A stretch of DNA of 64,000 bases from Chryseobacterium gleum (GTDB lineage: Bacteria; Bacteroidota; Bacteroidia; Flavobacteriales; Weeksellaceae), in contig NZ_LR134289.1 of the NCBI RefSeq assembly GCF_900636535.1, positions 1,426,001 to 1,490,000 on the forward strand, written 5' to 3'. Below are positions 1-64,000 of the stretch, piece by piece; position 1 is the first letter of the stretch; the number at the start of each line of letters is the position of its first letter. The translations under genes and the position numbers were made by a program. The notes beneath the pieces are model-generated. The model had not been told where the DNA came from, searched no databases, and saw nothing but the letters and a program-made list of their open reading frames with translations.

Positions 1-1247
1 ACGTTGATATTTTTTCGGACACCCTGTTCGGTAATTTCTCCTTTTGGAATTTCCAGTAAATCATTTTCTGTAATTTGATAATCAAACTTTTTATCGATTT
101 GATTTTTCTCAGGCATAAACTGGTCGAAAATATCTTTCGCCACAGAAACCAAATCGGGATGTGCAACCCAAGTTCCATCGTGACCATTTTTCACTTCACG
201 CTCTTTATCATTTCTGACCTTTCCAAAAGCCTGACTGTTGGCTTCATAATCATTTTTAATAGGAATCTGCGCCGCCATTCCACCAATCGCGTGAACATTT
301 CTTTTATGACAAACTTCAATCACTCTTTTTGAGTATGCATTCATAAAAGGTGAAGTCATTGTTACCTGATCACGATCAGGGAGAATAAATTCTGGAAGAT
401 TTCTGAATTTTTTAATGAATGAAAAAATATAATCCCATCGACCACAATTCAAACCGGAACTATGTTCTTTTAATTCGAATAAAATTTCATCGATTTGAAA
501 AGATGCAGTAATAGTTTCAATTAAAACTGTTGCTTTAATTGTTCCCTGAGGAATTCCGAGATAGTTTTGAGCAAAAACAAAGACGTCATTCCACCAGCGT
601 GCTTCTTTGTAATGTTCTAATTTGGGGAGATAAAAATAAGTTGCACTTCCGTTTTCTATCAATTGTTTTATGTTTCTGAAAAAATAAATTCCAAAATCTA
701 TTAATGAAGCAGAAGTTTGTTCATCATTGATTTCAATATGTTTTTCATTCAAATGCAAACCTCTTGGACGAACTAGCAGAACAGCCATTTCTTCATTTAA
801 TTGGTATGATTTTCCCTGCTCATTTGTAAAATCAATTCTTCTATTGATTGCATCCGAAAGATTGATTTGACCTTCCATACAGTTTTTCCAGGTTGGAGAA
901 TTGCTGTCTTCAAAATCCGCCATAAAAGTTGAAGCACCACAATTCAAAGCATTAATAATCATTTTTCGATCAACTGGCCCAGTAATTTCCACTCTTCGAT
1001 CCAGCAAATCTTCAGGAAGTGGATTGCAAACCCAATTTCCTGTTCTGATTTCTTCGGTTTCTGGAAGAAATTTTGGAAGAATTCCTTTATCGAAATCTTT
1101 CTGTGTAATTTCTCTTTCATCTAAAAGCTCTAATCTTTTAGCATTAAAGTTCTGATGAAGCTCAACCAAAAAATCAACTAAATCATTAGTAAAAATTTCT
1201 TCAAACTGTTGCTGAGCTTTAATTCTTAATTGAGTCTTTGTTTCCAT
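1..1247 (-). CDS. aceB: Malate synthase A (C-terminus beyond window)
   Basis: Condenses glyoxylate with acetyl-CoA to malate in the cytosolic glyoxylate shunt. About 415 N-terminal residues are visible, starting at the ATG whose complement is at 1245-1247; the family is about 525-540 aa, so the end lies left of the window. The family hallmarks are present: LVRPRGLHL (Arg160/Arg162), the catalytic-Glu segment VLIET (Glu244) and CGRWDYIFS (Asp272). The distal catalytic Asp would be off-window. It is divergent from an XRE-type regulator, the usual arrangement for acetate/glyoxylate genes. No frame damage is seen in the visible part. Confidence 0.93.
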   Translation of the reverse strand, partial: METKTQLRIKAQQQFEEIFTNDLVDFLVELHQNFNAKRLELLDEREITQKDFDKGILPKFLPETEEIRTGNWVCNPLPEDLLDRRVEITGPVDRKMIINALNCGASTFMADFEDSNSPTWKNCMEGQINLSDAINRRIDFTNEQGKSYQLNEEMAVLLVRPRGLHLNEKHIEINDEQTSASLIDFGIYFFRNIKQLIENGSATYFYLPKLEHYKEARWWNDVFVFAQNYLGIPQGTIKATVLIETITASFQIDEILFELKEHSSGLNCGRWDYIFSFIKKFRNLPEFILPDRDQVTMTSPFMNAYSKRVIEVCHKRNVHAIGGMAAQIPIKNDYEANSQAFGKVRNDKEREVKNGHDGTWVAHPDLVSVAKDIFDQFMPEKNQIDKKFDYQITENDLLEIPKGEITEQGVRKNIN

Positions 1248-1303
1248 AATCAATTGATTTTCTGATTCAACATTACAAACCTAAATAAAAATTTTCACAT
1301 GCA

Positions 1304-1315
1304 GCGAACGTTCGC
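1304..1315. promoter_or_regulatory. Palindromic operator candidate between aceB and its regulator
   Basis: A perfect 12-bp palindrome, GCGAACGTTCGC, lies in the 127-bp divergent intergenic region between aceB and the XRE-type regulator. A related TGCGAA half-site follows at about 1339. Position and symmetry suggest the regulator's binding site; this is inference. Confidence 0.5.
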
Positions 1316-1362
1316 CGAATTTATTTTAAAATTTATTATGCGAAAAAACCCTTCCAAATATT

Positions 1363-1370
1363 TATCTTTG
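1363..1370 (+). promoter_or_regulatory. -7 promoter box of the XRE-type regulator
   Basis: TATCTTTG matches the Bacteroidetes -7 consensus TAnnTTTG. It ends only 4 bp before the ATG at 1375, so the transcript would have almost no leader. Confidence 0.55.
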
Positions 1371-1374
1371 ACTT

Positions 1375-2398
1375 ATGAATTCTGAAAGTGACTATATCAA
1401 GACGGTTTTCGGGCTAAAACTGAAACAGCAAAGACAAAAGAAAAACTGGTCTTTGCAGGATCTCGCTACAAAGACCGGATTGTCTAAATCTTACCTCAAT
1501 GAAATTGAAAATGGCAAAAAATATCCGAAGCACGATAAAAATTATTCAGCTTTCAGAATCACTGAACTGCACTTTTGATGATTTAGTCTCGACAAAACTG
1601 GATAAAAGTTTAGCTCCATTTAATGAAATTTTACAATCGGATTTTTTCAAAGAAATCCCTTTGGAACTTTTCGGAATCAATAAAAATAATTTGATAAGTA
1701 TTATCAGCGATGCACCAAAAAAAGTAACTGCGTTCATTAATGCTTTGATCGAAATTTCTCAGAATTATAATTTAGGAAAAGAACGATTTTACTTCGCTGT
1801 TCTTCGTTCGTTTCAGGAATTGTATGACAATTATTTCCCTGAAATTGAAGATAAAGCATTACAGTTTGCGCAAGAAAATAAATTAGAGATTGATAAAAAT
1901 CTACAGTCGGATATTTTAGAAAATATCTTATCTGAAAAATTTAATTATAAAATTCAGTCAGAAAATTTTGAAGAATATGGAACTTTAGACAATCTCCGTT
2001 CGCTTTTTATTCCTGAAAAAAAACTATTGCTTTTAAATAAAAAATTGGAACGGGATCAAAAAACATTTATTCTATCAAAAGAAATCGGCTTCAATGTTTT
2101 GGAATTAAAAAATCGTCCAAATACATACTCCTGGCTGGATTTTGGAAGTTTTGAGGAAATTTTAAATAATTTTTATGCTTCTTATTTTGCCGGAGCATTA
2201 TTGATTTCAAAACAAAAAATCATTAGAAAAACTTCAGAATTTTTCTTTCAGAATGAATGGAACCCCCAAAATTTTGAAAGTCTGATTGAGAAATTCACCA
2301 ATTCACCGGAAACTTTTTATCACCTAACAGTATCTAAAGAAGTGTTTATTAATGGTAGTTTACTCAATACAAGGTGTACAAAAGTGGTACAGAATTAA
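1375..2398 (+). pseudogene. XRE-family acetate/short-chain fatty-acid regulator, frameshifted and 3'-truncated
   Basis: The N-terminus is a classic helix-turn-helix (residues about 10-55, with LQDLATKTGLSKSYLNEIENGKKYP). After codon 55 or so the frame is lost: GAT AAA AAT TAT. Removing one A from the A5 run near 1536-1540 restores D-K-I-I-Q-L-S-E-S and joins the HTH to the long downstream frame (1499-2398). The downstream part resembles ScfR/RamB-type regulators that sit beside glyoxylate-cycle genes. Those proteins are usually near 480-500 aa. Here similarity seems to stop after a stretch like SPETFYHLT (about 2325), and the last 20 residues look like unrelated intergenic sequence. The usual neighbour aceA is absent. 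So this appears to be a gene broken twice, although the A-run shift could be a sequencing error. Confidence 0.7.
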
Positions 2399-2523
2399 GA
2401 TGCTGTAACATCTTTTTTTTCTACTTTTCCGAACGCATCTCGTCACATTAAACACTTGTGAACTAATATTTTACAATATTTGACGATAAATTTAAATGTA
2501 CAATTATACTACTTTTGTACACC
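2373..2523. repeat. Inverted pair of 13-bp motif GGTGTACAAAAGT
   Basis: GGTGTACAAAAGT at 2373-2385 recurs as its exact reverse complement at 2511-2523; flanking bases also partly match. The pair brackets the terminator-like hairpin just after the truncated regulator. Each arm read outward contains a -7-like element (for example TACTTTTG). It may be the ends of a small element or two divergent promoters. Confidence 0.55.
2397..2420 (+). terminator. Rho-independent terminator after the broken regulator
   Basis: Stem AAGATG / CATCTT with loop CTGTAA, followed by a run of Ts. It overlaps the stop codon of the truncated frame. Confidence 0.65.
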
Positions 2524-2656
2524 TCCAGCCTTATATTTCAATGTAAATCAACATATTAACAATTCCCGATTGCAACTATAATAATTACTACATTTTGCCA
2601 TTACACCCCCCAATTTTCATTTTTAACGTTAAAATAAGTACCATACATTTCCCAAT

Positions 2657-4291
2657 TTATTCTTTGCTTTTATAACTTTTTATGTAAAAATTAGGATCAA
2701 TATCAACCTGATTAATAAAATTATTTTTCAGATCATAGGATTGCCAGGAAGTAGTTGGAGAAATCCAGTCTTCAATACCAATGATCTTAATCGGCATTGT
2801 AAAATTATTGATACAGTTTGTAAATCGATACTGTAGTTTATGATCTGTTATAAAATATTCCAATACTGGAACCTGAGAGGTTCTCAGATACTGATCATAC
2901 ACAGCATTAAAGTTTATTCCTGACTGAATATTAATGTAATTTTCAATTTCTTTTGTTGTGACAACCTTGTGATAGAACTGTTTATTAAGCCCACGTAGTA
3001 TTTGCAAAAATTTTTCGTCATTATCGATGACAGTCTTGATCATGTGAATGACCGCCCATCCTTTTACATATCCGTCTGAGCTTCCATCTTCATTAATACC
3101 GTATCTGCCAATAATAGGTTTATCATTTTCAATGGTTCTGTATCTGCCTGAAAGAAACTCCTCCTCTGCTTTTTTTCCAAACAGATCCGAAAGTACAAGC
3201 TCTTCAGCCAGACCTGCAAATCCTTCCTGGATCCATCGGTCAGCAATATCGCCGGCGGTAATACTATTTCCGAACCATTCATGTGACATCTCATGAATAA
3301 CGATTCTGTCTGTTTTTTTACCCCAGCCTGTTTTTGACACATCATTTCCTTTGTATGTCCCTTTTGTAAAATTATTACCATATGCAATCGCACTCTGATG
3401 TTCCATTCCGATATAAGGTGCTTCTACAATCTTAAATCCGTCTTCATAGAACGGATATGGACCAAACCAATGTTCCAGTGACTTCATTGCCTGAATGGAT
3501 TCAGGTATTAAATGATTTTCAGCCTTTTGTTTATTATAGTCGAGAACCCAATAATCCATGCTTAGTTTCCCTATGATTCCGGTATAATTCTTTTTGATAT
3601 TAACGTAGTTGCCCATGTAGAAAGAGATGCCATAATGATTGATCGGATTAACGACTTTCCATGTATATTGCATGTCACCATCAGATGTCCGTTGCTGTTT
3701 TACCAGACATCCGTTACCTATCGCATTTAGAGATGCAGGCGTAATTATTGAAATAGAAGCACCCTCATCTGGTTCATCATACAGCATATTTTTGCATGGA
3801 TACCATAAGCTGGCTCCTTTGTACTGACAGGCCACTGAAATCCAGGGACGGTTTAAAGAATCTTTGCCCCATACAAAACCTCCGTCCCATGGTGGGGATT
3901 GAGATTCTACAGGTTTACCCGAATAATAAACAGCGATGTTGTATTTCCTATTTTTATGTTTTCTGACTCCTGAAACATACCAGATATTTCCTTTATTTTG
4001 AAAGCTTAGCTTTTTACCATTTTGAGTAACACTGTCAATGATCAATGGTTTTACAAAGTCGATCTGCATCAATTCAGATGGTTGCTCTGAAATTACTTTA
4101 TATCTGATTTTATTATTTCCTGTAATCGTTTTTGTATGGTAATCGGGTTTAATGGTAATGTTATATGACATTAAGTCCCACCATCTTTTCTCCGGTGTTA
4201 AAGAGCCTACCAAAGAATCTTCTTTAGATGGCTGTTGTGCAGCAGCCCAGTTGGATACAAACAATATAAAAATAAATCTTAGTACATTCAT
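2657..4291 (-). CDS. M1-family zinc aminopeptidase-like protein, exported
   Basis: Gluzincin of the M1 (aminopeptidase N-like) family. It carries the substrate-recognition motif GMEHQ (GxMEN-like), the zinc site HEMSH and a second zinc ligand Glu in RWIQEGFAGLAEE about 19 residues later. The start is set at the ATG at 4291 (MNVLRFIFILFVSNWAAAQQ), because this gives a proper Sec signal peptide; an in-frame upstream ATG at 4342 only adds a non-signal extension. At about 544 aa it is shorter than full APN (850+), matching the compact Bacteroidetes exported members. It stands as a single gene. Exact peptide substrate unknown. Confidence 0.88.
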   Translation of the reverse strand: MNVLRFIFILFVSNWAAAQQPSKEDSLVGSLTPEKRWWDLMSYNITIKPDYHTKTITGNNKIRYKVISEQPSELMQIDFVKPLIIDSVTQNGKKLSFQNKGNIWYVSGVRKHKNRKYNIAVYYSGKPVESQSPPWDGGFVWGKDSLNRPWISVACQYKGASLWYPCKNMLYDEPDEGASISIITPASLNAIGNGCLVKQQRTSDGDMQYTWKVVNPINHYGISFYMGNYVNIKKNYTGIIGKLSMDYWVLDYNKQKAENHLIPESIQAMKSLEHWFGPYPFYEDGFKIVEAPYIGMEHQSAIAYGNNFTKGTYKGNDVSKTGWGKKTDRIVIHEMSHEWFGNSITAGDIADRWIQEGFAGLAEELVLSDLFGKKAEEEFLSGRYRTIENDKPIIGRYGINEDGSSDGYVKGWAVIHMIKTVIDNDEKFLQILRGLNKQFYHKVVTTKEIENYINIQSGINFNAVYDQYLRTSQVPVLEYFITDHKLQYRFTNCINNFTMPIKIIGIEDWISPTTSWQSYDLKNNFINQVDIDPNFYIKSYKSKE

Positions 4292-4361
4292 ATCAGAACA
4301 GATCTGATTATTAATTAAGTCAGGTACATAGCTAAATAGCAATACATTTTAGAATAATACG

Positions 4362-5425
4362 CTAAGTGCAATATTTTTCCGCTAACATTTCAAGGACCAG
4401 GTCTATTCCTTCATTTGCTGACTCTGAAGATAAATTGCCGAAAATAATGATAGCAATTTTTTTCTCTTTAAATATTGATACGGAGGACATAAAACCGTTG
4501 GCATTTCCAAAATTATTAATATAACTTTTTCCATCTTTTCCTGTTTTTTTGAACCAACCAAAAGAAAAAATGGGGAATTGAAATAGAAGCTGTTCAAAAG
4601 TTTCTTTCTTAAATGGTATTCCTTTTCCTTCTAATCCTTTTAAATAATTTTGAATATATAATGAATAATCGGGTAAAGTGGTGTTTATATTACCCGCTGA
4701 CAGCAACCAATTTAATTTTATATTCTCTTCTATAAGTGGGACTAGTTGTTCATAATGGCCGTAAGTCTGTTGTTCATCTTGGGTATTTGGACTACCAAAT
4801 CTGAAATCAATATTTAATTTTTTTTTGAGATCGTTGACCAATTCATAATAATTTTATTGCTAACTTTTTCTAACATAAGTCCCGCTAAAACGTAGCCAAG
4901 GTTTGTTAAGTACAAATCATCGTTATTTTTCTTTACCGCTTTTTGAGTGAGTAAGTATTTCGCAATATTGTATCGTTGTTCTTGGTTTGTTCCTGTTATT
5001 ACCACAGATTCCGGGATATATGTATCATAAGAAAACGGAGCTAGTGGCGCTTTAAAATTCAGAAGATTAATTAATGTTAGACTCTTACTTTGATTTTGCT
5101 TTGCCTTTAATTCCGGAAATAAATGAAAAAAATCAGTATTCCAGTTAATTTTTCCTTGTGATACCAAATCAGCAGCAATAAATGATGTAATTGCCTTAGT
5201 ATTTGAACCCAGATGAAATCTATTTTGTAGAGTAACCTGCACATTAGAATTAACTTTATTTGTTCCTAAAGCTTTCATTAAGATTGAATCAGAAGATATT
5301 ACGGCAATTTCTAAAGCCGGAATTTGGTATCTAATTCTGATACTGTCAATCTTATCTGAAATAGTTTGGGCAATTAAACTATAGGCTATCAGGAAGGTCA
5401 AAATGAATTGAAGTTTTACTTTCAT
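4362..5425 (-). pseudogene. Serine hydrolase (class C beta-lactamase-like), frameshifted
   Basis: The N-terminal frame (ATG at 5425, signal peptide MKVKLQFILTFLIAYSLIAQ) holds the SxxK nucleophile motif in GSNTKAITSF and GYVLAGLMLEKVSNK. It then loses frame at about 4854-4858. The C-terminal frame (4362-4841) continues the same domain (LVNDLKKKLNIDFRFG to the end). Adding one A to the A4 run restores N-K-N-Y-Y-E-L-V-N-D-L. The YxN motif expected before LGYVLAG reads LTN, so the catalytic Tyr is missing too. Both changes suggest decay, though the shift alone could be a homopolymer read error. Predicted export to the periplasm, substrate unknown. Confidence 0.8.
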
Positions 5426-5525
5426 TTGCTTAAAAATGCAATTTGTGTTAAAGAAGGAAATACTATTTAATATTCTTTCTATCATGTCTACGGTATCACT
5501 AAAGTTCTAAAGCTTATTGACAATA

Positions 5526-6356
5526 TTAATTATACTTTATAGCTTTATCAACTTCAACAGGATTATTATATTTTCTTATAATGGACTGCAGATTTTTTAC
5601 CTGTGCATTCAGTTCTTCGATATTGCTGATTTGTTTTCCTCCGATATTAATATTCAGGTTGGGACTGCTTTTCAAATTGGTTCTTTCGAAAGAAAAAGGA
5701 TCATTGTAAAAATCCATTAGTAACTTTTTCTTCTGTTTTTCATTGATAACAACAGCCTTGTTTCCAAAATTTGATTCCAGAAAATCATCTGTTGCGAAAT
5801 TGTCGGGAAAGTTTTGATTTTTAATGAGCTTATAGATAAAGTTATTTTTATCATCCTGAATCTCAAAAATCAAACCCGGTAATCCACGAAATTTATACGG
5901 ACCTTCATTAAAAGGAATATCCTTGTTGAACCAGGCTATCCAATGCCGTCCTCCAAAATCAGCGGTTGCTTTCTGAAGATCATATTCATTGTATTTTTTT
6001 GTATCACTTTCAATTTTCCAATTAATGATATCGTTAGTTTTGAAAGAATAATAGCCGAATTTGATATTGATGAAATTTTCGTTTTCAGACGAATCGTTTC
6101 TCCTCTTGACAATCTGTCCCGTCATATCAACATGTTTATTATCCATGTTTCCAAATTTTTTATTTATAGAATCCGCAATTAATAGATTTCTCCCATAAAA
6201 TTTGGTTTCATTTTTATTAACATCCAATATCATATAGAATTTCTGATGTTCGTTTTCAGTTGAATCCATTTTCAATTGTAATTCATAAATATACCTGTGT
6301 GTTTGAGCCTGGAAAAAACTTCCGATAAGCAGGCAAAATAACATGATTATTTTCAT
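5526..6356 (-). CDS. GLPGLI-family exported protein
   Basis: A 276-aa Bacteroidetes-specific protein with a signal peptide (MKIIMLFCLLIGSFFQAQ) and the defining motif FRGLPGLIFEI at about residues 157-167, preceded by the conserved IAWFNKDIPFNEGPY segment. GLPGLI proteins are secreted or outer-membrane-associated with no firmly assigned function. This is the last gene with a chromosomal character before the ICE integrase. Confidence 0.85.
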   Translation of the reverse strand: MKIIMLFCLLIGSFFQAQTHRYIYELQLKMDSTENEHQKFYMILDVNKNETKFYGRNLLIADSINKKFGNMDNKHVDMTGQIVKRRNDSSENENFINIKFGYYSFKTNDIINWKIESDTKKYNEYDLQKATADFGGRHWIAWFNKDIPFNEGPYKFRGLPGLIFEIQDDKNNFIYKLIKNQNFPDNFATDDFLESNFGNKAVVINEKQKKKLLMDFYNDPFSFERTNLKSSPNLNINIGGKQISNIEELNAQVKNLQSIIRKYNNPVEVDKAIKYN

Positions 6357-6928
6357 AATTATTTGTTTTTGAAGGTTTCAAATTCAAATATAATTATTTA
6401 AAGAAAGCCGAATAAGGAAAAAGTGCTTTGACGCGTACGAAATTACCCATCGTCAATTTCTTACTCAATCGATTATTTTTAGTAAAATGCTTATTACTAA
6501 CAAAAAAGACCGTTTATTGTAAAACTGCTACAGCAACAAACTTTTCCCATAATTTGTCCATCCAGCAACAAGCTGCAATTTAAAATCTACTAGGAACCGA
6601 TTGCGAATTTATAGGAGAAAATATAAAGTAATAAAATAAACGTGTTTGAGAATAGTCTTTTTAAGTAAAAAAGATTAGTAAAAAGCAAAAATAAGCAAAA
6701 CGGTTAAAACCGTTGCTATACAAGGCTTTATAAAAATAGTAGTCTTAGTTCGGAAGTCGGTGTCTGATAGGTTTTGGGCTTAAAATGACAAGGTTAAGTT
6801 ACTAATTCGTTACCGATTGATAAAGGTAACTACATAGCTTAACTGATTATATTTCAGCTTTTTGCACCCTTTTCTACATTCCCTTGTAACTCAATGTAAT
6901 TTAATTTTAAACGTTAAATATTTGAGTT
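6357..6928. other. Non-coding ICE left-end region (attL expected here)
   Basis: This 572-bp gap has no convincing gene and separates chromosomal-type genes from the integrase. It holds a perfect inverted repeat AACGGTT-AA-AACCGTT at 6699-6714, preceded by the short direct repeats AAAAGCAAAA and ATAAGCAAAA. A nested inverted set at about 6790-6845 includes GTTACC / GGTAAC. Such repeats could be integrase arm sites. The att core cannot be fixed because the other ICE end is outside the window. No tRNA gene is seen. Confidence 0.5.
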
Positions 6929-8179
6929 ATGGAACAGACAAAAAAATCCACGTTCAAACTACTTTTCTACCTGAAAAAGAACGAACTGAAAAAGAACGGT
7001 AATGCCCCGATTATGGCACGTATTACCATTGACGGAACCCCTAAAACTTTCGGAACAAAGTTAGAAATAAACCCCAATAACTGGGATTTAAAACACGGAA
7101 GAGTTCAGGGAAAAAGTGCGCAGGCATTAAGCATCAATAAAAAACTGGATAATATACGTGGGCGCATCGACAAGATTTATGAAGATATGCTGAAGCACGA
7201 GGGCTTTGCGACCGCCCAAAAAGTAAAGCTATCGTTTTTGGGTGTAGGTGTAATGGATGATGCAATTCTTAAAGTTTTCAGCGACCAAAATGAGGGTTTT
7301 AAAAAATTGGTCGAAAAGGCAGAACGCTCACAAAGCACCTACAACAAGTATATCACGGTTTACAATCATCTTACCACGTTTATAAAAGAACGCTATCATC
7401 GTGATGATATGGCTTTTCGGGAATTGACTGCCGATTTTATCCGTGAGTTTGATTTTTACCTCCGGTACGATTTACAATCTTCCCATAATACGGTTTGGGT
7501 TTACACTATGCCTGTATTAAGTCTGGTGGAACTGGCTATTAAAAAAGGCTTGATACGTGATAATCCGTTTCAGGATTACGAAATCAATATGGAAGAAACC
7601 GACCGGGGTTATATCCTTAAAGAAGATGTAGAAAGGTTGATGATGTGCGCACCATCGCACCCACGATATGAACTTGTAAAAGACCTATTCATTTTCAGTT
7701 GCTTTACAGGACTTGCTTATGCGGATATTAAGAAACTGACAAGGAACAACATTCAATCTTTTTTTGACGGTCATCAGTGGATTATCAGCAGAAGAAAAAA
7801 ATCAGATATTGCTTCCAATGTTCGGTTAATGGAAATACCTAAACGTATCATTGAGAAATATCAGGGTACGACAAGGAATGAATTTATCTTTCCAGTTCCG
7901 ACCAATGCAACCTGCAATACGCACATAGGTAAACTGGTTGAAAAAGCAGAAATCATTACGGAGCAAAAAGTAACCTTTCACACAGCAAGGCATACTTTCG
8001 GAACAATGTTTTTGACCGAGGGCGTACCGCTTGAAAGCCTTAGCAAAATGATGGGGCATAAAAATATTTCCACTACACAGATTTATGCTAAAATCACAAG
8101 CCAAAAAATCAGTAAGGATATGGATTTAGTTACCCCTAAATTTAAGGCGATGGAAGAAGCGTTTATGATGGCAATCTAA
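6929..8179 (+). CDS. int: Tyrosine site-specific integrase (IntDOT-like)
   Basis: Catalyses ICE integration and excision by Holliday-junction strand exchange. The protein is 416 aa: an N-terminal arm-binding region, a SAM-like core-binding region (about 110-210) and a C-terminal catalytic domain. Catalytic residues visible are H351-x-x-R354 (FHTARHTFGT), H377 (MMGHKN) and nucleophile Tyr386 (TTQIYAKI). As in IntDOT, the box I region reads CFTGLAYADI, without the usual Arg. It is the first ICE gene, transcribed away from the predicted chromosome junction. The excisionase-like pair at 14.8-15.4 kb and RteC at 49.5 kb are its likely partners. Confidence 0.93.
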   Translation: MEQTKKSTFKLLFYLKKNELKKNGNAPIMARITIDGTPKTFGTKLEINPNNWDLKHGRVQGKSAQALSINKKLDNIRGRIDKIYEDMLKHEGFATAQKVKLSFLGVGVMDDAILKVFSDQNEGFKKLVEKAERSQSTYNKYITVYNHLTTFIKERYHRDDMAFRELTADFIREFDFYLRYDLQSSHNTVWVYTMPVLSLVELAIKKGLIRDNPFQDYEINMEETDRGYILKEDVERLMMCAPSHPRYELVKDLFIFSCFTGLAYADIKKLTRNNIQSFFDGHQWIISRRKKSDIASNVRLMEIPKRIIEKYQGTTRNEFIFPVPTNATCNTHIGKLVEKAEIITEQKVTFHTARHTFGTMFLTEGVPLESLSKMMGHKNISTTQIYAKITSQKISKDMDLVTPKFKAMEEAFMMAI

Positions 8180-8203
8180 TCAGCTTTTAGTTAATCACAA
8201 TGA

Positions 8204-8230
8204 GCAGAACTTAACGGTTCTGCTTTTTTT
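8204..8230 (+). terminator. Terminator after int
   Basis: Perfect 7-bp stem GCAGAAC / GTTCTGC, 6-nt loop, then seven Ts. Confidence 0.85.
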
Positions 8231-8755
8231 ATGCCTATACTTTTTGTGTAGGTAAAGCACATTTACTTTCCTCTACGCAATCCAACGCTGTAAAAGAGCT
8301 TATTACCTACTTCAGAAATAGAAAATTGAAAAACGAAACCCTTATCTAACGCTCCCTGCTATTCCATTTTTCAAATCTCTATTACAGGCTATCATAGCCT
8401 GGTCATTAATGCTATAAAAATTTAGAACAGAAAATTTCCACAATCAACCGGTAAAAAGGCAGCTAAGTTATAGCGGGCAGCCACCCCACACGCCCAACCA
8501 AAAGACTACGGCATAATGGCAAGGCAAAATGCTGGCTTCGCCGAATTGCTGTGTGTTGCCTTGCCACCCTCCGGGACTTATTCCGTTTCCTTTTGGTTTT
8601 CCGCTTAGCCCGCTTGGATTATCTGCTTTCTTTTTTCCGGTTTTTCTTTTGGAAAAATTTATGCGAAGCGAAGCGGAGCAAACCACAACAGGAAGCGGGA
8701 AACGAGGAAAGCGAGTGAGTAAATAACATTTTTCAAACATCAAAATTTTAGCATT
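8231..8755. other. Non-coding region before DUF932 with a 10-bp inverted repeat
   Basis: About 525 bp without a credible gene. It has a perfect inverted repeat GGCAAGGCAA (8518-8527) / TTGCCTTGCC (8556-8565), with an inner GGC-TTC-GCC hairpin at about 8534-8542. The tract to 8700 is pyrimidine-rich on the plus strand (C/T runs) and more GC-rich than the surroundings. Function unknown; replication or regulatory structure is possible. Confidence 0.45.
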
Positions 8756-9829
8756 ATGGCACACAACATCAATTTCAACGAGCAAACAGGACGTCATTCA
8801 TTCTTCAGCGTTCAACAAAAAGCGTGGCACGGTTTGGGGCAAATCGTAGAGCAGTACCCAACAAGCGAGGAAGCAATAGTACACGCAGGTTTAGATTACG
8901 AGGTTATCAAATCCCCACTGTTTACACAGGGCAGAACAATGAGCATAGGCGACAGCGGAGAACTGATTGAAGCCAACGACATCTTAGTACCTAACAGTTT
9001 CGCCACACTTCGCACCGACACCAATACACCGTTAGGCGTAGTAGGCAAAGACTACCATATCGTACAAAACCGTGAGGCATTTAATTTCTTTGATGCTATT
9101 GTAGGTGGAGGCGAGGGAATATTGTACGAAACCGCAGGGGCATTGGGCAACGGGGAACGCATTTTTATCACTGCCAAGCTACCCGACTATATCCGTGTAG
9201 GTAACGGCGACGACGTAACAGAAAAGTACATTTTCTTAACCACAAGCCACGACGGTAGCGGAAGTATTACCGCAGCATTTACCCCTATCCGTATCGTATG
9301 CCAAAACACCCTTAACGCTTCATTGCGGAGTATGACCAACGTAGTGCGTATCAAACACACGTCAGGAGCAAAACAACGCCTTGAAAACGCTCACAAGGTT
9401 ATGGGACTTGCCAACACCCTAAGCACACAGTTAGAGAACATTTTTAATGACTGGGCTAAAGTAAGGGTAACAGACCGAGAAGTAAGAAAGCTAATCCAGT
9501 TGGCACTTTGCCCGAACAAAGAAACGTTTAACCTGCTCAAAAAAGGTGCGGAAGATGAAGTTTCCACCGTGTTCAAAAACACCGTAGATGATGCCTTTGA
9601 ATACGCTATGATAAGCGACACCCAACAAATGGCAACTACCAAAGGCACATTATTCGGGACTTACAATGCCGTTACAGGTTACTTTCAGAATGTACGCAAT
9701 TACAGGGATGGCGAAGCCAAACTACAATCCATTGTAATGGGCGGTACAGCACAGCTAAAGACACAAAAAGCCTTTGAACTGTGTACAGACTTTGCCTATT
9801 CAGGAGCAGAGATTTTCAACTTCAATTAA
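8756..9829 (+). CDS. DUF932 phage/plasmid-like protein
   Basis: A 357-aa protein of the DUF932 / phage-plasmid-like TIGR03299 family. Recognisable from the N-terminal pattern GRHSFFSVQQKAWHGLGQ, the central LGVVGKDYHIVQNREAFNFFD and TSHDGSGSITAAFTPIRIVCQNT. Members are common on conjugative elements and giant phages, and their biochemical role is unknown. No signal peptide or membrane segment. It leads a plus-strand run of small plasmid-type genes ending in a strong terminator at 11 kb. Confidence 0.88.
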   Translation: MAHNINFNEQTGRHSFFSVQQKAWHGLGQIVEQYPTSEEAIVHAGLDYEVIKSPLFTQGRTMSIGDSGELIEANDILVPNSFATLRTDTNTPLGVVGKDYHIVQNREAFNFFDAIVGGGEGILYETAGALGNGERIFITAKLPDYIRVGNGDDVTEKYIFLTTSHDGSGSITAAFTPIRIVCQNTLNASLRSMTNVVRIKHTSGAKQRLENAHKVMGLANTLSTQLENIFNDWAKVRVTDREVRKLIQLALCPNKETFNLLKKGAEDEVSTVFKNTVDDAFEYAMISDTQQMATTKGTLFGTYNAVTGYFQNVRNYRDGEAKLQSIVMGGTAQLKTQKAFELCTDFAYSGAEIFNFN

Positions 9830-9880
9830 TCATCAAAGGCGACTGCCTGCAAAGGTGGTCGCCTACTAAAAATAAAAGAT

Positions 9881-10288
9881 ATGAAAGCATTAGATAAAAT
9901 GGACAACCTCGATAAAGCGGGCTTGTTGTGCAAACTTTTTCCCGCAGAACTGGAGAACCTGCAAAACGCTATAAAAACGCAATGCGACTACTTCCTGCAA
10001 AATGAAACAGCATTCCGTGAGGGTTGGTATCAAAAGGGATTTTTCACCGCTGAATTTTGGTACAGGCTTGTGCAGAATGCACAAAAAGGAACAGCCCAAA
10101 ATGAACCTCTTTGGAAACGCCCGAACTGGTTTACAGACCATTTTTTTGACGGACACAATTCAATTTTCGCTATTCACTGCCTGATTGAATATACAGATGA
10201 TGCACAATGCGACCCGCAATTAAAACAGGCGATACACCTGCTTTTCGGGAGCGACAAATTTTTACAGATAACCTTAAACGATAAATAA
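9881..10288 (+). CDS. Hypothetical ICE protein (135 aa)
   Basis: Soluble 135-aa protein, rich in aromatic residues (FTAEFWYRLV, RPNWFTDHFFDG). No signal peptide, membrane segment or motif I can name. It begins 51 bp after DUF932 and stops 2 bp before the next ATG, so it is part of the same operon. I do not recognise a function; the context suggests an ICE housekeeping gene. Confidence 0.75.
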   Translation: MKALDKMDNLDKAGLLCKLFPAELENLQNAIKTQCDYFLQNETAFREGWYQKGFFTAEFWYRLVQNAQKGTAQNEPLWKRPNWFTDHFFDGHNSIFAIHCLIEYTDDAQCDPQLKQAIHLLFGSDKFLQITLNDK

Positions 10289-10290
10289 TT

Positions 10291-10788
10291 ATGGCTAATT
10301 GGTGCAACAACTGGGTTATTTTTGAGGGAACACCCGAAGCAATCGAACAGATAACACAGCTATTCAAATCAATGGCTGAACAGGAACATAAAGACGACTG
10401 CGGGCAATTACCCGATTTCGTACAGGACACGCACGGAGATTATTTCTACAATATCAGTCAGGATAATGAAAGTGCGGGCGTGTTTCAGTATGAAACAAAA
10501 TGGTCGCCAAACACGGAAGCGGTAAAGCAGATAGCCGAACATTTCAAAGTGAATTTCACACAGGACTATGAGGAATTAGGATGCTTAGTATATGGTCAGG
10601 CAATATTTGAAAACGGCATACTAAACGACACCTGCTTAGATAGCCAGGACTTTGACAGTTACGAATTAGACGAGGAAACAGATACCTACCATTTTGAGGG
10701 CAAGGAGTATGACAGCGAGTGGGAAATTCTCGACACATTGTTAGAGCGTAAAATGGCTAATGCTAAAATTCAGCACAATGAAAATTAG
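10291..10788 (+). CDS. Api92/DUF1281-like protein
   Basis: A 165-aa acidic protein starting MANWCNNWVIFEGTPEAIEQITQLF. The MANWC-N opening followed by a ferredoxin-like fold is typical of the DUF1281/Api92-like family found on plasmids and ICEs. A second half with FENGILNDTCLDSQDFDSYELDEETD is strongly acidic. It starts 2 bp after the previous stop. Function unknown. Confidence 0.75.
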   Translation: MANWCNNWVIFEGTPEAIEQITQLFKSMAEQEHKDDCGQLPDFVQDTHGDYFYNISQDNESAGVFQYETKWSPNTEAVKQIAEHFKVNFTQDYEELGCLVYGQAIFENGILNDTCLDSQDFDSYELDEETDTYHFEGKEYDSEWEILDTLLERKMANAKIQHNEN

Positions 10789-10972
10789 AGATAAAAACGG
10801 GAACTGGATTGAGGTTACTGACCTTAAAAAAGCTATTCAACAAACTGGGTGGTATAAAGAATATCCGCATAATCCACCTGTGAAAAGCGACAAGGAAAGG
10901 CAGGCATATTGGACAGATATGCACAAGAAATTAATAGCTTTAAGAGAACAGTTAAACAAGCCGAAAAATTAA
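10778..10972 (+). CDS. Small hypothetical protein (64 aa)
   Basis: Start taken at the ATG at 10778 (MKIRDKNGNWIEVTDLKKAI), which overlaps the previous gene by 11 bp and suggests translational coupling. The longer in-frame start at 10760 adds only six residues. The sequence is charged and soluble, with LKKAIQQTGWYKEYPH in the middle. It ends shortly before a strong terminator. Function unknown. Confidence 0.6.
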   Translation: MKIRDKNGNWIEVTDLKKAIQQTGWYKEYPHNPPVKSDKERQAYWTDMHKKLIALREQLNKPKN

Positions 10973-11000
10973 AACACCGTACGACCCAAAAAGTCGGGCG

Positions 11001-11042
11001 GCAAAAAGACAGATCCTCCCGATGGTCGGGCAGTCTTTTTGC
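11001..11042. terminator. Bidirectional terminator closing the DUF932 operon
   Basis: Perfect 10-bp arms GCAAAAAGAC (11001-11010) / GTCTTTTTGC (11033-11042) around an inner CCCGA..TCGGG hairpin. Confidence 0.8.
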
Positions 11043-11160
11043 TTTAAATGGGAGCAATCCCCTTTAGTAAAATGCACCACTACACAATTCCTTTTTCTTC
11101 TCCATTTTACCAAACAGGTTGCAGCGTTATTGTTTGGGATATTCATTATCCCAATGATTG

Positions 11161-11247
<87 letters not shown>

Positions 11248-11329
11248 TTCCTTTCTTAATCAGCGAACAAAGAAAAGACACTGACTAATTGATTTTGAAT
11301 TTTCATAAATCTGGGTTAATGCACTTTTT

Positions 11330-11358
11330 TAAATTTGCTAAATTTGTTTTATAGCAAA
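11330..11358 (+). promoter_or_regulatory. Tandem -7 boxes and inverted repeat before the RES cassette
   Basis: TAAATTTG occurs twice (11330-11337 and 11339-11346), matching TAnnTTTG. An inverted repeat TTTGCTA (11334-11340) / TAGCAAA (11352-11358) overlaps the boxes and could bind a repressor. The ATG follows at 11375. Confidence 0.5.
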
Positions 11359-11374
11359 AACTGCAAATTAATAT

Positions 11375-12526
11375 ATGGGAGGAGTTAAACAGAGATGGCT
11401 TGAATTAGAAAGTAGAAATTTAAGCAATATTCCAGATAAGAATATTTGTATCAAACATTTTGATGATAAAAGCATTAATCGCTTTATTAGGCAAAACTAT
11501 CACGATGGTTATTGTGATTATTGCGCTAAGGAACTAAAAGTAGTTTCTCTTGAAGATTTAATGGAATTTATTATGGATGGTATTTCAAATTTCTATGAAG
11601 ATGCCGCCAACTTTATGAGTTACAATTCAAGAGAGGGAGGTTATCTTGGAGAAATCTATACCCCTGACGAACTTATACAAGAACACATAGAGTTAAATGC
11701 TGAACCTTTTGAGGTTATTGAAGATATTGTTAATTCAATTGAAGATATTGCTTGGGCTCAACCTGACCTGTATTACGACAATATTAAAGATGATTTAGAA
11801 TTTCAGTGGAATTACTTTAAAGAAATCATCAAACATAAATCCCGCTACCTTTTTTCATCAGCAGACAGCAGCCTTCCTAAAGCCTTGCAAATACTACAAG
11901 AGGTTGGTAAACTTATATCAAAATTAAATATAATCAGGATTATCCCGGCAGGAACAAAACTTTATCGTTGTAGACAACACGACTTCAAAACAAAAATTAT
12001 AGATTTTAACGAAATCACTGCTCCCCCTAACAAAAAAGCAATTTATCCAAATAGGTTTAGCCCTTCAGGAATATCAATGTTTTATTCCGCTTTTGATGAT
12101 GATACAGCAATTTTAGAAACAATAAGCAGGACAGATAAATACAAAAGGTATGTAACGATTGCGGAATTTGAAACCTTAGAAAATCAGGTTGTTGTTGATT
12201 TTAATAAGCTCCCAAAAATTCCAAGTATTTTCGGCATTAAGGACAAGAAACGATATTACCTTATTTTATTTCTATACTCATTTGTAAGGGATATAACGCA
12301 ACAAATTATTAAGGATGGTAAAGAACATACCGAATACGTTCCAACTCAAGTTGTGACTGAATTTTTAAGGTATCCATTCAATAAAAATAGGAAGAATAAA
12401 ATATCGGGGATTATTTATCCCTCATCGCAAAATAGAAATCATCAATCGGCAGTGTTTTTTTGGGATGACGAATTAAGTAGAGAAAAAGTAAAATTGAACA
12501 CCTTAAAAAGAAAGAAAATTATTTAA
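11375..12526 (+). CDS. RES-domain protein with HEPN/RES-type N-terminus (putative toxin)
   Basis: 383 aa. The N-terminal part has the Cys pattern (C25; GYCDYCAKEL near 47-53) and the helical region of the HEPN/RES N-terminal domain. The C-terminal 190-370 region fits a RES domain: GTKLYRCRQH (about 193-202), then NRFSPSGISMFYSAFDDDTAILE (about 226-248), with the Arg, Ser and Glu that name the family. RES toxins of Xre-RES pairs break down NAD+. Here no Xre antitoxin is adjacent. Its stop overlaps the ATG of the GIY-YIG-like gene by one base, so the two are coupled. The DNA is much more AT-rich than the ICE backbone, which suggests acquired cargo. An anti-phage or toxic NAD-depleting role is inferred. 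Confidence 0.82.
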   Translation: MGGVKQRWLELESRNLSNIPDKNICIKHFDDKSINRFIRQNYHDGYCDYCAKELKVVSLEDLMEFIMDGISNFYEDAANFMSYNSREGGYLGEIYTPDELIQEHIELNAEPFEVIEDIVNSIEDIAWAQPDLYYDNIKDDLEFQWNYFKEIIKHKSRYLFSSADSSLPKALQILQEVGKLISKLNIIRIIPAGTKLYRCRQHDFKTKIIDFNEITAPPNKKAIYPNRFSPSGISMFYSAFDDDTAILETISRTDKYKRYVTIAEFETLENQVVVDFNKLPKIPSIFGIKDKKRYYLILFLYSFVRDITQQIIKDGKEHTEYVPTQVVTEFLRYPFNKNRKNKISGIIYPSSQNRNHQSAVFFWDDELSREKVKLNTLKRKKII

Positions 12527-13101
12527 TGAAAATTGACAGTGAACATATTGTAAAGCAATCTGAAGAGTTTGCATTGAATATAGCCAAGCAAATTTCAAAA
12601 ATAACAGTTAGACCGTTCTGTGAAATTTCCTTTCATTCATCGGAATATAGAGATAGGAAAACGCTCTCAAATTATTTGCATAAAATTCCTAAAAGCGACA
12701 ATCCACTCATTTATATTATTCAGATTAAATCCCCGAAAATTTTAAGCACGCTGATTGATTATTTTGAAGATTATCAATCAGCAAATAAGCTAAAAGTAAA
12801 GAATAAAGACCGTGTTAACCTTTCCCGGTACAACAAGACTTCATCAGATATATTATATGTTGGAAGCTCAACGACTGATTTCAAGACAAGAATTAAGAAC
12901 CATCTTGGCACAGAAGGAAATCGGGTTTATAGTTTGCATTTATGCAAGTGGGACAATTGTTTAGAATACGATTTGAATATTTTTGCATACGAAGTCATTT
13001 CAGAAAGCAATGAAATTATTGAACGTTTCATTGTCGAAATTCTTGAACAGCAATTTTGGGATAAGTTAAGCCCGATATTTGGAAAACGAAGTGGTTTATA
13101 A
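12526..13101 (+). CDS. GIY-YIG-like nuclease domain protein
   Basis: 191 aa, start ATG overlapping the TAA of the RES gene. Motifs match a divergent GIY-YIG fold: LIYIIQI (GIY strand, about 65-71), ILYVGSSTTDFKTRIKNHL (YIG strand with Arg and His, about 109-127), and ERFIVEILEQQFWDKLSPIFGKRSG near the C-terminus, carrying the metal-binding Glu and the PxxGKRSG end. The Asn usual in that last motif is replaced. Residues 1-60 form a separate helical region. Likely DNA nuclease working with the RES protein; not shown experimentally. Confidence 0.65.
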   Translation: MKIDSEHIVKQSEEFALNIAKQISKITVRPFCEISFHSSEYRDRKTLSNYLHKIPKSDNPLIYIIQIKSPKILSTLIDYFEDYQSANKLKVKNKDRVNLSRYNKTSSDILYVGSSTTDFKTRIKNHLGTEGNRVYSLHLCKWDNCLEYDLNIFAYEVISESNEIIERFIVEILEQQFWDKLSPIFGKRSGL

Positions 13102-13130
13102 CCCAAAAAATAGATTAAACAACTGAATTA

Positions 13131-14111
13131 ATGAAAACATTATACGTTATTGGTAATGGATTTGACATCCATCATAAATTAGACACAAGGTATCAAAGTT
13201 TTGCAAACTACTTGGCTGAAAATGATAGTGAGGTTTATGAACTCTTATTAAATTATTATGGACTTCCTGATATTACAAATCCTGAATTGACAGATGAAGA
13301 GTATGCGTTATGGTCAAGATTTGAGCAAGCCTTAGCTGACTTGGATTATTTATCGGTATTGGACGATAATTCCGACTTAATTGCTCGCCCTGGTGCTGAA
13401 GATTTTCGAGATAGAGATTGGCATAGTTATCAGATAGAGATGGAAGAAATCATTAAGGATTTAACGACCACTCTAATTAGCGACTTTAATAAGTTTATTC
13501 TTGAAGTCAAATACGAAAGTATTTCTGATGATGTGCTAATTGACTTAGAAGACGATAGCCATTTTTTAAATTTCAATTATACTAAAACACTACAGGAAAG
13601 CTACGGCATTCCCGAAGAACGAATAACCTATATTCATAACAGAGCAGATATAGACAATTGTACTCTTATTTTAGGACACGGAACTGACCCTGCAAATTTT
13701 GATGAGAAAGAAGAAGAACCGCCACAAGGATTAAGCGAAGAAGAATTATACGAATGGCGTGAGCAAAAGGCTGATGAATATGACTATTCTTATGAAAGTG
13801 CCAAACAAGAAATACTATCTTATTATACAAAGGCATTTAAAAATACGGCTTCAATTATCGAAAACAATATTGTTTTTTTTACCAATCTTACTGAAGTTGA
13901 AAAAGTTATTGTCTTAGGGCATTCTATTTCAGAAGTAGATTTAAAATATTTTGAGGTATTAAAAGCCAAACTAAATGAAAATGTAATTTGGAATGTTTCG
14001 TATTACAGTGAGCTTGAGAAGCAAGCACATAAAGAAACACTATTGCAACTTGGAATAAATAACAACAATATTGTCCAAATAAAAATTACAGATTTAAAAA
14101 AGCAATCTTAG
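13131..14111 (+). CDS. AbiH-family abortive infection protein
   Basis: 326 aa. AbiH hallmarks in order: YVIGNGFDIHHKLDTRYQSF (nucleotide-binding-like loop, 4-23), HFLNFNYTKTLQESY (about 144-158), ITYIHNRAD and LILGHGTDP (about 167-186), and VIVLGHSISEVDLKYF (about 260-275). The fold is thought to be SIR2/DHS-like. AbiH gives abortive infection against lactococcal phages, mechanism unsettled. It follows the GIY-YIG-like gene by 29 bp and converges with the receiver-like gene, overlapping it by 4 bp. It completes a three-gene AT-rich cassette of likely defence function. Confidence 0.85.
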   Translation: MKTLYVIGNGFDIHHKLDTRYQSFANYLAENDSEVYELLLNYYGLPDITNPELTDEEYALWSRFEQALADLDYLSVLDDNSDLIARPGAEDFRDRDWHSYQIEMEEIIKDLTTTLISDFNKFILEVKYESISDDVLIDLEDDSHFLNFNYTKTLQESYGIPEERITYIHNRADIDNCTLILGHGTDPANFDEKEEEPPQGLSEEELYEWREQKADEYDYSYESAKQEILSYYTKAFKNTASIIENNIVFFTNLTEVEKVIVLGHSISEVDLKYFEVLKAKLNENVIWNVSYYSELEKQAHKETLLQLGINNNNIVQIKITDLKKQS

Positions 14112-14557
14112 TTATTAGTAAAGTATTCCTGTGCAAATTTTGCTATTCCCACACTAAAATATTTACCACCATTAGTAACAACCTCAATGGCTTTCTTAAA
14201 ATCATACACATCGCTACCAATAAGCAAATAGCCCATAAAACCCATTTCCAAAAGAGATTTTACGACTTTTTCAGCATCAATATCACTATGCCCAATCAGT
14301 TTAATGATTGGGTATAGTGTCCTTAGTTCTTGAAGCTGTGCCAGCACATTCTTATCGTAAAAATCAAGGTCAATAATACAAATTTGGGGAAGTTCCTTTA
14401 ATGCAGACAGTTGAGATATTCCGTCTTTAATGTCTTCCGAACGGAACAATACGTCAATTCCTGAAGTGACAAGGTCGTTATAGGCTAAATCAACTATTAG
14501 GCGTTTATCGTTGATAAATGCAATGCCGATTGCTTTAGGGGTATTTACAGTTTCCAT
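14108..14557 (-). CDS. Receiver-like (REC) stand-alone response regulator
   Basis: 149 aa, start at 14557 (METVNTPKAIGIAFINDKRLIVD). The fold reads as a response-regulator receiver domain: DVLFRSEDIKDGI, the strand-loop ICIIDLDFYD with the candidate phospho-acceptor Asp, and IKLIGHSD followed by a late Lys-containing helix. No output HTH domain follows; the protein ends AKFAQEYFTNN. In-frame codons run upstream to 14668, but that stretch coincides with a structured RNA leader, so I prefer the shorter start. It sits just before the excisionase-like pair, pointing the same way. It may act by protein-protein contact in ICE control. Confidence 0.7.
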   Translation of the reverse strand: METVNTPKAIGIAFINDKRLIVDLAYNDLVTSGIDVLFRSEDIKDGISQLSALKELPQICIIDLDFYDKNVLAQLQELRTLYPIIKLIGHSDIDAEKVVKSLLEMGFMGYLLIGSDVYDFKKAIEVVTNGGKYFSVGIAKFAQEYFTNN

Positions 14558-14715
14558 ACTACCAGTTTTAATGTTAGTGTAGCCCTGCACAAAAAAGAAA
14601 GCGCAGGCAACCACACTTACCGACATTGAGGCACTGGTATACCCGACAACGAATAAGCGAGCGCCCACGCCTATAACGTGAGCGTTCCTACTTATCTGTC
14701 CCGTTGTCTTAAAAA
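14558..14715 (-). promoter_or_regulatory. Structured 5' leader of the receiver-like gene
   Basis: Read on the minus strand, GACAACG (14708-14702) pairs with CGTTGTC (14651-14645), enclosing ATAAG/CTTAT (14695-14691 with 14657-14653) and an 8-bp stem CGCTCACG/CGTGGGCG (14684-14677 with 14669-14662). Next, TACCAGT (14639-14633) can pair with ACTGGTA (14566-14560), which ends 2 bases before the AUG, so the ribosome site would be hidden. Between them lies a further GCCTGC/GCAGG hairpin. This suggests an attenuator or riboregulator; I do not recognise a named RNA family. Confidence 0.5.
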
Positions 14716-14778
14716 TTACCAGTTTTCAATGTGGGACTTAAAGCAAAAACACTTTAAGTATTTCTATATTTTCAAAAG

Positions 14779-14786
14779 CAAAGATA
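14779..14786 (-). promoter_or_regulatory. -7 box for the receiver-like gene leader
   Basis: TATCTTTG on the minus strand, with a TTTCG about 19 bp upstream. It would give a leader of about 215 nt that contains the structured element. Confidence 0.5.
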
Positions 14787-14831
14787 CTAAACTCGTTCTG
14801 ATACGAAAGTATTAATCTGTACTAAAATTGG

Positions 14832-15131
14832 CTATTTGTTATTTGTATTATTGGAGATATAGTTCCGTTCCAGGATTGTCAGAATATCACTCTCCTTATA
14901 AATTATTTTGCCCCCTATCTGTATATAAGGCAGGATATTATCATCACGGTATTGCTGTAAAGTCCGTTTGCTGATATGGAGCAGTTCGCACACATCTTCG
15001 CCCGACAAATAAATTTCTCCGTTCATTACAGGACGATAGTTTTTTAATATTTCTTCGATACGGTTTCGCAACTGCATTATCATCTCCTGATGGGCGATGA
15101 TTTCTTCGGTGTCATTCGTTAATAAGTCCAT
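14832..15131 (-). CDS. Excisionase-like HTH protein (Xis2d/Xis2c type), second of pair
   Basis: 99 aa. N-terminal coiled-coil-like helix (IAHQEMIMQLRNRIEEILKNY), then a MerR/HTH_17-type winged helix: LSGEDVCELLHISKRTLQQYRDDNILPYIQIGGKIIYKESDI. Same size and architecture as the small basic Xis2c/Xis2d proteins of CTnDOT, which direct excision with IntDOT and also activate tra and mob genes. It overlaps the upstream paralogue by 20 bp. Role inferred from size, fold and ICE context. Confidence 0.75.
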   Translation of the reverse strand: MDLLTNDTEEIIAHQEMIMQLRNRIEEILKNYRPVMNGEIYLSGEDVCELLHISKRTLQQYRDDNILPYIQIGGKIIYKESDILTILERNYISNNTNNK

Positions 15132-15423
15132 TGTCGTTTGTATTGTAGGGCTGCCCGGCTTTGAGCAAAGCCTGTATGTCCGAGAGTTTATAATAATTTT
15201 TACGGTTCAGTTTGGAATAAGGCAATAAGCCTTTGTCCTTATAGGTCTGCAAAGTCCGTTTGGTAATGTTCATCATCAAACACACTTCCTGGTTATCGAG
15301 CCATTTCTCCTTTTTGAAAATCGGCGTGTATTTCCTCGTGGCATTTTCGGTCATTTCCAAAAGTTCCCTTAGCTCATTCTTCATTCCGTCCAATGCGGAT
15401 TTTTGTATAGCGATAACTTCCAT
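15112..15423 (-). CDS. Excisionase-like HTH protein (Xis2c/Xis2d type), first of pair
   Basis: 103 aa, paralogous to the next gene: an N-terminal helix, then LDNQEVCLMMNITKRTLQTYKDKGLLPYSKLNRKNYYKLSDIQALL, a MerR-like DNA-binding winged helix. Probably a recombination directionality factor for the integrase and a transcription factor. The decamer array begins 64 bp upstream of its ATG, suggesting co-control with the transfer operons. Confidence 0.75.
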   Translation of the reverse strand: MEVIAIQKSALDGMKNELRELLEMTENATRKYTPIFKKEKWLDNQEVCLMMNITKRTLQTYKDKGLLPYSKLNRKNYYKLSDIQALLKAGQPYNTNDNGLINE

Positions 15424-15486
15424 AGTCTGCTCAATTTTTCTGTGGAAGTCGAATTTATAAAGGCATATTGCAAGGTTGGAAAATGT

Positions 15487-15539
15487 GGTATTGATTGGCT
15501 TTGAAAGGCAGTATTTGGCATTGTATAGTAGGGATTGGT
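15487..15539 (+). promoter_or_regulatory. GGC-decamer array A, upstream of the excisionase-like operon
   Basis: GG dinucleotides fall at 15487, 15497, 15507, 15517 and 15537, exactly 10 bp apart (15527 is AG). Units include GGCTTTGAAA and GGCAGTATTT. It lies upstream of the minus-strand gene starting at 15423, in inverse orientation to it. See arrays B-F. Confidence 0.75.
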
Positions 15540-15541
15540 AT

Positions 15542-15568
15542 AAAAAAGCCCCGAAAAAACCGAGGCTG
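15542..15568 (-). terminator. Terminator of the TonB-CDF metal operon
   Basis: On the minus strand: AGCCTCGG, T-rich loop, CGGGGCT, then six Ts. Placed just after the CDF transporter stop. Confidence 0.7.
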
Positions 15569-15583
15569 TGATTTATTGCGGTT

Positions 15584-16378
15584 CTACTTCGCCAATTTCA
15601 ATATTCTATACGCTCCCCTTGCCACAACCACAAATACAATAGCTCCGATAATCAAATCGGGATAGTTTGAATTAAGCCAATGAACCAAAAAACCTGCAAC
15701 GATAACTCCCGAATTGATTATAACATCGTTTGACGTGAAAATCATCGAAGCCTGCATATGTGCTTCTTTGCTTTTGTTCTTTTGCAACAGGTAAAGACAA
15801 AGTACGTTGGCTATCAATGCCAAAACAGAAACAATAATCATTGTTTTGAAATCGGGCATCGCTTCTATTCCGATAAAACGTCTGATAACTTCAACAAAAC
15901 CGATAACGGCTAACAGGATTTGAAAGTAACCTGCAAATTTGGCGATATTGTTTTTTCTTGCAATCGTACCCCCAACAGCAAACAAAGCCAATGCGTAAAC
16001 GATGCTATCGGCAAGCATATCCAAGCTATCCGCTACCAATCCCATTGAGTTGGAAAAAATACCGAACAACATTTCCAATCCAAAGAAAACGAAATTGATA
16101 ATCAATACCGTCCATAGTAGTTTCCGTTGGCTATTGCTTGTATCTGTTTCAACAACTCCGTTAGTTTCTTCGGTTGAAATCAGCGTTGTATTTAGGTTCA
16201 AGGTTTCCAAAGCTGAAAAAATCGGCTCTGGGTTTCCACTATGGTAAACATTTAGTTTTCTATTGGGAATATCAAATTCCAATGACTTTACCGTATCAAA
16301 GTTTTGCAGTTTCATACGGATTAATTGCTCCTCACTTGGGCAATCCATTTTTGTTATATTAAATATGGTTTTATTCAT
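15584..16378 (-). CDS. Cation diffusion facilitator with N-terminal HMA-like domain
   Basis: 264 aa. Residues 1-75 resemble a heavy-metal-associated domain opening FNITKMDCPSEEQLIR, with one Cys rather than CxxC. Then follow five to six transmembrane helices of the CDF fold, with DSLDMLADS in TM2 (metal-binding Asp pair) and SNDVIINSG in TM5 (one expected His/Asp replaced by Ser/Asn). No long cytosolic tail after TM6. It starts 4 bp after the TonB receptor stop, so metal brought through the receptor and metal moved across the inner membrane are likely linked. Metal identity unresolved. Confidence 0.85.
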   Translation of the reverse strand: MNKTIFNITKMDCPSEEQLIRMKLQNFDTVKSLEFDIPNRKLNVYHSGNPEPIFSALETLNLNTTLISTEETNGVVETDTSNSQRKLLWTVLIINFVFFGLEMLFGIFSNSMGLVADSLDMLADSIVYALALFAVGGTIARKNNIAKFAGYFQILLAVIGFVEVIRRFIGIEAMPDFKTMIIVSVLALIANVLCLYLLQKNKSKEAHMQASMIFTSNDVIINSGVIVAGFLVHWLNSNYPDLIIGAIVFVVVARGAYRILKLAK

Positions 16379-16382
16379 CTTC

Positions 16383-18554
16383 TTAAAGTCTAAATTTTAT
16401 TCCTCCGTTAATTACAAATCCGTCTAATGGTGCATAGATGTCTTTAAAAACAGGGTTGGTTATTGTACCTGTATAAATGTTGTCGAAACGTGTCTGTCTT
16501 GTATCAAAGAAATTTTCAAAGTTGATGTACAAAGAAAACCGTTCCCAAATTTTTTCAGCCATAAAGCCACATATAACATAGTCTTTTCCTGTTGTTCCGT
16601 CATTGAGCTTTTGCGGACTAAAATAATAGGCTTCCAAACCGATTTTCCATTTATCCTCTATTTCATACATAAGTACAGAGTTAATGCGGTGTTTTGGTGT
16701 TAGTGGATTTTCGGTATTTGTTCCGTTTTCAATCAATCGGGTATCGGTAAAAGTGTAGCCCAAAAACAATTTAAAATCATCATAACCGATTTTGATATTT
16801 GTTTCTGTTCCTTTGGTATGAATGTAGCCCGATGAATTGATGAACTGATAAGTATTTGCAGTTATATTTTGAAGCAACAAAGGGTTATCCAAATAGGTGT
16901 AAAAGAATAAATGATTTATGCTAAATGTCCAATCATCGCCAATATTAGTACGGTAATTTATGTCAGCATTTGCTCCGTAGCTCTTTTCTAATTTATTGGT
17001 ATTATCATCAATAGGCATTACGTTTTGATATTGTATGCGTTCGCTTTCTTCGGTAAAAATGGTTGGTGTTTTGTAGCCAAATCCGCCCCCGATACGTGAA
17101 GTCAATCCGTTTGCAATCTTAAACAATGCCGATACTCTTGGCAAAAAAACAGCTCCATAATCTATCACGTAATCTGTTCTTAAACCTGTCTCTAATTGAA
17201 GCCAATCCGTAGCCTTAAAAGAATTTTGAACGAAAGCCCCGAATGTGGTTTGGTTGTAATCTCTCAAAGGAAATGCGGTAATCTGCTTTTCTTTAAAATT
17301 GTCCGTCCAAACATTAACGCCTGTTACCCATTCTGATTTTTCTTTGCTGTGGGTATAGCTTGCTTCCGTAAAAGTGGCTGTTTGTGTTCCCTCAAACTCG
17401 TAATTGGGAATAGCTGTATTGCGGTTAAAATAACTTACGCTGTTCTTTATCTGTACAAAACTGTTTTCGTTTACAGTATGGTCAAAAACAAATTGGGTAG
17501 AATAGCGTTGTGTTTTGTTTTCTTCAAAATATTGGTGTGTGTTATCGCCTTTGCCTTTGATGTAAAGCATATCGCCACCCAAACGGTTTTCAATGGTGGT
17601 GTTAATACCAAAGTTCATTTTTGTTTTATCATTGAAGTAAACAAATAATTTAGGGTTCAGTACATACCTTTCAAATTTAGGAATGGCAGAAAGCCCGATT
17701 TGTGCAGGGTCGTAAGCTCCATTACGATTATGCGAAGCAAATATTGTTGTTCCGATTTTCTTAAACTTCTGTCCGTAAAAACCGTTGATGTCTAAACCTC
17801 TGCCCGATGTTCCGTTTAAATGAAAACGCAAATCCCTTTCTTCCGTTGGTGTCTTGGAAATCAGGTTTACCAAACCTGCTATTGCTCCACCACCGTACAG
17901 CGTAGATGTTGAACCCTTAATAACTTCAACCTGCTTTAAGTCAAGCGGTGGAATTTGCAACAAGCCTAACCCACTTGAAGCACCCGAATAAATAGGAAAA
18001 CCGTCTTTTAAAATTTGCGTATATCGTCCGTCAAGCCCTTGAATACGAATACTTGCGTTGGCACTTGTGGGCGATGTGGTTTGTACGTGAATACCTGTAC
18101 TCTCACTCAAAAGCATACGAATATCCCCTGCTTTCATATTGCCTTTTTCGTCTAACTCCTCACTTCCTATAAACTCAATGCGTGTAGGGATATTTTGTAT
18201 AGTTCTTGTACTTCTTGTTGATGAAATAACAATACCGTCTAACTCCGTTGAACTTTCATAAAGTAAAATCTCAATCGGGGTTGTATCTGCTAACGGAAAA
18301 TTAAAGCTGTCGGTACGTTGGGCAAAACCAATATAACTAAATTGAATTTCCTGTAAACCGTTTGGAATACCTGTTAATATGATTTGTCCGTTTTCATCGG
18401 AAGTTGTTCCGATTGTTGTGCCTGTAATCTGTGCAGTTACACCCATTAAAGGCTCTTTTTTCTCGCTGTCTTTTATTACAGCTTTGAATGTATTTTGTGC
18501 ATATACACAAAGGTTGAGTGCCATAAAAAATGACACAATGAGTATTTTTTTCAT
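16383..18554 (-). CDS. TonB-dependent outer-membrane receptor
   Basis: About 723 aa. Start at 18554 (MKKILIVSFFMALNLCVYAQ) gives a clean signal peptide; the in-frame ATG at 18614 adds a hydrophobic stretch. Domains: carboxypeptidase-regulatory-like domain (about 25-100, GVTAQITGTTIGTTSDENGQ), plug (about 120-240, with SIRIQGLDGRYTQILKDGFPI and LYGGGAIAGLVNLISK), then a 22-strand barrel ending in a terminal aromatic/Arg-Leu strand (GFVINGGIKFRL). Imports a chelated metal or small ligand using TonB energy. The CDF transporter next in the operon suggests a metal substrate. Confidence 0.92.
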   Translation of the reverse strand: MKKILIVSFFMALNLCVYAQNTFKAVIKDSEKKEPLMGVTAQITGTTIGTTSDENGQIILTGIPNGLQEIQFSYIGFAQRTDSFNFPLADTTPIEILLYESSTELDGIVISSTRSTRTIQNIPTRIEFIGSEELDEKGNMKAGDIRMLLSESTGIHVQTTSPTSANASIRIQGLDGRYTQILKDGFPIYSGASSGLGLLQIPPLDLKQVEVIKGSTSTLYGGGAIAGLVNLISKTPTEERDLRFHLNGTSGRGLDINGFYGQKFKKIGTTIFASHNRNGAYDPAQIGLSAIPKFERYVLNPKLFVYFNDKTKMNFGINTTIENRLGGDMLYIKGKGDNTHQYFEENKTQRYSTQFVFDHTVNENSFVQIKNSVSYFNRNTAIPNYEFEGTQTATFTEASYTHSKEKSEWVTGVNVWTDNFKEKQITAFPLRDYNQTTFGAFVQNSFKATDWLQLETGLRTDYVIDYGAVFLPRVSALFKIANGLTSRIGGGFGYKTPTIFTEESERIQYQNVMPIDDNTNKLEKSYGANADINYRTNIGDDWTFSINHLFFYTYLDNPLLLQNITANTYQFINSSGYIHTKGTETNIKIGYDDFKLFLGYTFTDTRLIENGTNTENPLTPKHRINSVLMYEIEDKWKIGLEAYYFSPQKLNDGTTGKDYVICGFMAEKIWERFSLYINFENFFDTRQTRFDNIYTGTITNPVFKDIYAPLDGFVINGGIKFRL

Positions 18555-18640
18555 TGTAAAAATGATACTTAATGTGAATAAATAAATGATAGTGGTGCGA
18601 TACACCACTTGCAATTAGTTTGTGCCGAAAGCACTATACA

Positions 18641-18952
18641 TTAAGCAAGTTGTGGGGGATGCCAAACGGAAAAGGGAAAATCAGAAATAGGTGGTGTTGG
18701 CATTGTGCCTAATTTTCTTTGCGGTTCTTTTACTGAATGTGTGATAGAGAAATGAAAAGTAGTTAAAACAAATCCTGTACAGGTATTACAGCTAAAAAAT
18801 GGCGAACAACATCCCTTATTGCAATCTTGGTCGTCCTGTTCGTTTTGTCCTTGCTCGGTGGTATGTTCCTGCATACATTTATCCTCAATAAAAGTCGGTA
18901 CGGCTGATAACAGCAATACATAGACGGCTAATATTAAAGATATAAATTTCAT
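18641..18952 (-). CDS. Small Cys-rich exported protein (DUF6660-like)
   Basis: 103 aa with an N-terminal signal peptide (MKFISLILAVYVLLLSAVPTF). A metal-binding-like stretch follows: DCNKGCCSPFFSCNTCTGF, with five Cys within about 16 residues, and HTTEQ/HFSITH His residues. It resembles the short Bacteroidetes proteins annotated DUF6660, usually found directly upstream of a TonB receptor as here. Probably periplasmic or membrane-attached metal binding. Name from memory, so moderate certainty. Confidence 0.7.
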   Translation of the reverse strand: MKFISLILAVYVLLLSAVPTFIEDKCMQEHTTEQGQNEQDDQDCNKGCCSPFFSCNTCTGFVLTTFHFSITHSVKEPQRKLGTMPTPPISDFPFSVWHPPQLA

Positions 18953-19026
18953 TCTGCAAAGTTAGATAAAAATTGATTGTGCTGCCTCGCAAACTTTATT
19001 TTGGTTTTTAAAGCTAATAGGCTTAG

Positions 19027-19314
19027 TTATCGTTGTTGTTCCGTTTTTACTTCCTGTTGTTTTTTCTCTCTATCTTTTTTCATTTGCGAATACGACCAAA
19101 TGAAAAGAATACCGATAATAATCAAAGCGTAGGCAATCCACTTGCCAACACGTTCTATAAAACGGATAAATACAGATGCTTCAAAGCTCGAAAAACCCTC
19201 CGCACCTACAGCATTACGTCTGTAAAATTTCCTGCGGCTTATCCAATAGATAAGCCCTATCCCGATAACAAGCGGAATAATACCAAGCACTAATTGAGCA
19301 GTAACCGCATCCAT
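19027..19314 (-). CDS. Small two-TM membrane protein
   Basis: 95 aa. TM1 LVLGIIPLVIGIGLIYWIS (about 8-26), TM2 WIAYALIIIGILFIWSYS (about 60-77), and a charged tail MKKDREKKQQEVKTEQQR. Located between the transfer module and the metal operon, on the same strand as both, followed by no clear terminator. Function unknown; it may belong to the ICE backbone. Confidence 0.65.
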   Translation of the reverse strand: MDAVTAQLVLGIIPLVIGIGLIYWISRRKFYRRNAVGAEGFSSFEASVFIRFIERVGKWIAYALIIIGILFIWSYSQMKKDREKKQQEVKTEQQR

Positions 19315-19376
19315 ATTGATTATAATTATATCAAGTAAAATTAAACAAAAACATCCTATGCCGAAAGTCGAAAAGC

Positions 19377-19404
19377 AAAAAACCGACCTGTAAAGTCGGT
19401 TTTT
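19377..19404. terminator. Bidirectional terminator at the end of the tra operon
   Basis: AAAAACCGAC / GTCGGTTTTT with loop CTGTAAA, just downstream of traQ. Confidence 0.85.
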
Positions 19405-19423
19405 ATCTTCGCTTATGTTGCAC

Positions 19424-19873
19424 TTAATCGCTACTATTAAACTGAAAGCTCAATTGCTTTTCGTTCCCGAAGCTATCCGAAATCCAAACCTCAAAGGACT
19501 GTGATACGGTGGACGTGGAAGTGTAATACAACCTGAATTGTTCAGTTGGTAACGAATACAAATCGTTCGGCAGGTAAGGCGGTTCATCGTAATATCTAAG
19601 TGTTCCCTGTCCGTCAAATTGGAAGTAGCGGAGAAAATATTGCGTATTGCTGTAATTGCCTGTTCGCTGTATGGTAATGCGTATCTCTACGGTCTGCCCA
19701 TTGGCAACCTCTTTAGGCACTGGCATCACGTTGACCTCAAAAGGAAAATCGTTCTGTATTTCGAGTTCATCATCTTTGCTACAAGATACCAACGTAACCG
19801 AAGCTGTGAGGATTGCCAGCAATACATATATCGGCAGTAAACCTATTCTGAATTTATTAAATATTCCTATCAT
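19424..19873 (-). CDS. traQ: Conjugative transfer lipoprotein TraQ (DUF3872)
   Basis: 149 aa, last gene of the tra operon. Signal sequence with lipobox-like LVSC (Cys about 31), then a beta-rich domain (FPFEVNVMPVPKEVANGQTVEIRITIQRT) typical of DUF3872/TraQ. Envelope component of the Bacteroidetes type IV transfer apparatus with unknown precise role. It starts 12 bp after traO ends. Confidence 0.85.
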   Translation of the reverse strand: MIGIFNKFRIGLLPIYVLLAILTASVTLVSCSKDDELEIQNDFPFEVNVMPVPKEVANGQTVEIRITIQRTGNYSNTQYFLRYFQFDGQGTLRYYDEPPYLPNDLYSLPTEQFRLYYTSTSTVSQSFEVWISDSFGNEKQLSFQFNSSD

Positions 19874-19884
19874 TGTTTTACGTT

Positions 19885-20445
19885 TTAAAAATTAAACCTT
19901 AATCCCACACCTACGGACGGACGGAACTGTTCCAAGTCTGTACCCCACAAAATCTTTGTACGTCCTTGTAGGACTAACACAAATCGGTCTGACAGGTAGA
20001 TTTCAAAAGTGAGCCGTCCGCCAGCTCCATAGATGAAGTTGTCCTCACTCAATATTTTCGCTCCGTCATACAACATCGCTTCGCCACGGTTAATGCTTTC
20101 ATAACCGACTACGCCTGTTATTCCGAAGTTCAGCGTAATGTTCTTACGGGCATCGCCTAACAGGAAGAAGCTGTAACCACCCTCTGCGGAATAGGTTTCC
20201 TGCGGTATGCGGAGGTCTTTATACTCGTGGTACTGGTGGGTATATTCCAACGCCCAAAGCTGATAGTTGCCGTTCTTACCGTTTACCGTCATTGCTGCGC
20301 TGATGTAGTAATCATTGCCAATCTTATCATTTGACATTACACCTGCACTTATTTCCAATCCTTTCTGCTTCGGCAGCATCCTTTGCGCCTGTGCAGCCGT
20401 AATGCCTATCAGGACAAGCAGCACGGTATAGATATACTTTTTCAT
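19885..20445 (-). CDS. traO: Conjugative transfer protein TraO
   Basis: 186 aa with signal peptide MKKYIYTVLLVLIGITAAQAQ. The mature part is a small beta-barrel-like protein (KGLEISAGVMSND ... GGRLTFEIYLSDRFVLVLQGRTKILWGTDLEQFRPSVGVGLRFNF) with a terminal Phe. Matches TraO of CTnDOT-family ICEs; outer-membrane part of the mating channel. Follows traN by 27 bp. Confidence 0.87.
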   Translation of the reverse strand: MKKYIYTVLLVLIGITAAQAQRMLPKQKGLEISAGVMSNDKIGNDYYISAAMTVNGKNGNYQLWALEYTHQYHEYKDLRIPQETYSAEGGYSFFLLGDARKNITLNFGITGVVGYESINRGEAMLYDGAKILSEDNFIYGAGGRLTFEIYLSDRFVLVLQGRTKILWGTDLEQFRPSVGVGLRFNF

Positions 20446-20471
20446 TTTCTTGTTATTGCTTTAAAGGGTTA

Positions 20472-21371
20472 TTAAAATTTCAGGTACATATCGTCAATCA
20501 AACGAGCTTTGATTAAATCGGAATTTTCGACCTGCAATGTTTGATGTCTGCCCCCGTTCTTCTCGAAAATCTCAATCAGCAGCACCTTATCATCGGCAAT
20601 GGTAAACTGGTCTAACAGGAACACGTTTTGTTCGGTCGATTTTCCGGCAATGCCGTCCAATGGCTTGTAAGTTCTCAAAGGCGTTAAAGGATGTTCCTGC
20701 ACTACGGTACGTTTGGCTACCTTTTTATCCACCACTTTGAAATTGATAAAATCAATCTGAAACGGCACATTGGTACGGTTTCTCAATTCCGTATGGAAAT
20801 AGTATTTACCGTTGTGGATGTAGATGCCTTTGAGGATAAACTGAATGCCGAAACTCTTAGCCCCGATATGCTTTACAATGCGCTTGTCTTTCTTGTAAAT
20901 GGTTTCCAGTAGCAAGCCTGCCAGTGAGGGAGAATTGTTACCCAGTTCCTCAAAAAGCACATCGTTACCGTTGGCTTTATCCACCGCTTTTTGCATTGTG
21001 AGCAGGTCGTAGCTTAATGCCTCCGGGTAGGAACTGTAATACACGTTGAAGCTGTAAAAACGCCCGTCATTCGTGATAACGGAAAAATTCGTTTCCGGCT
21101 CAAAGTCCCTTACCGATGCCTTTACACGCAATACGTTTTCGGCATCTTCAGCCTTACCTGCAATCAGGTATTCGCTGCCCAAATCCACGTAACGGATGGC
21201 GGTCGGGAAAATCAGGTGCGAAGTTTTATCGTAGGTAACTTCCATACGATACGGTTCTATCTTGCCCAATGCAAGCGGTGTTTTTGCAGTTGCACTATCC
21301 TGTGCATAAGTTGTTACGGCAAAGCCGAGTATCAGGGCAATTGCCCAAAAGGTTTTTAAATGATTTTTCAT
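20472..21371 (-). CDS. traN: Conjugative transposon protein TraN (DUF4138)
   Basis: 299 aa, signal peptide ending TTYAQD. The central region YDKTSHLIFPTAIRYVDLGSEYLIAGKAEDAENVLRVKA is characteristic of TraN, the VirB9-like outer-membrane core protein in Bacteroidetes ICEs. The domain with YFHTELRNRTNVPFQIDFINFKVVDKK fits the VirB9 C-terminal fold. Likely binds TraM and TraO in the core complex. Confidence 0.9.
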   Translation of the reverse strand: MKNHLKTFWAIALILGFAVTTYAQDSATAKTPLALGKIEPYRMEVTYDKTSHLIFPTAIRYVDLGSEYLIAGKAEDAENVLRVKASVRDFEPETNFSVITNDGRFYSFNVYYSSYPEALSYDLLTMQKAVDKANGNDVLFEELGNNSPSLAGLLLETIYKKDKRIVKHIGAKSFGIQFILKGIYIHNGKYYFHTELRNRTNVPFQIDFINFKVVDKKVAKRTVVQEHPLTPLRTYKPLDGIAGKSTEQNVFLLDQFTIADDKVLLIEIFEKNGGRHQTLQVENSDLIKARLIDDMYLKF

Positions 21372-21395
21372 TGTTTTATTTATTTGAGTTCAACA

Positions 21396-22736
21396 TTATT
21401 TTTTAGATACAAGGAAGACCTGATAGCCTGCTTTGAGTGTAACTTTTGGCGTTCTTACTTTCTTGGCGAAATAGCCCGAAATACCCTGTACCACGCCACG
21501 GCTTAAGTCTGCGGCAACCTGTTGTCCGGCATTCTGCGTAAGCATTACGCTTGTTCCTCCTGTCTGGCTCATATTGCCCGCCATTTCGGTAAGGGCGTTC
21601 ATTTCGGGCGAATACGGAACGTACAAGCCTTGCTGTCCGTCCAAATCGTAAATGGTTATATCTACCGGAATGATATTGCCCTCCAGTTCTACGGAGGTAA
21701 CTTTTAATTGTAGCCTGCCATTCTGAAATTTTGCATTAGCTGTTACAATCGTTCCTTTTGGTATGGTACGTTGCGGGGTTTTAGCAGGCTCTAACAGTCG
21801 TAAACGCACACCCGTTTCGCCAACTACCGTTTGGGCTTCGTGTACACAGGCTTTGATACTGTTTTTAGGTTGTATTGCCTGTTCGGTAGAACCTGCGGTA
21901 TAAAACCCCCTGTTTTTTGTTTGGCTCCAATCGGCTGCAAAGGCACTGTCCGACGGTTCACGGTACAGGGCTGATACGATGTTCTTTCTTGTGGGCGTGA
22001 ACGATACAAATTGCTCTTTTTGATTAGCACCCGCAGCAGCAGGAGTTGCACCGTTGGCAGGAGCAGCGTTTCCGGTATTGGCATTTTGCGGAAGATATTT
22101 TGCTGCCATTTCATAGGATTTCTCCATTAATTTGAGTTGGTCGTCAACGGTGGCCACAGGTGGCACATCTTTTTCCGACAACTTTGCTTTAAGTTCGTCC
22201 ACTTGCTTACGGAGTTCCATTGTTTCAGCGTTATCATCCTGATAAAAGGAACTCAATGCGCTTTGGGTATTTCGATAGCTGTTCAAAGCAGGGTTGCCGC
22301 TTCTTCCCGAATTTCTGCCACCACCGCCAAAGCCGTTGCTTTCCTCATCGTCAGGAAACTGCTCATCGGTCGGCTCTTTCTTATCTTCCGTATTCCAGTA
22401 ATCAGAAAGCGTTGCAAGGGCATTGCGTTTTTCCTGCTCTTTACGTTCGAGCATTTCCTGCTCGTAAGCCTTGCCTTTGTCGGCAGGCATTCCTGCGCCC
22501 GTAGCCTGTGGTACGGCATCGTTCAGCCCAACGTTTTCGATTGCCTTTTTATCTGCGGACGGTTTAAATATGAGGTACATACAACCCACGAAGACAATCG
22601 CCATTAAGCCAAAGATTAAAGGCTTTTTGAGCTTTTCCTTGTTATTCTGTGTGCCGTTTTGCAGCACATCAGCGGTTTCTTTCGGGCTTCCCTCGGTTAC
22701 CCGAACAACCGATTTTTTGTTCTCATTTTCTTTCAT
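21396..22736 (-). CDS. traM: Conjugative transposon protein TraM (VirB10-like)
   Basis: 446 aa. Short cytosolic N-terminus, one TM helix (LIFGLMAIVFVGCMYLIF, about 38-55), a long low-complexity periplasmic linker (charged, Gly/Asn/Ala-rich, 60-240), and a C-terminal domain with IPKGTIVTANAKFQNGRLQLKVTSV and GLYVPYSPEMNALTEMAG. This is the VirB10/TrbI-like scaffold linking inner and outer membranes. Its start overlaps the end of traL by 14 bp. Confidence 0.9.
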   Translation of the reverse strand: MKENENKKSVVRVTEGSPKETADVLQNGTQNNKEKLKKPLIFGLMAIVFVGCMYLIFKPSADKKAIENVGLNDAVPQATGAGMPADKGKAYEQEMLERKEQEKRNALATLSDYWNTEDKKEPTDEQFPDDEESNGFGGGGRNSGRSGNPALNSYRNTQSALSSFYQDDNAETMELRKQVDELKAKLSEKDVPPVATVDDQLKLMEKSYEMAAKYLPQNANTGNAAPANGATPAAAGANQKEQFVSFTPTRKNIVSALYREPSDSAFAADWSQTKNRGFYTAGSTEQAIQPKNSIKACVHEAQTVVGETGVRLRLLEPAKTPQRTIPKGTIVTANAKFQNGRLQLKVTSVELEGNIIPVDITIYDLDGQQGLYVPYSPEMNALTEMAGNMSQTGGTSVMLTQNAGQQVAADLSRGVVQGISGYFAKKVRTPKVTLKAGYQVFLVSKK

Positions 22737-23013
22737 AAATCTGATTTTTTAAAATTGTTGATACACTATCCTGCAACCTTGCAGGGTTTTTACTTTTGAG
22801 GACAGGGTTTTCGATATGCTCAATGACCATATCGTGACCGGACTTTGAAGTATCGTACATCACTTTGCCAATGACCGCTACGGTAAGCAGCAGGTAACCC
22901 ACAAAGAAGTACAGCGTATATTGGTGTTGCTTGCGCAAGGGTAATGCCTGCCAACGTTTGTCCAACTTGTCAAAGTACCTGTCCATATTTGCTCTTAATT
23001 TTTTCATAGCCAT
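22723..23013 (-). CDS. traL: Conjugative transfer protein TraL (DUF3989)
   Basis: 96 aa. Basic N-terminus (KKLRANMDRYFDKLDKRWQALPLRKQHQYT), one TM helix (LYFFVGYLLLTVAVIGKVMY) and a short periplasmic tail. Small inner-membrane protein of the mating pore. An in-frame ATG two codons downstream (23007) is an equally good start. Confidence 0.83.
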   Translation of the reverse strand: MAMKKLRANMDRYFDKLDKRWQALPLRKQHQYTLYFFVGYLLLTVAVIGKVMYDTSKSGHDMVIEHIENPVLKSKNPARLQDSVSTILKNQIYERK

Positions 23014-23025
23014 ATTATTTCTGTG

Positions 23026-23454
23026 TTATAGCTTGAAACGTTTAGGACTTTTAACCGCCTTTTGCTTTGGCTCATTGTTGACCAGTGCGACCGCTTCCGT
23101 TAATTTGGGTGCGGATATGACTGACAGGTTTGCCAGTTCCGTTTTTTTGAGTAATTGCCCAAAGCCGTCTTTCTTGGCTATTTCCATTCGGCTAAGAGAG
23201 AATTTGCCATTCAGGTATTTTACCCACATATTGCATTCTACACGGGGCTTGTCATCGCCCGACCATTGTAGGTAGCCTGTCAGCAACAAGTCCTGTTTAG
23301 GTAAACTGTCTGCACCTTTTTGGCAACTTTCGAGATATTCGCTGATGCTGTCTTTCAGCTTTCCGGCATACGCACCCTGCGTATGGAAATACCCGTTATA
23401 TCCTTTGTCAGTAAGGATTTTTGCGAACGTGTTTAAATCTGATAATGCTTCCAT
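23026..23454 (-). CDS. Unassigned protein between traK and traL
   Basis: 142 aa from ATG 23454 (MEALSDLNTFAKILTDKGYNGYFHTQGAYAGKL). I prefer this to 23517, which would overlap traK by 53 bp; 23454 sits 10 bp after the traK stop. A soluble domain with YLQWSGDDKPRVECNMWVKYLNGKFSLSRMEI is followed by a basic tail (QKAVKSPKRFKL). The classic CTnDOT order goes straight from traK to traL, so this is an additional gene. Function unknown. Confidence 0.72.
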   Translation of the reverse strand: MEALSDLNTFAKILTDKGYNGYFHTQGAYAGKLKDSISEYLESCQKGADSLPKQDLLLTGYLQWSGDDKPRVECNMWVKYLNGKFSLSRMEIAKKDGFGQLLKKTELANLSVISAPKLTEAVALVNNEPKQKAVKSPKRFKL

Positions 23455-23464
23455 AAGATTGTTT

Positions 23465-24088
23465 TTAGCGTTCGATAACTTCAATGTCCCTGTTTTCAAC
23501 GACTGCAAATTTTTCAATATTGAAGCCCTGCGGATTATTGTCGGAACGAACGGAGTTGACGAGATAGCAGGTAGTAATAAGGTTACGCCTGGTTACGTTG
23601 CTTGACCGGATGATGAACTGTTTGGCATAGGTGCGCACTGCATAGGGATAGTTGTCGAAATTGCAAACCACACTATCCACCTCTATGCGTTGCTGCACGT
23701 TCCCTGAAATGATACGGCTGTAATAGCCCTTTTCCGACAAGTCTTTGTAGTAATCAAATGCACTTTTATCGGCAAGGTTGAATGCCCTGCCCATATTGCT
23801 TTCAATAGCGTTTTTATCAGGGGCAAGGGTAAAGAACAGTTCGTGAAATCTCCTGACGTGTTCCCTTGCTTCAACCGGGCGGTTGATGCTCGCATCCTGC
23901 GACAAGGCAAGCATCAGGGATTTGCCGTTATCCAGTACATAGATTTTTTGGCGTTGTTCTTCTGCAAAGCGGTAGGAGTGCCATACGGCGTATCCTACCA
24001 CGCCAATGCAGAGAACCGCAAACACAATGGCATATAATCTTATCTGCCTAAAGCTGTTTTCGATATTTCTTAGCGTTTTAAATTCCAT
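23465..24088 (-). CDS. traK: Conjugative transposon protein TraK (VirB8-like)
   Basis: 207 aa. Opening EFKTLRNIENSFRQIRLYAIVFAVLCIGVVGYAVW gives one TM helix at about 17-35, followed by a periplasmic domain with the pattern AFDYYKDLSEKGYYSRIISGNVQQRIEVDSV. TraK of CTnDOT elements, comparable to VirB8 of type IV systems. It follows traJ by 19 bp. Confidence 0.9.
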   Translation of the reverse strand: MEFKTLRNIENSFRQIRLYAIVFAVLCIGVVGYAVWHSYRFAEEQRQKIYVLDNGKSLMLALSQDASINRPVEAREHVRRFHELFFTLAPDKNAIESNMGRAFNLADKSAFDYYKDLSEKGYYSRIISGNVQQRIEVDSVVCNFDNYPYAVRTYAKQFIIRSSNVTRRNLITTCYLVNSVRSDNNPQGFNIEKFAVVENRDIEVIER

Positions 24089-24107
24089 TTTTTAGAATGA
24101 TTAATGA

Positions 24108-25103
24108 TTATTTATTCATCAGTTTACCGCCGATGTTTCCAACTGTTGAGCCTGCGCCTGCTCCGGCGATGTTTCCGGCTTTCATTGCTGTGGAGTTTAC
24201 ATTGCGGGTAAAGTTTCCTGCGCCTCCGGCTTGGATTACCCAACCTGTTACTGTCGGGATAGTGAAGTACCCGATGATGCCGATAATCATAAAAATGATG
24301 TACACGGTATTGCTCGTATCAGGTATATAGGTGGGGTCGGCAAGCATTGCTATATCCCTTTCTAAAATGAGGGATTGTATTCTTGCCAACATTGAGCTGA
24401 ACAAGTCCGAAACAGGAAGCCACAGGTAAACGCTGACGTACCTCGTGAGCCATTGCGAGAGCGTGGACTGAAAGCCGTCCCATACGGAAATAGCAAAGGC
24501 TATTGGTCCGAGTATGGAGAGGACTATCAGGAAAAACGTTCGTATGGTATCAATGACCAAAGCCGCCGCCTGAAAGAGTATTTCCAATAGATTGCGAAAC
24601 CAATCCTTTATGGCTTTCTCTATCTTGTAGGCTTGCCTGTCCATATACATACCCGCCATTGTTCCAATGTCGGAGGGCGACCATCCCAGTTCGTCCAGTT
24701 TTTTATCAAACTCTTCGTCTGATACCATATAGGCGGTTTCGGGGTTCCTTACCATTGCCTCGTATTCCAACTGGTCTTTCTGCTGTTGCAGCTTGTTCAG
24801 GTCAAGCACCTGGTCTTCCAGTATTTGGTGGGTTCCTACTACCACCGGGCTTAATACTGCATTGATGGTTCCCAATACGATGGTCGGGAAGAACATAATA
24901 CAAAGCCCTAAAGCGAACGGGCGCAGCAAAGGGAACATATCAATAGGTTCGGCACGGCTTAAAGCCTGCCAAACCTTTAATGCCACATAGAACAATGCTC
25001 CCAATCCCGCCAAACCCTTAGCTACTGCCGCCATATCGCCTGCAAGCGGCATCATATCGTCATAAAGCGAACGCAGGAGTTCGTGAAGATTATCCCATTC
25101 CAT
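24108..25103 (-). CDS. traJ: Conjugative transposon protein TraJ (VirB6-like)
   Basis: 331 aa with about seven TM helices, opening MEWDNLHELLRSLYDDMMPLAGDMAAVAKGLAGLG. Conserved PFALGLCIMFFPTIVLGTINAVLSP and WLTRYVSVYLWLPVSDLFSSMLARIQ mark TraJ, the polytopic inner-membrane channel part of the mating apparatus. The tail is Gly/Ala-rich (AGNIAGAGAGSTVGNIGG). The start is 2 bp after traI ends. Confidence 0.9.
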   Translation of the reverse strand: MEWDNLHELLRSLYDDMMPLAGDMAAVAKGLAGLGALFYVALKVWQALSRAEPIDMFPLLRPFALGLCIMFFPTIVLGTINAVLSPVVVGTHQILEDQVLDLNKLQQQKDQLEYEAMVRNPETAYMVSDEEFDKKLDELGWSPSDIGTMAGMYMDRQAYKIEKAIKDWFRNLLEILFQAAALVIDTIRTFFLIVLSILGPIAFAISVWDGFQSTLSQWLTRYVSVYLWLPVSDLFSSMLARIQSLILERDIAMLADPTYIPDTSNTVYIIFMIIGIIGYFTIPTVTGWVIQAGGAGNFTRNVNSTAMKAGNIAGAGAGSTVGNIGGKLMNK

Positions 25104-25105
25104 TT

Positions 25106-25738
25106 TTACCAGTATTTTTGGTTAGCAGTTCCGTAGAGTTGAAGCACTCTTTGGGCATCGTTTTTCTTTTTCGCTCTTAGGTAGCTTACAGAAATGTTCT
25201 TATTGGTGTAGTAGCGTACAAGGCTGTGGTAATCCTTAACTTCTTTGTACACTCGGTCAATAATATCCATACGCTCTTTGTCATTTAGCGAAAGGCTTGA
25301 AGAGGTTATAATCTGCTTCAATTCTTTCAGCAGTTCCGTACTTTCATTGAGCAGTGCCGAATAACCATTGCCGATGGCGACTAATTCCTGCGGTGTGAAA
25401 TTTGGGTCGTTCATCATCTTGCCAAAATTCTGCACATACATTTCAGACACATCGCCCACCAACAATACCGTTTGTTGCACCTTACGGGCATCTTTCACAA
25501 GGTTGTTGATGGCTTTCAGCTTGTCATAATATTCCTTACCCTGGTCGTACACTTTCTTCACTTCGTTGAAGTTCTTTATCACATTGCTCACGGTCGAAGA
25601 AGTCTGTATGATTTCGTTCGCAGAGTTGATAATTCCTGAAGCCAGGTTTGCAGGGTCAGTAACTACAAACTGGGCTTTTGCTGACGGTGCTACGGCAAGC
25701 ATCAGTGCCGTACACACCAGATACAATACTTTTTTCAT
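25106..25738 (-). CDS. traI: Conjugative transfer protein TraI (DUF4141, VirB5-like)
   Basis: 210 aa with signal peptide MKKVLYLVCTALMLAVAPSAKAQ and a helical periplasmic region (FVVTDPANLASGIINSANEIIQTSSTVSNV, then YDQGKEYYDKLKAINNLVKDARKVQQT). Matches DUF4141/TraI of Bacteroidetes ICEs, akin to VirB5 minor pilin. It is placed between traG and traJ; no traH is found here. Confidence 0.88.
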   Translation of the reverse strand: MKKVLYLVCTALMLAVAPSAKAQFVVTDPANLASGIINSANEIIQTSSTVSNVIKNFNEVKKVYDQGKEYYDKLKAINNLVKDARKVQQTVLLVGDVSEMYVQNFGKMMNDPNFTPQELVAIGNGYSALLNESTELLKELKQIITSSSLSLNDKERMDIIDRVYKEVKDYHSLVRYYTNKNISVSYLRAKKKNDAQRVLQLYGTANQKYW

Positions 25739-25766
25739 TGTTTCTGAATTTTTAAATTGTTAATGA

Positions 25767-28271
25767 CTATTGATTTGAATTGTCCCGCCTTTGCATTGCG
25801 ATATGCTTAATGGCGAGTTCTACATTGCCGTCCAGTTCAGCAGCAAGCTGCATTACTTCCATTTTTTCGGTTTCTTCGGTCGTATAGGCGAGGTATTCCT
25901 CCAAACTAACTTCGGTGGCATAGACTGCCGAGTGCGTACCACCTAAGCCAATCCAAACCTCTTTGTAAAGTCGGCTTGCATCGTTGTTCATATTGATGGA
26001 AAGTACCTGCCCTTTCTCTTTGTCAGTAAGCCCCAACATCGCCTGTATATCATCAAACTTGTTCATATACTTGCGTTGGTCAAGCAGGATTTTACAGTCG
26101 GAGTTGTTGATGATACTTTCTTTGACAATAGGCGACTGGATGATGTCGTCCACTTCCTGCGTTACGACAATCGCTTCTCCAAAGAATTTGCGGACAGTCT
26201 TAAAAAGATACTTGATGTATTCTGCCATTCCCTCTTTGGCAATCGCTTTCCAAGCCTCCTCAATTAAGATGAGCTTGCGAATACCTTTCAGTCGGCGCAT
26301 CTTGTTGATGAACACCTCCATAATGATAATCGTAACTATGGGAAAGAGGATTTTGTGGTCTTTAATCGCATCAATTTCAAACACGATAAAGCGTTTGGAA
26401 AGCAGGTCTAACTGCTTGTTGGAGTTCAGCAAATAATCATACTCGCCACCCTTGTAATAGGGTTCGAGTACGTTCAGGAAATTGGCAATGTCAAAGTCCT
26501 TTTCCCTGACCTGCTTTTCTTCCAGTACCTTGCGGTAGCCGCCTTTTACATACTCATAGAAACCGTTGAATGACGGGTAAACATCTTCCGTTTTGATACG
26601 TTCGATATAACCGCTTACCGCATTGGAAAGGGCAACTTCTTCAGAACGGGTCGGCGGTTCATCATCACGTTTCCATAAGGTCAGTATCAGGGTTTTGATA
26701 CTTTCCCGCTTCTCAATGTCGAACACGCCATCATCTGTATAGAAAGGGTTAAAGGCAATCGGGTTATCTTCGGTATAAGTGAAGTAAACACCGTCTTCGC
26801 CTTTGGTCTTTCCTTTGATGAGTTCGCATAAGCCCTGATAAGAGTTACCCGTATCTACCAACAGTACGTGTGCGCCCTGTTCGTAATACTGCCGTACCAT
26901 ATGGTTTGTGAAGAACGATTTACCCGAACCCGATGGACCAAGTATAAACTTGTTCCGGTTCGTGATGATACCCCGTTTCATAGGCAGGTCGGAAATATCC
27001 AAATGGATAGGTTTTCCTGTAAGCCTGTCAGCCATCTTGATACCAAACGGCGAGGGCGAATTGTGGTAGTTGGTTTCTTCCGTGAAGAAGCACAGCGCAG
27101 GTTCGATAAAAGTGTAAAAACTTTCCTCACTAGGAAAGTCGCCCGCATTGCCCGGCATTCCTGCCCAATACAAAGTGGCTACGTCCGTTGTGTTGTGGCG
27201 TGGCTTACACTCCATCAGTGCCAATGCACTACCGCAATCGTTCTTTAGCTGCTTCAGTTCCGCAGGGTCTTCCGACCACGCCATAATGTTGAAGTGCGCA
27301 CGGATAGAAGACAGCCCGAAGCTGTGGGCTTCGTTCAGGTACTTTTCTATCCACTCTTTGTTGATTTGGTTGGCACGGCTGTACCTCGCCAGCGAGTGCA
27401 TATTCCGTGCGGACTTCTCAAACTTTTGCAGGTTGTCTTCGCTGTTATCCAAAAACAAATACTGGTTGTAGATGTGGTTGCAGCTTAACAACAAGCCCAC
27501 AGGCGCAGCGAATGATAAACGGCAGTCGCTACGGTCGGTAGATAGCTTTTCAAAACGGGTATCTGCCGATACCGTTCCGGGCAGGTCGTCCGTATCGGAA
27601 AGCGTGTGCAGGCACAACCTTTTGTTGCCGATACGGACTTCTTCACCTCCCAATGCGATGTCCTGCATTGGTGTTCCGGCTCCCCTCGATAGCGTGAGGT
27701 ACTGTTCCAGTAATCCCTGCGTATCGTCCGTGCCGATAATGTCCTCTTCGGTCAAACGTCGCAGGCTTACAAAACCGCTATCGTTCACGATACGCTCAAA
27801 CTGGGCGACCGCCTCCATAAAGCGGTGTATCGTTTCCTTGTTCCTGATTTCCTTCGGTATCAGCGTACCTTTGCAAAGCGAACTGAAGTTGCTTTGCATC
27901 CGCATTCTTTCCTTAGTGGTCTTCGTAAGAAACAGGTAACAGTAATGGTTTAAGAACGGTCGCTCGTTGAAATGGCGTTGGTAAGATTTCGATAAAAAAC
28001 TCTGGTCTTTTATTGCCAAATCGGGCGCATAACTTTCCTTGATGTACCAATCCTGTTTGTGAATGACCGTAAAATCAGGCAGGGTTTTAATAGCCTTGTG
28101 CCAGGCGGAATGTATCGCTTCGTACTCCGCAGAAGCTACCGTGAACAGTTCCGGCAAGCGTACTTCAAAGCAGGCGGTAATATCTGCATCTTTGGAAAGA
28201 ATGCAGTTGTTCTCTACTGCCAGCAACGGAAATTTGTTTTCCAGTGTGGTGGTCTTTGCTACATTTCTCAT
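25767..28271 (-). CDS. traG: TraG conjugation ATPase (VirB4-like)
   Basis: 834 aa. The N-terminal domain (1-420) carries LLSCNHIYNQYLFLDNSEDNLQKFEKSARNMHSL. The P-loop NTPase domain has Walker A GPSGSGKSFF (about 445-455), Walker B LILIEEAWKAI (about 665-675) and a late RxxN-type helix. It powers pilus assembly and DNA transfer at the inner membrane. The ATG overlaps the TraF stop (ATGA), indicating coupling. No damage visible. Confidence 0.95.
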   Translation of the reverse strand: MRNVAKTTTLENKFPLLAVENNCILSKDADITACFEVRLPELFTVASAEYEAIHSAWHKAIKTLPDFTVIHKQDWYIKESYAPDLAIKDQSFLSKSYQRHFNERPFLNHYCYLFLTKTTKERMRMQSNFSSLCKGTLIPKEIRNKETIHRFMEAVAQFERIVNDSGFVSLRRLTEEDIIGTDDTQGLLEQYLTLSRGAGTPMQDIALGGEEVRIGNKRLCLHTLSDTDDLPGTVSADTRFEKLSTDRSDCRLSFAAPVGLLLSCNHIYNQYLFLDNSEDNLQKFEKSARNMHSLARYSRANQINKEWIEKYLNEAHSFGLSSIRAHFNIMAWSEDPAELKQLKNDCGSALALMECKPRHNTTDVATLYWAGMPGNAGDFPSEESFYTFIEPALCFFTEETNYHNSPSPFGIKMADRLTGKPIHLDISDLPMKRGIITNRNKFILGPSGSGKSFFTNHMVRQYYEQGAHVLLVDTGNSYQGLCELIKGKTKGEDGVYFTYTEDNPIAFNPFYTDDGVFDIEKRESIKTLILTLWKRDDEPPTRSEEVALSNAVSGYIERIKTEDVYPSFNGFYEYVKGGYRKVLEEKQVREKDFDIANFLNVLEPYYKGGEYDYLLNSNKQLDLLSKRFIVFEIDAIKDHKILFPIVTIIIMEVFINKMRRLKGIRKLILIEEAWKAIAKEGMAEYIKYLFKTVRKFFGEAIVVTQEVDDIIQSPIVKESIINNSDCKILLDQRKYMNKFDDIQAMLGLTDKEKGQVLSINMNNDASRLYKEVWIGLGGTHSAVYATEVSLEEYLAYTTEETEKMEVMQLAAELDGNVELAIKHIAMQRRDNSNQ

Positions 28272-28597
28272 ACGGCATTCTGTTTAGGAGTGAATTTTAA
28301 ATAGCGGTGTACAGGCTTGCGGCAGATGATGTAGCGAGGATGCCTTTTATTGGCTGCAATTTTCATCAGCCCGTGTTCGCCATACTTGCGGTTCAGCGAA
28401 AAGGTCTGCCATACGATGAGCGAAGCACCACCTGCTCCGAGGAACAGGCAGATGTAAGAATTGACGCCTGCCATATACAGTATCATCACAAGGATGAGCG
28501 TACCGAGCAGCCCGCCTGCGAAAATGAACAGGTATTGTGCTTTCAGCCCTTTAAATTCCACCGTCCTGCCGATGCCTTTGTTGATATTGTAATTCAT
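28268..28597 (-). CDS. traF: Conjugative transfer protein TraF (DUF4133)
   Basis: 109 aa from ATG 28597 (MNYNINKGIGRTVEFKGLKAQYLFIFAGG); an ORF open to 28672 would run into traE and lacks family sequence there. Two TM helices (about 23-41 and 46-63) followed by a basic segment. DUF4133 protein, VirB3-like inner-membrane protein next to the VirB4-like TraG. Confidence 0.88.
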   Translation of the reverse strand: MNYNINKGIGRTVEFKGLKAQYLFIFAGGLLGTLILVMILYMAGVNSYICLFLGAGGASLIVWQTFSLNRKYGEHGLMKIAANKRHPRYIICRKPVHRYLKFTPKQNAV

Positions 28598-28608
28598 AAG
28601 GCAAAGGA

Positions 28609-28914
28609 TTAAAGGAAGAATGAACGCAGGATGGTAGCGGCAACAATCAGGAAGATACACGCACCGAACCACGAAGCTGCAGTCTTACTCGTGTCGGGGT
28701 CGCCGGAACTGAATTTGTTGTACACCTTAACGCCCCCGATTAACCCGACTACCGCACCGATGGCGTAGATTAACTGCGTTGCGGGGTCGAAATAAGAGGT
28801 TACCATTTGGGTAGCCTCGTTGATACCTGCCGAGCCGTTTCCCTGTGCGAACGCACCAATTGCTGACAGCATTGCCAAGGCTGCCAGCCAAACTTTTTTT
28901 CTCTGTTTTTCCAT
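28609..28914 (-). CDS. traE: Conjugative transfer protein TraE (DUF4134, VirB2-like)
   Basis: 101 aa: signal-like N-terminus (KKVWLAALAMLSAIGAFAQG), a short loop, two TM helices (ATQLIYAIGAVVGLIGGVKVYNKF and SWFGACIFLIVAATILRSFFL). DUF4134 is taken as the pilin-like VirB2 equivalent. It is the first gene of the traE-Q operon here, separated from traD by the 5.3-kb plus-strand defence insert. Confidence 0.9.
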   Translation of the reverse strand: MEKQRKKVWLAALAMLSAIGAFAQGNGSAGINEATQMVTSYFDPATQLIYAIGAVVGLIGGVKVYNKFSSGDPDTSKTAASWFGACIFLIVAATILRSFFL

Positions 28915-29006
28915 AATTGAAACACATTAATTTGTTACTGTTTATCCCGCACCTTGCGAGCTTTCGGGACAAATGTCTTGTGGAAAAAGAGGCGTTATGA
29001 GAAAGT

Positions 29007-29046
29007 GGCAGTCAAAGGAAGTGTTTGGCTGTGAGTGGCTTTGCAA
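29007..29046 (+). promoter_or_regulatory. GGC-decamer array E, upstream of traE
   Basis: GG at 29007, 29017, 29027 and 29037, exact 10-bp steps. Units include GGCAGTCAAA and GGAAGTGTTT. It lies 93 bp upstream of the traE ATG and is oriented opposite to it. The rest of the 28915-29257 gap holds the weak hairpin and the controller promoter described next. Confidence 0.7.
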
Positions 29047-29061
29047 CAAGCATTTGAGCAT

Positions 29062-29089
29062 AAAAAAAAGCCAAACTTTTTACGGTTTG
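29062..29089 (-). terminator. Weak minus-strand terminator before traE
   Basis: On the minus strand CAAAC / GTTTG with an A-rich loop, then GC and eight Ts. The stem is only 5 bp. It would stop transcription coming from the traA-D side or from antisense of the defence insert. Confidence 0.4.
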
Positions 29090-29195
29090 AGGTTACGTTT
29101 CAATAATAACTATTATGGATTTTGCACTTTTATTCTATAGAAGCGGTTATCTGTCACTCAAAACGAGCCAAAATCCAAAGTTTATAGCTGAAAGC

Positions 29196-29226
29196 TTTCG
29201 CAAACGAAACCAAATTAGTAGATTTG
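29196..29226 (+). promoter_or_regulatory. Promoter and operator of the controller gene
   Basis: The -7 box TAGATTTG (29219-29226) has a TTTC-type -33 at 29196-29199. The inverted repeat TTTCG-CAAA-CGAAA (29196-29209) overlaps the -33, as expected for autorepression by a controller (C) protein. Confidence 0.55.
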
Positions 29227-29257
29227 CCAAAAGTGTCAAGAAATAAATTTCAAGATT

Positions 29258-29584
29258 ATGAAAGAAACATTTGGCGAATATATTCACAAGCTAAGATTAG
29301 ATAATGGTTTAACATTAACTAAACTTGCGGCTGCATTAGACATAGACCAATCTACCTTATCAAAAATTGAAAACGGTAAAAGAAATGTACCTGCTGAAAT
29401 AATACCGAAACTTTCAGCATTTTTCAGTCTTGACTTAAAAAAATTAGAACACGAGTATCTAAGCGAAAGAATTGCAGAATTAATTTATCCGGAGGAGGAA
29501 ACTCAAAAGCTATTTTTAGCTGCTGAGGAGAAAGCAAAATATATGAGAATTAAAAACCAACATCAAAGTACACTCAAGTTTTAA
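29258..29584 (+). CDS. XRE-family controller protein of the R-M system
   Basis: 108 aa. HTH at residues 8-62: YIHKLRLDNGLTLTKLAAALDIDQSTLSKIENGKR. Directly upstream (2 bp) of the cytosine methylase. Size, place and an inverted repeat in its own promoter fit a C protein that delays endonuclease expression when the element enters a new host. The C-terminal 45 residues are helical and of unknown role. Confidence 0.8.
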   Translation: MKETFGEYIHKLRLDNGLTLTKLAAALDIDQSTLSKIENGKRNVPAEIIPKLSAFFSLDLKKLEHEYLSERIAELIYPEEETQKLFLAAEEKAKYMRIKNQHQSTLKF

Positions 29585-29586
29585 TT

Positions 29587-30642
29587 ATGGTAGGAGCATC
29601 ATTATTTTCAAGTGCAGGCATAGCAGAAACTTACTTTGAAGAAGTAGGAATTAATATTATCGCTGCTAACGAATTGGTTCAGGAAAGAGCTGACCTATAT
29701 CAGGCATTGTATCCAAATTCTAAAATGATTGCAGGTAGCATTTTAGACGATAAGATTTTTAAAACACTCGTAGAAAGTACCCCTGAAAAATTAGACTTTC
29801 TAATTGCTTCACCACCTTGTCAAGGAATGAGTGTTGCAGGAAAAAATCGGAATATTGAGCAAATGCTTAAAGATGAAAGGAATTATCTTGTTTTTAAAAT
29901 AATTGATTTCATTAAATTAAAATCTCCCGATTTTGTACTGATAGAAAATGTACCAACATTTTTTAAGATGGTTTTGCCATACCAAAATCAACATTTAAAA
30001 GTAATAGAGATTTTAAATCTATTATTCGGCAAAGAATACAAAATTGAAGCTAATGTGTATGATGCTTCTGAATATGGTGTTGCTCAAAGACGGACAAGAG
30101 CAATCATAAAATTGTACCGAAAAGACAAAAAATGGGGACAACCTATAAAGTCTGAAAAGCAAATAACAGTCGAAGAAAAGATTGGTTTTTTACCAAGTAT
30201 TGAGGCAGGAGAACAGTCAAAAATAAAATGGCATTTTGCCCGAAAACATTCGGATAATCACGTACTGTGGATGAAGCATACCCCAACAGGAAAAACTGCT
30301 TTTGAAAATGAAGAATACTTTCCTATAAAATCTAATGGAGAAAAAATAAAAAGTTACAATACCACATACCGACGAATTAAATGGGATGAACCCGCTCCCA
30401 CCATTACAATGCGAAATGATGCAATCAGTTCACAATTGAATGTGCATCCAGGAAGAAAATTAAAAAACGGAACTTATTCTGATGCAAGAGTTTTAACACC
30501 TTTGGAGTTAATGTTGTTGTCCTCTCTTCCACAAAATTGGAATATCCCGGATAATACACCTGAATTACTTATTAGAAAATGTATTGGAGAATGTATTCCG
30601 CCTTTGTTAATTAAAAATATTGTTGCTCAAATAAATCAATAA
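29587..30642 (+). CDS. DNA cytosine-5 methyltransferase (type II)
   Basis: 351 aa. Motif IV SPPCQG with catalytic Cys78, motif VI ENVP (about 118-121), motif VIII QRRTRA, and the C-terminal motif X-like region LLIRKCIGECIPPLLIKNI. The N-terminal motif I is a variant (LFSSAGIAE). It methylates carbon 5 of cytosine within the recognition site to protect the host. Encoded directly before the nuclease gene (1-bp gap). Confidence 0.9.
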   Translation: MVGASLFSSAGIAETYFEEVGINIIAANELVQERADLYQALYPNSKMIAGSILDDKIFKTLVESTPEKLDFLIASPPCQGMSVAGKNRNIEQMLKDERNYLVFKIIDFIKLKSPDFVLIENVPTFFKMVLPYQNQHLKVIEILNLLFGKEYKIEANVYDASEYGVAQRRTRAIIKLYRKDKKWGQPIKSEKQITVEEKIGFLPSIEAGEQSKIKWHFARKHSDNHVLWMKHTPTGKTAFENEEYFPIKSNGEKIKSYNTTYRRIKWDEPAPTITMRNDAISSQLNVHPGRKLKNGTYSDARVLTPLELMLLSSLPQNWNIPDNTPELLIRKCIGECIPPLLIKNIVAQINQ

Positions 30643-30643
30643 T

Positions 30644-32092
30644 ATGACTTTACGAATTGATAGTAAGAAATGGATTTTATACAGACATACAAGAGATTTT
30701 GAAAAACTTTGTGTTGTTGCTGAATTTTTGAAGTCATACACCAAGACAGGAATTTCAAAAGATGAGAAAGCGCAATTAAATTCAAAGTTACGTGAGTTAG
30801 GTTTGTATAGCGAAAGAAATCCTGAATTACCGCTTGATGCGATAAACCATAAAATCAATCAGCTTTCATATTATATGTTTGGCTACCAAGCCAAGGTTGA
30901 TGGGCAAGACCGTTTTTTATTTAGTCCGCTTGGAAACTTATTTTTGAAAAACGTTGGGGATAAAGAGAAAATAGCCAAAATATTTCTTACAATGCTTTGG
31001 GCTGTACAATATCCCCATCCACATAGCGGAACGGATAGCGAATTTCAGCTTTATCCATTTCGTTTGATTTATAAATTGCTTTCAGAACCAAAACTATCTA
31101 ACAAACTTTATGCTTTTGAGGTTGCGTACGTTGTTGTGTTTCTCAAAGAAGCTACTCAAAAAACATATGATGTCTTAATAAATGAATTATTAGCATTAAG
31201 AAAGTTTTCAGATGAAGAAATTGCTCAAAAATTTCAAGAAGACAGACACGCTTATGTGAACTCTGCTTATGAATGGGATTATTACGTTTCAAGTCTGTTT
31301 GAAAGTGCAGGTGTATTGAACAAACGAGAGGGAATTGTTATAACCAAACTACAACACGGAACAACCAATACTTTTAGGAAAATAACAAGAAACGAGGTTG
31401 CAATTCCTGAAAATTTAAAACAGTTAGTTCAGCAATTAGAAAATGAATATTCTTTTTTAGCAAAGCCTCTGTTGCTTAACGACCCTGAACGTTTGAAAAT
31501 TGATGTTATTAAGGAAATTTACAGTTTTTACCCTAAGACACTTTTAGTTGAAATTGGCGAAGTAGCTGATGATATAAAATTTGAATTGCTTAATCTTCCG
31601 AAAATTATAGAACAATACGCAAACAATAACGAAGGAGCGGAAGCATATCTTTTTGAAGATGCTTTGACAGATGGTTTCAATATGTTCTACAATATAGAAG
31701 CCGAAAAAGTAGGCGGAGCAGGAAACACTGATTTGGAATGCCTGTATATTCCTAAAAAGAAAAAATTCGCCGTTGATGCCAAGTCGACCAAAAACAAACT
31801 TTCGGGTGTAAATGCTGGAAGATTAGAAGGGCACCGAGAAAAAATTGGGGGAGCTTACACAATTGTAGTTACGCCAAGATATGTTCCAGCGGTACTTCAA
31901 GATATTCGCACAAGTCCGATTGTAATTATTCGGGCAAACACTTTTTCGGAATATTTATACAACTGTATTGATAATGACGTGAGAGAAATTGACTACGAAG
32001 ATTTTGATAATATCATCGTCAATAATCTTGGAAAAGACATCAGTAAAAACATTTCGGACCTGACTATTTCAAGGTTTGCAGCAAAAAATTAA
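30644..32092 (+). CDS. Type II restriction endonuclease (PD-(D/E)xK)
   Basis: 482 aa. The C-terminal catalytic site reads GGAGNTDLECLYIPKKK then VDAKSTKN: Asp363, Asp378, Lys380, a D-x14-D-x-K pattern as in FokI-type cleavage domains. The long N-terminal part (1-330) would recognise the target. Flanked by a C5 methylase and an amino-methylase, so an asymmetric, type IIS-like site is likely. Specificity cannot be read from sequence. AT-rich like its neighbours. Confidence 0.78.
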   Translation: MTLRIDSKKWILYRHTRDFEKLCVVAEFLKSYTKTGISKDEKAQLNSKLRELGLYSERNPELPLDAINHKINQLSYYMFGYQAKVDGQDRFLFSPLGNLFLKNVGDKEKIAKIFLTMLWAVQYPHPHSGTDSEFQLYPFRLIYKLLSEPKLSNKLYAFEVAYVVVFLKEATQKTYDVLINELLALRKFSDEEIAQKFQEDRHAYVNSAYEWDYYVSSLFESAGVLNKREGIVITKLQHGTTNTFRKITRNEVAIPENLKQLVQQLENEYSFLAKPLLLNDPERLKIDVIKEIYSFYPKTLLVEIGEVADDIKFELLNLPKIIEQYANNNEGAEAYLFEDALTDGFNMFYNIEAEKVGGAGNTDLECLYIPKKKKFAVDAKSTKNKLSGVNAGRLEGHREKIGGAYTIVVTPRYVPAVLQDIRTSPIVIIRANTFSEYLYNCIDNDVREIDYEDFDNIIVNNLGKDISKNISDLTISRFAAKN

Positions 32093-32100
32093 AACTTACG

Positions 32101-32862
32101 ATGATTACAATTACGAGAGAAAATAATATGGAATTAATGGCAAGATATCCAGACAACTATTTTGACCTTGCCATAGTCGACCCACCTTATGGGATTTTAA
32201 ACAAAACAAAAAGAGGTGGCGACTACAAATTTAATATGGATGAGTACAGTCAATGGGATGTAAAACCCAATGATGATTACTTTAATGAGTTACTTCGGGT
32301 TTCAAAAAATCAGATTATTTGGGGAGGAAACTATTTCGGACAACTTTGGCTAAAAAGCGAATACAACAAAGGGTTTATTATTTGGGATAAAAACCAACCC
32401 GAAACATTGAATAATTTTTCAATGGCAGAAATGGCTTGGTCATCATTAGACAAGCCTTCAAAAATTTTCAGATTTAGTGTAAGAAAAAATAGAAATAAAA
32501 TCCACCCAACACAAAAACCAGTAGAGCTTTACGAATGGCTTTTGAAAATGTATGCTAATCAAGGAGATAAAATCTTAGATACTCATTTGGGAAGTGGAAC
32601 AATTGCAATTGCGTGTTATAATGCAGGATTGAGTTTGACAGCTTGCGAAATTAGCGAAACCTACTATTTAAAAGCATTAGATAAGATAAAGGAAGTCATT
32701 CCCGAAAGTGCAATCCATACGAATGATTTAGATGCTTTTTCTCTGACATTTCCCGAGCAAACAAAATCGAAAAACGGATTATATAAACAATATCAAGAAC
32801 AGGTAGAACAATTGAGATTATTTAAAGAAGAACGAGCAAAGTACTATGCAGGTGTGAGATAG
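32101..32862 (+). CDS. DNA amino-methyltransferase (N6-adenine or N4-cytosine, beta class)
   Basis: 253 aa. Catalytic motif DPPY at residues 27-30 precedes the target region, and the SAM-binding motif (THLGSGTIAIAC, about 160-171) comes near the C-terminus, the beta-class order. HPTQKPVELYEWLLK is present. It starts 8 bp after the nuclease. Protects the second strand of an asymmetric site together with the C5 methylase. Whether it makes m6A or m4C cannot be decided; DPPY alone favours m6A. Confidence 0.87.
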   Translation: MITITRENNMELMARYPDNYFDLAIVDPPYGILNKTKRGGDYKFNMDEYSQWDVKPNDDYFNELLRVSKNQIIWGGNYFGQLWLKSEYNKGFIIWDKNQPETLNNFSMAEMAWSSLDKPSKIFRFSVRKNRNKIHPTQKPVELYEWLLKMYANQGDKILDTHLGSGTIAIACYNAGLSLTACEISETYYLKALDKIKEVIPESAIHTNDLDAFSLTFPEQTKSKNGLYKQYQEQVEQLRLFKEERAKYYAGVR

Positions 32863-32892
32863 TTCCCATATAGCCATCTCCAAAATAATGTA

Positions 32893-33483
32893 ATGAAAAA
32901 AGTAAAACTAAATAATATCGCAATTTTTGTGTTGTTCATTACATCATATATTCCGTTGTTTGGATTATTGATTTTGCGACAAGTCAAGCAAAATATTGAT
33001 TATTTGAATTTTGGAGGTTTTAGTCAAGAAAGTGTATTTCTGGCTTTAGCAAAATTTGGGTTAAGCGTTTTTCTTTTTCTTACTGCAATATTCGGTTATA
33101 TAGGGCTGAAATTTTTATTGATAAATTTAGATATAAAAAAATCAAATGGAGAGCTTGTAAAAGTCGTTGAAGTAGAAAACAAGAATAGTGAAAGCATCAG
33201 TTACATCTCAACTTACATTGTTCCCTTCATCTTCCAAGACACAAATAACTTATTTGACATTACGTCGATTTTCATTGTCTTGATAATCATATTTTTCATT
33301 TATACAAAATCAAATATGATTGTAATAAATCCAATATTGAGTATTACTCATACCCTTTACCAAATTGATTACAACAAGAAGAGCCAAACAAAAAAAGCTC
33401 TTTTGATAACAAAAGATGAAGATTTGGAAAGCGGGCAAGAAATAAAAATAAACTTAATTACGAAAAATATTTATTATGGATAA
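32893..33483 (+). CDS. kwaA: KwaA-like membrane protein (Kiwa defence)
   Basis: 196 aa with about four TM helices: IAIFVLFITSYIPLFGLLIL (8-27), FLALAKFGLSVFLFLTAIFGYIG (about 49-72), YISTYIVPFIF (about 103-113) and IFIVLIIIFFIYT (about 125-137), and a polar C-terminal tail. The size and topology fit KwaA, the membrane sensor of Kiwa. The next gene, overlapping by 8 bp, looks like KwaB (DUF4868), which is the main reason for the call. On its own the sequence is too divergent for certainty. Confidence 0.68.
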   Translation: MKKVKLNNIAIFVLFITSYIPLFGLLILRQVKQNIDYLNFGGFSQESVFLALAKFGLSVFLFLTAIFGYIGLKFLLINLDIKKSNGELVKVVEVENKNSESISYISTYIVPFIFQDTNNLFDITSIFIVLIIIFFIYTKSNMIVINPILSITHTLYQIDYNKKSQTKKALLITKDEDLESGQEIKINLITKNIYYG

Positions 33484-34495
33484 ATCCATTTTGGTCGATA
33501 TAATTGGTCAGGCAAGTGCGGAAAACTTAAAGATGTATTTTGTCACTCGTATTCTCAAAGAAGGAATGAAAGCTAACGCACGTGTTTTGGAAAAGTTTGA
33601 CTTTAAAGTTTATCAGATAGAGATTACGGATGAAGTAAGAAACTATCTTTATGAACTTTCATTGAAACAGTTCAAAAAAATTCAGGATAATGAAGATTTA
33701 AACTTTTTCGATTATGATGTCATAGCTGACGAAACAGAACATCTGTTTACTTATCAAATGCAGAATAAAGTTGGCTCTTTTTCAGACGTTGTTTATAACC
33801 AATTAAACCAAAGCCCACCGAAAATCACAGATTTAAACGATATACTCCAAGATGAAACTCTTTGGGCATATTGTGTCGAGTTTGAAATTGACAGTAATAA
33901 ATCTTTTTATACATTTAGAAAAATATCCCCCGGAAAAGTAGGAGTGGAAAAGGAAAAAGACGGAGAAAAGAAAAGCTTAGGCAGTCAGATAAGGACTTTT
34001 TTTGACACCAATACCAATACACTTTCATTGCTAAAAAGCGATACTGTTTATTTAGACAAACAAATAGATTGTATCTTTTATGAAGAAACTTTTTACGTAT
34101 TGAAGAAATTTTACTTTGAGCAACTTGTCGGATTACAAGAAGAATATAAGAAGAGAGCGGAAGACGTAGCAACATCAATATCTAAACATCAGTGTTTTGG
34201 AGATATTAAGCTTCTAACTGATAAAATAGAAACAAAAGCTTCTATTCATAAAAAGTTGATGAAGTTGGAAAAATTAGGAAATCTAAATTCTTTAACTTCT
34301 AAAAACATAAAAAAGTTGGAAACATTGGGTAAAAAGAAAAAAGCACCGATAAACTTAAAAGATGGTAAAATCCAATTTGAAACGGAAGAAGATATAGATA
34401 ATGTGGTCAAACTATTATGTGACTATTTCAAAACTGGAGATTATTCAGGTAAGCCCTACGGAACATACGCAGGTAAGTTACAAGTGACGGAATAA
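33476..34495 (+). CDS. kwaB: KwaB-like protein with DUF4868 (Kiwa defence)
   Basis: 339 aa soluble protein. The pattern FDFKVYQIEITDEVRNYLYELSLKQFKKI, then WAYCVEFEI ... YTFRKISPGK, and DKQIDCIFYEETFYVLKKFYFEQL is that of DUF4868. KwaB partners membrane KwaA in Kiwa, where it acts on phage DNA processes. Its ATG overlaps the kwaA stop region by 8 bp. It closes the plus-strand insert and lies tail-to-tail with traD. Confidence 0.75.
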   Translation: MDKSILVDIIGQASAENLKMYFVTRILKEGMKANARVLEKFDFKVYQIEITDEVRNYLYELSLKQFKKIQDNEDLNFFDYDVIADETEHLFTYQMQNKVGSFSDVVYNQLNQSPPKITDLNDILQDETLWAYCVEFEIDSNKSFYTFRKISPGKVGVEKEKDGEKKSLGSQIRTFFDTNTNTLSLLKSDTVYLDKQIDCIFYEETFYVLKKFYFEQLVGLQEEYKKRAEDVATSISKHQCFGDIKLLTDKIETKASIHKKLMKLEKLGNLNSLTSKNIKKLETLGKKKKAPINLKDGKIQFETEEDIDNVVKLLCDYFKTGDYSGKPYGTYAGKLQVTE

Positions 34496-34573
34496 TGTTG
34501 TCATTTCTCACAAGAGGCATAATAAGATAATGTCACACTAATACTCAGTTATACTCCTAAAAAAAAGGGAAGT

Positions 34574-35209
34574 CTATACAAACTCCCCAATGTCAAAATC
34601 ACCCAAATCACTTTTCCGCAAGGTGGAAGAACCGTCGTCGCTTTCAGATGAAAGTGTGCTATCCAAAAGCTCGGCAATTTTTCGGGAAGCACCCTCAATG
34701 GAATTTTCCAGTAAGCTGAATAATTCGGTTCCCTGTAATTTCTGAACTATGGCTACCGCTGTTTCCTTTTGAGCCTGTTCCAAATTCTCTTTTTGGAGCA
34801 ATGCCCCTACGGAGCTTAGTTCGTCGTAGGTAACCCCTTGGGCAAAACCGTTATCGCCACCGGATATTCCGTACCTGTTCCATTCTTCTTCCTCTTCCTC
34901 CAAATCAGGCATATTGCTGAAAACTTTGTCCAGTTCTTCCTGCGGAATTTGAATGCTGACGTTTTCGTTTTCGTCGTATTCAATGTCTAAATTATCAGGG
35001 TTTATCTCCTGTTCCGTTATTTGGCTTTCATTGGCAGTGTTTGGCACTGAAAGGCTTCTTACTGGCTTGGGTTGCCCCATAATATCGGGCAGGTTCGGGT
35101 TAACTTTTTCCTGTTTGGACTTTTGCTCCGACCTTTTATGAATGACAATCTTATCCTGCAAAAGCAGGACAATGACTATCAGCAGGCAAATCACAATTAC
35201 TATTTCCAT
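34574..35209 (-). CDS. traD: TraD-family conjugal transfer protein
   Basis: 211 aa. One N-terminal TM helix (VIVICLLIVIVLLLQ, about 4-18), a polar linker, an acidic stretch (LEEEEEEWNRYG) and a C-terminal helical domain (YDELSSVGALLQKENLEQAQKETAVAIVQKL). Corresponds to proteins annotated TraD between DUF3408 and traE in Bacteroidetes ICEs. Not the F-plasmid TraD coupling ATPase. Here it is cut off from traE by the defence insert. Confidence 0.78.
   Translation of the reverse strand: MEIVIVICLLIVIVLLLQDKIVIHKRSEQKSKQEKVNPNLPDIMGQPKPVRSLSVPNTANESQITEQEINPDNLDIEYDENENVSIQIPQEELDKVFSNMPDLEEEEEEWNRYGISGGDNGFAQGVTYDELSSVGALLQKENLEQAQKETAVAIVQKLQGTELFSLLENSIEGASRKIAELLDSTLSSESDDGSSTLRKSDLGDFDIGEFV
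35023..35062 (+). promoter_or_regulatory. GGC-decamer array F, inside traD
   Basis: GGC at 35023, 35033, 35043 and 35053 in exact 10-bp steps, with the unit GGCAGTGTTT identical to units in arrays B and D. It lies inside the traD coding sequence, in inverse orientation to it. Coding constraint makes chance more likely here, but the full match of units argues for a real site. Confidence 0.5.
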
Positions 35210-35220
35210 AATCTGATGCT

Positions 35221-35661
35221 TTAAAAAATGGGTTTAAACTTTTCGTTGAAATCATCGGTAATGGCTTTTTCAAACATCTCAAAATGATGCTCCAGTATGT
35301 TATCGAGATAAGCATACAGGGGTATGGCATCTTTACCAATAACCTGTACAATACGGGATAGCCGTTCGTGGTATTCCTGCCGTATATATATGCTTTTATC
35401 GCCCCGCTTTGTCATCGAATGGGTTTTCAAAAAGTGTTCGCCGTAGCTTCCGTCAAGGCTTTTTTTGATGCGGTTCCTTTCCCGTTGTACAGGCTTACTT
35501 TGTGGTAACTCAACCTGCTTTACCACATCTTGTTCCGCTTCCTTTTCCTGCTCTTCGGCAGGTAGCTGTAAACCGTCCTTTTTAACGCCGTCTACCATCA
35601 GGTTCATCATCATTTCCTCGTTAATGTCCGGCGTTACTTTTCTTTTATTGTCTTTCTCCAT
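35221..35661 (-). CDS. DUF3408 conjugation protein
   Basis: 146 aa. Charged N-terminal half, then HFLKTHSMTKRGDKSIYIRQEYHERLSRIVQVIGKDAIPLYAYLDNILEHHFEMF, the DUF3408 domain resembling a ribbon-helix-helix or partition accessory. It starts 4 bp after the ParA-type gene and is probably the partner (ParB-like role inferred from order) of that ATPase. Confidence 0.83.
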   Translation of the reverse strand: MEKDNKRKVTPDINEEMMMNLMVDGVKKDGLQLPAEEQEKEAEQDVVKQVELPQSKPVQRERNRIKKSLDGSYGEHFLKTHSMTKRGDKSIYIRQEYHERLSRIVQVIGKDAIPLYAYLDNILEHHFEMFEKAITDDFNEKFKPIF

Positions 35662-35665
35662 AGCA

Positions 35666-36433
35666 CTACAATTGAATGATGTTTAAAAATTCGCTGATGA
35701 ACAGGTCTAACTGGCAGGCTTTCATCAAACGCTCATCGGGTGGCATTACCGTAGAACGGAAAACCGTTTTGCTGTCCGCTTCGCTTTCCTTGCGAAAACG
35801 GGTGCTGTTCTTGATTTGGCTTTGCATCAGGCTTAATCCCAATTGCCCGATTAGCTGATTGTACACGTCATATAAGGGTGTGCTTTCCCTGCCGTCCACC
35901 TGGTTCCAGAAAAGATTAATGGTTTCTATAGATGTCTCGCCTTTTTTCATAATCACGTCCTGTAAAAGCTGTGTGAAGATGAGCGTACTTTCCATTACCA
36001 CACGGTCTGCCGTGATGGGCGTGAAAATGTGGTGCATACCTGCCAATGCTTTCAGGATGCCGGGCGTGTTTACAGTTCCGGGCAGGTCGAAGAACAGCAC
36101 ATCAAGCGGAACGGGAGAAGTGTTTACAAATTCGTGCGCCGCATCGAGTACGCTATCCGCTTTGTGCTGCATAATGGGATAGGCTTTTTTGTTGATGGTG
36201 GTAAACTGCTTATAAGCCAGTTTTTTCAAAGCCTCATTTTCCATTACCATTGCCAAATCACGGGTTTTCATTTTCATCAGGCTGTGCTGCGGAAAATCCG
36301 CATCAAATACGGCTACGTTGTAGCCCAACCGATAGTGCATCGTGCTTGCAACAAGCGTGGTAAATGTGCTTTTGCCAACACCGCCTTTTTGAGAAGAAAA
36401 GGCAACGAACAGAGGTTTCTTTTTTGTGTCCAT
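35666..36433 (-). CDS. traA: ParA/MinD-type ATPase (TraA)
   Basis: 255 aa. Deviant Walker A KGGVGKST at residues 15-22, DADFPQ (about 45-50) and Walker B-like VLFFDLPGT (about 113-121). Belongs to the ParA family and to the TraA position of CTnDOT-type elements. May help position or maintain the excised ICE circle. A 330-bp degenerate repeat tract lies directly upstream, a candidate centromere. Confidence 0.9.
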   Translation of the reverse strand: MDTKKKPLFVAFSSQKGGVGKSTFTTLVASTMHYRLGYNVAVFDADFPQHSLMKMKTRDLAMVMENEALKKLAYKQFTTINKKAYPIMQHKADSVLDAAHEFVNTSPVPLDVLFFDLPGTVNTPGILKALAGMHHIFTPITADRVVMESTLIFTQLLQDVIMKKGETSIETINLFWNQVDGRESTPLYDVYNQLIGQLGLSLMQSQIKNSTRFRKESEADSKTVFRSTVMPPDERLMKACQLDLFISEFLNIIQL

Positions 36434-36449
36434 ATTTTTAAAATTTAAA

Positions 36450-36790
36450 GTTTACATCTTGCTGTTTTCAGTCTTGCAGGCTTGCACCCGTGCAGTCCTG
36501 ATTTCGTGCTGTCTTTCTTGCAGGATAGCTATCAGGCTTGCCTGCGGGAATTGCTGATTGCCTGCTTCCTTGCTGTATAGCAGCCCTGCTTTCATTCAGG
36601 CATCTTATCAGGGGAGATTGCGTTCTTGCATTCGTTCCGTTCGTCATTCCATCCGTCACGCTTTCCGTCATTCCTGCGCTCTTGCTTTCTTGCATTCCTG
36701 CAATCTTGCAGGCAGGATAACCTGCCATCTTGAATGTGTGCCGTCTGCTTGTCCTGAAGCACGGGCTGTCTGCCTGCCTGCCAACATTCA
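36450..36790 (-). repeat. Degenerate hexamer/12-mer repeat tract upstream of traA
   Basis: About 340 bp of low-complexity sequence made of variants of GCAGGA, ATGCAA, GAAAGC and ATGACG (minus strand). The core shows a 24-bp spacing: plus-strand CATTCC at 36645, 36669 and 36693. An open frame across it (36468-36815) would encode a repetitive peptide (for example AGMQESKSAGMTESVTDGM), which I judge uncertain. It could be a parS-like site for TraA or an odd small gene. Confidence 0.6.
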
Positions 36791-36831
36791 GGGGCAAAGA
36801 ACTCATCAAATTCATTCAGTTGTATAGCGGT

Positions 36832-36871
36832 GGCAGTGTTTGGCGTTCAGAGGCAGCATTTGGCACTGTGG
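36832..36871 (+). promoter_or_regulatory. GGC-decamer array B, upstream of the traA operon
   Basis: GGC at 36832, 36842, 36852 and 36862 (a further GGC at 36870 breaks phase). Units include GGCAGTGTTT and GGCAGCATTT. It is in inverse orientation to traA, about 400 bp upstream of its ATG, with the repeat tract between. Confidence 0.72.
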
Positions 36872-36964
36872 CACAGTGCAACGCTATCGTAAACAGGGCT
36901 TTACTTTGTATTGTGATTTTTATTAACGGATTTATGCAAAAGTCTTTTGACATATCAGGAGGTA

Positions 36965-37099
36965 ACGGGAACGGCATCGAGCCGTTTTTCCCTGTTACAT
37001 TCAATCCGTCCCGCAGGGCGGATTTTTGTGTTCACCGGAACACGGCAAGTTGTGTTTTGAGCATCTCGGAATGATTTCCGATGCTCAAAACAACTTGCC
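36965..37099. other. oriT: Hairpin cluster before mobA (oriT candidate)
   Basis: Three structures in the 300 bp before mobA. (1) ACGGC / GCCGT at 36971-36985 with flanking GTAAC arms, followed by Ts. (2) AATCCG(T)CCC / GGGCGGATT at about 37004-37024 with Ts. (3) A long imperfect inverted repeat at 37044-37065 and 37080-37099, arms of 22 and 20 nt identical except for a 2-nt insertion, loop of 14 nt. oriT of CTnDOT elements lies next to mobA-mobB, and a large inverted repeat is usual near nic. The nic site is not assigned. Confidence 0.55.
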
Positions 37100-37165
37100 C
37101 TTTGCAGGGGGCAGAAAACACCTTCCGAAGTCAGGGTTTTGTATGGATTTTAAAATGGATTAGTG

Positions 37166-37666
37166 ATGAACGATAACAACAAAAAGCAATTGAAAAAGAC
37201 CGGACGCCGCCCCAAAGAAGACCCGGCGACAATACGGTACACCATTTCCTTTAACGAGCAGGAACACGCCCGTTTTCTTGCCCTGTTTGATAAATCAGGT
37301 ATGCAGGTAAAGGCGCACTTTATAACGTCCTGCATCTTTAACAAGACCATAAAGACCATTCAGATTGACAAGGGAACGGTTGATTTTTATATGCGGCTGA
37401 CCTCTTTTCATAGCCAGTTCCGTTCCATAGGTGTAAACTATAACCAAATTGTAAAGCTGCTGTACAAGAATTTTTCCGAGAAAAAAGCCGCAGCGTTTCT
37501 GTACAAACTGGAAAAGCAGACGGCTGAAATGGCAATGCTATGTCAGAAAATCATCCAAATAAGCGAGGAATTTGAAGCCAAACACCTGAAAAATAGCGGT
37601 AGAAATGATAGCAAAAATCGGAAGAAGCGCAAATTTATACGGAGCATTGGCGTACAATCAGCTTAA
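37166..37666 (+). CDS. mobA: Mobilisation accessory protein MobA (relaxosome)
   Basis: 166 aa from ATG 37166; a GTG one codon earlier is possible. Opens with NDNNKKQLKKTGRRPKEDPATIRYTISFNEQEHARFLALFDKSG, a ribbon-helix-helix-like DNA-binding part, then helices with SIGVNYNQIVKLLYKNFSEKKAAAFL and a very basic tail. Relaxosome accessory protein that would bind oriT next to the relaxase. Ends inside the start of mobB (62-bp overlap). Confidence 0.85.
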   Translation: MNDNNKKQLKKTGRRPKEDPATIRYTISFNEQEHARFLALFDKSGMQVKAHFITSCIFNKTIKTIQIDKGTVDFYMRLTSFHSQFRSIGVNYNQIVKLLYKNFSEKKAAAFLYKLEKQTAEMAMLCQKIIQISEEFEAKHLKNSGRNDSKNRKKRKFIRSIGVQSA

Positions 37667-38885
37667 AGTAGAGAATGAAAACGGGCAGATTTTATTTGCC
37701 AATAAGATGATTGAAACCGCAAGCGGTCATTATTCCGTGGCACAATTAGCCCAGTCTTTTGCCCCTTACCTGATAGCGAACCGCAATACCGAGAAACATA
37801 CGTTGCATATTTCGCTTAATCCTGACCCGAACGACAAGGTAAGCGATGATAAGTTTAGGGAAATGGCAGAACAGTATATGCGGGAAATGGGTTACGGCGA
37901 ACAGCCTTTTGTGGTATTCAAACACACGGATATTGACCGCAGCCATATACACATTGTATCGGTTTGCGTGGACGAGCAGGGCAAAAAGATTTCGGACAAA
38001 TTCGAGAAAATGCGGTCTATGAATGTGTGCCGTGAACTGGAAAGACAACACGGCTTGATACCCGCAACCGATAAAGAACACAAGCAGAACGACAAGATTT
38101 TCCGTCCGGTAGATTATCGGGCAGGCGATGTGAAAAGCCAAATCGCTTCGGTTGTCCGCCACCTACCGAATTATTATAAGTTTCAGACTTTGGGCGAATA
38201 CAATGCCTTGCTTTCCCTGTTTAATGTTACCACCGAAAAAGTGGAGGGCGAATTGCAGGGAAAAATGCGGCAAGGCTTATTATATATTCCTTTAAACGAG
38301 AAAGGCGAAAGAGCCGGGCATCCGTTCAAGGCTTCGTTGTTTGGTAAAAATGCAGGGCTTCCGGCTTTGGAACTGCATTTTGCAAAATGCAAAGAGGATT
38401 TAAAAGACCACCCAAGTAAGCAGACCCTAAAAGCTGCAATTTCTATTGCTCTGAAATCCACAAATGATGAGCAGGCTTTTAAAAAGCAGTTGAGTGAACA
38501 GGGCATTAATGTAGTGGTCCGCCGGAACGATACAGGTCGTATTTATGGTATCACTTTCATAGACCACAATTCAAAGGCGGTTTGGAACGGTTCACGCTTA
38601 GCAAAGGAACTTTCTGCCAATACCTTTAATGATTATTGGAACAATAATATCAAACCGGAGATTAAAGAACCTGTCGTACAACTTCCAAAAACATCCACAT
38701 CAAATGATGCAGATCTTCCTGCGGAAGAACCTCATCATTTGTTCGACTTCCTGAATACTACTGAAAAACACGAAGACGGTTTGATTGAGGCATTTGGCGG
38801 TTTGTTACCCGAAGCACAGGGCGATGATTACGAGGAACAGGATTTTGCTAACAAAATGAAGAAGAAAAAAAAAAGAAGACTGTAA
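37605..38885 (+). CDS. mobB: Relaxase MobB (MOBP-type)
   Basis: 426 aa. Relaxase/mobilisation nuclease domain at 1-260: MIAKIGRSANLYGALAYNQLKVE, HTLHISLNPDPNDKVSD and the metal-binding HTDIDRSHIHIVSV (H-x-H). A Tyr in the N-terminal part (YGALAYNQ) is the likely nicking residue. C-terminal 270-426 is variable and ends KKKKKRRL. Nicks oriT and pilots the strand through the channel, handed over by MobC. Overlaps mobA. Confidence 0.92.
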   Translation: MIAKIGRSANLYGALAYNQLKVENENGQILFANKMIETASGHYSVAQLAQSFAPYLIANRNTEKHTLHISLNPDPNDKVSDDKFREMAEQYMREMGYGEQPFVVFKHTDIDRSHIHIVSVCVDEQGKKISDKFEKMRSMNVCRELERQHGLIPATDKEHKQNDKIFRPVDYRAGDVKSQIASVVRHLPNYYKFQTLGEYNALLSLFNVTTEKVEGELQGKMRQGLLYIPLNEKGERAGHPFKASLFGKNAGLPALELHFAKCKEDLKDHPSKQTLKAAISIALKSTNDEQAFKKQLSEQGINVVVRRNDTGRIYGITFIDHNSKAVWNGSRLAKELSANTFNDYWNNNIKPEIKEPVVQLPKTSTSNDADLPAEEPHHLFDFLNTTEKHEDGLIEAFGGLLPEAQGDDYEEQDFANKMKKKKKRRL

Positions 38886-38890
38886 GAGGT

Positions 38891-38918
38891 CAGATTTTGG
38901 AATTAAAAATCTGTTTTT
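38891..38918 (+). terminator. Terminator after mobB
   Basis: AGATTTT / AAAATCT stem followed by GTTTTT, 6 bp past the mobB stop. Confidence 0.55.
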
Positions 38919-38969
38919 AAAAAGATTTATTGAGCTGTCACTTTATAATTCTGAAAGAATTTGAGTTGT

Positions 38970-39009
38970 ATTTAAGTAATTGCTTAAATAAACAAATTGA
39001 CTATCTTTG
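38970..39009 (+). promoter_or_regulatory. ArsR-type operator and promoter of the mercury operon
   Basis: ATTTAAG-TAATTG-CTTAAAT (38970-38989) is a perfect inverted repeat covering the -33 area. The -7 box TATCTTTG is at 39002-39009, and the ATG at 39014 follows almost directly. This fits metal-relieved autorepression. Confidence 0.7.
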
Positions 39010-39013
39010 TGCT

Positions 39014-39388
39014 ATGGACAATAATTCTTGCATACGACAACAAGCAGACATTAAACAAATAAACCGCTGTAAAGACCGAGTTTCAGAACTCAACGGTTCT
39101 TTTGACTATTTATCGAACGGACTTGAATTAGCGGGAAACAATGTAAGACTGAAAATACTCTTTCTACTTTATGAAGAAAAACGACTTTGTGTTTGTGATA
39201 TAAGTGATATTCTTGGTATGACAATTTCAGCGGTTTCACAACACTTGCGGAAACTCAAAGACAGAAAACTTATTGAAACCGAACGAGAAGCTCAAACTAT
39301 TTTTCACTCACTGACTAAAGAGTATGAAAAAATGCTGAAACCATTTTTCAAAATACTTGACGAAAACAAAATATTAGAAACAATATGA
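39014..39388 (+). CDS. ArsR/SmtB-family metalloregulator
   Basis: 124 aa; start at 39014, just after the -7 box, rather than the upstream in-frame ATG at 38930, which would lie before the promoter. Winged helix with the metal-binding motif LCVCDIS (Cys59, Cys61) in the alpha-3 position, recognition helix TISAVSQHLRKLKDRKLIE, plus N-terminal Cys6 and Cys19 as possible extra ligands. Its stop overlaps the MerTP start (ATGA), so it represses its own operon. Likely senses mercury, or another thiophilic metal. Confidence 0.87.
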   Translation: MDNNSCIRQQADIKQINRCKDRVSELNGSFDYLSNGLELAGNNVRLKILFLLYEEKRLCVCDISDILGMTISAVSQHLRKLKDRKLIETEREAQTIFHSLTKEYEKMLKPFFKILDENKILETI

Positions 39389-39978
39389 AAACTGACAAAA
39401 AATTAATTGGTGCAGGACTTTTGACTACAATTGCAGCTTCTCTTTGTTGCATCACACCAGTATTGGCTCTTATTGCAGGAACAAGCGGTCTTGCTTCCAC
39501 TTTTTCTTGGCTTGAACCTTTTCGACCCTATTTTATCGGGTTGACAATTTTGGTTCTTGGTTTTGCTTGGTATCAAAAGTTGAAACCCAAAAAGCAGATA
39601 GATTGCAATTGTGAGACAGAAGAAAAACCAAAATTCATTCAGTCAAAAATGTTTTTAGGAATTGTAACAGCATTTGCAATCGTAATGCTTGCCTTTCCAT
39701 ACTACTCAAGCATTTTCTACCCAAAGACAGAAAAGCAAATTATAGCGGTGGACAAATCCAATATTCAAAAAGTAGAATTTACGATTAGCGGAATGACTTG
39801 TGCAAGTTGTGGCGAACACGTAAATCACGAAGTAAATAAATTGACAGGAATAATAAGTTCAAACGCCTCATACGAAAAAGGAAACGCAATCGTGGAATTT
39901 GACAACTCAAAAACGAATATTTCTGAGGTCGAAAAAGCAATTAACTCAACAGGATATTCTGTAACCGACAAAAAATAA
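39385..39978 (+). CDS. merTP: MerTP fusion mercuric transporter
   Basis: 197 aa. A MerT-like part has TM helices and the vicinal Cys pair SLCCITP (Cys21-Cys22), plus Cys74/Cys76 in a cytosolic loop (DCNC). The C-terminal HMA (MerP-like) domain has GMTCASC (Cys139, Cys142). Transports Hg(II) across the inner membrane. No merA reductase is found nearby, so detoxification is incomplete here, or the substrate is another metal. Confidence 0.88.
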   Translation: MKTDKKLIGAGLLTTIAASLCCITPVLALIAGTSGLASTFSWLEPFRPYFIGLTILVLGFAWYQKLKPKKQIDCNCETEEKPKFIQSKMFLGIVTAFAIVMLAFPYYSSIFYPKTEKQIIAVDKSNIQKVEFTISGMTCASCGEHVNHEVNKLTGIISSNASYEKGNAIVEFDNSKTNISEVEKAINSTGYSVTDKK

Positions 39979-39984
39979 AACCAA

Positions 39985-40191
39985 ATGGAAATCATATTGC
40001 AATCAACAATTACTTGCCCCAACTGCGGACACAAGAAAGAAGAAACAATGCCGACAGACGCTTGCCAATATTTCTACGAATGTGAAAAATGCAAACAAGT
40101 TCTTAAACCAAAACAAGGAGACTGTTGTGTTTATTGTAGTTACGGAAGTGTTCCTTGTCCACCAATTCAGCAGGACAAAAAATGTTGCTGA
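39985..40191 (+). CDS. GDCCVYCSYG-type Cys-rich protein
   Basis: 68 aa with eleven Cys: TCPNCGHKKEE, YECEKCKQVLK and the signature KQGDCCVYCSYGSVPCPPIQ. Zinc-ribbon-like with a second metal site; members of this family sit in mercury/arsenic gene clusters. It starts 6 bp after merTP. Function probably metal binding or transfer. Confidence 0.82.
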   Translation: MEIILQSTITCPNCGHKKEETMPTDACQYFYECEKCKQVLKPKQGDCCVYCSYGSVPCPPIQQDKKCC

Positions 40192-40285
40192 CGGACAGAA
40201 AACAGAAGAGCAACTAAAAGTATTTTTTATTTGGATGCTTCATAAATGTTACGATACAAAAGGATCATAGAAGCTACAACTCTTA

Positions 40286-40325
40286 TCACTTCGCCAAACA
40301 CTGCCACGCACCGCCATTGACTGCC
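40286..40325 (-). promoter_or_regulatory. GGC-decamer array D, upstream of mobC
   Basis: On the minus strand GGC ends at 40325, 40315, 40305 and 40295: exact 10-bp steps, with GGCAGTGTTT as one unit. The nearest unit is 64 bp before the mobC ATG and the array is inverse to mobC. It shows that mobC keeps its own promoter although the mercury operon separates it from mobB. Confidence 0.75.
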
Positions 40326-40388
40326 ACATTCTTATAGCCGCTGTGTAGAGCCTTTAAATTCACGCCCGAACATTAAAACTAAAAAAGA

Positions 40389-42389
40389 ATGCAGGGAGAA
40401 GACGATTTAAGAGGTTTAGCCAAAATAATGGCTTTTATGCGGGCAGTCAGTATTCTTTTGGTGCTGATGCACCTTTATTGGTTCTGCTACGGGTTCTTTT
40501 TAGAACGTGGTTGGACGTTGGAAATAATCAACAAGATATTAGGCAATTTCGACCGGACGGCGGGCTTGTTTTCACATACCCTTTATACCAAGGCGTTCGC
40601 TTTGGTTTTGCTTGCTTTGAGTTGTTTGGGAACGAAAGGCGTAAAGAATGAGAAGATAACCTGGGCTAAAATCTACGTGGCTTTGGGCGTTGGTTTTGTG
40701 CTGTTCTTTCTGAACACGCCGTTGTTAAAGCTATCTCCGGTAATAGGCACATTTCTGTATATCCTTACTATCTCGTTAGGTTATATTGCTTTGCTGATGG
40801 CGGGCGTATGGATGAGCCGCTTGCTTCGTACCAACTTAATGGACGATGTTTTCAACAACGAGAACGAGAGCTTTCAACAGGAAACAAAGCTGATGGAAAA
40901 TGAATATTCCGTTAACCTGCCCACCAAATTTTACTACAAAGGCAAATGGAACAACGGTTGGATAAACATTGTAAATCCTTTCAGGGCATCAATCGTGTTG
41001 GGTACTCCGGGTTCCGGTAAATCTTATGCCATCGTAAACAACTACATCAAGCAGCAGATTGAGAAAGGCTTTAGTATGTATATATATGATTTTAAATTTG
41101 ACGACCTTTCCACCATTGCCTACAATCATTTATTGAAGCATCGGGATAAGTACAAAGTTCAACCAAAATTCTATGTGATAAATTTCGATGACCCACGCAA
41201 GAGCCATAGGTGCAATCCACTCAATCCCGATTTTATGACAGACATTTCCGACGCTTACGAAGCGGCTTACACCATAATGCTGAACCTCAACCGTAGCTGG
41301 ATACAGAAGCAAGGGGATTTTTTCGTGGAAAGCCCAATTATCCTATTGGCTGCCATTATTTGGTATCTGAAAATCTATGAGGATGGTAAGTATTGTACAT
41401 TCCCGCACGCCATTGAATTGCTGAATAAAAAGTATTCGGACGTATTTACCATTCTGACCTCATATTCCGATTTGGAAAACTATCTTTCTCCGTTTATGGA
41501 TGCCTGGCAAGGTGGCGCACAAGACCAATTGCAGGGACAGATTGCATCGGCAAAAATCCCTTTGTCAAGAATGATTAGCCCGCAGTTGTATTGGGTTATG
41601 ACTGGCGATGACTTTACGCTCGACATCAATAACCCAAAAGAGCCTAAAATTTTGTGCGTGGGTAATAATCCCGACCGCCAAAATATCTACTCCGCAGCAT
41701 TGGGTTTGTACAATTCCCGTATTGTTAAGCTCATCAACAAAAAAGGGCAATTAAAGAGTTCAGTAATCATAGATGAGCTGCCCACAATTTATTTTAGGGG
41801 ACTGGATAATCTTATCGCAACAGCGAGAAGTAATAAGGTGGCTGTATGTTTGGGCTTTCAAGACTTTTCGCAATTAACGAGGGATTACGGCGACAAAGAA
41901 AGTAAGGTAATACAGAATACCGTCGGCAATATATTCAGTGGTCAGGTGGTTGGAGAAACGGCAAAAAGCCTTTCGGAACGCTTCGGAAAAGTATTGCAGA
42001 AACGCCAGAGTATGACCATTAACCGCAACGATAAATCTACCTCAATTTCCACACAATTAGACAGCCTTATTCCGGCTTCCAAAATTTCAACTTTGACACA
42101 GGGTATGTTCGTAGGTTCTGTATCGGATAACTTTGATGAGCGCATCGAGCAAAAGATTTTCCACGCTGAAATCGTGGTGGATAATGACAAGGTAGCAGCA
42201 GAAACCAAAGCCTATAAGCAAATACCGCAAATCCTTTCTTTCGTAAACGAGCAGGGCGAGGATAAAATGAAACAGCAGATTGAAAGCAACTACCGTCAGA
42301 TAAAACAAGACATTGTACAGATTATCGAAATGGAATTGGAGCGTATCAAAAATGACCCGGATTTGCAACATTTGGTGCAGCAAGAATAA
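40389..42389 (+). CDS. mobC: Type IV coupling protein MobC (VirD4/TraG-like)
   Basis: 666 aa. N-terminal TM helices (about 15-35, 65-80, 95-145; LVLMHLYWFCYGFFLERG), then an ATPase domain: Walker A GTPGSGKSY (about 205-213), Walker B SSVIIDELPT (about 455-464). C-terminal coiled coil (EQGEDKMKQQIESNYRQIKQDIVQIIEMELERI). It brings the relaxase-DNA complex to the TraG channel. MobC of CTnDOT is the same type. Confidence 0.93.
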   Translation: MQGEDDLRGLAKIMAFMRAVSILLVLMHLYWFCYGFFLERGWTLEIINKILGNFDRTAGLFSHTLYTKAFALVLLALSCLGTKGVKNEKITWAKIYVALGVGFVLFFLNTPLLKLSPVIGTFLYILTISLGYIALLMAGVWMSRLLRTNLMDDVFNNENESFQQETKLMENEYSVNLPTKFYYKGKWNNGWINIVNPFRASIVLGTPGSGKSYAIVNNYIKQQIEKGFSMYIYDFKFDDLSTIAYNHLLKHRDKYKVQPKFYVINFDDPRKSHRCNPLNPDFMTDISDAYEAAYTIMLNLNRSWIQKQGDFFVESPIILLAAIIWYLKIYEDGKYCTFPHAIELLNKKYSDVFTILTSYSDLENYLSPFMDAWQGGAQDQLQGQIASAKIPLSRMISPQLYWVMTGDDFTLDINNPKEPKILCVGNNPDRQNIYSAALGLYNSRIVKLINKKGQLKSSVIIDELPTIYFRGLDNLIATARSNKVAVCLGFQDFSQLTRDYGDKESKVIQNTVGNIFSGQVVGETAKSLSERFGKVLQKRQSMTINRNDKSTSISTQLDSLIPASKISTLTQGMFVGSVSDNFDERIEQKIFHAEIVVDNDKVAAETKAYKQIPQILSFVNEQGEDKMKQQIESNYRQIKQDIVQIIEMELERIKNDPDLQHLVQQE

Positions 42390-42412
42390 GAGCGTTTTAG
42401 GATATATCCATC

Positions 42413-42449
42413 AAAAACAGGGCTGTACTTTTTACAGCCCTGTTTTTTT
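42413..42449 (+). terminator. Terminator after mobC
   Basis: Perfect 12-bp stem AACAGGGCTGTA / TACAGCCCTGTT followed by Ts. Confidence 0.9.
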
Positions 42450-42509
42450 GTACAGCACTATTACTAACCTTCTCGTTATCAAGTTTCAAGAATAATTTCG
42501 AAAACTAAA

Positions 42510-42527
42510 TTTAATCAAATGATTAAA
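42510..42527. promoter_or_regulatory. TetR operator 1, before the regulator gene
   Basis: TTTAATCA-AA-TGATTAAA, a perfect inverted repeat. A copy at 43239-43255 precedes the efflux genes. The -7 box TACATTTG (about 42552-42559) lies between it and the ATG at 42589. Confidence 0.75.
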
Positions 42528-42588
42528 ATATTTGGATAAATCAAGAATAAGTTTTTACATTTGTCACTGAAAAGAATTTTAATGTAAA

Positions 42589-43221
42589 ATGGCTAAAAGT
42601 AAAGAAGTAAAGAAGTTAGACACTTCTACTGAAGAAAAGATAAAGAACGCTGCTCGTATCGTATTCCATAAAAAAGGGTTTGCGGCAACACGTACAAGGG
42701 ACATTGCAGAGGAAGCAGACATTAACCTTGCTTTGCTCAATTATTATTTCCGCAGTAAAGAAAAGTTGTTTGATATTATAATGCTTGAAACCGTAACGGG
42801 TTTTATGCACACTATGGCAACGATATTGAATGACGAGAAAACCTCTTTAGAAAAGAAAGTAGAATTGGTTGCTTCCCATTATATAGACTTTATTACCCAA
42901 GAGCCGAATATCCCCATTTTTATGTTGAACGAAATCCGTAACAATTCGGGCGGTCTGTTAGAAAAATTACCAATCAAACAAATAGTAATGAGTTCTGCAT
43001 TTGTCAAACAACATCAGGAAGCTGTTGCAAAAGGAAAAATTACCGAACCAAACCCATTGCATTTTTTGATGAATTTATTGAGCTTGGTTGTTTTTCCTTT
43101 TATCGGACAACCATTGTTACAGGGAATAAGCGGGTTGGATGAAACACAGTTTAACAAGCTGATGCAGGAGCGTAAAAGATTGATACCTGTTTGGATAAAA
43201 GCGATGATGAAAGCGAAATAA
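42589..43221 (+). CDS. TetR/AcrR-family regulator of the efflux operon
   Basis: 210 aa. HTH at about 15-62: EEKIKNAARIVFHKKGFAATRTRDIAEEADINLALLNYYFRSKEKLFD. C-terminal ligand domain, helical. Same arrangement as CecR upstream of ybhGFSR in enterobacteria. Palindromes on both sides (42510 and 43239) are its likely targets, giving self-control and control of the transporter. Confidence 0.88.
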   Translation: MAKSKEVKKLDTSTEEKIKNAARIVFHKKGFAATRTRDIAEEADINLALLNYYFRSKEKLFDIIMLETVTGFMHTMATILNDEKTSLEKKVELVASHYIDFITQEPNIPIFMLNEIRNNSGGLLEKLPIKQIVMSSAFVKQHQEAVAKGKITEPNPLHFLMNLLSLVVFPFIGQPLLQGISGLDETQFNKLMQERKRLIPVWIKAMMKAK

Positions 43222-43238
43222 ATTTTTTTGTCCATAAG

Positions 43239-43255
43239 TTAATCAAATGATTGAA
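43239..43255. promoter_or_regulatory. TetR operator 2, before the efflux operon
   Basis: TTAATCA-AA-TGATTGAA, a near-identical copy of operator 1, 18 bp before the TolC-like gene. Confidence 0.7.
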
Positions 43256-43272
43256 ACTAAAAATTAAATAAA

Positions 43273-44556
43273 ATGATTAAAGTAATTCATAAACAAAAAT
43301 CAAAATGGCTGATAGGCTTATTGCTGATGTGCAGCCATTGGGCAATGGCACAACAAAACAATTCATTGACCCTTGACCACTGCCTTGAAATGGCAAAACA
43401 GAATTATCCTTTGATAAAGCAGTACACGCTGATAGAAAAGACAAAGGAATATTCTATTGCCAACGCTCAAAAAGGGGTTTTACCTCAATTCAATATAGCA
43501 GGACAGGCAACCTATCAATCGGCTGTTACCCAAGTCCCGATTTCATTGCCCAATGTGGATATTCCTACAATGAGCAAAGACCAATACAGGTTATATGGCG
43601 AGGTATCGCAGTCCATTACCGACCTGTTTACCGTTAAAGACCAAAAGGAATATATCAATGCCAATTCGGAAATAGAAACACAAAAAACAGAAGTGGAACT
43701 ATACAAGCTAAGGGAACGCATCAACAACCTTTATTTCGGAATATTATTGATTGATGCCCAAATCCAGCAGACCGAACTACTTAAAAAGGATATTAAAAGC
43801 GGCATCGAAAAAACCAATGTAGCCATTGCCAACGGCGTAGCATTGAAAAGCACAGCCGACAACCTGAAAGCCGAGTTGCTGAAAGCAGACCAGCGCACCA
43901 TTGAACTGAAAGCCACACGCAAAGGCTATGCCGATATGCTGGCTTTGTTCATCGGCAAGTCGATTGATGAAAATACCGTTCTTGAAAAACCACATAGGCA
44001 AATGCTTACACCCACAATCAACCGCCCCGAACTGAAACTTTACGACTTACAGAAAAAATCCTTTGACGTACAGGAAAAGCTGATTACCGCTAAAAACCTG
44101 CCTCGTTTGAGTGCATTTTTTCAAGGCGGTTTTGGCAGACCTGGTTTGAATATGCTGGATAATGATTTTCAAGGTTACTATATCGGTGGTTTACGGTTGA
44201 GTTGGAACATTACAGGTTTCTATACTTATAAGAACGAAAAGAAAATGCTTGCTAACAATCAAAGTTTGATAGACATACAACGAGAAACTTTTTTGTTCAA
44301 TACCAACCTCACATTGAAACAGCAAAACGCTGATATAACCAAAATGCAGGATTTGATTGAAACCGATAAGAGCATTGTTATACTTCGTGAAAGCGTAAAG
44401 AACACCACACAAAATCAACTTACTTATGGTACGGCAACCACAAACGATTACCTCATTGCGGTAAATGCCGAAGACCAGGCGAAGCAAAGTTTGATTTTAC
44501 ACGAAATACAGCTTTTAATGACAGAGTACAACGCTCAAACAACAGCAGGAAATTAG
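43273..44556 (+). CDS. TolC-family outer-membrane efflux protein
   Basis: 427 aa, signal peptide ending WAMAQQ. Two repeats of long alpha-helical TolC segments: DHCLEMAKQNYPLIKQY with YSIANAQKGVLPQFNIAGQATYQS, and PELKLYDLQKKSFDVQEKLITAKNLPRLSAFFQGGFG; LRLSWNITGFYTYKNEKKML near the end. Outer-membrane duct of the ABC pump encoded next. First gene behind operator 2. Confidence 0.9.
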   Translation: MIKVIHKQKSKWLIGLLLMCSHWAMAQQNNSLTLDHCLEMAKQNYPLIKQYTLIEKTKEYSIANAQKGVLPQFNIAGQATYQSAVTQVPISLPNVDIPTMSKDQYRLYGEVSQSITDLFTVKDQKEYINANSEIETQKTEVELYKLRERINNLYFGILLIDAQIQQTELLKKDIKSGIEKTNVAIANGVALKSTADNLKAELLKADQRTIELKATRKGYADMLALFIGKSIDENTVLEKPHRQMLTPTINRPELKLYDLQKKSFDVQEKLITAKNLPRLSAFFQGGFGRPGLNMLDNDFQGYYIGGLRLSWNITGFYTYKNEKKMLANNQSLIDIQRETFLFNTNLTLKQQNADITKMQDLIETDKSIVILRESVKNTTQNQLTYGTATTNDYLIAVNAEDQAKQSLILHEIQLLMTEYNAQTTAGN

Positions 44557-44578
44557 TAACAATAAAAAAAGTAGAACA

Positions 44579-45481
44579 ATGTATAAAATAAAAACAATCG
44601 CATTGATAGCAAGCATCGCAACAGTGCTTACTGCTTGCAACAATAACAAAGTTTCATTTGATGCTTCGGGAAGTTTTGAGGCAGAAGAAACCATTATTTC
44701 ATCGGAAGCCACAGGCACAATCAAGCAGTTCAGCATCGAAGAGGGGCAAACATTGGAAGCAGGACAAACCATTGGCTACATAGACAGCTTGCAGTTGTAT
44801 CTGAAGAAAAAGCAGTTGGAAGCACAGGTTACAGCCATTTTGGGAAAAAAGCCCAATATACCTGTTCAGCTATCTGCCTTGCAGGAACAGCTTAGAACGG
44901 CTGAAAGAGAAAGGACAAGAGTTGCTAATTTGGTAAAAGGCGATGCAGCCACACCCAAACAGTTAGATGACATCAACGCACAGATTGAAGTATTGAAAAA
45001 ACAAATCGAAGCACAAAAATCAACGTTGAGCATTTCAAGCGAGGGCTTAGGCAAAGACGTTGTGCCATTGCAGGTGCAGATTGAGCAACTGAACGACCAG
45101 CTTGCAAAATGCTATATCATAAATCCCGCAAGTGGAACGGTACTTTCCAAATATGCCGAAGCCAACGAAATGACGTCAGCGGGAAAACCGCTTTACAAAA
45201 TCGCCAATTTATCCAACATTATTTTGAGGGTTTACATCACAGGCGACCAACTACCACAGGCAAAATTGAACCAAACAGTAAAAGTGCTTACCGATGACGG
45301 CAAAGGCGGTTACAAAGAAACCGCAGGTACAATCATTTGGATAAACGACAAAGCGGAGTTTACACCCAAAACCATTCAGACCAAAGACGAAAGGGCAAAT
45401 ATGGTATATGCCGTGAAGATAAAAGTTAAAAATGACGGTTTATACAAAGTAGGTATGTATGGCGAAATAAAATTCCAATAG
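44579..45481 (+). CDS. HlyD/YbhG-type periplasmic adaptor lipoprotein
   Basis: 300 aa. Lipobox LTAC (Cys20), a biotinyl/lipoyl-like domain (GTIKQFSIEEGQTLEAGQTIGYIDS), a coiled-coil hairpin (ALQEQLRTAERERTRVANLVKGDAATPKQLDDINAQIEVLKKQ written across about 100-150) and a beta-barrel domain. Links the ABC pump to TolC. 22 bp after the TolC gene, 2 bp before the ATPase. Confidence 0.88.
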   Translation: MYKIKTIALIASIATVLTACNNNKVSFDASGSFEAEETIISSEATGTIKQFSIEEGQTLEAGQTIGYIDSLQLYLKKKQLEAQVTAILGKKPNIPVQLSALQEQLRTAERERTRVANLVKGDAATPKQLDDINAQIEVLKKQIEAQKSTLSISSEGLGKDVVPLQVQIEQLNDQLAKCYIINPASGTVLSKYAEANEMTSAGKPLYKIANLSNIILRVYITGDQLPQAKLNQTVKVLTDDGKGGYKETAGTIIWINDKAEFTPKTIQTKDERANMVYAVKIKVKNDGLYKVGMYGEIKFQ

Positions 45482-45483
45482 CA

Positions 45484-46398
45484 ATGGCAGACGTTGTATT
45501 AAATAACATTGTAAAGACCTACAATAAAGGCGAAGTAAAGGCAGTAAACGATGTTTCTTTTGAGGTAAACAAGGGCGAATTGTTTGGCTTGATTGGAGCA
45601 GACGGAGCAGGAAAAACAAGCATTTTCCGCATACTTACTACGCTATTGCTTCCCGATAGCGGTACGGCTTCCGTAAATGGTTTTGACGTAGTAAAAGACT
45701 ATAAAGCCATTCGCAAAAATGTAGGTTATATGCCCGGCAAATTTTCATTGTATCAAGATTTATCAGTAGAGGAAAACCTCAACTTTTTTGCAACCGTATT
45801 CAATACCACCGTTGCGGAAAATTACGATTTGGTAAAGGATATTTATGTACAGTTAGAGCCGTTTAAAAATCGAAGAGCAGGAAAATTGTCTGGTGGTATG
45901 AAGCAGAAACTGGCTTTGTGTTGTGCTTTAATTCATCGCCCAACAGTATTGTTTTTAGACGAGCCGACCACAGGCGTAGATGTAGTTTCAAGAAAAGAAT
46001 TTTGGGAAATGCTGAAAGGCTTAAAACAGCAGGGCATTACCATTTTGGTTTCAACCCCTTATATGGACGAAGCCACGCTTTGCGAACGCATCGCATTGAT
46101 ACAAAACGGCAGCATAATGTCTATTGATACGCCCGATACTATCATCAAACAGTTTCCCGACAAGTTGTTTGCAGTAAAGGCAAACGATATGGGTAAACTC
46201 TTGAATGCTTTGCGAAACAACACACAGATAAAAAGTTGTTTTTCATTTGGCGACTTTCATCACATCACGTTTCAAAATGATAATGAGCGTTCACAAAATG
46301 AACTGATACAAACCTTGCAGGAAGCCGATTTTCAAGACATTGAACTCAAACACATCACACCAAGCATTGAAGATTGCTTTATAAATCTGATGAACTGA
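45484..46398 (+). CDS. ABC transporter ATP-binding protein 1
   Basis: 304 aa. Walker A GADGAGKTS (about 39-47), signature LSGGMKQKLALCCAL (about 137-151), Walker B VLFLDEPTTGVD. C-terminal extension (about 230-304) as in YbhF/CcmA-type ATPases. In E. coli YbhF the two ATPases are fused; here they are separate genes 1 bp apart. Confidence 0.92.
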   Translation: MADVVLNNIVKTYNKGEVKAVNDVSFEVNKGELFGLIGADGAGKTSIFRILTTLLLPDSGTASVNGFDVVKDYKAIRKNVGYMPGKFSLYQDLSVEENLNFFATVFNTTVAENYDLVKDIYVQLEPFKNRRAGKLSGGMKQKLALCCALIHRPTVLFLDEPTTGVDVVSRKEFWEMLKGLKQQGITILVSTPYMDEATLCERIALIQNGSIMSIDTPDTIIKQFPDKLFAVKANDMGKLLNALRNNTQIKSCFSFGDFHHITFQNDNERSQNELIQTLQEADFQDIELKHITPSIEDCFINLMN

Positions 46399-46399
46399 T

Positions 46400-47146
46400 A
46401 TGACAAACGAAGTAGTAATAAAAACAGAGAAATTAACCAAGCGTTTTGGCGATTTCATCGCTACAAACGAAGTTACGTTTGAAGTGTACGAAGGGGAAAT
46501 TTTCGGTTTCTTAGGTGCAAACGGTGCAGGAAAAACAACCGCAATGAAAATGCTTTGCGGGCTTTCCAAACCCTCATCGGGCAATGCTACCATTGCAGGT
46601 TTTGACATTTACAAGCAGACCGAAGAAATTAAAAAGAACATCGGTTATATGAGCCAAAAATTTTCATTGTACGAAGATTTAACGGTAATAGAAAATATTC
46701 AATTCTTTGGCGGTATTTATGGTTTATCCGATAAGCAACTAAACGCAAAAAGCAATGAACTGATTGAAACATTGGGATTGCAGAGCGAAGCAAAAAAATT
46801 AGTGGCTTCTTTGCCTTTGGGTTGGAAACAGAAATTAGCGTTTTCAGTTGCCGTAATACACGAACCTAAAATTGTGTTTTTAGATGAACCCACAGGAGGC
46901 GTTGACCCTGTAACAAGACGGCAGTTTTGGGATTTGATTTATTCGGCAGCCGATAGAGGTATTACCATTTTCGTAACTACCCACTATATGGACGAAGCCG
47001 AATACTGCAACCGTATTTCTATGATGGTGGACGGAGTAATAAAAGCATTGGACACACCTGCCAATTTAAAACAACAATATTCAGCCGCTTCAATGGACGA
47101 TGTATTTTATAAGTTGGCAAGAGGAGCAAAACGAAAATCAGATTAA
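46400..47146 (+). CDS. ABC transporter ATP-binding protein 2
   Basis: 248 aa. Walker A GANGAGKTTA (about 37-46), Walker B IVFLDEPTGGVD, H-loop TTHYMDEAEYC. The signature reads ASLPLGWKQKLAF instead of LSGGMKQ, so one of the two composite ATP sites may be weak, known from asymmetric ABC pairs. Partner of ATPase 1. Confidence 0.92.
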   Translation: MTNEVVIKTEKLTKRFGDFIATNEVTFEVYEGEIFGFLGANGAGKTTAMKMLCGLSKPSSGNATIAGFDIYKQTEEIKKNIGYMSQKFSLYEDLTVIENIQFFGGIYGLSDKQLNAKSNELIETLGLQSEAKKLVASLPLGWKQKLAFSVAVIHEPKIVFLDEPTGGVDPVTRRQFWDLIYSAADRGITIFVTTHYMDEAEYCNRISMMVDGVIKALDTPANLKQQYSAASMDDVFYKLARGAKRKSD

Positions 47147-47148
47147 AG

Positions 47149-48255
47149 ATGAAACAGTTTTTATCATTTGTAAGAAAAGAATTTTATCACGTATTCCGTG
47201 ATAGCAAAACGCTGTTAATGCTATTCGGCTTGCCTATAGTGCAGATTGTGCTGTTTGGTTTTGCACTCACAAACGAAATCAAAAATTCCAAAATAGTTAT
47301 TTGCGATTATGCAAAAGATGAAGCCACACAACAAATCATCAACAAGATAGAAGCAAGCAGGAATTTTGAAATTCAGAAAGCATTAATGAGCCACAAACAG
47401 ATTGAAGAAGCCTTTAAGGAAGGAAACACAAAATTGGCAATTATTTTTCCTACCAATTTCAATAAAGACTTATTGCACTTAAATCAGGCACAAGTTCAGA
47501 TTATTGCCGATGCTTCCGACCCCAACACTGCCAACACATTAACTAATTACGCAACCAATATCATTATGGATTATCAGCAGGAGTTGATGAAAAACAATGC
47601 AATGCCATTCCGTATAGTTCCCGAACTGCGGATGTTGTACAATCCCGAATTGAAAGGAGCAACCAACTTTGTGCCAGGCGTAATGGCATTGGTGCTAATG
47701 CTGATTTGTGTGATGATGACTTCCGTTTCCATAGTTCGGGAAAAAGAAACAGGCACAATGGAAGTGCTGTTAGTTTCACCTTTCAATCCCTTTTTGGTTA
47801 TCATTTCAAAAGCCATTCCGTATTTGTTTTTGTCGTTAATCAATCTTACGATAATTCTTGTATTAAGCATTACGCTTTTGGATATGCCTATAAATGGCAG
47901 CGTTTTACTACTATTCGCAACAAGCACCTTGTTGATTATTTGTGCTTTGTCTTTGGGCTTATTGATTTCAAACGTAACACAGTCGCAGCAAGCAGCAATG
48001 CTTATTTCAATGATGGGTATGTTAGTACCTACAATGTTATTTACAGGCTTTATGTTCCCTATCGAAAATATGCCTGTTCCGTTGCAGGTCATTTGTAACC
48101 TCATTCCTTCAAAATGGTATTACACCATTGTAAAATCAATAATGATAAAAGGGCTTGGATTTAGTGCTATATGGAAAGAAATATTGGTGCTTTTCGGAAT
48201 GACTTGTTTTTTATTGGTAGTGAGCTTCAAAAAATTTAAAACCCGATTGGTATGA
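47149..48255 (+). CDS. ABC-2 type permease 1 (YbhS-like)
   Basis: 368 aa. One N-terminal TM (TLLMLFGLPIVQIVLFGFAL), a large periplasmic domain (residues about 45-170), and five TM helices after position 175, including the ABC-2 pattern SIVREKETGTMEVLLVSPFNP. Forms the pore with permease 2; its stop overlaps the next ATG (TGAG region, 4 bp). Confidence 0.9.
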   Translation: MKQFLSFVRKEFYHVFRDSKTLLMLFGLPIVQIVLFGFALTNEIKNSKIVICDYAKDEATQQIINKIEASRNFEIQKALMSHKQIEEAFKEGNTKLAIIFPTNFNKDLLHLNQAQVQIIADASDPNTANTLTNYATNIIMDYQQELMKNNAMPFRIVPELRMLYNPELKGATNFVPGVMALVLMLICVMMTSVSIVREKETGTMEVLLVSPFNPFLVIISKAIPYLFLSLINLTIILVLSITLLDMPINGSVLLLFATSTLLIICALSLGLLISNVTQSQQAAMLISMMGMLVPTMLFTGFMFPIENMPVPLQVICNLIPSKWYYTIVKSIMIKGLGFSAIWKEILVLFGMTCFLLVVSFKKFKTRLV

Positions 48256-49373
48256 GAACGCTAAAATTTTTATTGCAAAAAGAGTTCAAACAAATCTTTC
48301 GTAATAAAGCGTTGTTACCGTTGATTTTTGTTGTGCCGATAGTTCAGTTGCTCATACTTCCGTTGGCAGCCGATTACGAAGTAAAGAACATCAACATTTC
48401 AATCGTTGACCACGACCATTCTACTTATTCGCAACAACTGATTTCAAAAATTACCGCTTCGGGATATTTCCAATTGGCAGATTACGGAAACTCATTTCAA
48501 AGTGCATTTAATCAGATTGAAAAAGATAAATCCGATTTGATTTTGGAAATACCGCAGGGATTTGAAAAGAACTTAGTTCGTGAAAATGAGCAAAAATTAT
48601 TTATTGCTGTTAATGCAATCAATGGTGTAAAAGCAGGTTTGGGCGGTGCTTATCTCGCACAGATTATTTCGGCATACAATAATGATATTCGCTTGCAATG
48701 GGTACAACCCGATAAGTATAATACTGCACCTGTTATTACCGTTGCTTCATCAAATTGGTTCAATCCATTTATGAACTATCGTTTTTTTATGGTTCCGGGC
48801 ATTTTGGTTGTGTTGGTAACAATGGTAGGGGCTTATATGTGTGCATTGAACATTGTAAAAGAAAAAGAAGTCGGCACTATTGAACAAATCAACGTTACAC
48901 CGATTAAGAAATATCAGTTTGTATTAGGCAAGCTCATTCCGTTTTGGGCAATCGGAATGTTAATTTTTAGTATCGGCTTGTTCATTGTAGCACGTTTTGT
49001 TTACGGCATTGTTCCTGTCGGAAGTTTGCTTTTGTTGTATGGTTATTTGTCAATTTATCTGATTGCTTTATTGGGTTTGGGATTACTCATTTCCACATTT
49101 GCCGAAACACAACAGCAGGCAATGTCGGTAGCCTTTTTCTTCATTATGATTTTTATGCTGATGAGTGGCTTGTTCACTCCGCTTGACGGAATGCCTCAAT
49201 GGGCTTACATCATAGCAAAGAGTATTCCTGTAACTTATTTTATTGAGGTAGTACGAATGATAATTTTGAAAGGAAGCGGTTTTTCCGACATCAAATATCA
49301 TTTTATTATTATGATTGGATTTGCTGTTTTATTGAACGGCTTGGCGATTTGGAATTATAAAAAGACGAGTTAG
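48252..49373 (+). CDS. ABC-2 type permease 2 (YbhR-like)
   Basis: 373 aa, paralogue of permease 1: FKQIFRNKALLPLIFVVPIVQLLILPL as TM1, a periplasmic domain, then NIVKEKEVGTIEQINVTPIKKYQFVLGKLIPFWAIGM and further TM helices. Last gene of the pump operon; drug or metabolite export is inferred from the family. Confidence 0.9.
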   Translation: MRTLKFLLQKEFKQIFRNKALLPLIFVVPIVQLLILPLAADYEVKNINISIVDHDHSTYSQQLISKITASGYFQLADYGNSFQSAFNQIEKDKSDLILEIPQGFEKNLVRENEQKLFIAVNAINGVKAGLGGAYLAQIISAYNNDIRLQWVQPDKYNTAPVITVASSNWFNPFMNYRFFMVPGILVVLVTMVGAYMCALNIVKEKEVGTIEQINVTPIKKYQFVLGKLIPFWAIGMLIFSIGLFIVARFVYGIVPVGSLLLLYGYLSIYLIALLGLGLLISTFAETQQQAMSVAFFFIMIFMLMSGLFTPLDGMPQWAYIIAKSIPVTYFIEVVRMIILKGSGFSDIKYHFIIMIGFAVLLNGLAIWNYKKTS

Positions 49374-49384
49374 ATGTAATGCTG

Positions 49385-49442
49385 ATTTTCCTATTCAACA
49401 AATAGGAAAATGCCTAAATATTATGATTTAGGCATTTTTTTA
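49385..49442 (+). terminator. Double hairpin terminator after the efflux operon
   Basis: ATTTTCCTATT / AATAGGAAAAT (49385-49411) is followed by ATGCCTAAAT / ATTTAGGCAT (49410-49435) and seven Ts. The two stems share two bases. Confidence 0.9.
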
Positions 49443-49472
49443 ATAACCGGAACATCATCCAATGTAAATTAA

Positions 49473-50294
49473 ATGGACAAATTCTATAATGAAATATTAC
49501 ATAAATTAGAAACTGCAATTCAGGAACTGGAGATTGAAACCGACTGCCCGATAAAAAGAATAGAAGCGGTTATAGAGCTTATCATTCAAAGCCTTGCCGA
49601 TTTAAAGGAATTTGTATTGAAGCACGACTTTAAAAATATGGAAGAGGAAATCCATTTTTTCAAGTATCAGAAACCTGTTATTGTTTCAAAGCTCATTTAC
49701 TACAATTCCATCTATAAAATAGAAACGAGAAGACCGTATGGAAACAAGCGCACCAAGAAATATTTTACCAAAGAACTAAAAAAGCTAAAAAGGTTCTTTG
49801 AGAATAACCTTGATTTTTACAAGTATTACCGCAGTAACAATTCTTTCGTTGACGAGAAGTTTTTTGTACGTGGGAAGCACGATATAAGGTTATGGTTGGA
49901 CACTTTTTATTTCGAGGCAGACCACCGCTTTTCTACTTCGCACGATTATAAGGTTGCCAAGATAATTGCCAATGACCTGATACAAGTTTATTTGGAAGAC
50001 AGGCTGAATAACATCAATGTGAAAAAGGGTTCGGACAATTCATTGAAATGGACAGCAAGCAAAACAGCACTTACAGAATTGATTTATGCACTGTACTCCC
50101 ACGGTGTATTTAACAATGGGAATGCAGACATAAAATTGATAGCTAAAACTTTTGAAGATGCCTTCAATATTGAATTAGGCGATTTTTACCACACATTTAT
50201 GGAACTGAAAGCCCGTAAGATAAACCGGACGAAATTCCTTGACAGCCTGTGTGAAGCACTGATAAAGAAAATGGACGAACAGGACGAAAAGTAA
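49473..50294 (+). CDS. rteC: RteC family regulator
   Basis: 273 aa, soluble, helical. Recognised by AIQELEIETDCPIKRIEAVIELIIQSLADLKEFV, RGKHDIRLWLDTFYFEADHRFSTSHDYKVAKIIANDLIQVYLEDRL and LKWTASKTALTELIYALYSHGVFNNG. In CTnDOT, RteC binds upstream of the excision operon and turns on xis2c/xis2d. A similar job at the 15.4-kb excisionase-like operon is expected. No RteA/RteB two-component genes are in the window. Confidence 0.9.
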   Translation: MDKFYNEILHKLETAIQELEIETDCPIKRIEAVIELIIQSLADLKEFVLKHDFKNMEEEIHFFKYQKPVIVSKLIYYNSIYKIETRRPYGNKRTKKYFTKELKKLKRFFENNLDFYKYYRSNNSFVDEKFFVRGKHDIRLWLDTFYFEADHRFSTSHDYKVAKIIANDLIQVYLEDRLNNINVKKGSDNSLKWTASKTALTELIYALYSHGVFNNGNADIKLIAKTFEDAFNIELGDFYHTFMELKARKINRTKFLDSLCEALIKKMDEQDEK

Positions 50295-50301
50295 ACGACC
50301 A

Positions 50302-53300
50302 TTACAATACGCCACGCGACAGATGAACACCTTTCGTCCGTATAATACTTTCCTGAACCTTTGGAGCTTCTTTCTGCTTTTCTACCTGCTCCGGGACTGC
50401 TTCCCCTTGCTTAACAGGTTCTATTGAAAGCTGTATCTTCCTTTCTACGGCTGCCAGTTCCGTTTTAAGTTCACTCAATCGACTTTCTTTAGACCACGTA
50501 CCGTTAACCACTTCCTGAAGTATAGGTAGGTCTTTCTGTATTTCAGCGATTTTTTCCTGTTCCTGTTTTACAAAGCCCGGCAGCTTTTCCAAAGCCCTTA
50601 AAAAATTCATTGTGGCAGTTTCAGGGTCCTTTGCCATCAGCCCGTTATTGTAGGTGTATTTGATATTTCCCTCGCCCTGTACCAAAAAGCGGTTTACCCG
50701 AATATCCGAACCCTCTTTTTCCGACATTTCTGTTTTGACCAACAGCGTAAAACCATACAAGCTGCCTATCTCTTCATACTGACCTGCGGTGCGGGCTTTG
50801 TCCGCAATCTCGTTCAGCTTCGCACCGATTTGTTTCGGATTTGCATTGGGCGGCAAACCATCCAACAGCACAGGGTTTTCGATTGTACCGTCCGAACGCT
50901 TTTGGAGGCGTTGCTGTAAGTTTTCCCAGTCGGTACTCATCCGGCTCAAACGGGATTGAGTGCTTTGCAACATTTCCATATAATCCTGTACCTTAAATTT
51001 GGCACTGGATTTAGAGCGGTTGAACGCCTGCTTTTCGCTTTCCAGTCCGGCAATCTGTTTTTCCAGTTTGGCTTTATCCAACAGGTCTGTATTTCCTGAC
51101 AGGATTGCCACATATTCCGAAAAGTTCATTCCCGATTTTTCGTCCATACTTCCCTCGTCAATCGTTCTTTTGGTCAGGTTGTTAGTCTTTAACTGGTCGA
51201 TGAAAAGCTGCTTATTATACAGCAGGTTGAATTTGTAACTGTCCAACGATTTTTCAACTGCATAGATAATCACAGCAACTTTATTATCGGCAAAGAATTT
51301 GGCAATCTCATTGCCTTTTCTGATTGCCCGCCCGTCCCTTTGGGCAAGGTCAGACGGTCGCCACGGTGTATCTAAATGATGAACGGCAACGGCTCTTTTC
51401 TGTGCGTTTACGCCAGTTCCGAGCATACTTGTAGAACCAAATAAAACACGGATTTTGCCCTCATTCATCCCGTTGATAAGTTCCCTACGTTGCTTGTCAT
51501 TTTTCGCCTCCTGAATAAACCTTACTTCATTCGCAGGTATGCCGTGGTCTTCCACGAGCTTGCGTTTGATTTCGGAGTACACATTCCATTCGCCTGGCTT
51601 ATAGGTTCCCAAATCGGAGAAAACGAACTGCGTTCCTTTCTGTGCTTTGAACTGATTGTAATACTTAGCAATGTTTGCCGCACAATGCGAAGTCTTATTG
51701 TCGGGATGGTCGTCATAGATACCACTTACCATACGCATATCGAGCGACATCTTACGGGCATAGTCCGTCGCAATGAGCATCTTTGCTTTTTCTTCCCTTT
51801 GCGATAATGGTTCTCTACCGAGCAAAGTAGCATCGCCCGTTTTGGCAAACTGCATCAGGCTTTGGATAAAGGCTTCTTGGTCGGGCGTTGGCGGTATGTT
51901 GTACAATACCTCGTTCTTAGTGGGGCGGTCAATACCAATATCCTTAGCCGTTCTGTAATCCGTGATTTCAGAATAGAACTGCGCCAGTTCCGGCACTTTG
52001 ATAAAGTAGCGGAAACGCTCTTTGGCTACAATATTGTTAGCTACCGAAAATTCATAATCGGTCGTTTTCCTTGCGTAAATAGCTGCCCACGCATCAAATG
52101 AATGAATGCCCTGTTTTTCCAATGCACGAGGGCGCAGGTATTTGAACAGCAGGTACAGCTCTGTTAATGAATTGCTGATGGTTGTACCAGAAAGAAAGGT
52201 TGCGCCCATATCCGCATTGGTACGTTCTTGAATGGTACGGATTGCAAACAGCAGGTTCAGTGCCTTTTGGCTGCCGTCCACGTTCCCCAGTCCGGCAACC
52301 CGTGTATGACGGGTGTTGAACATCAGGTTTTTGAACTGGTGGCTTTCGTCCACAAACAAATGGTCTATGCCCATCATCTTAAAGTCCACAATATCATCCT
52401 TACGGTTTTCAATATCGTGTTGCAGCGTTTTCAGCTTTACTTCAAGATTTTCTTTCCGCTTGATTACCCCGGCGAGCATTCCCCTTGTCACTTCCTTGCC
52501 CTGCGATTTCAGGGCATCGAGATTGCGCTCTACGCTGTCCAGTTCTATTTCGAGGATTTCCTTTTGTATTTCGGGCGATTGCGGTATCATTCCGAACTGG
52601 TCGTGCGTAAGTATCACGCAATCCCAATCATTATTTTTAATATTCCCGAAAATCCGCAGGCGTTTTTTCGGCGTAAAATCATCAATACCCGGATAAAGGA
52701 TTTTGGCGTGTGGATAGGCTTTACGGTAGTCTTCGGCAATGGCAGGTATATTTGCTTTCAGCCCGATAATCATCGGCTTATGGGCTAATCCCAAACGCTT
52801 CATTTCCTGCGCTGCGGTACACATTATCAGCGTTTTTCCTGCGCCTACTTCGTGGTCGCAGATAGCACCGTTGTTCAGCTTTATCATCCAAACGGTGTCC
52901 TTTTGACTTGAATACAGGTCTTCAATGCCTGCTCCCTTGCGGTCTAATCCCGGAAATTCCTGATGGCTTCCGTCATAGTTTGGGCGAACGAAACAATTAA
53001 AGGTATCGTTGTACTGGTCGGTCAGCCTGTTTTTAAACTCATCGTTCTGTGCGTGTAGCCAGTCGGTAAAGGCGGTACGGATTTCGTCAATCTTGGTGTT
53101 CGCCATTTGTATGGCTTCCATATCCCGTACTTTAACCTCTTGGTCGCCAACCAGTACTTTTTTGGTAATATCAGGCGTGTTATTGACAAGGGCGTGTTTG
53201 AGCAGGGCAATACCGTCAAACGTGCGGCTTTCCGCTTTGACGGCATATTTTTCCCAAATGTGCATATTGCCCTGATGACACTTTACAGAAAAGTCGTCGG

Positions 53301-55749
53301 AGCTTTCGGAATAATGAACCAGTACATCCGCATCAAACAGGTGCGAAGCGAAACGGGCATAAATCCCAGTAGGTATCCACCGTTCGCCGAGGTTAAAATC
53401 CAATTCCTCAAAGTCAATACGTTTTGGTCGGGCTTCCTCTAAAGCGTTAAGGCTTTCTTTGGCTTCGGTATCATCGGGATTGTTTTCGAGATAGGCTCTT
53501 ACGTCGTCGGCTTTCTCAACTACGTTACCTGCAATCCAACGTTCAGCTATTTCGTATTCCTGTTGTAGCGGATTGAAGAACAACCGCCCGTGCAGGGCTT
53601 CTTTAAGGGTATCGGTAGGCAGGCTGCTGATTTCGGACATAAAGTCCAAATCCACATTTCCGTATTTGTTCAGCGAGGCGGCTAAAGCCTCTTCGGGATT
53701 GTCGGTTGCTAACGTAGTGGTAGAAAAGCTAACGGGACGGCTGAAAATATCCGCTTTGTGGATTACGCCGCCAATGATACGCTCCAGATAGGGGATTTCT
53801 TTGCCTGCGCTGTCGGTCTTTATCAGCTTGGCATTGTCGGCAGCATTGAGATTACCGTATTTTTTGACAAAGCCATCGTACAGGAGGTTCAGCGTTTCCC
53901 TTTCTTCTTTATGCTCGGTCTGCTTTTCAGCTTCTTTTTGGTACAGGTTGATATAACTGTCCCTTACGGCTATATAGGCTTCGGCTCTTGCTTTCTGTGA
54001 GCTCGGCAATTGCAACGGATGAAAGGTTGCTGTTGCCTTGTCGTCGTTCCTTTGCACATCTTGCAGATAACCAACCCAACCGTTATCTACCACAAGGCAA
54101 TCGTTACGGTGGAGTGATTGCAGTTCGCCAGTGTACGGGGCAGGTTCAGGAATAGCATTAATATTGGTAGTGGCAATGGCTGTCTTATCAGACTGGCCAT
54201 TACCGTTTGTTTGTGAAAACAGGTCGCCAATAGCTTCCTGTTTTTTGTCGTTAACCTGGTTGGTTCCATTAATAGCACCATTGGATTTTAGCGGTGTATA
54301 GGGCTGCTGCCTTACACTGCTGAACAGGTCGGGCTGACGACCTATTGTACCTTTTCTTTTTTTAGTGCTTTGCCTTTTAGTTTGGGTAGTTCTTTTAGGC
54401 GGAGCAAGTACCATTACAGGTTCGCCCGCACTTTCAAACAAGTCAAAAATGCTTAGTTGCTTTAATTCCTGCGGGCTTTCCTGACGGACTACCGGAGTAG
54501 GTACAGGTTGCGGCTTTTGCTGAATGATTACAGGGTCTATGACCGGAGGTGTAACTTTTGGTTCAATAGGAATTTGTATAACAGGCTCGTCGTTCTGTTC
54601 GCCTTTGTATAAACTCAAATTCAGATGCTTTCCAAAATCTTCGGAAAGCATTTGCTTCAAATCTTTGGCAATGCCCTCAACACCGTCTTTATGCGTATAG
54701 ATTAAGGCAGGTTGCCCGTATGGGTCGGTATCTAATTTTTGGTCGGTATGGATAATTCTTGTACTGTCCTGAAAGAGCGCATTGCCAGGCATATTGTATT
54801 CAGATGGCTTGCTTTGGCAAAACAGATCTTCCCTGTCGGTCAGATTTTCTTTTGCCGTATTTTTTTGCAGGATAATCAGGTCGCTGCCGACTTCCGTACC
54901 TGCATATTCGGTAAACAGGTTGTTAGGCAATCTTACAACCGAAACCAAATTATTATCCTGCATCAACGCCCTGCGTATGGGTTCGTTCTTAGGGCTGTTC
55001 AGAATGCCCTGTGAAGTGATGTAAGCCAACAAACCGCCCTCACGGAGCATATCAGCACCTTTCAGAAAAAAGTAATTGTGTATGCTTCGGGCAGCTTGTT
55101 CCTTTGCGCTGTTTCTACTGCGTGAATAAGAAAGGTCAAATACGGAAGTATCGCCAAAAGGGATATTACTGGCGATTACATCATAGGTGTTTTGTTCCCT
55201 TTCGGGGATTTCCTCAAAGCCGTTTATACGGATATTGATTTCGGGGTAAAGCTGCTTTAAAATCTTGCCTGTAAGCAAGTCCTTTTCATAAGCGGTAACA
55301 CTGGCTTTCTGATTTTCCGAAAAGGATTGGATGAATGAACCGATACCTGCGGAGGGTTCGAGGAATTTATCAATGTGCAGACCATTATCCCGCAAGGCAG
55401 ATGAAATGGCATCTATAACTTTTGGTGGGGTATAAAAAGCCGTCAGTACGGAACTTTTCAGACTATCCACATACTTGCGGTATTGCTTATCGTCTTCGGA
55501 ATTTTCTTTGAGTAGTTGGTGGAGTTCCTGCGTGAGTGGAAAAAGGTCGTGTTCTGTTTTTCTCCAATGATTGATGTCTATTTCGTTTTCTACGGGGTTC
55601 AGAACGAATTTAAGACCGCCAAATCCGCTGTATCGCATCATTAGCAGTCTTTCGCCTACGGTGGCTTGCCGTTTCTCCTTTTCCAGTTTAAAAACAATTC
55701 GCAGGGCATCAATATTCTGTTGGAGATGGAACCGCTTACTGAAGCCCAT
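50302..55749 (-). CDS. Giant N6-methylase/SNF2-type helicase protein
   Basis: About 1815 aa; start at ATG 55749 ([18 protein letters not shown]), three codons inside the longest frame; it overlaps the upstream gene by 14 bp. Methylase-like domain: motif [11 protein letters not shown] (about 135-144) and motif IV NIPFGD (about 195), where NPPY would be usual. A Pro/Gln-rich linker follows. SF2 helicase: Walker [12 protein letters not shown] (about 970), DESH (about 1137), SGTTISNS, and motif [13 protein letters not shown] (about 1474). C-terminal coiled coil. Like phage P1 DarB-type proteins seen on ICEs; an antirestriction or DNA-entry role is inferred. Confidence 0.87.
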
Positions 55750-56173
55750 TTTCCTCAATCCATATTGAGATGGTTCCGGTCAGTTCGGTATAGAGTACAT
55801 CAAACTCATTTCCGTTGGCGAAATCATCGGTTAATTCATATCCTGCGAAAACAGGCTCACAAACGGGGAACATTTTAAGGGCGAACGGTCGCAGCTCCTC
55901 GTCTGCCATTATGGCATCAAACTCATTGCATACCACTTTGAAAACCGTGTTGAACTTGGAGAAGTGCAAGCCCTCAAAAAGTATGTAGTTGGCTATTTCG
56001 TCGCATTGCTCAATGGCGTTTCCCGAACGGAAAGCACCCTCATAAGCATTGGCAGCCCACGAAGACCGTTGGTCAATAAATTTTTGGTCGTGCGCCTTTT
56101 CAGGAAAGCTGCTGTTTAATAATTCTTGCAGTCGTAATCTGAAATACGACAGGTCTTTTTGCTGTACATCCAT
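55736..56173 (-). CDS. DUF1896 protein
   Basis: 145 aa soluble protein: [69 protein letters not shown]. Typical of DUF1896, which regularly precedes the large methylase-helicase in Bacteroidetes ICEs. Its stop overlaps the start of that gene by 14 bp. Function unknown; probably a partner of the big protein. Confidence 0.85.
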
Positions 56174-56241
56174 ACTTATTTTGTTTAGAATTTTACTTAA
56201 ATCCTAAAATTATAGCAGTACATAAGCCCCTTTGCAGAAGT

Positions 56242-56291
56242 GGCAGGGTTTGGCTTTGAAAGGCGGGATTTGGCGTAGAATGGTATGATGC
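56242..56291 (+). promoter_or_regulatory. GGC-decamer array C, upstream of the DUF1896-helicase operon
   Basis: GG at 56242, 56252, 56262, 56272 and 56282, exact 10-bp steps over five units. GGCTTTGAAA here is identical to a unit of array A. It begins 69 bp upstream of the DUF1896 ATG, in inverse orientation, inside the divergent region with the HMA-AraC gene. Confidence 0.78.
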
Positions 56292-56305
56292 CAAAGATTA
56301 ATTTG

Positions 56306-56313
56306 TACCTTTG
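56306..56313 (+). promoter_or_regulatory. -7 box of the HMA-AraC gene
   Basis: TACCTTTG matches TAnnTTTG and is 23 bp before the ATG at 56336. Confidence 0.6.
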
Positions 56314-56335
56314 TTAAGGTCGTAAAAAGGTATAT

Positions 56336-56899
56336 ATGAGTACACTCTTTATTAAAAATATGGTTTGCAACCGCTGTATTATGGTGGTGCAAAATGAATT
56401 GGATAAGTTAGGTCTGAACGTAAAAAAAATCAAACTTGGAGAGGTAGTATTGGATAAAGAGATTACATCCGAAGAAAAAAATAATGTAGATAAGGTTTTA
56501 ATTCCATTAGGCTTTGAACTTATTGACGATAAAAAAAGCCGCATAATTGAAAAGATAAAAAATATAATTATTGACCTTGTGCATCATCAGGACAACCACG
56601 CCAAAACCAATCTTTCGGATGTGCTAAGTAGTCAACTGCACCACGATTATAATTATTTATCTAATCTCTTTTCGGAGGTAGAGGGTACTACCATTGAAAA
56701 ATACTTTATTGCCCAAAAAGTAGAAAAGGTAAAAGAGCTATTGGTATATGATGAGCTTTCTTTGAGTGAAATTGCCTTTCGTTTAAACTATTCGAGTGTG
56801 TCCTACCTAAGCAACCAGTTCAAAAAAGTTACAGGGCTGACACCGAGCTATTTCAAACAGATAAAAGAAGATAAAAGGAAGCCATTGGATAGTTTGTAA
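56336..56899 (+). CDS. AraC-family regulator with N-terminal HMA domain
   Basis: 187 aa. Residues 1-70 form a heavy-metal-associated domain (KNMVCNRCIMVVQNELDKLG; Cys11 and Cys14 as CxxC). Residues 90-180 are an AraC double HTH (YLSNLFSEVEGTTIEKYFIAQKVEKVKELL ... LSEIAFRLNYSSVSYLSNQFKKVTGLTPSYFK). The metal site is fused directly to the DNA-binding part, so it likely senses Cu(I) or a similar ion and controls the copper genes that follow. Used in Bacteroidetes in place of CueR. Confidence 0.88.
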   Translation: MSTLFIKNMVCNRCIMVVQNELDKLGLNVKKIKLGEVVLDKEITSEEKNNVDKVLIPLGFELIDDKKSRIIEKIKNIIIDLVHHQDNHAKTNLSDVLSSQLHHDYNYLSNLFSEVEGTTIEKYFIAQKVEKVKELLVYDELSLSEIAFRLNYSSVSYLSNQFKKVTGLTPSYFKQIKEDKRKPLDSL

Positions 56900-56983
56900 A
56901 TCTTACACATAAATTCCAAAATTTCACAATAGCACCCACCCATATAATAGCCAATTTTGTACTGTTAATTAAATCAGGCAAAT

Positions 56984-59398
56984 ATGGCAACGAATAATAA
57001 AGAAACTATTTATCTTCCCTTAGAAGATGTAGAAAGCGAACATTGTGCGTTAATCGTTGAAAAAGGATTGGCACAGGTCAAAGGCATCGAAACCCACAAA
57101 GTAGAGCTAAACAACCGCAGGGCAGCTATCACGGTAGATAACAGCGCAGCGATAGGCGCAGCGGTAAAAGCAATCAAAGATTTAGGTTACGGCGTTTCTA
57201 CTGTAAAACATACATTCCCTGTATTGGGAATGACCTGCGCATCCTGTGCAGGCAGTGTAGAAAGTATTGTAAAGCATCAGGAGGGCGTTATAGAAGCATC
57301 CGTAAACTTTGCTACGGGAAATCTTACCGTGGAATACCTACTCAATATGACCGATGCCACCAAACTGCAAAAGGCGATACAGTCCATAGGTTACGATTTA
57401 CTGGTAGAAGAAGAAAATAAGCAGCAGGAAACATTAGAAGCTATCCACGCTGAAAAGTTCCAAAAGCTAAAGACTAAAACCGTATGGGCTATTGCGCTGT
57501 CATTGCCTGTTGTATTGATAGCAATGTTCTTTATGGATATGCCCTATGCAACCCCTATAATGTGGCTGTTCTCTACTCCTATTGTATTGTGGTTAGGCAG
57601 GGATTTTTTCATCAATGCCTGGAAGCAGACAAAACATCGTTCAGCCAATATGGATACACTGGTAGCATTGAGTACAGGTATCGCTTATCTGTTCAGCGTA
57701 TTCAATATGTTGTTTGCAGATTTTTGGCATCAGAGAGGACTACACGCCCACGTATATTTTGAAGCAGCAGCCGTAATTGTCGCATTTATCCTGTTAGGGA
57801 AACTATTGGAAGAAAAAGCCAAAGGCAATACCTCTTCAGCCATTAAAAAACTGATGGGCTTACAACCCAAGACCGTTATTGTTATACAAGCGAATGGAAC
57901 CGAAAAACAAACCGCTATTGAAGAGGTAAACGCAGGCGATGTTATTCTTGTAAAGCCGGGCGAAAAGATTGCGGTGGACGGTATGGTTACTTCGGGCAGT
58001 TCCTACGTTGATGAAAGTATGTTGAGTGGCGAGCCTGTACCTGTACAGAAAAAAGAAAACGAAAAAGTATTTGCGGGAACGATTAACCAAAAAGGAAGTT
58101 TCCAATTCAAAGCGGTTAAAGTCGGAAGGGAAACAATGCTTGCCCATATCATCAAAATGGTTCAGGATGCGCAAGGCAGTAAAGCACCAGTACAAAAGTT
58201 GGTAGATAAGATTGCAGGAATTTTTGTTCCCGTTGTGATAGGGATTGCTATTCTCACATTTATCCTATGGTTTATTTTAGGCGGCAACAATGGCATAGTT
58301 CAGGGATTGTTAGCGGCTGTTACGGTATTGGTTATTGCCTGCCCTTGTGCTTTGGGATTGGCTACGCCTACCGCTATAATGGTTGGCGTTGGCAAAGGTG
58401 CTGAAAACGGTATTCTGATAAAGGATGCCGAAAGTTTGGAATTAGCCAAAAAAGTTGATGCCATTATTTTAGATAAAACAGGAACGATAACAGAGGGTAG
58501 ACCAGAGGTAACAGGTATCGAATGGCTAAACAATGATGATGCAACGAAAGATATTTTATTAAGCATCGAAAAGCAATCCGAACACCCATTGGCAGAAGCG
58601 GTAGTGAAACATTTAGACGGTGTACAAACCACTACTTTATCACTGTTCGATAGTATTACAGGAAAAGGTGCAAAAGCCAATCACAACAACGAAACCTATT
58701 TTGTAGGCAATAAAAAGCTATTGGCAGAAAACAACATTACCATTGCGGAGCAACTGCAAAAGCAAGCGGATGAATGGGGAAAACAATCCAAAACAGTTAT
58801 TTGGTTTGCCGACAGCAAACAGGCGCTTTCCGTTATCGTCATTTCTGATAAAATCAAAGAAACATCGGTCGAAGCCATCCGGCAAATGCAGGATATGGGC
58901 ATAGAATTGTATATGCTTACGGGCGATAATGAAGCCACTGCAAAAGCCATTGCAAAGCAAACTGGCATCGGGCATTACAAGGCAGAGGTATTGCCACAGC
59001 ACAAAGCCGATTTTGTAAAGGAACTTCAAAGCAAAGGCAAAGTAGTGGCAATGGTTGGCGACGGTATTAATGACAGCACAGCTTTGGCAACAGCCGATGT
59101 AAGTATTGCAATGGGTAAAGGTTCCGACATTGCATTGGATGTTGCCAAGATGACCATTATTTCATCAGACCTTACCAAAATACCACAGGCAATAAAACTT
59201 TCAAAACAGACCGTAGCCACTATTAAGCAAAATCTGTTTTGGGCATTCATCTATAATTTAATCGGCATTCCTATTGCGGCAGGTATCTTATTCCCAATAA
59301 ATGGCTTCCTGCTGAACCCGATGATTGCAGGTGCAGCAATGGCATTGAGCAGCGTGAGCGTGGTAACTAACAGCCTGCGGTTGAAGTGGAAAAAATAA
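56984..59398 (+). CDS. copA: Copper-type P1B ATPase
   Basis: 804 aa. First N-terminal ferredoxin-like domain lacks CxxC (EDVESEHCALIV, one Cys); the second has GMTCASC (Cys85, Cys88). Eight TM helices, A-domain motif SGEPVPV, CPC metal site (Cys453, Pro454, Cys455), phosphorylated Asp497 in DKTGT, HP motif (SEHPLAEAVVKH) and GDGINDS. Pumps Cu(I) out of the cytosol. Sits 84 bp after its likely regulator and before a copper chaperone. Confidence 0.96.
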   Translation: MATNNKETIYLPLEDVESEHCALIVEKGLAQVKGIETHKVELNNRRAAITVDNSAAIGAAVKAIKDLGYGVSTVKHTFPVLGMTCASCAGSVESIVKHQEGVIEASVNFATGNLTVEYLLNMTDATKLQKAIQSIGYDLLVEEENKQQETLEAIHAEKFQKLKTKTVWAIALSLPVVLIAMFFMDMPYATPIMWLFSTPIVLWLGRDFFINAWKQTKHRSANMDTLVALSTGIAYLFSVFNMLFADFWHQRGLHAHVYFEAAAVIVAFILLGKLLEEKAKGNTSSAIKKLMGLQPKTVIVIQANGTEKQTAIEEVNAGDVILVKPGEKIAVDGMVTSGSSYVDESMLSGEPVPVQKKENEKVFAGTINQKGSFQFKAVKVGRETMLAHIIKMVQDAQGSKAPVQKLVDKIAGIFVPVVIGIAILTFILWFILGGNNGIVQGLLAAVTVLVIACPCALGLATPTAIMVGVGKGAENGILIKDAESLELAKKVDAIILDKTGTITEGRPEVTGIEWLNNDDATKDILLSIEKQSEHPLAEAVVKHLDGVQTTTLSLFDSITGKGAKANHNNETYFVGNKKLLAENNITIAEQLQKQADEWGKQSKTVIWFADSKQALSVIVISDKIKETSVEAIRQMQDMGIELYMLTGDNEATAKAIAKQTGIGHYKAEVLPQHKADFVKELQSKGKVVAMVGDGINDSTALATADVSIAMGKGSDIALDVAKMTIISSDLTKIPQAIKLSKQTVATIKQNLFWAFIYNLIGIPIAAGILFPINGFLLNPMIAGAAMALSSVSVVTNSLRLKWKK

Positions 59399-59467
59399 AA
59401 CATTAAATATCACAAATCAAATAAGAAATTCCACAACAATACAGAACGGTATAGTGCTGAAATTTGT

Positions 59468-59478
59468 GGTATCAAACA
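59468..59478 (+). repeat. GGTATCAAACA direct repeat, copy 1 (copy 2 at 59818-59828)
   Basis: GGTATCAAACA lies 19 bp before the chaperone start at 59498 and again 54 bp before the GTG start at 59883. Both copies precede copper-locus genes, so they may be binding sites for the HMA-AraC protein. Copy 2 also forms a TTTGGT/ACCAAA hairpin. Confidence 0.45.
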
Positions 59479-59497
59479 ACAATCAAAATTTAAGACA

Positions 59498-59719
59498 ATG
59501 GAAAATAAAGAATTTCAATTTAAGACGAACATCAATTGTGGCGGTTGTATAGCATCTGTAAAGCCGCATTTGGACAATGCAGAGGGCATCTGCCATTGGG
59601 AAGTTGACACCGCCAATAAAGACAAGGTACTTACAATAAAATCAGAGGGTATTACCGAAGACCAGGTAATTGAAACAGTACAAAAAGCAGGCTTTAAAAT
59701 CGAACCTTTAAACGCTTAA
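59498..59719 (+). CDS. HMA copper chaperone (CopZ-like)
   Basis: 73 aa, a single ferredoxin-like HMA domain: FKTNINCGGCIASVKPHLDNAEGI with CGGC (Cys15, Cys18). No signal peptide, so cytosolic. Likely hands Cu(I) to CopA. Confidence 0.9.
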   Translation: MENKEFQFKTNINCGGCIASVKPHLDNAEGICHWEVDTANKDKVLTIKSEGITEDQVIETVQKAGFKIEPLNA

Positions 59720-59730
59720 TATATTGAATT

Positions 59731-59776
59731 TATAATGCCCTTTTTAGCAACCTGACCTGATAAAAAGGGCATTATA
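59731..59776. terminator. Long bidirectional terminator after the chaperone
   Basis: Perfect 15-bp arms: TATAATGCCCTTTTT (59731-59745) / AAAAAGGGCATTATA (59762-59776). Confidence 0.85.
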
Positions 59777-59882
59777 TCTTTAAAAATGGAAAAAAAATGC
59801 GGCTTTATTAAACATTTGGTATCAAACACCAAAAAAAGAGGGAAAGCCATCAAAAAAAGATAATCTTATTTGTAACTTTGTA

Positions 59883-60275
59883 GTGTTGAAAAATTTGGGT
59901 AAACATATCAGCTTTGTTCTCTTACTGTGTTTGGGATTTTTCCTTATGCCGAGCATAAGCTATGCCTGCGCCAAAAAAACAACTAAGACGGAACAAAAAT
60001 CCTGCTCAAAAGAAAAATCTGAAAAATCGCAGCACAAAAACAGTTGCAAGGACAAGTCCTGTAAAAAATGTAAGGATGGTCACGACTGCGGAGGCAATTG
60101 CAAACACAGTTCTTGCAGATGCGGTGCTTCAACAACTTCTTTAAGTGTACCTGTTGTAATCGAATTGAAAGCAAAAAATCTGTTTGCAGAAGCAAAAAAG
60201 CAAAAATTCGGTTTCAAACAAGCCTATTATTCTTCAGGCTTTTTCTCCATTTGGCTACCGCCTAAAATAAGCTAA
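59883..60275 (+). CDS. Cys/Lys-rich exported protein, GTG or TTG start
   Basis: 130 aa. Signal peptide KNLGKHISFVLLLCLGFFLMPSISYA then a mature part full of Cys and Lys (about 13 Cys within 60 residues: SCSKEKSEKSQHKNSC, SCKKCKDGHDCGGNCK, CRC). No ATG fits the signal peptide: GTG at 59883 or TTG at 59886 must be used. The -7 box TAACTTTG (59873-59880) ends 2 bp before it, so the mRNA is nearly leaderless. Probably periplasmic copper/heavy-metal binding. Confidence 0.75.
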   Translation: MLKNLGKHISFVLLLCLGFFLMPSISYACAKKTTKTEQKSCSKEKSEKSQHKNSCKDKSCKKCKDGHDCGGNCKHSSCRCGASTTSLSVPVVIELKAKNLFAEAKKQKFGFKQAYYSSGFFSIWLPPKIS

Positions 60276-60369
60276 ATCTGTTGCTTGACAGCCACAGGTA
60301 TGTCTTGTCGAAAACCCAATCCAGTTTTCGCACCCCTTTTGTATATCTTATTAAATTAAAATTTTCAAA

Positions 60370-61248
60370 ATGAAATCATTATCAAAAATAGTGATGGTAA
60401 TCGGCGTATTACTATCATCAATAAACAGTTTCGCACAAATCAAAAATGCGAAAACAGAAACCGTAAAAATTTACGGCAATTGCGGAATGTGTAAAACAAC
60501 CATCGAAAAGGCAGGAAATATAAAAAATATAGCTGCTGTAGAATGGAATAAAGACAGCAAAATGGCTACACTCAGCTATGATGATAAAAAAACAAATCAG
60601 GATGAAATATTGAAACGTATCGCTTTGGCTGGTTACGACAGCGAAAAATTCTTAGCTCCTGATGATGTTTATGCTAAACTTCCGGGATGTTGCCAGTACA
60701 GCAGAGAACTAAAGCCAGTAGCAAAAACCAAAGATGCTGCTATGGATATGAAAAATGAACACGCCAATCATAACCAAAGCGGTATGGCTCAAAAAAATAT
60801 CACTGAAACGCAAAATGTACCACAGTTAAAAGCCGTTTTCGATAACTACTTTTCGGTAAAAGATGCCTTGGTAAAAACCGATGCAGGTACTTCTTCGGCA
60901 AAAGCGGTAGAATTGGTCAAAGCCATCAAAGCGGTAGAGATGACAAAACTTTCTACCGACGAACATACCGTTTGGATGAAAGTAATGAAAGATTTAACGG
61001 CTAATGCCGAAAAGATTGCTGCTTCTAAAGATGTTGCAAAACAAAGGGAAACTTTCGCTTTGCTTTCTAAAAATATGTACGAATTAGCTAAGGTATCTAA
61101 ACAAGAGACACCTGTTTATTATCAGCATTGTCCAATGTATAACAATGGTAAAGGTGCAAATTGGTTAAGTAAGGAAGAGGCTGTTAAAAACCCGTATTAC
61201 GGCTCTCAAATGCTTAACTGTGGTAGTGTGCAGGAAACTATTAAATAG
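60370..61248 (+). CDS. Exported HMA plus DUF3347 copper-binding protein
   Basis: 292 aa. Signal peptide ending NSFAQ, HMA domain (VKIYGNCGMCKTTIEKAG, CGMC at about 38-41), a His/Met-containing linker (DMKNEHANHNQSGMAQ) and a C-terminal DUF3347 domain (VPQLKAVFDNYFSVKDALVKTD) ending in YYQHCPMYNNGKGANWLSKEEAVKNPYYG, with CPMY and a final NCGSV. Periplasmic copper capture, as in CusB/SilB tails. It shares the final motif with the lipoprotein at 61.8 kb, a diverged paralogue. Confidence 0.85.
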   Translation: MKSLSKIVMVIGVLLSSINSFAQIKNAKTETVKIYGNCGMCKTTIEKAGNIKNIAAVEWNKDSKMATLSYDDKKTNQDEILKRIALAGYDSEKFLAPDDVYAKLPGCCQYSRELKPVAKTKDAAMDMKNEHANHNQSGMAQKNITETQNVPQLKAVFDNYFSVKDALVKTDAGTSSAKAVELVKAIKAVEMTKLSTDEHTVWMKVMKDLTANAEKIAASKDVAKQRETFALLSKNMYELAKVSKQETPVYYQHCPMYNNGKGANWLSKEEAVKNPYYGSQMLNCGSVQETIK

Positions 61249-61293
61249 CAAACAAAAAATAATTGTTATGGAAAGTATGAAAACCAACACGGA

Positions 61294-61788
61294 ATGCAAC
61301 ATAAACAAAAGAGTGAAGAAAATAACCCCAATTACTCTTTAGCAATGTACAAACGCTTTGCTGTAATGGCTGTTGCAATGTTTATAGCTATGTATTTTAT
61401 TATGTATGCTATGATTGAAGGATTGAATAATCTTATCCCGAACATCAACAATTTATATATGACGCTGCTGATGGTTTCAGCAATACTGATTATTGAATTA
61501 TTGATAATGAAAGGAATGTATCAAAACAAAAAAATCAATTGGGCAGTCATTGCGGTTTCTCTTGCGATTGGTATCTTTTCGTGGTTTGGCATTAGGGAGC
61601 AAATAAATGTGGGCGATAAGCAATTTGTAAAAGGGATGATACCGCATCACGCATCAGCAGTATTAATGTCCAAAAAAGCTAAGCTTACCGATCCCTAATT
61701 AATTGAGCTACAAAAGAACGTACTGGAAACACAAGCAAAGGAAATCGAATTTATGAAGCGAAAGCTGAAAGAATTTGAAAACAAGTAA
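61294..61788 (+). pseudogene. DUF305 protein interrupted by an in-frame stop
   Basis: N-terminal TM segments (FAVMAVAMFIAMYFIMYAMIEGL, then LLMVSAILIIELLIMKGMY and WAVIAVSLAIGIFSWFGI), then the DUF305 core KGMIPHHASAVLMSKKAKLTDP and a TAA at 61696. The same frame continues LIELQKNVLETQAKEIEFMKRKLKEFENK to the stop at 61786-61788, so a Glu codon (GAA) has probably become TAA. The family uses His and Met near PHHASAV for metal. The start is also uncertain: ATG 61268 is in another frame. Probably inactive unless the stop is a sequencing error. Confidence 0.8.
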
Positions 61789-61827
61789 ACAACAAAAATT
61801 TCTGTAATAACATTAAATAGCATTAAA

Positions 61828-62487
61828 ATGAAAAATATATTTTTCTCCATCGCATTGGCAACGGTTGCAATAATATCACTTTCGTGCAATCAGTCTTCAA
61901 ATAAAAGCAACGACCAGCAAGCTAATGACAGTACAACAATATCAGAAACTCAAGATTTGTCATCAGCAACACAAAATGATACAGATAGTACAATGGCATT
62001 AATAGATGCCACAGCAAAAAAAACTGAACAACAAGAAGTAAAAGAGGTATCGCAAAACTTCTCTATTGCACCTATTGTTAAGGATTATCTTGTTTTAAAA
62101 AATGCACTCGTTGCAGATAATGACAGAGCAGCGGCTAATGCAGGAAAACAACTTTTTGCTAATTTAAACAAGGTGGATCTGAAAACCATACCTGCCAACA
62201 AGCATAAGGAGTTTATGGATATTTTCGAAAATGCTAAGGAAAATGCGGAACACATTGGCGACAATGCTGGCAAAATAGACCATCAAAGAGAGCATTTAGC
62301 ATCGTTAAGTAAAGATGTTTCCGACCTTATTGCATTATTTGGGACTACACAAAAACTATATCAGGACTATTGCCCAATGTACAATGATGGTAAAGGTGCG
62401 GTTTGGATTAGCGAAGCCAAAGCAATAAAAAATCCATATTACGGTAATCAGATGCTTACCTGCGGTTCTGTAAAAAAAGAGTTCTAA
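61828..62487 (+). CDS. DUF3347 lipoprotein
   Basis: 219 aa. Lipobox LSC (Cys20 in MKNIFFSIALATVAIISLSC), a Ser/Thr/Gln-rich spacer (25-75), then DUF3347 (FSIAPIVKDYLVLKNALVADND) ending YQDYCPMYNDGKGAVWISEAKAIKNPYYG and TCGSV. Likely copper binding at the periplasmic face. The next ATG follows its stop directly. Confidence 0.85.
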   Translation: MKNIFFSIALATVAIISLSCNQSSNKSNDQQANDSTTISETQDLSSATQNDTDSTMALIDATAKKTEQQEVKEVSQNFSIAPIVKDYLVLKNALVADNDRAAANAGKQLFANLNKVDLKTIPANKHKEFMDIFENAKENAEHIGDNAGKIDHQREHLASLSKDVSDLIALFGTTQKLYQDYCPMYNDGKGAVWISEAKAIKNPYYGNQMLTCGSVKKEF

Positions 62488-62937
62488 ATGAAGAAAGTAT
62501 TAAAGATAATTTTAGCAATAGTGCTGTTTATTTTTATTGCAATTCAATTTTATCAGCCTGCCCTTAATGTAGATAAAGGGCAGGTTTACACCACCGATTT
62601 TACGCAAGTCTATAAAATGCCTGTTGAAGTAAAAGCGATGCTCCAAACCTCTTGCTACGATTGTCATAGCAACAATACCAAATACGTTTGGTACGATTAT
62701 ATACAGCCTGCGAGAGCCATAGTAGAAAATCATATTAACAACGCAAAAGAAGATTTGAATTTCAATGAATGGGGTACATACACAAACAGGAAACAAGAAA
62801 GATTATTAAACTCAATCAAAGAACAAATAGAAACGAAGCAAATGCCCTTATCATCATATACAATGATGCATAAAAATACAAAACTGAATGATGAGCAAAT
62901 CAAAATATTAACCAATTGGTTAAAAGAGCAGGAGTAA
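62488..62937 (+). CDS. Haem-binding domain protein
   Basis: 149 aa. N-terminal TM anchor (VLKIILAIVLFIFIAIQFY) and a haem c motif CYDCH (MLQTSCYDCHSNNTKYVWYDYIQPARAIVENHI), the Haem_bd family, with TKQMPLSSYTMMHKNTKLNDEQIKILTNW after it. Anchored in the inner membrane, facing the periplasm; probably an electron carrier linked to the oxidase that follows. Confidence 0.88.
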   Translation: MKKVLKIILAIVLFIFIAIQFYQPALNVDKGQVYTTDFTQVYKMPVEVKAMLQTSCYDCHSNNTKYVWYDYIQPARAIVENHINNAKEDLNFNEWGTYTNRKQERLLNSIKEQIETKQMPLSSYTMMHKNTKLNDEQIKILTNWLKEQE

Positions 62938-62961
62938 GTTTCATTAATAAAAAATATAAAA

Positions 62962-64000
62962 ATGAATATACCCAGAAATATTACCATAAGATTGCTACAG
63001 GGAGTTTTTATACTGCTATGTTCGCAATCCCTCTTCGCACAAAAAGTAGTGCGATACGAGCTGTATGTAAAAGATACGCTTGTGAACTATGCAGGAAAAG
63101 AAAAAAGGGCTATTGCAGTAAACGGTCAGATACCAATGCCAACGCTCACATTTACTGAGGGCGACACTGCCGAGATTGTGGTGCATAACCAATTAAAAGA
63201 AAGTACATCACTGCATTGGCACGGCGTGTTTTTGCCCAACAAAGAAGATGGTGTGCCTTGGCTTACACAAAAGCCTATTGAACCAGGAACAACATATACC
63301 TATCGTTTTCCGATTATCCAACACGGAACGCATTGGTATCATTCCCATTCAGGTTTGCAGGAGCAGATTGGAATGTATGGCAGTTTTGTGATGAAAAAGC
63401 GTGATGACGATAAAACCTTTAGAAAAGGAATTGATGATTTGCCGACCGTACCCATCATTTTAAGCGAATGGACAAACCTAAATCCCGATAACATTAACCG
63501 TATGTTGCACAACGCCAATGATTGGGCAGCGATAAAAAAGAATGCTACACAGTCCTATGCGGAAGCCATCAAAGACGGTCATTTCAAAACCAAATTGACC
63601 AACGAATGGAAACGTATGTTGGCAATGGACGTAAGCGATGTGTATTATGACAAAATATTAATCAACGGAAATCATACTACCGATTTAAAAACAGTTGATG
63701 GCAAAAAACTAAAAGCAGGAGATAAAGTAAGATTAAGAGTATCAAACGGCGGAGCATCATCCTATTTTTGGTTACGATATGCAGGCGGTAAAATTACAGT
63801 AGTAGCCAATGATGGTAATGATGTAGAGCCAGTAGAGGTAGATAGATTAATCATTGCGGTTTCCGAAACTTATGATATTGTGGTAACAATTCCTGACGAT
63901 GGAGTTGCCTACGAGTTTTTAGCCACAACCGAAGACAGAACACAATCGGCAAGCTATTTTGTAGGCAATGGTATCAAACAGTTAATATCGCCACTCCCAA
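62962..64000 (+). CDS. Multicopper oxidase (CopA/CueO type), C-terminus beyond window
   Basis: 346 codons visible, no in-frame stop. Signal peptide (LLQGVFILLCSQSLFAQ), then the first cupredoxin domain: LHWHGVFLPNKEDGVPWLTQ (HWHG) and HGTHWYHSHSG, the type 2/3 copper ligands of domain 1. The type 1 copper site would be in the missing part. Oxidises Cu(I) to Cu(II) in the periplasm, which fits the preceding copper genes. Start ATG at 62962, 24 bp after the haem protein. Confidence 0.92.
   Translation, partial: MNIPRNITIRLLQGVFILLCSQSLFAQKVVRYELYVKDTLVNYAGKEKRAIAVNGQIPMPTLTFTEGDTAEIVVHNQLKESTSLHWHGVFLPNKEDGVPWLTQKPIEPGTTYTYRFPIIQHGTHWYHSHSGLQEQIGMYGSFVMKKRDDDKTFRKGIDDLPTVPIILSEWTNLNPDNINRMLHNANDWAAIKKNATQSYAEAIKDGHFKTKLTNEWKRMLAMDVSDVYYDKILINGNHTTDLKTVDGKKLKAGDKVRLRVSNGGASSYFWLRYAGGKITVVANDGNDVEPVEVDRLIIAVSETYDIVVTIPDDGVAYEFLATTEDRTQSASYFVGNGIKQLISPLP

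Follow-up and report, generated by a model that had tools for sequence, protein, structure and literature searches.

Six arrays of four direct repeats, spaced about one helical turn apart, lie at ICE operons in the 64-kb stretch of DNA analyzed here (the window), and a seventh, array G, lies 5.8 kb past it (genome position 1495760). These arrays are probably operators of activator type, belonging to a single class of promoters that switches on the transfer regulon of the ICE. The predicted reader is HTHc, an excisionase-type HTH_17 protein encoded just outside the window, which would bind the arrays and activate the promoters. The earlier note had proposed a helically phased operator shared by ICE operons and read by one ICE-encoded master regulator, a proposal that is now well supported.

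Structure of the arrays

Every array comprises four units at exact 10-bp steps. The rule in gene orientation is [GCCA N6]x4, followed after 29 nt (28 at F) by a -7 box resembling TAnnTTTG, the type used by the primary sigma factor in Bacteroidetes (Table 1). The unit, G(C/A)CA, is sharp. The period scan returned four of four GGC units at period 10 in the window for F (35023), B (36832), D (40325, minus strand), and C (56242); no such array appeared at periods 7-9 or 11-15. A and E are degenerate arrays with one unit GGT or GGA, and their weight-matrix scores were 33.4 (A) and 37.8 (E); no score exceeded 12 when three Markov sequences of 64 kb were scanned.

The five arrays previously described in the window (A, E, B, D, and C) were all real and were located exactly or within a few bases; however, the count was incomplete, as F makes six in the window and G lies beyond it. 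The recurrence of verbatim units (GGCAGTGTTT in B, D, and F; GGCTTTGAAA in A and C), the orientation of the arrays against their genes, and distances to the ATG within 64-93 bp (A 64, D 64, C 69, E 93) were all reproduced. The range of four to six decamers was not, as the number is four. In a set of 122 arrays, GCC occurred at -33, -23, -13, and -3 (99, 108, 97, and 99 arrays, respectively), and it was almost absent at other nearby positions, except in the F coding sequence and its surroundings and at a few D-type spacer positions.

Array classes were set by the nearest homolog, so that E is labelled through the gene after traE and C through the helicase. The 122-array set keeps two odd members of the class "none", own3 1569648 (score 15.4) and G071 51475 (a second C-like array); true G arrays in that class are therefore 9 of 11. 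The region G017, with three hits scoring 15-21 and no gene match, was left out of the spacing and position counts as probable chance.

Table 1. Arrays, -7 boxes, and associated genes in the window
Feature	Position	Strand	Sequence or product	Remarks
HTHa	15112..15423	-	HTH_17 protein, 103 aa	Pfam PF12728 E 6.6e-9; predicted target of A
HTHb	14832..15131	-	HTH_17 protein, 99 aa	Pfam PF12728 E 1.7e-12
186-aa ORF	14108..14668	-	receiver-like	third gene after array A; NCBIfam matches weak, below cut-off
Array A	15487..15519	+	GGTATTGATT GGCTTTGAAA GGCAGTATTT GGC	upstream of HTHa ATG, gene on -
-7 box of A	15450..15457	-	TAAATTCG	29 nt from array
TraE	28609..28914	-	DUF4134	predicted target of E
-7 box of E	28970..28977	-	GACATTTG	29 nt from array
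Array E	29007..29039	+	GGCAGTCAAA GGAAGTGTTT GGCTGTGAGT GGC	upstream of traE
-7-like box of F	34987..34994	-	TAATTTAG	28 nt from array
Array F	35023..35055	+	GGCTTTCATT GGCAGTGTTT GGCACTGAAA GGC	inside 5' part of ORF 34574-35209
ParA-like protein	35666..36433	-	TraA position	predicted operon target of B
-7 box of B	36795..36802	-	GTTCTTTG	29 nt from array
Array B	36832..36864	+	GGCAGTGTTT GGCGTTCAGA GGCAGCATTT GGC	mob-tra intergenic, upstream of ParA (traA) operon
Array D	40293..40325	-	GGCAGTCAAT GGCGGTGCGT GGCAGTGTTT GGC	upstream of mobC/TraG
-7 box of D	40355..40362	+	TAAATTCA	29 nt from array
MobC/TraG	40389..42389	+	coupling protein	NF041326 1128 bits, over cut-off; predicted target of D
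RteC paralog	49473-50294			38% to RteC
DUF1896 protein	55736..56173	-		predicted target of C
-7 box of C	56205..56212	-	TAATTTTA	29 nt from array
Array C	56242..56274	+	GGCAGGGTTT GGCTTTGAAA GGCGGGATTT GGC	upstream of DUF1896 gene

Spacing to the promoter box

The search matrix did not include the spacing to the -7 box. A spacing of 29 was nevertheless found in 15 of 16 (A), 12 of 12 (C), and 16 of 18 (D) unique segments, in 21 of 21 E arrays, and in 20 of 20 B arrays, and the offset was 28 in all 20 F arrays. Additionally, nACnTTTG stood at the expected offset in 21/21 E arrays and TTTG at offset 33 in 20/20 B arrays. The G arrays of named genomes number 79: the box is at 29 in 72 of them, at 19 in six, which is a shift by one unit of register, and missing in one. 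The earlier note did not contain this fixed spacing.

According to PMC7366714, TAnnTTTG at -7 is the consensus of sigma-ABfr promoters in Bacteroidetes. Nearly all arrays have a box of this kind. With the transcription start placed from the -7 box, the arrays would lie at roughly -43 to -76. An RNA element or leader was rejected because the -7 box comes after the array in gene orientation, and vegetative iterons are disfavoured because the arrays of seven operons are each tied to a promoter box.

Occurrence and conservation

The exact GGCx4 pattern gave 11 matches in the 5.6-Mb genome, against none for the backward-read control, and all were confined to three ICEs or clusters (758.8-792.6 kb, the window, and 1571-1592 kb). 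Equal density in host intergenic DNA, which the earlier note had raised as a point against its proposal, was not found in this genome-wide comparison, which used the exact pattern only. Conservation at the same operons was found in about 20 related ICE regions, with array positions and distances to genes preserved. Several ICE regions end short of one or both ICE ends, so a missing A, C, or G there is no proof of absence.

Among 147 genomes (own included), 28 carried the exact pattern, with 75 matches versus 9 for the backward control; several of the 75 seem to be chance matches within coding sequence or fall outside the ICE operons that are known. A stricter pattern searched across the phylum matched in 5 of 296 genomes. 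Chance repeats were rejected by the period scan, the genome-wide backward control, the Markov sequences, and the reversed control at HTHc loci. A coding-repeat origin of F was rejected, as the 10-bp step passes through all three frames.

HTHc as the candidate reader

HTHc is the third HTH_17 protein (102 aa; Pfam PF12728, E 1.9e-9) and is encoded at the ICE right end between RteC and DUF3945/topB, which is the position of Xis2d in CTnDOT. Its structure model contains a helix (residues 5-33) and a winged helix (39-91) of the HTH_17/MerR-like type, without the MerR coiled-coil effector part. BldC was the top match by Foldseek and profile search and is the nearest solved relative (23-24% identity in the Foldseek alignment); a PDB search with HTHc alone gave nothing useful.

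The distribution of these genes across genomes points to HTHc, and not the HTH_17 pair of the window, as the likely reader. HTHc is the sole HTH_17 protein common to array-bearing ICEs with examined ends, apart from two decayed-looking exceptions, G051 and G024, which carry arrays without a close HTHc and lower our confidence in this reading. Array G was found just 3' of HTHc in 79 of 80 named HTHc loci (one match in the reversed control), and at the remaining locus the contig stops 31 bp past the gene. Of the 147 relatives, 15 have an HTHc of at least 184 bits, and 14 of these carry the exact pattern; the remaining one, G036, has array G in degenerate form (matrix score 18.8). The exact pattern also occurs in 7 of the 32 genomes whose HTHc matches are all weaker and in 7 of the 100 that lack HTHc at E 1e-20, several of these last being chance-like. 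The winged-helix core is near-invariant among array-bearing ICEs, and residues 37-88 are identical across the three array-bearing ICEs of this chromosome. In G148, a single contig of 3.93 Mb, six operons carry arrays (E, F, B, D, C, and G) and HTHc stands at 91-92%, whereas HTHa, HTHb, and HTHd had no match in the 135 kb examined and its whole genome showed no HTHa apart from a cross-match to HTHc.

Alternative explanations

The earlier note had offered RteC, an Xis-like protein, and a receiver-like protein as readers; the Xis-like option is favoured, in the form of HTHc, and the others, like the HTH pair of the window, are less favoured. That HTHa/HTHb read the arrays, with autoregulation through array A, is unlikely. 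Array A lies 63-64 bp upstream of HTHa in all 16 ICE regions where this array was mapped, HTHa is 79-90% conserved in such regions, its AF2 model has the long helix and winged helix of HTHc, and GGACA arrays (see below) also stand upstream of HTHa/b pairs in other elements. However, G148 retains its arrays without the pair, G036 has array G without HTHa, and the GGACA regions G366_C19 and G550_C1 lack both genes locally, such genes being present elsewhere in their genomes. HTHa is a possible co-regulator besides being the predicted target of array A. Direct binding by an RteC-family protein, either the right-end RteC or the window paralog, appears very improbable. RteC adjoins HTHc in most array-bearing ICEs whose right end was obtained, and it controls CTnDOT excision and transfer (PMC1976400); homologs of the paralog occur in 17 regions (median 80%). 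Nevertheless, RteC falls to 64-66% identity in own1, G025, and G148, where HTHc is kept at 87-92% and the array letters are unchanged, and the paralog ranges from 35 to 100%. RteC binds inverted half-sites, which also counts against its reading decamer arrays. The receiver-like ORF is poorly conserved (30-70%), and no match to it was obtained in G042, where all seven arrays are present.

A repressor role, in which HTH_17 proteins on the arrays would keep the transfer genes off until induction, is improbable as well. BldC on direct repeats represses whiI (PMC5859096), but the arrays stop 28-29 nt short of the -7 box and leave it uncovered, and the CTnDOT excisionases act positively. The arrays of G024 and G051, with no close HTHc, and the indirect assignment of HTHc would suit a host-encoded reader; still, we regard this as highly improbable, as the exact pattern is confined, within this genome, to ICE clusters and array letters vary between ICE lineages, which suits an ICE-borne reader.

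Proposed mechanism and implications

In the mechanism proposed for HTHc, the RteC layer would switch on the HTHd-HTHc operon, and each HTHc protomer would occupy a single decamer, the protomers lining up head to tail along one helix face, as in BldC. Bound HTHc would introduce a bend into the DNA and either attract RNA polymerase or position it at the promoters of tra (E, B, and F), mobC (D), DUF1896-helicase (C), DUF3945-topB (G), and the second HTH_17 pair (A). Since D and E adjoin cargo insertions in the window, array promoters may hold operons under common control where cargo separates them from upstream genes.

Some Bacteroidales ICEs show the same grammar with other letters (GGACA x4) at homologous operons. 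The GGACA search matched in 10 of 198 genomes: four (G366, G550, G522, and G764) have an ICE or mobilizable-element context by inspection, and the remaining six are tandem repeats or unexplained. The P. massiliensis record L362 has an HTHc relative and no G(C/A)CA x4 array in 36 kb. We suggest, tentatively, a phylum-wide Bacteroidota ICE code in which an Xis2d-type excisionase-family reader would recognize a set of four G(C/A)CA decamers, in phase with one another and at a constant distance from the -7 box. The GCCA (Flavobacteriia/Sphingobacteriia-type) and GGACA (Bacteroidales-type) letters would co-switch with the recognition helix, and mobilizable elements with an array before their own excisionase pair may answer the resident ICE.

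The operator rule would allow prediction of transfer-regulon operons in sequenced Bacteroidota ICEs, and it names HTHc as a candidate reader. Because this chromosome has three array-bearing ICEs with common operator letters and with an HTHc winged helix that does not differ between them over residues 37-88, activation of one may activate all. The arrays of mobilizable elements bear on a 2007 statement (PMC1976400) that the excision gene of NBU1 that CTnDOT regulators induce had not been identified.

Comparison with known systems

No publication describing these arrays was found in a literature search that was thin on subscription and CTnDOT promoter papers. The earlier view that no operator of this type has been described needs softening, as BldC and RdfS of ICEMlSym R7A use about 9-10 bp of DNA per protomer. 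Like HTHc, both contain a winged helix of the HTH_17/MerR-like type and lack the effector part of classical MerR proteins, and BldC binds direct repeats head to tail, as predicted for HTHc. However, BldC sites are AATT-type with a variable repeat number and RdfS sites are described without a consensus, whereas the arrays described here consist of four copies of a sharply defined G(C/A)CA unit with a fixed promoter spacing. Sigma-ABfr promoters share the -7-like box, which here is preceded by a four-unit array at 28-29 nt. The classical MerR operator is a palindrome in the spacer between two promoter boxes; the arrays are direct repeats 28-29 nt upstream of the -7 box.

The right-end order RteC - two HTH_17 - DUF3945 - topB matches that of CTnDOT, rteC-xis2c-xis2d-orf3-exc, whose excision proteins (Xis2c/Xis2d/Exc) are already known to activate transfer genes. 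Xis2d is said, in the title of Hopp 2015, to bind the mob-tra intergenic region of CTnDOT. Array B, a direct-repeat array, likewise lies in the mob-tra intergenic region. The Xis2d site of CTnDOT is described as a dyad; the present operators are four direct decamers at seven operons with a fixed -7 spacing.

Detection and validation of the decamer arrays

The decamer arrays claimed in the earlier note were found in the window sequence, and their 10-bp phasing held, with four of four GGC at period 10 and none at periods 7-9 or 11-15. Across the whole genome, the exact GGCx4 pattern resulted in 11 matches in three clusters, and the reversed pattern in 0. The six window arrays received weight-matrix scores of 33 to 46; three 64-kb Markov sequences scored with the same matrix gave nothing above 12. 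Conservation at the operons of related ICEs was also borne out: positions A, E, F, B, D, C and G (the last 5.8 kb beyond the window) recurred in about 20 regions, not every position in each, partly because the regions were cut.

Array structure and the -7 box

We aligned 122 arrays from 22 ICE regions in gene orientation (A 16, E 21, F 20, B 20, D 21, C 13, other 11). GCC occurred at -33 in 99, at -23 in 108, at -13 in 97 and at -3 in 99 of them, so an array comprises four units rather than the four to six proposed earlier. Classes A, E, D, C and "other" supplied the 82 arrays pooled for the information profile. Values of 1-2 bits predominated at the GCC(A) positions, and the upstream flank carried 0.04-0.61 bit per position. 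Besides a second conserved block, spanning +29 to +36, there was conservation at a small number of spacer and downstream positions (+1, +3, +10 and +43).

Judged by its sequence, the second block is the Bacteroidetes -7 box, for which TAnnTTTG is the consensus given in PMC7366714. It reads TAAATTCG in class A, TAAATTCA in D, TAATTTTA in C, TACTTTCG or TACATTCG in G, nACnTTTG in E and nTnnTTTG in B. The array-to-box spacing, which is absent from the search matrix, was 29 in 15/16 (A), 16/18 (D) and 12/12 (C) unique segments and in all 21 E and all 20 B arrays; it was 28 in 20/20 F arrays.

Array F and the -7 box of array B overlap called genes. Array F and a -7-like box lie inside coding sequence, within the coding start, and may form an internal promoter upstream of traE. 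The Bacteroides ovatus ICE likewise has an F-type array, within the gene immediately preceding the DUF4134 gene. The B box falls in the first codons of a called ORF, whose true start is therefore probably further downstream.

Gene content around the arrays

The window, part of one 5.61-Mb contig (positions 1426001-1490000), holds most of a Bacteroidetes ICE, with an integrase, the HTH_17 pair, the tra operon, ParA, MobC_2 and a relaxase, MobC/TraG and DUF1896. Cargo blocks are interposed among the conserved ICE operons and adjoin the array promoters. Homologs of the window RteC-family gene occurred in 17 other regions. The same chromosome (G000:C1) carries five MobC loci, near 764, 1467, 1576, 4822 and 5265 kb, and three of the five have array letters in common.

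Coordinates of features in the window and in fetched records
Feature	Sequence	Coordinates	Remark
HEPN/RES protein, GIY-YIG-like protein, AbiH	window	11375-14111	adjacent; GIY-YIG-like slightly below its cut-off; possible defence patch
Cation efflux, TonB receptor	window	15584-18614	cargo
DNA methylases, Cro/C1-type HTH	window	29258-33483	cargo
ORF containing array F	window	34574-35209
Array F	window	35023-35055
ORF overlapped by B box	window	36468-36815
B -7 box	window	36795-36802
MerT, ArsR-type HTH	window	38930-39978	cargo
Second RteC-family gene	window	49473-50294	~38% identity to right-end RteC
Region holding immunity genes	B. ovatus ICE region (L361, NZ_CP081918.1)	5526-20279	several annotated; adjoin RteC-domain gene and HTH genes
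Stretch with GCC/GGC array	G051 contig C19 (L363)	2858-2990	29 nt before TACATTGG; ~0.55 kb from HTHa/HTHb-like pair
GGACA array upstream of HTHa/HTHb pair	G522_C68 element region (L316)	7448-17717
GGACA array upstream of HTHa/HTHb pair	G366_C25 (L315)
GGACA array upstream of HTHa/HTHb pair	G764_C21 (L345)

Arrays in related ICEs and apparent mobilizable elements

Array G was directly 3' of HTHc, the right-end HTH_17 protein, in 79 of 80 named HTHc loci; at the remaining locus the contig stops 31 bp past the gene. These loci, chosen by HTHc similarity and hence related ICEs, come from Flavobacterium, Zunongwangia, Kaistella, Pedobacter, Sphingobacterium, Niabella, Algoriphagus, a Dysgonomonas MAG and others. 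The CTnDOT-like regions G522_C123 and G550_C1b had a degenerate array B and no array G. The array on G051 contig C19, in a different gene setting, is a possible further target beyond the seven operons.

Two Bacteroidales-type ICE regions, G366_C19 and G550_C1, had GGACA as the unit, repeated four times at 10-bp steps at B and F, and in G550_C1 also at G; counted by hand, the -7-like box follows at 27-28 nt. GGACAx4 had 0 matches in 470 kb of reversed sequence. GGACA arrays were also present in B. ovatus BFG-107 (NZ_CP081918.1), both between mob and tra and at F, and G366_C3 mixed GCC and GAC units. The GGACA arrays before HTHa/HTHb pairs on three contigs had a TATATTTG box at 29 nt where counted. 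G522_C68 looks mobilizable because it encodes integrases, MobC/NikA and a relaxase, and none of ten proteins scanned matched a T4SS family; it appears as if this and the other two apparent mobilizable elements, G366_C25 and G764_C21, share the ICE operator.

Candidate reader of the arrays

In most array-bearing ICEs the left end encodes HTHa/HTHb and the right end, between RteC and DUF3945/topB, encodes HTHd/HTHc, making four HTH_17 proteins. We cross-counted 147 genomes, and exact GGCx4 was found in 14 of the 15 with HTHc of at least 184 bits, in 7 of the 32 with only weaker HTHc and in 7 of the 100 without HTHc at E 1e-20. In G036, the 15th strong-HTHc genome, array G is degenerate (18.8) and HTHa is lacking. 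On its single contig, G148 combines HTHc at 91-92% with arrays at E, F, B, D, C and G; it has no HTHa, and its other HTH_17 match is stop-broken or weak. HTHc diverges at loci with degenerate arrays or none (G089 73-76%, G058 62%, own4 67%, own5 59%); own4 and own5, two of the five MobC loci, have HTHc relatives without arrays, the array scan giving no score above 12. RteC is more variable than HTHc among ICEs sharing array letters. Two cases run counter to HTHc. In G051, which has strong arrays, HTHc is at 69% and sits on a different contig, and HTHa is broken; G024 has a single D array and lacks a close HTHc as well as a close HTHa. Each may be a decayed or split ICE.

Xis2d of CTnDOT binds a dyad. 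Operator function, reading by HTHc and a cooperative activator filament are three separate steps and were graded apart. The arrays are almost certainly operators, HTHc is their likely reader, and a cooperative activator filament is plausible.
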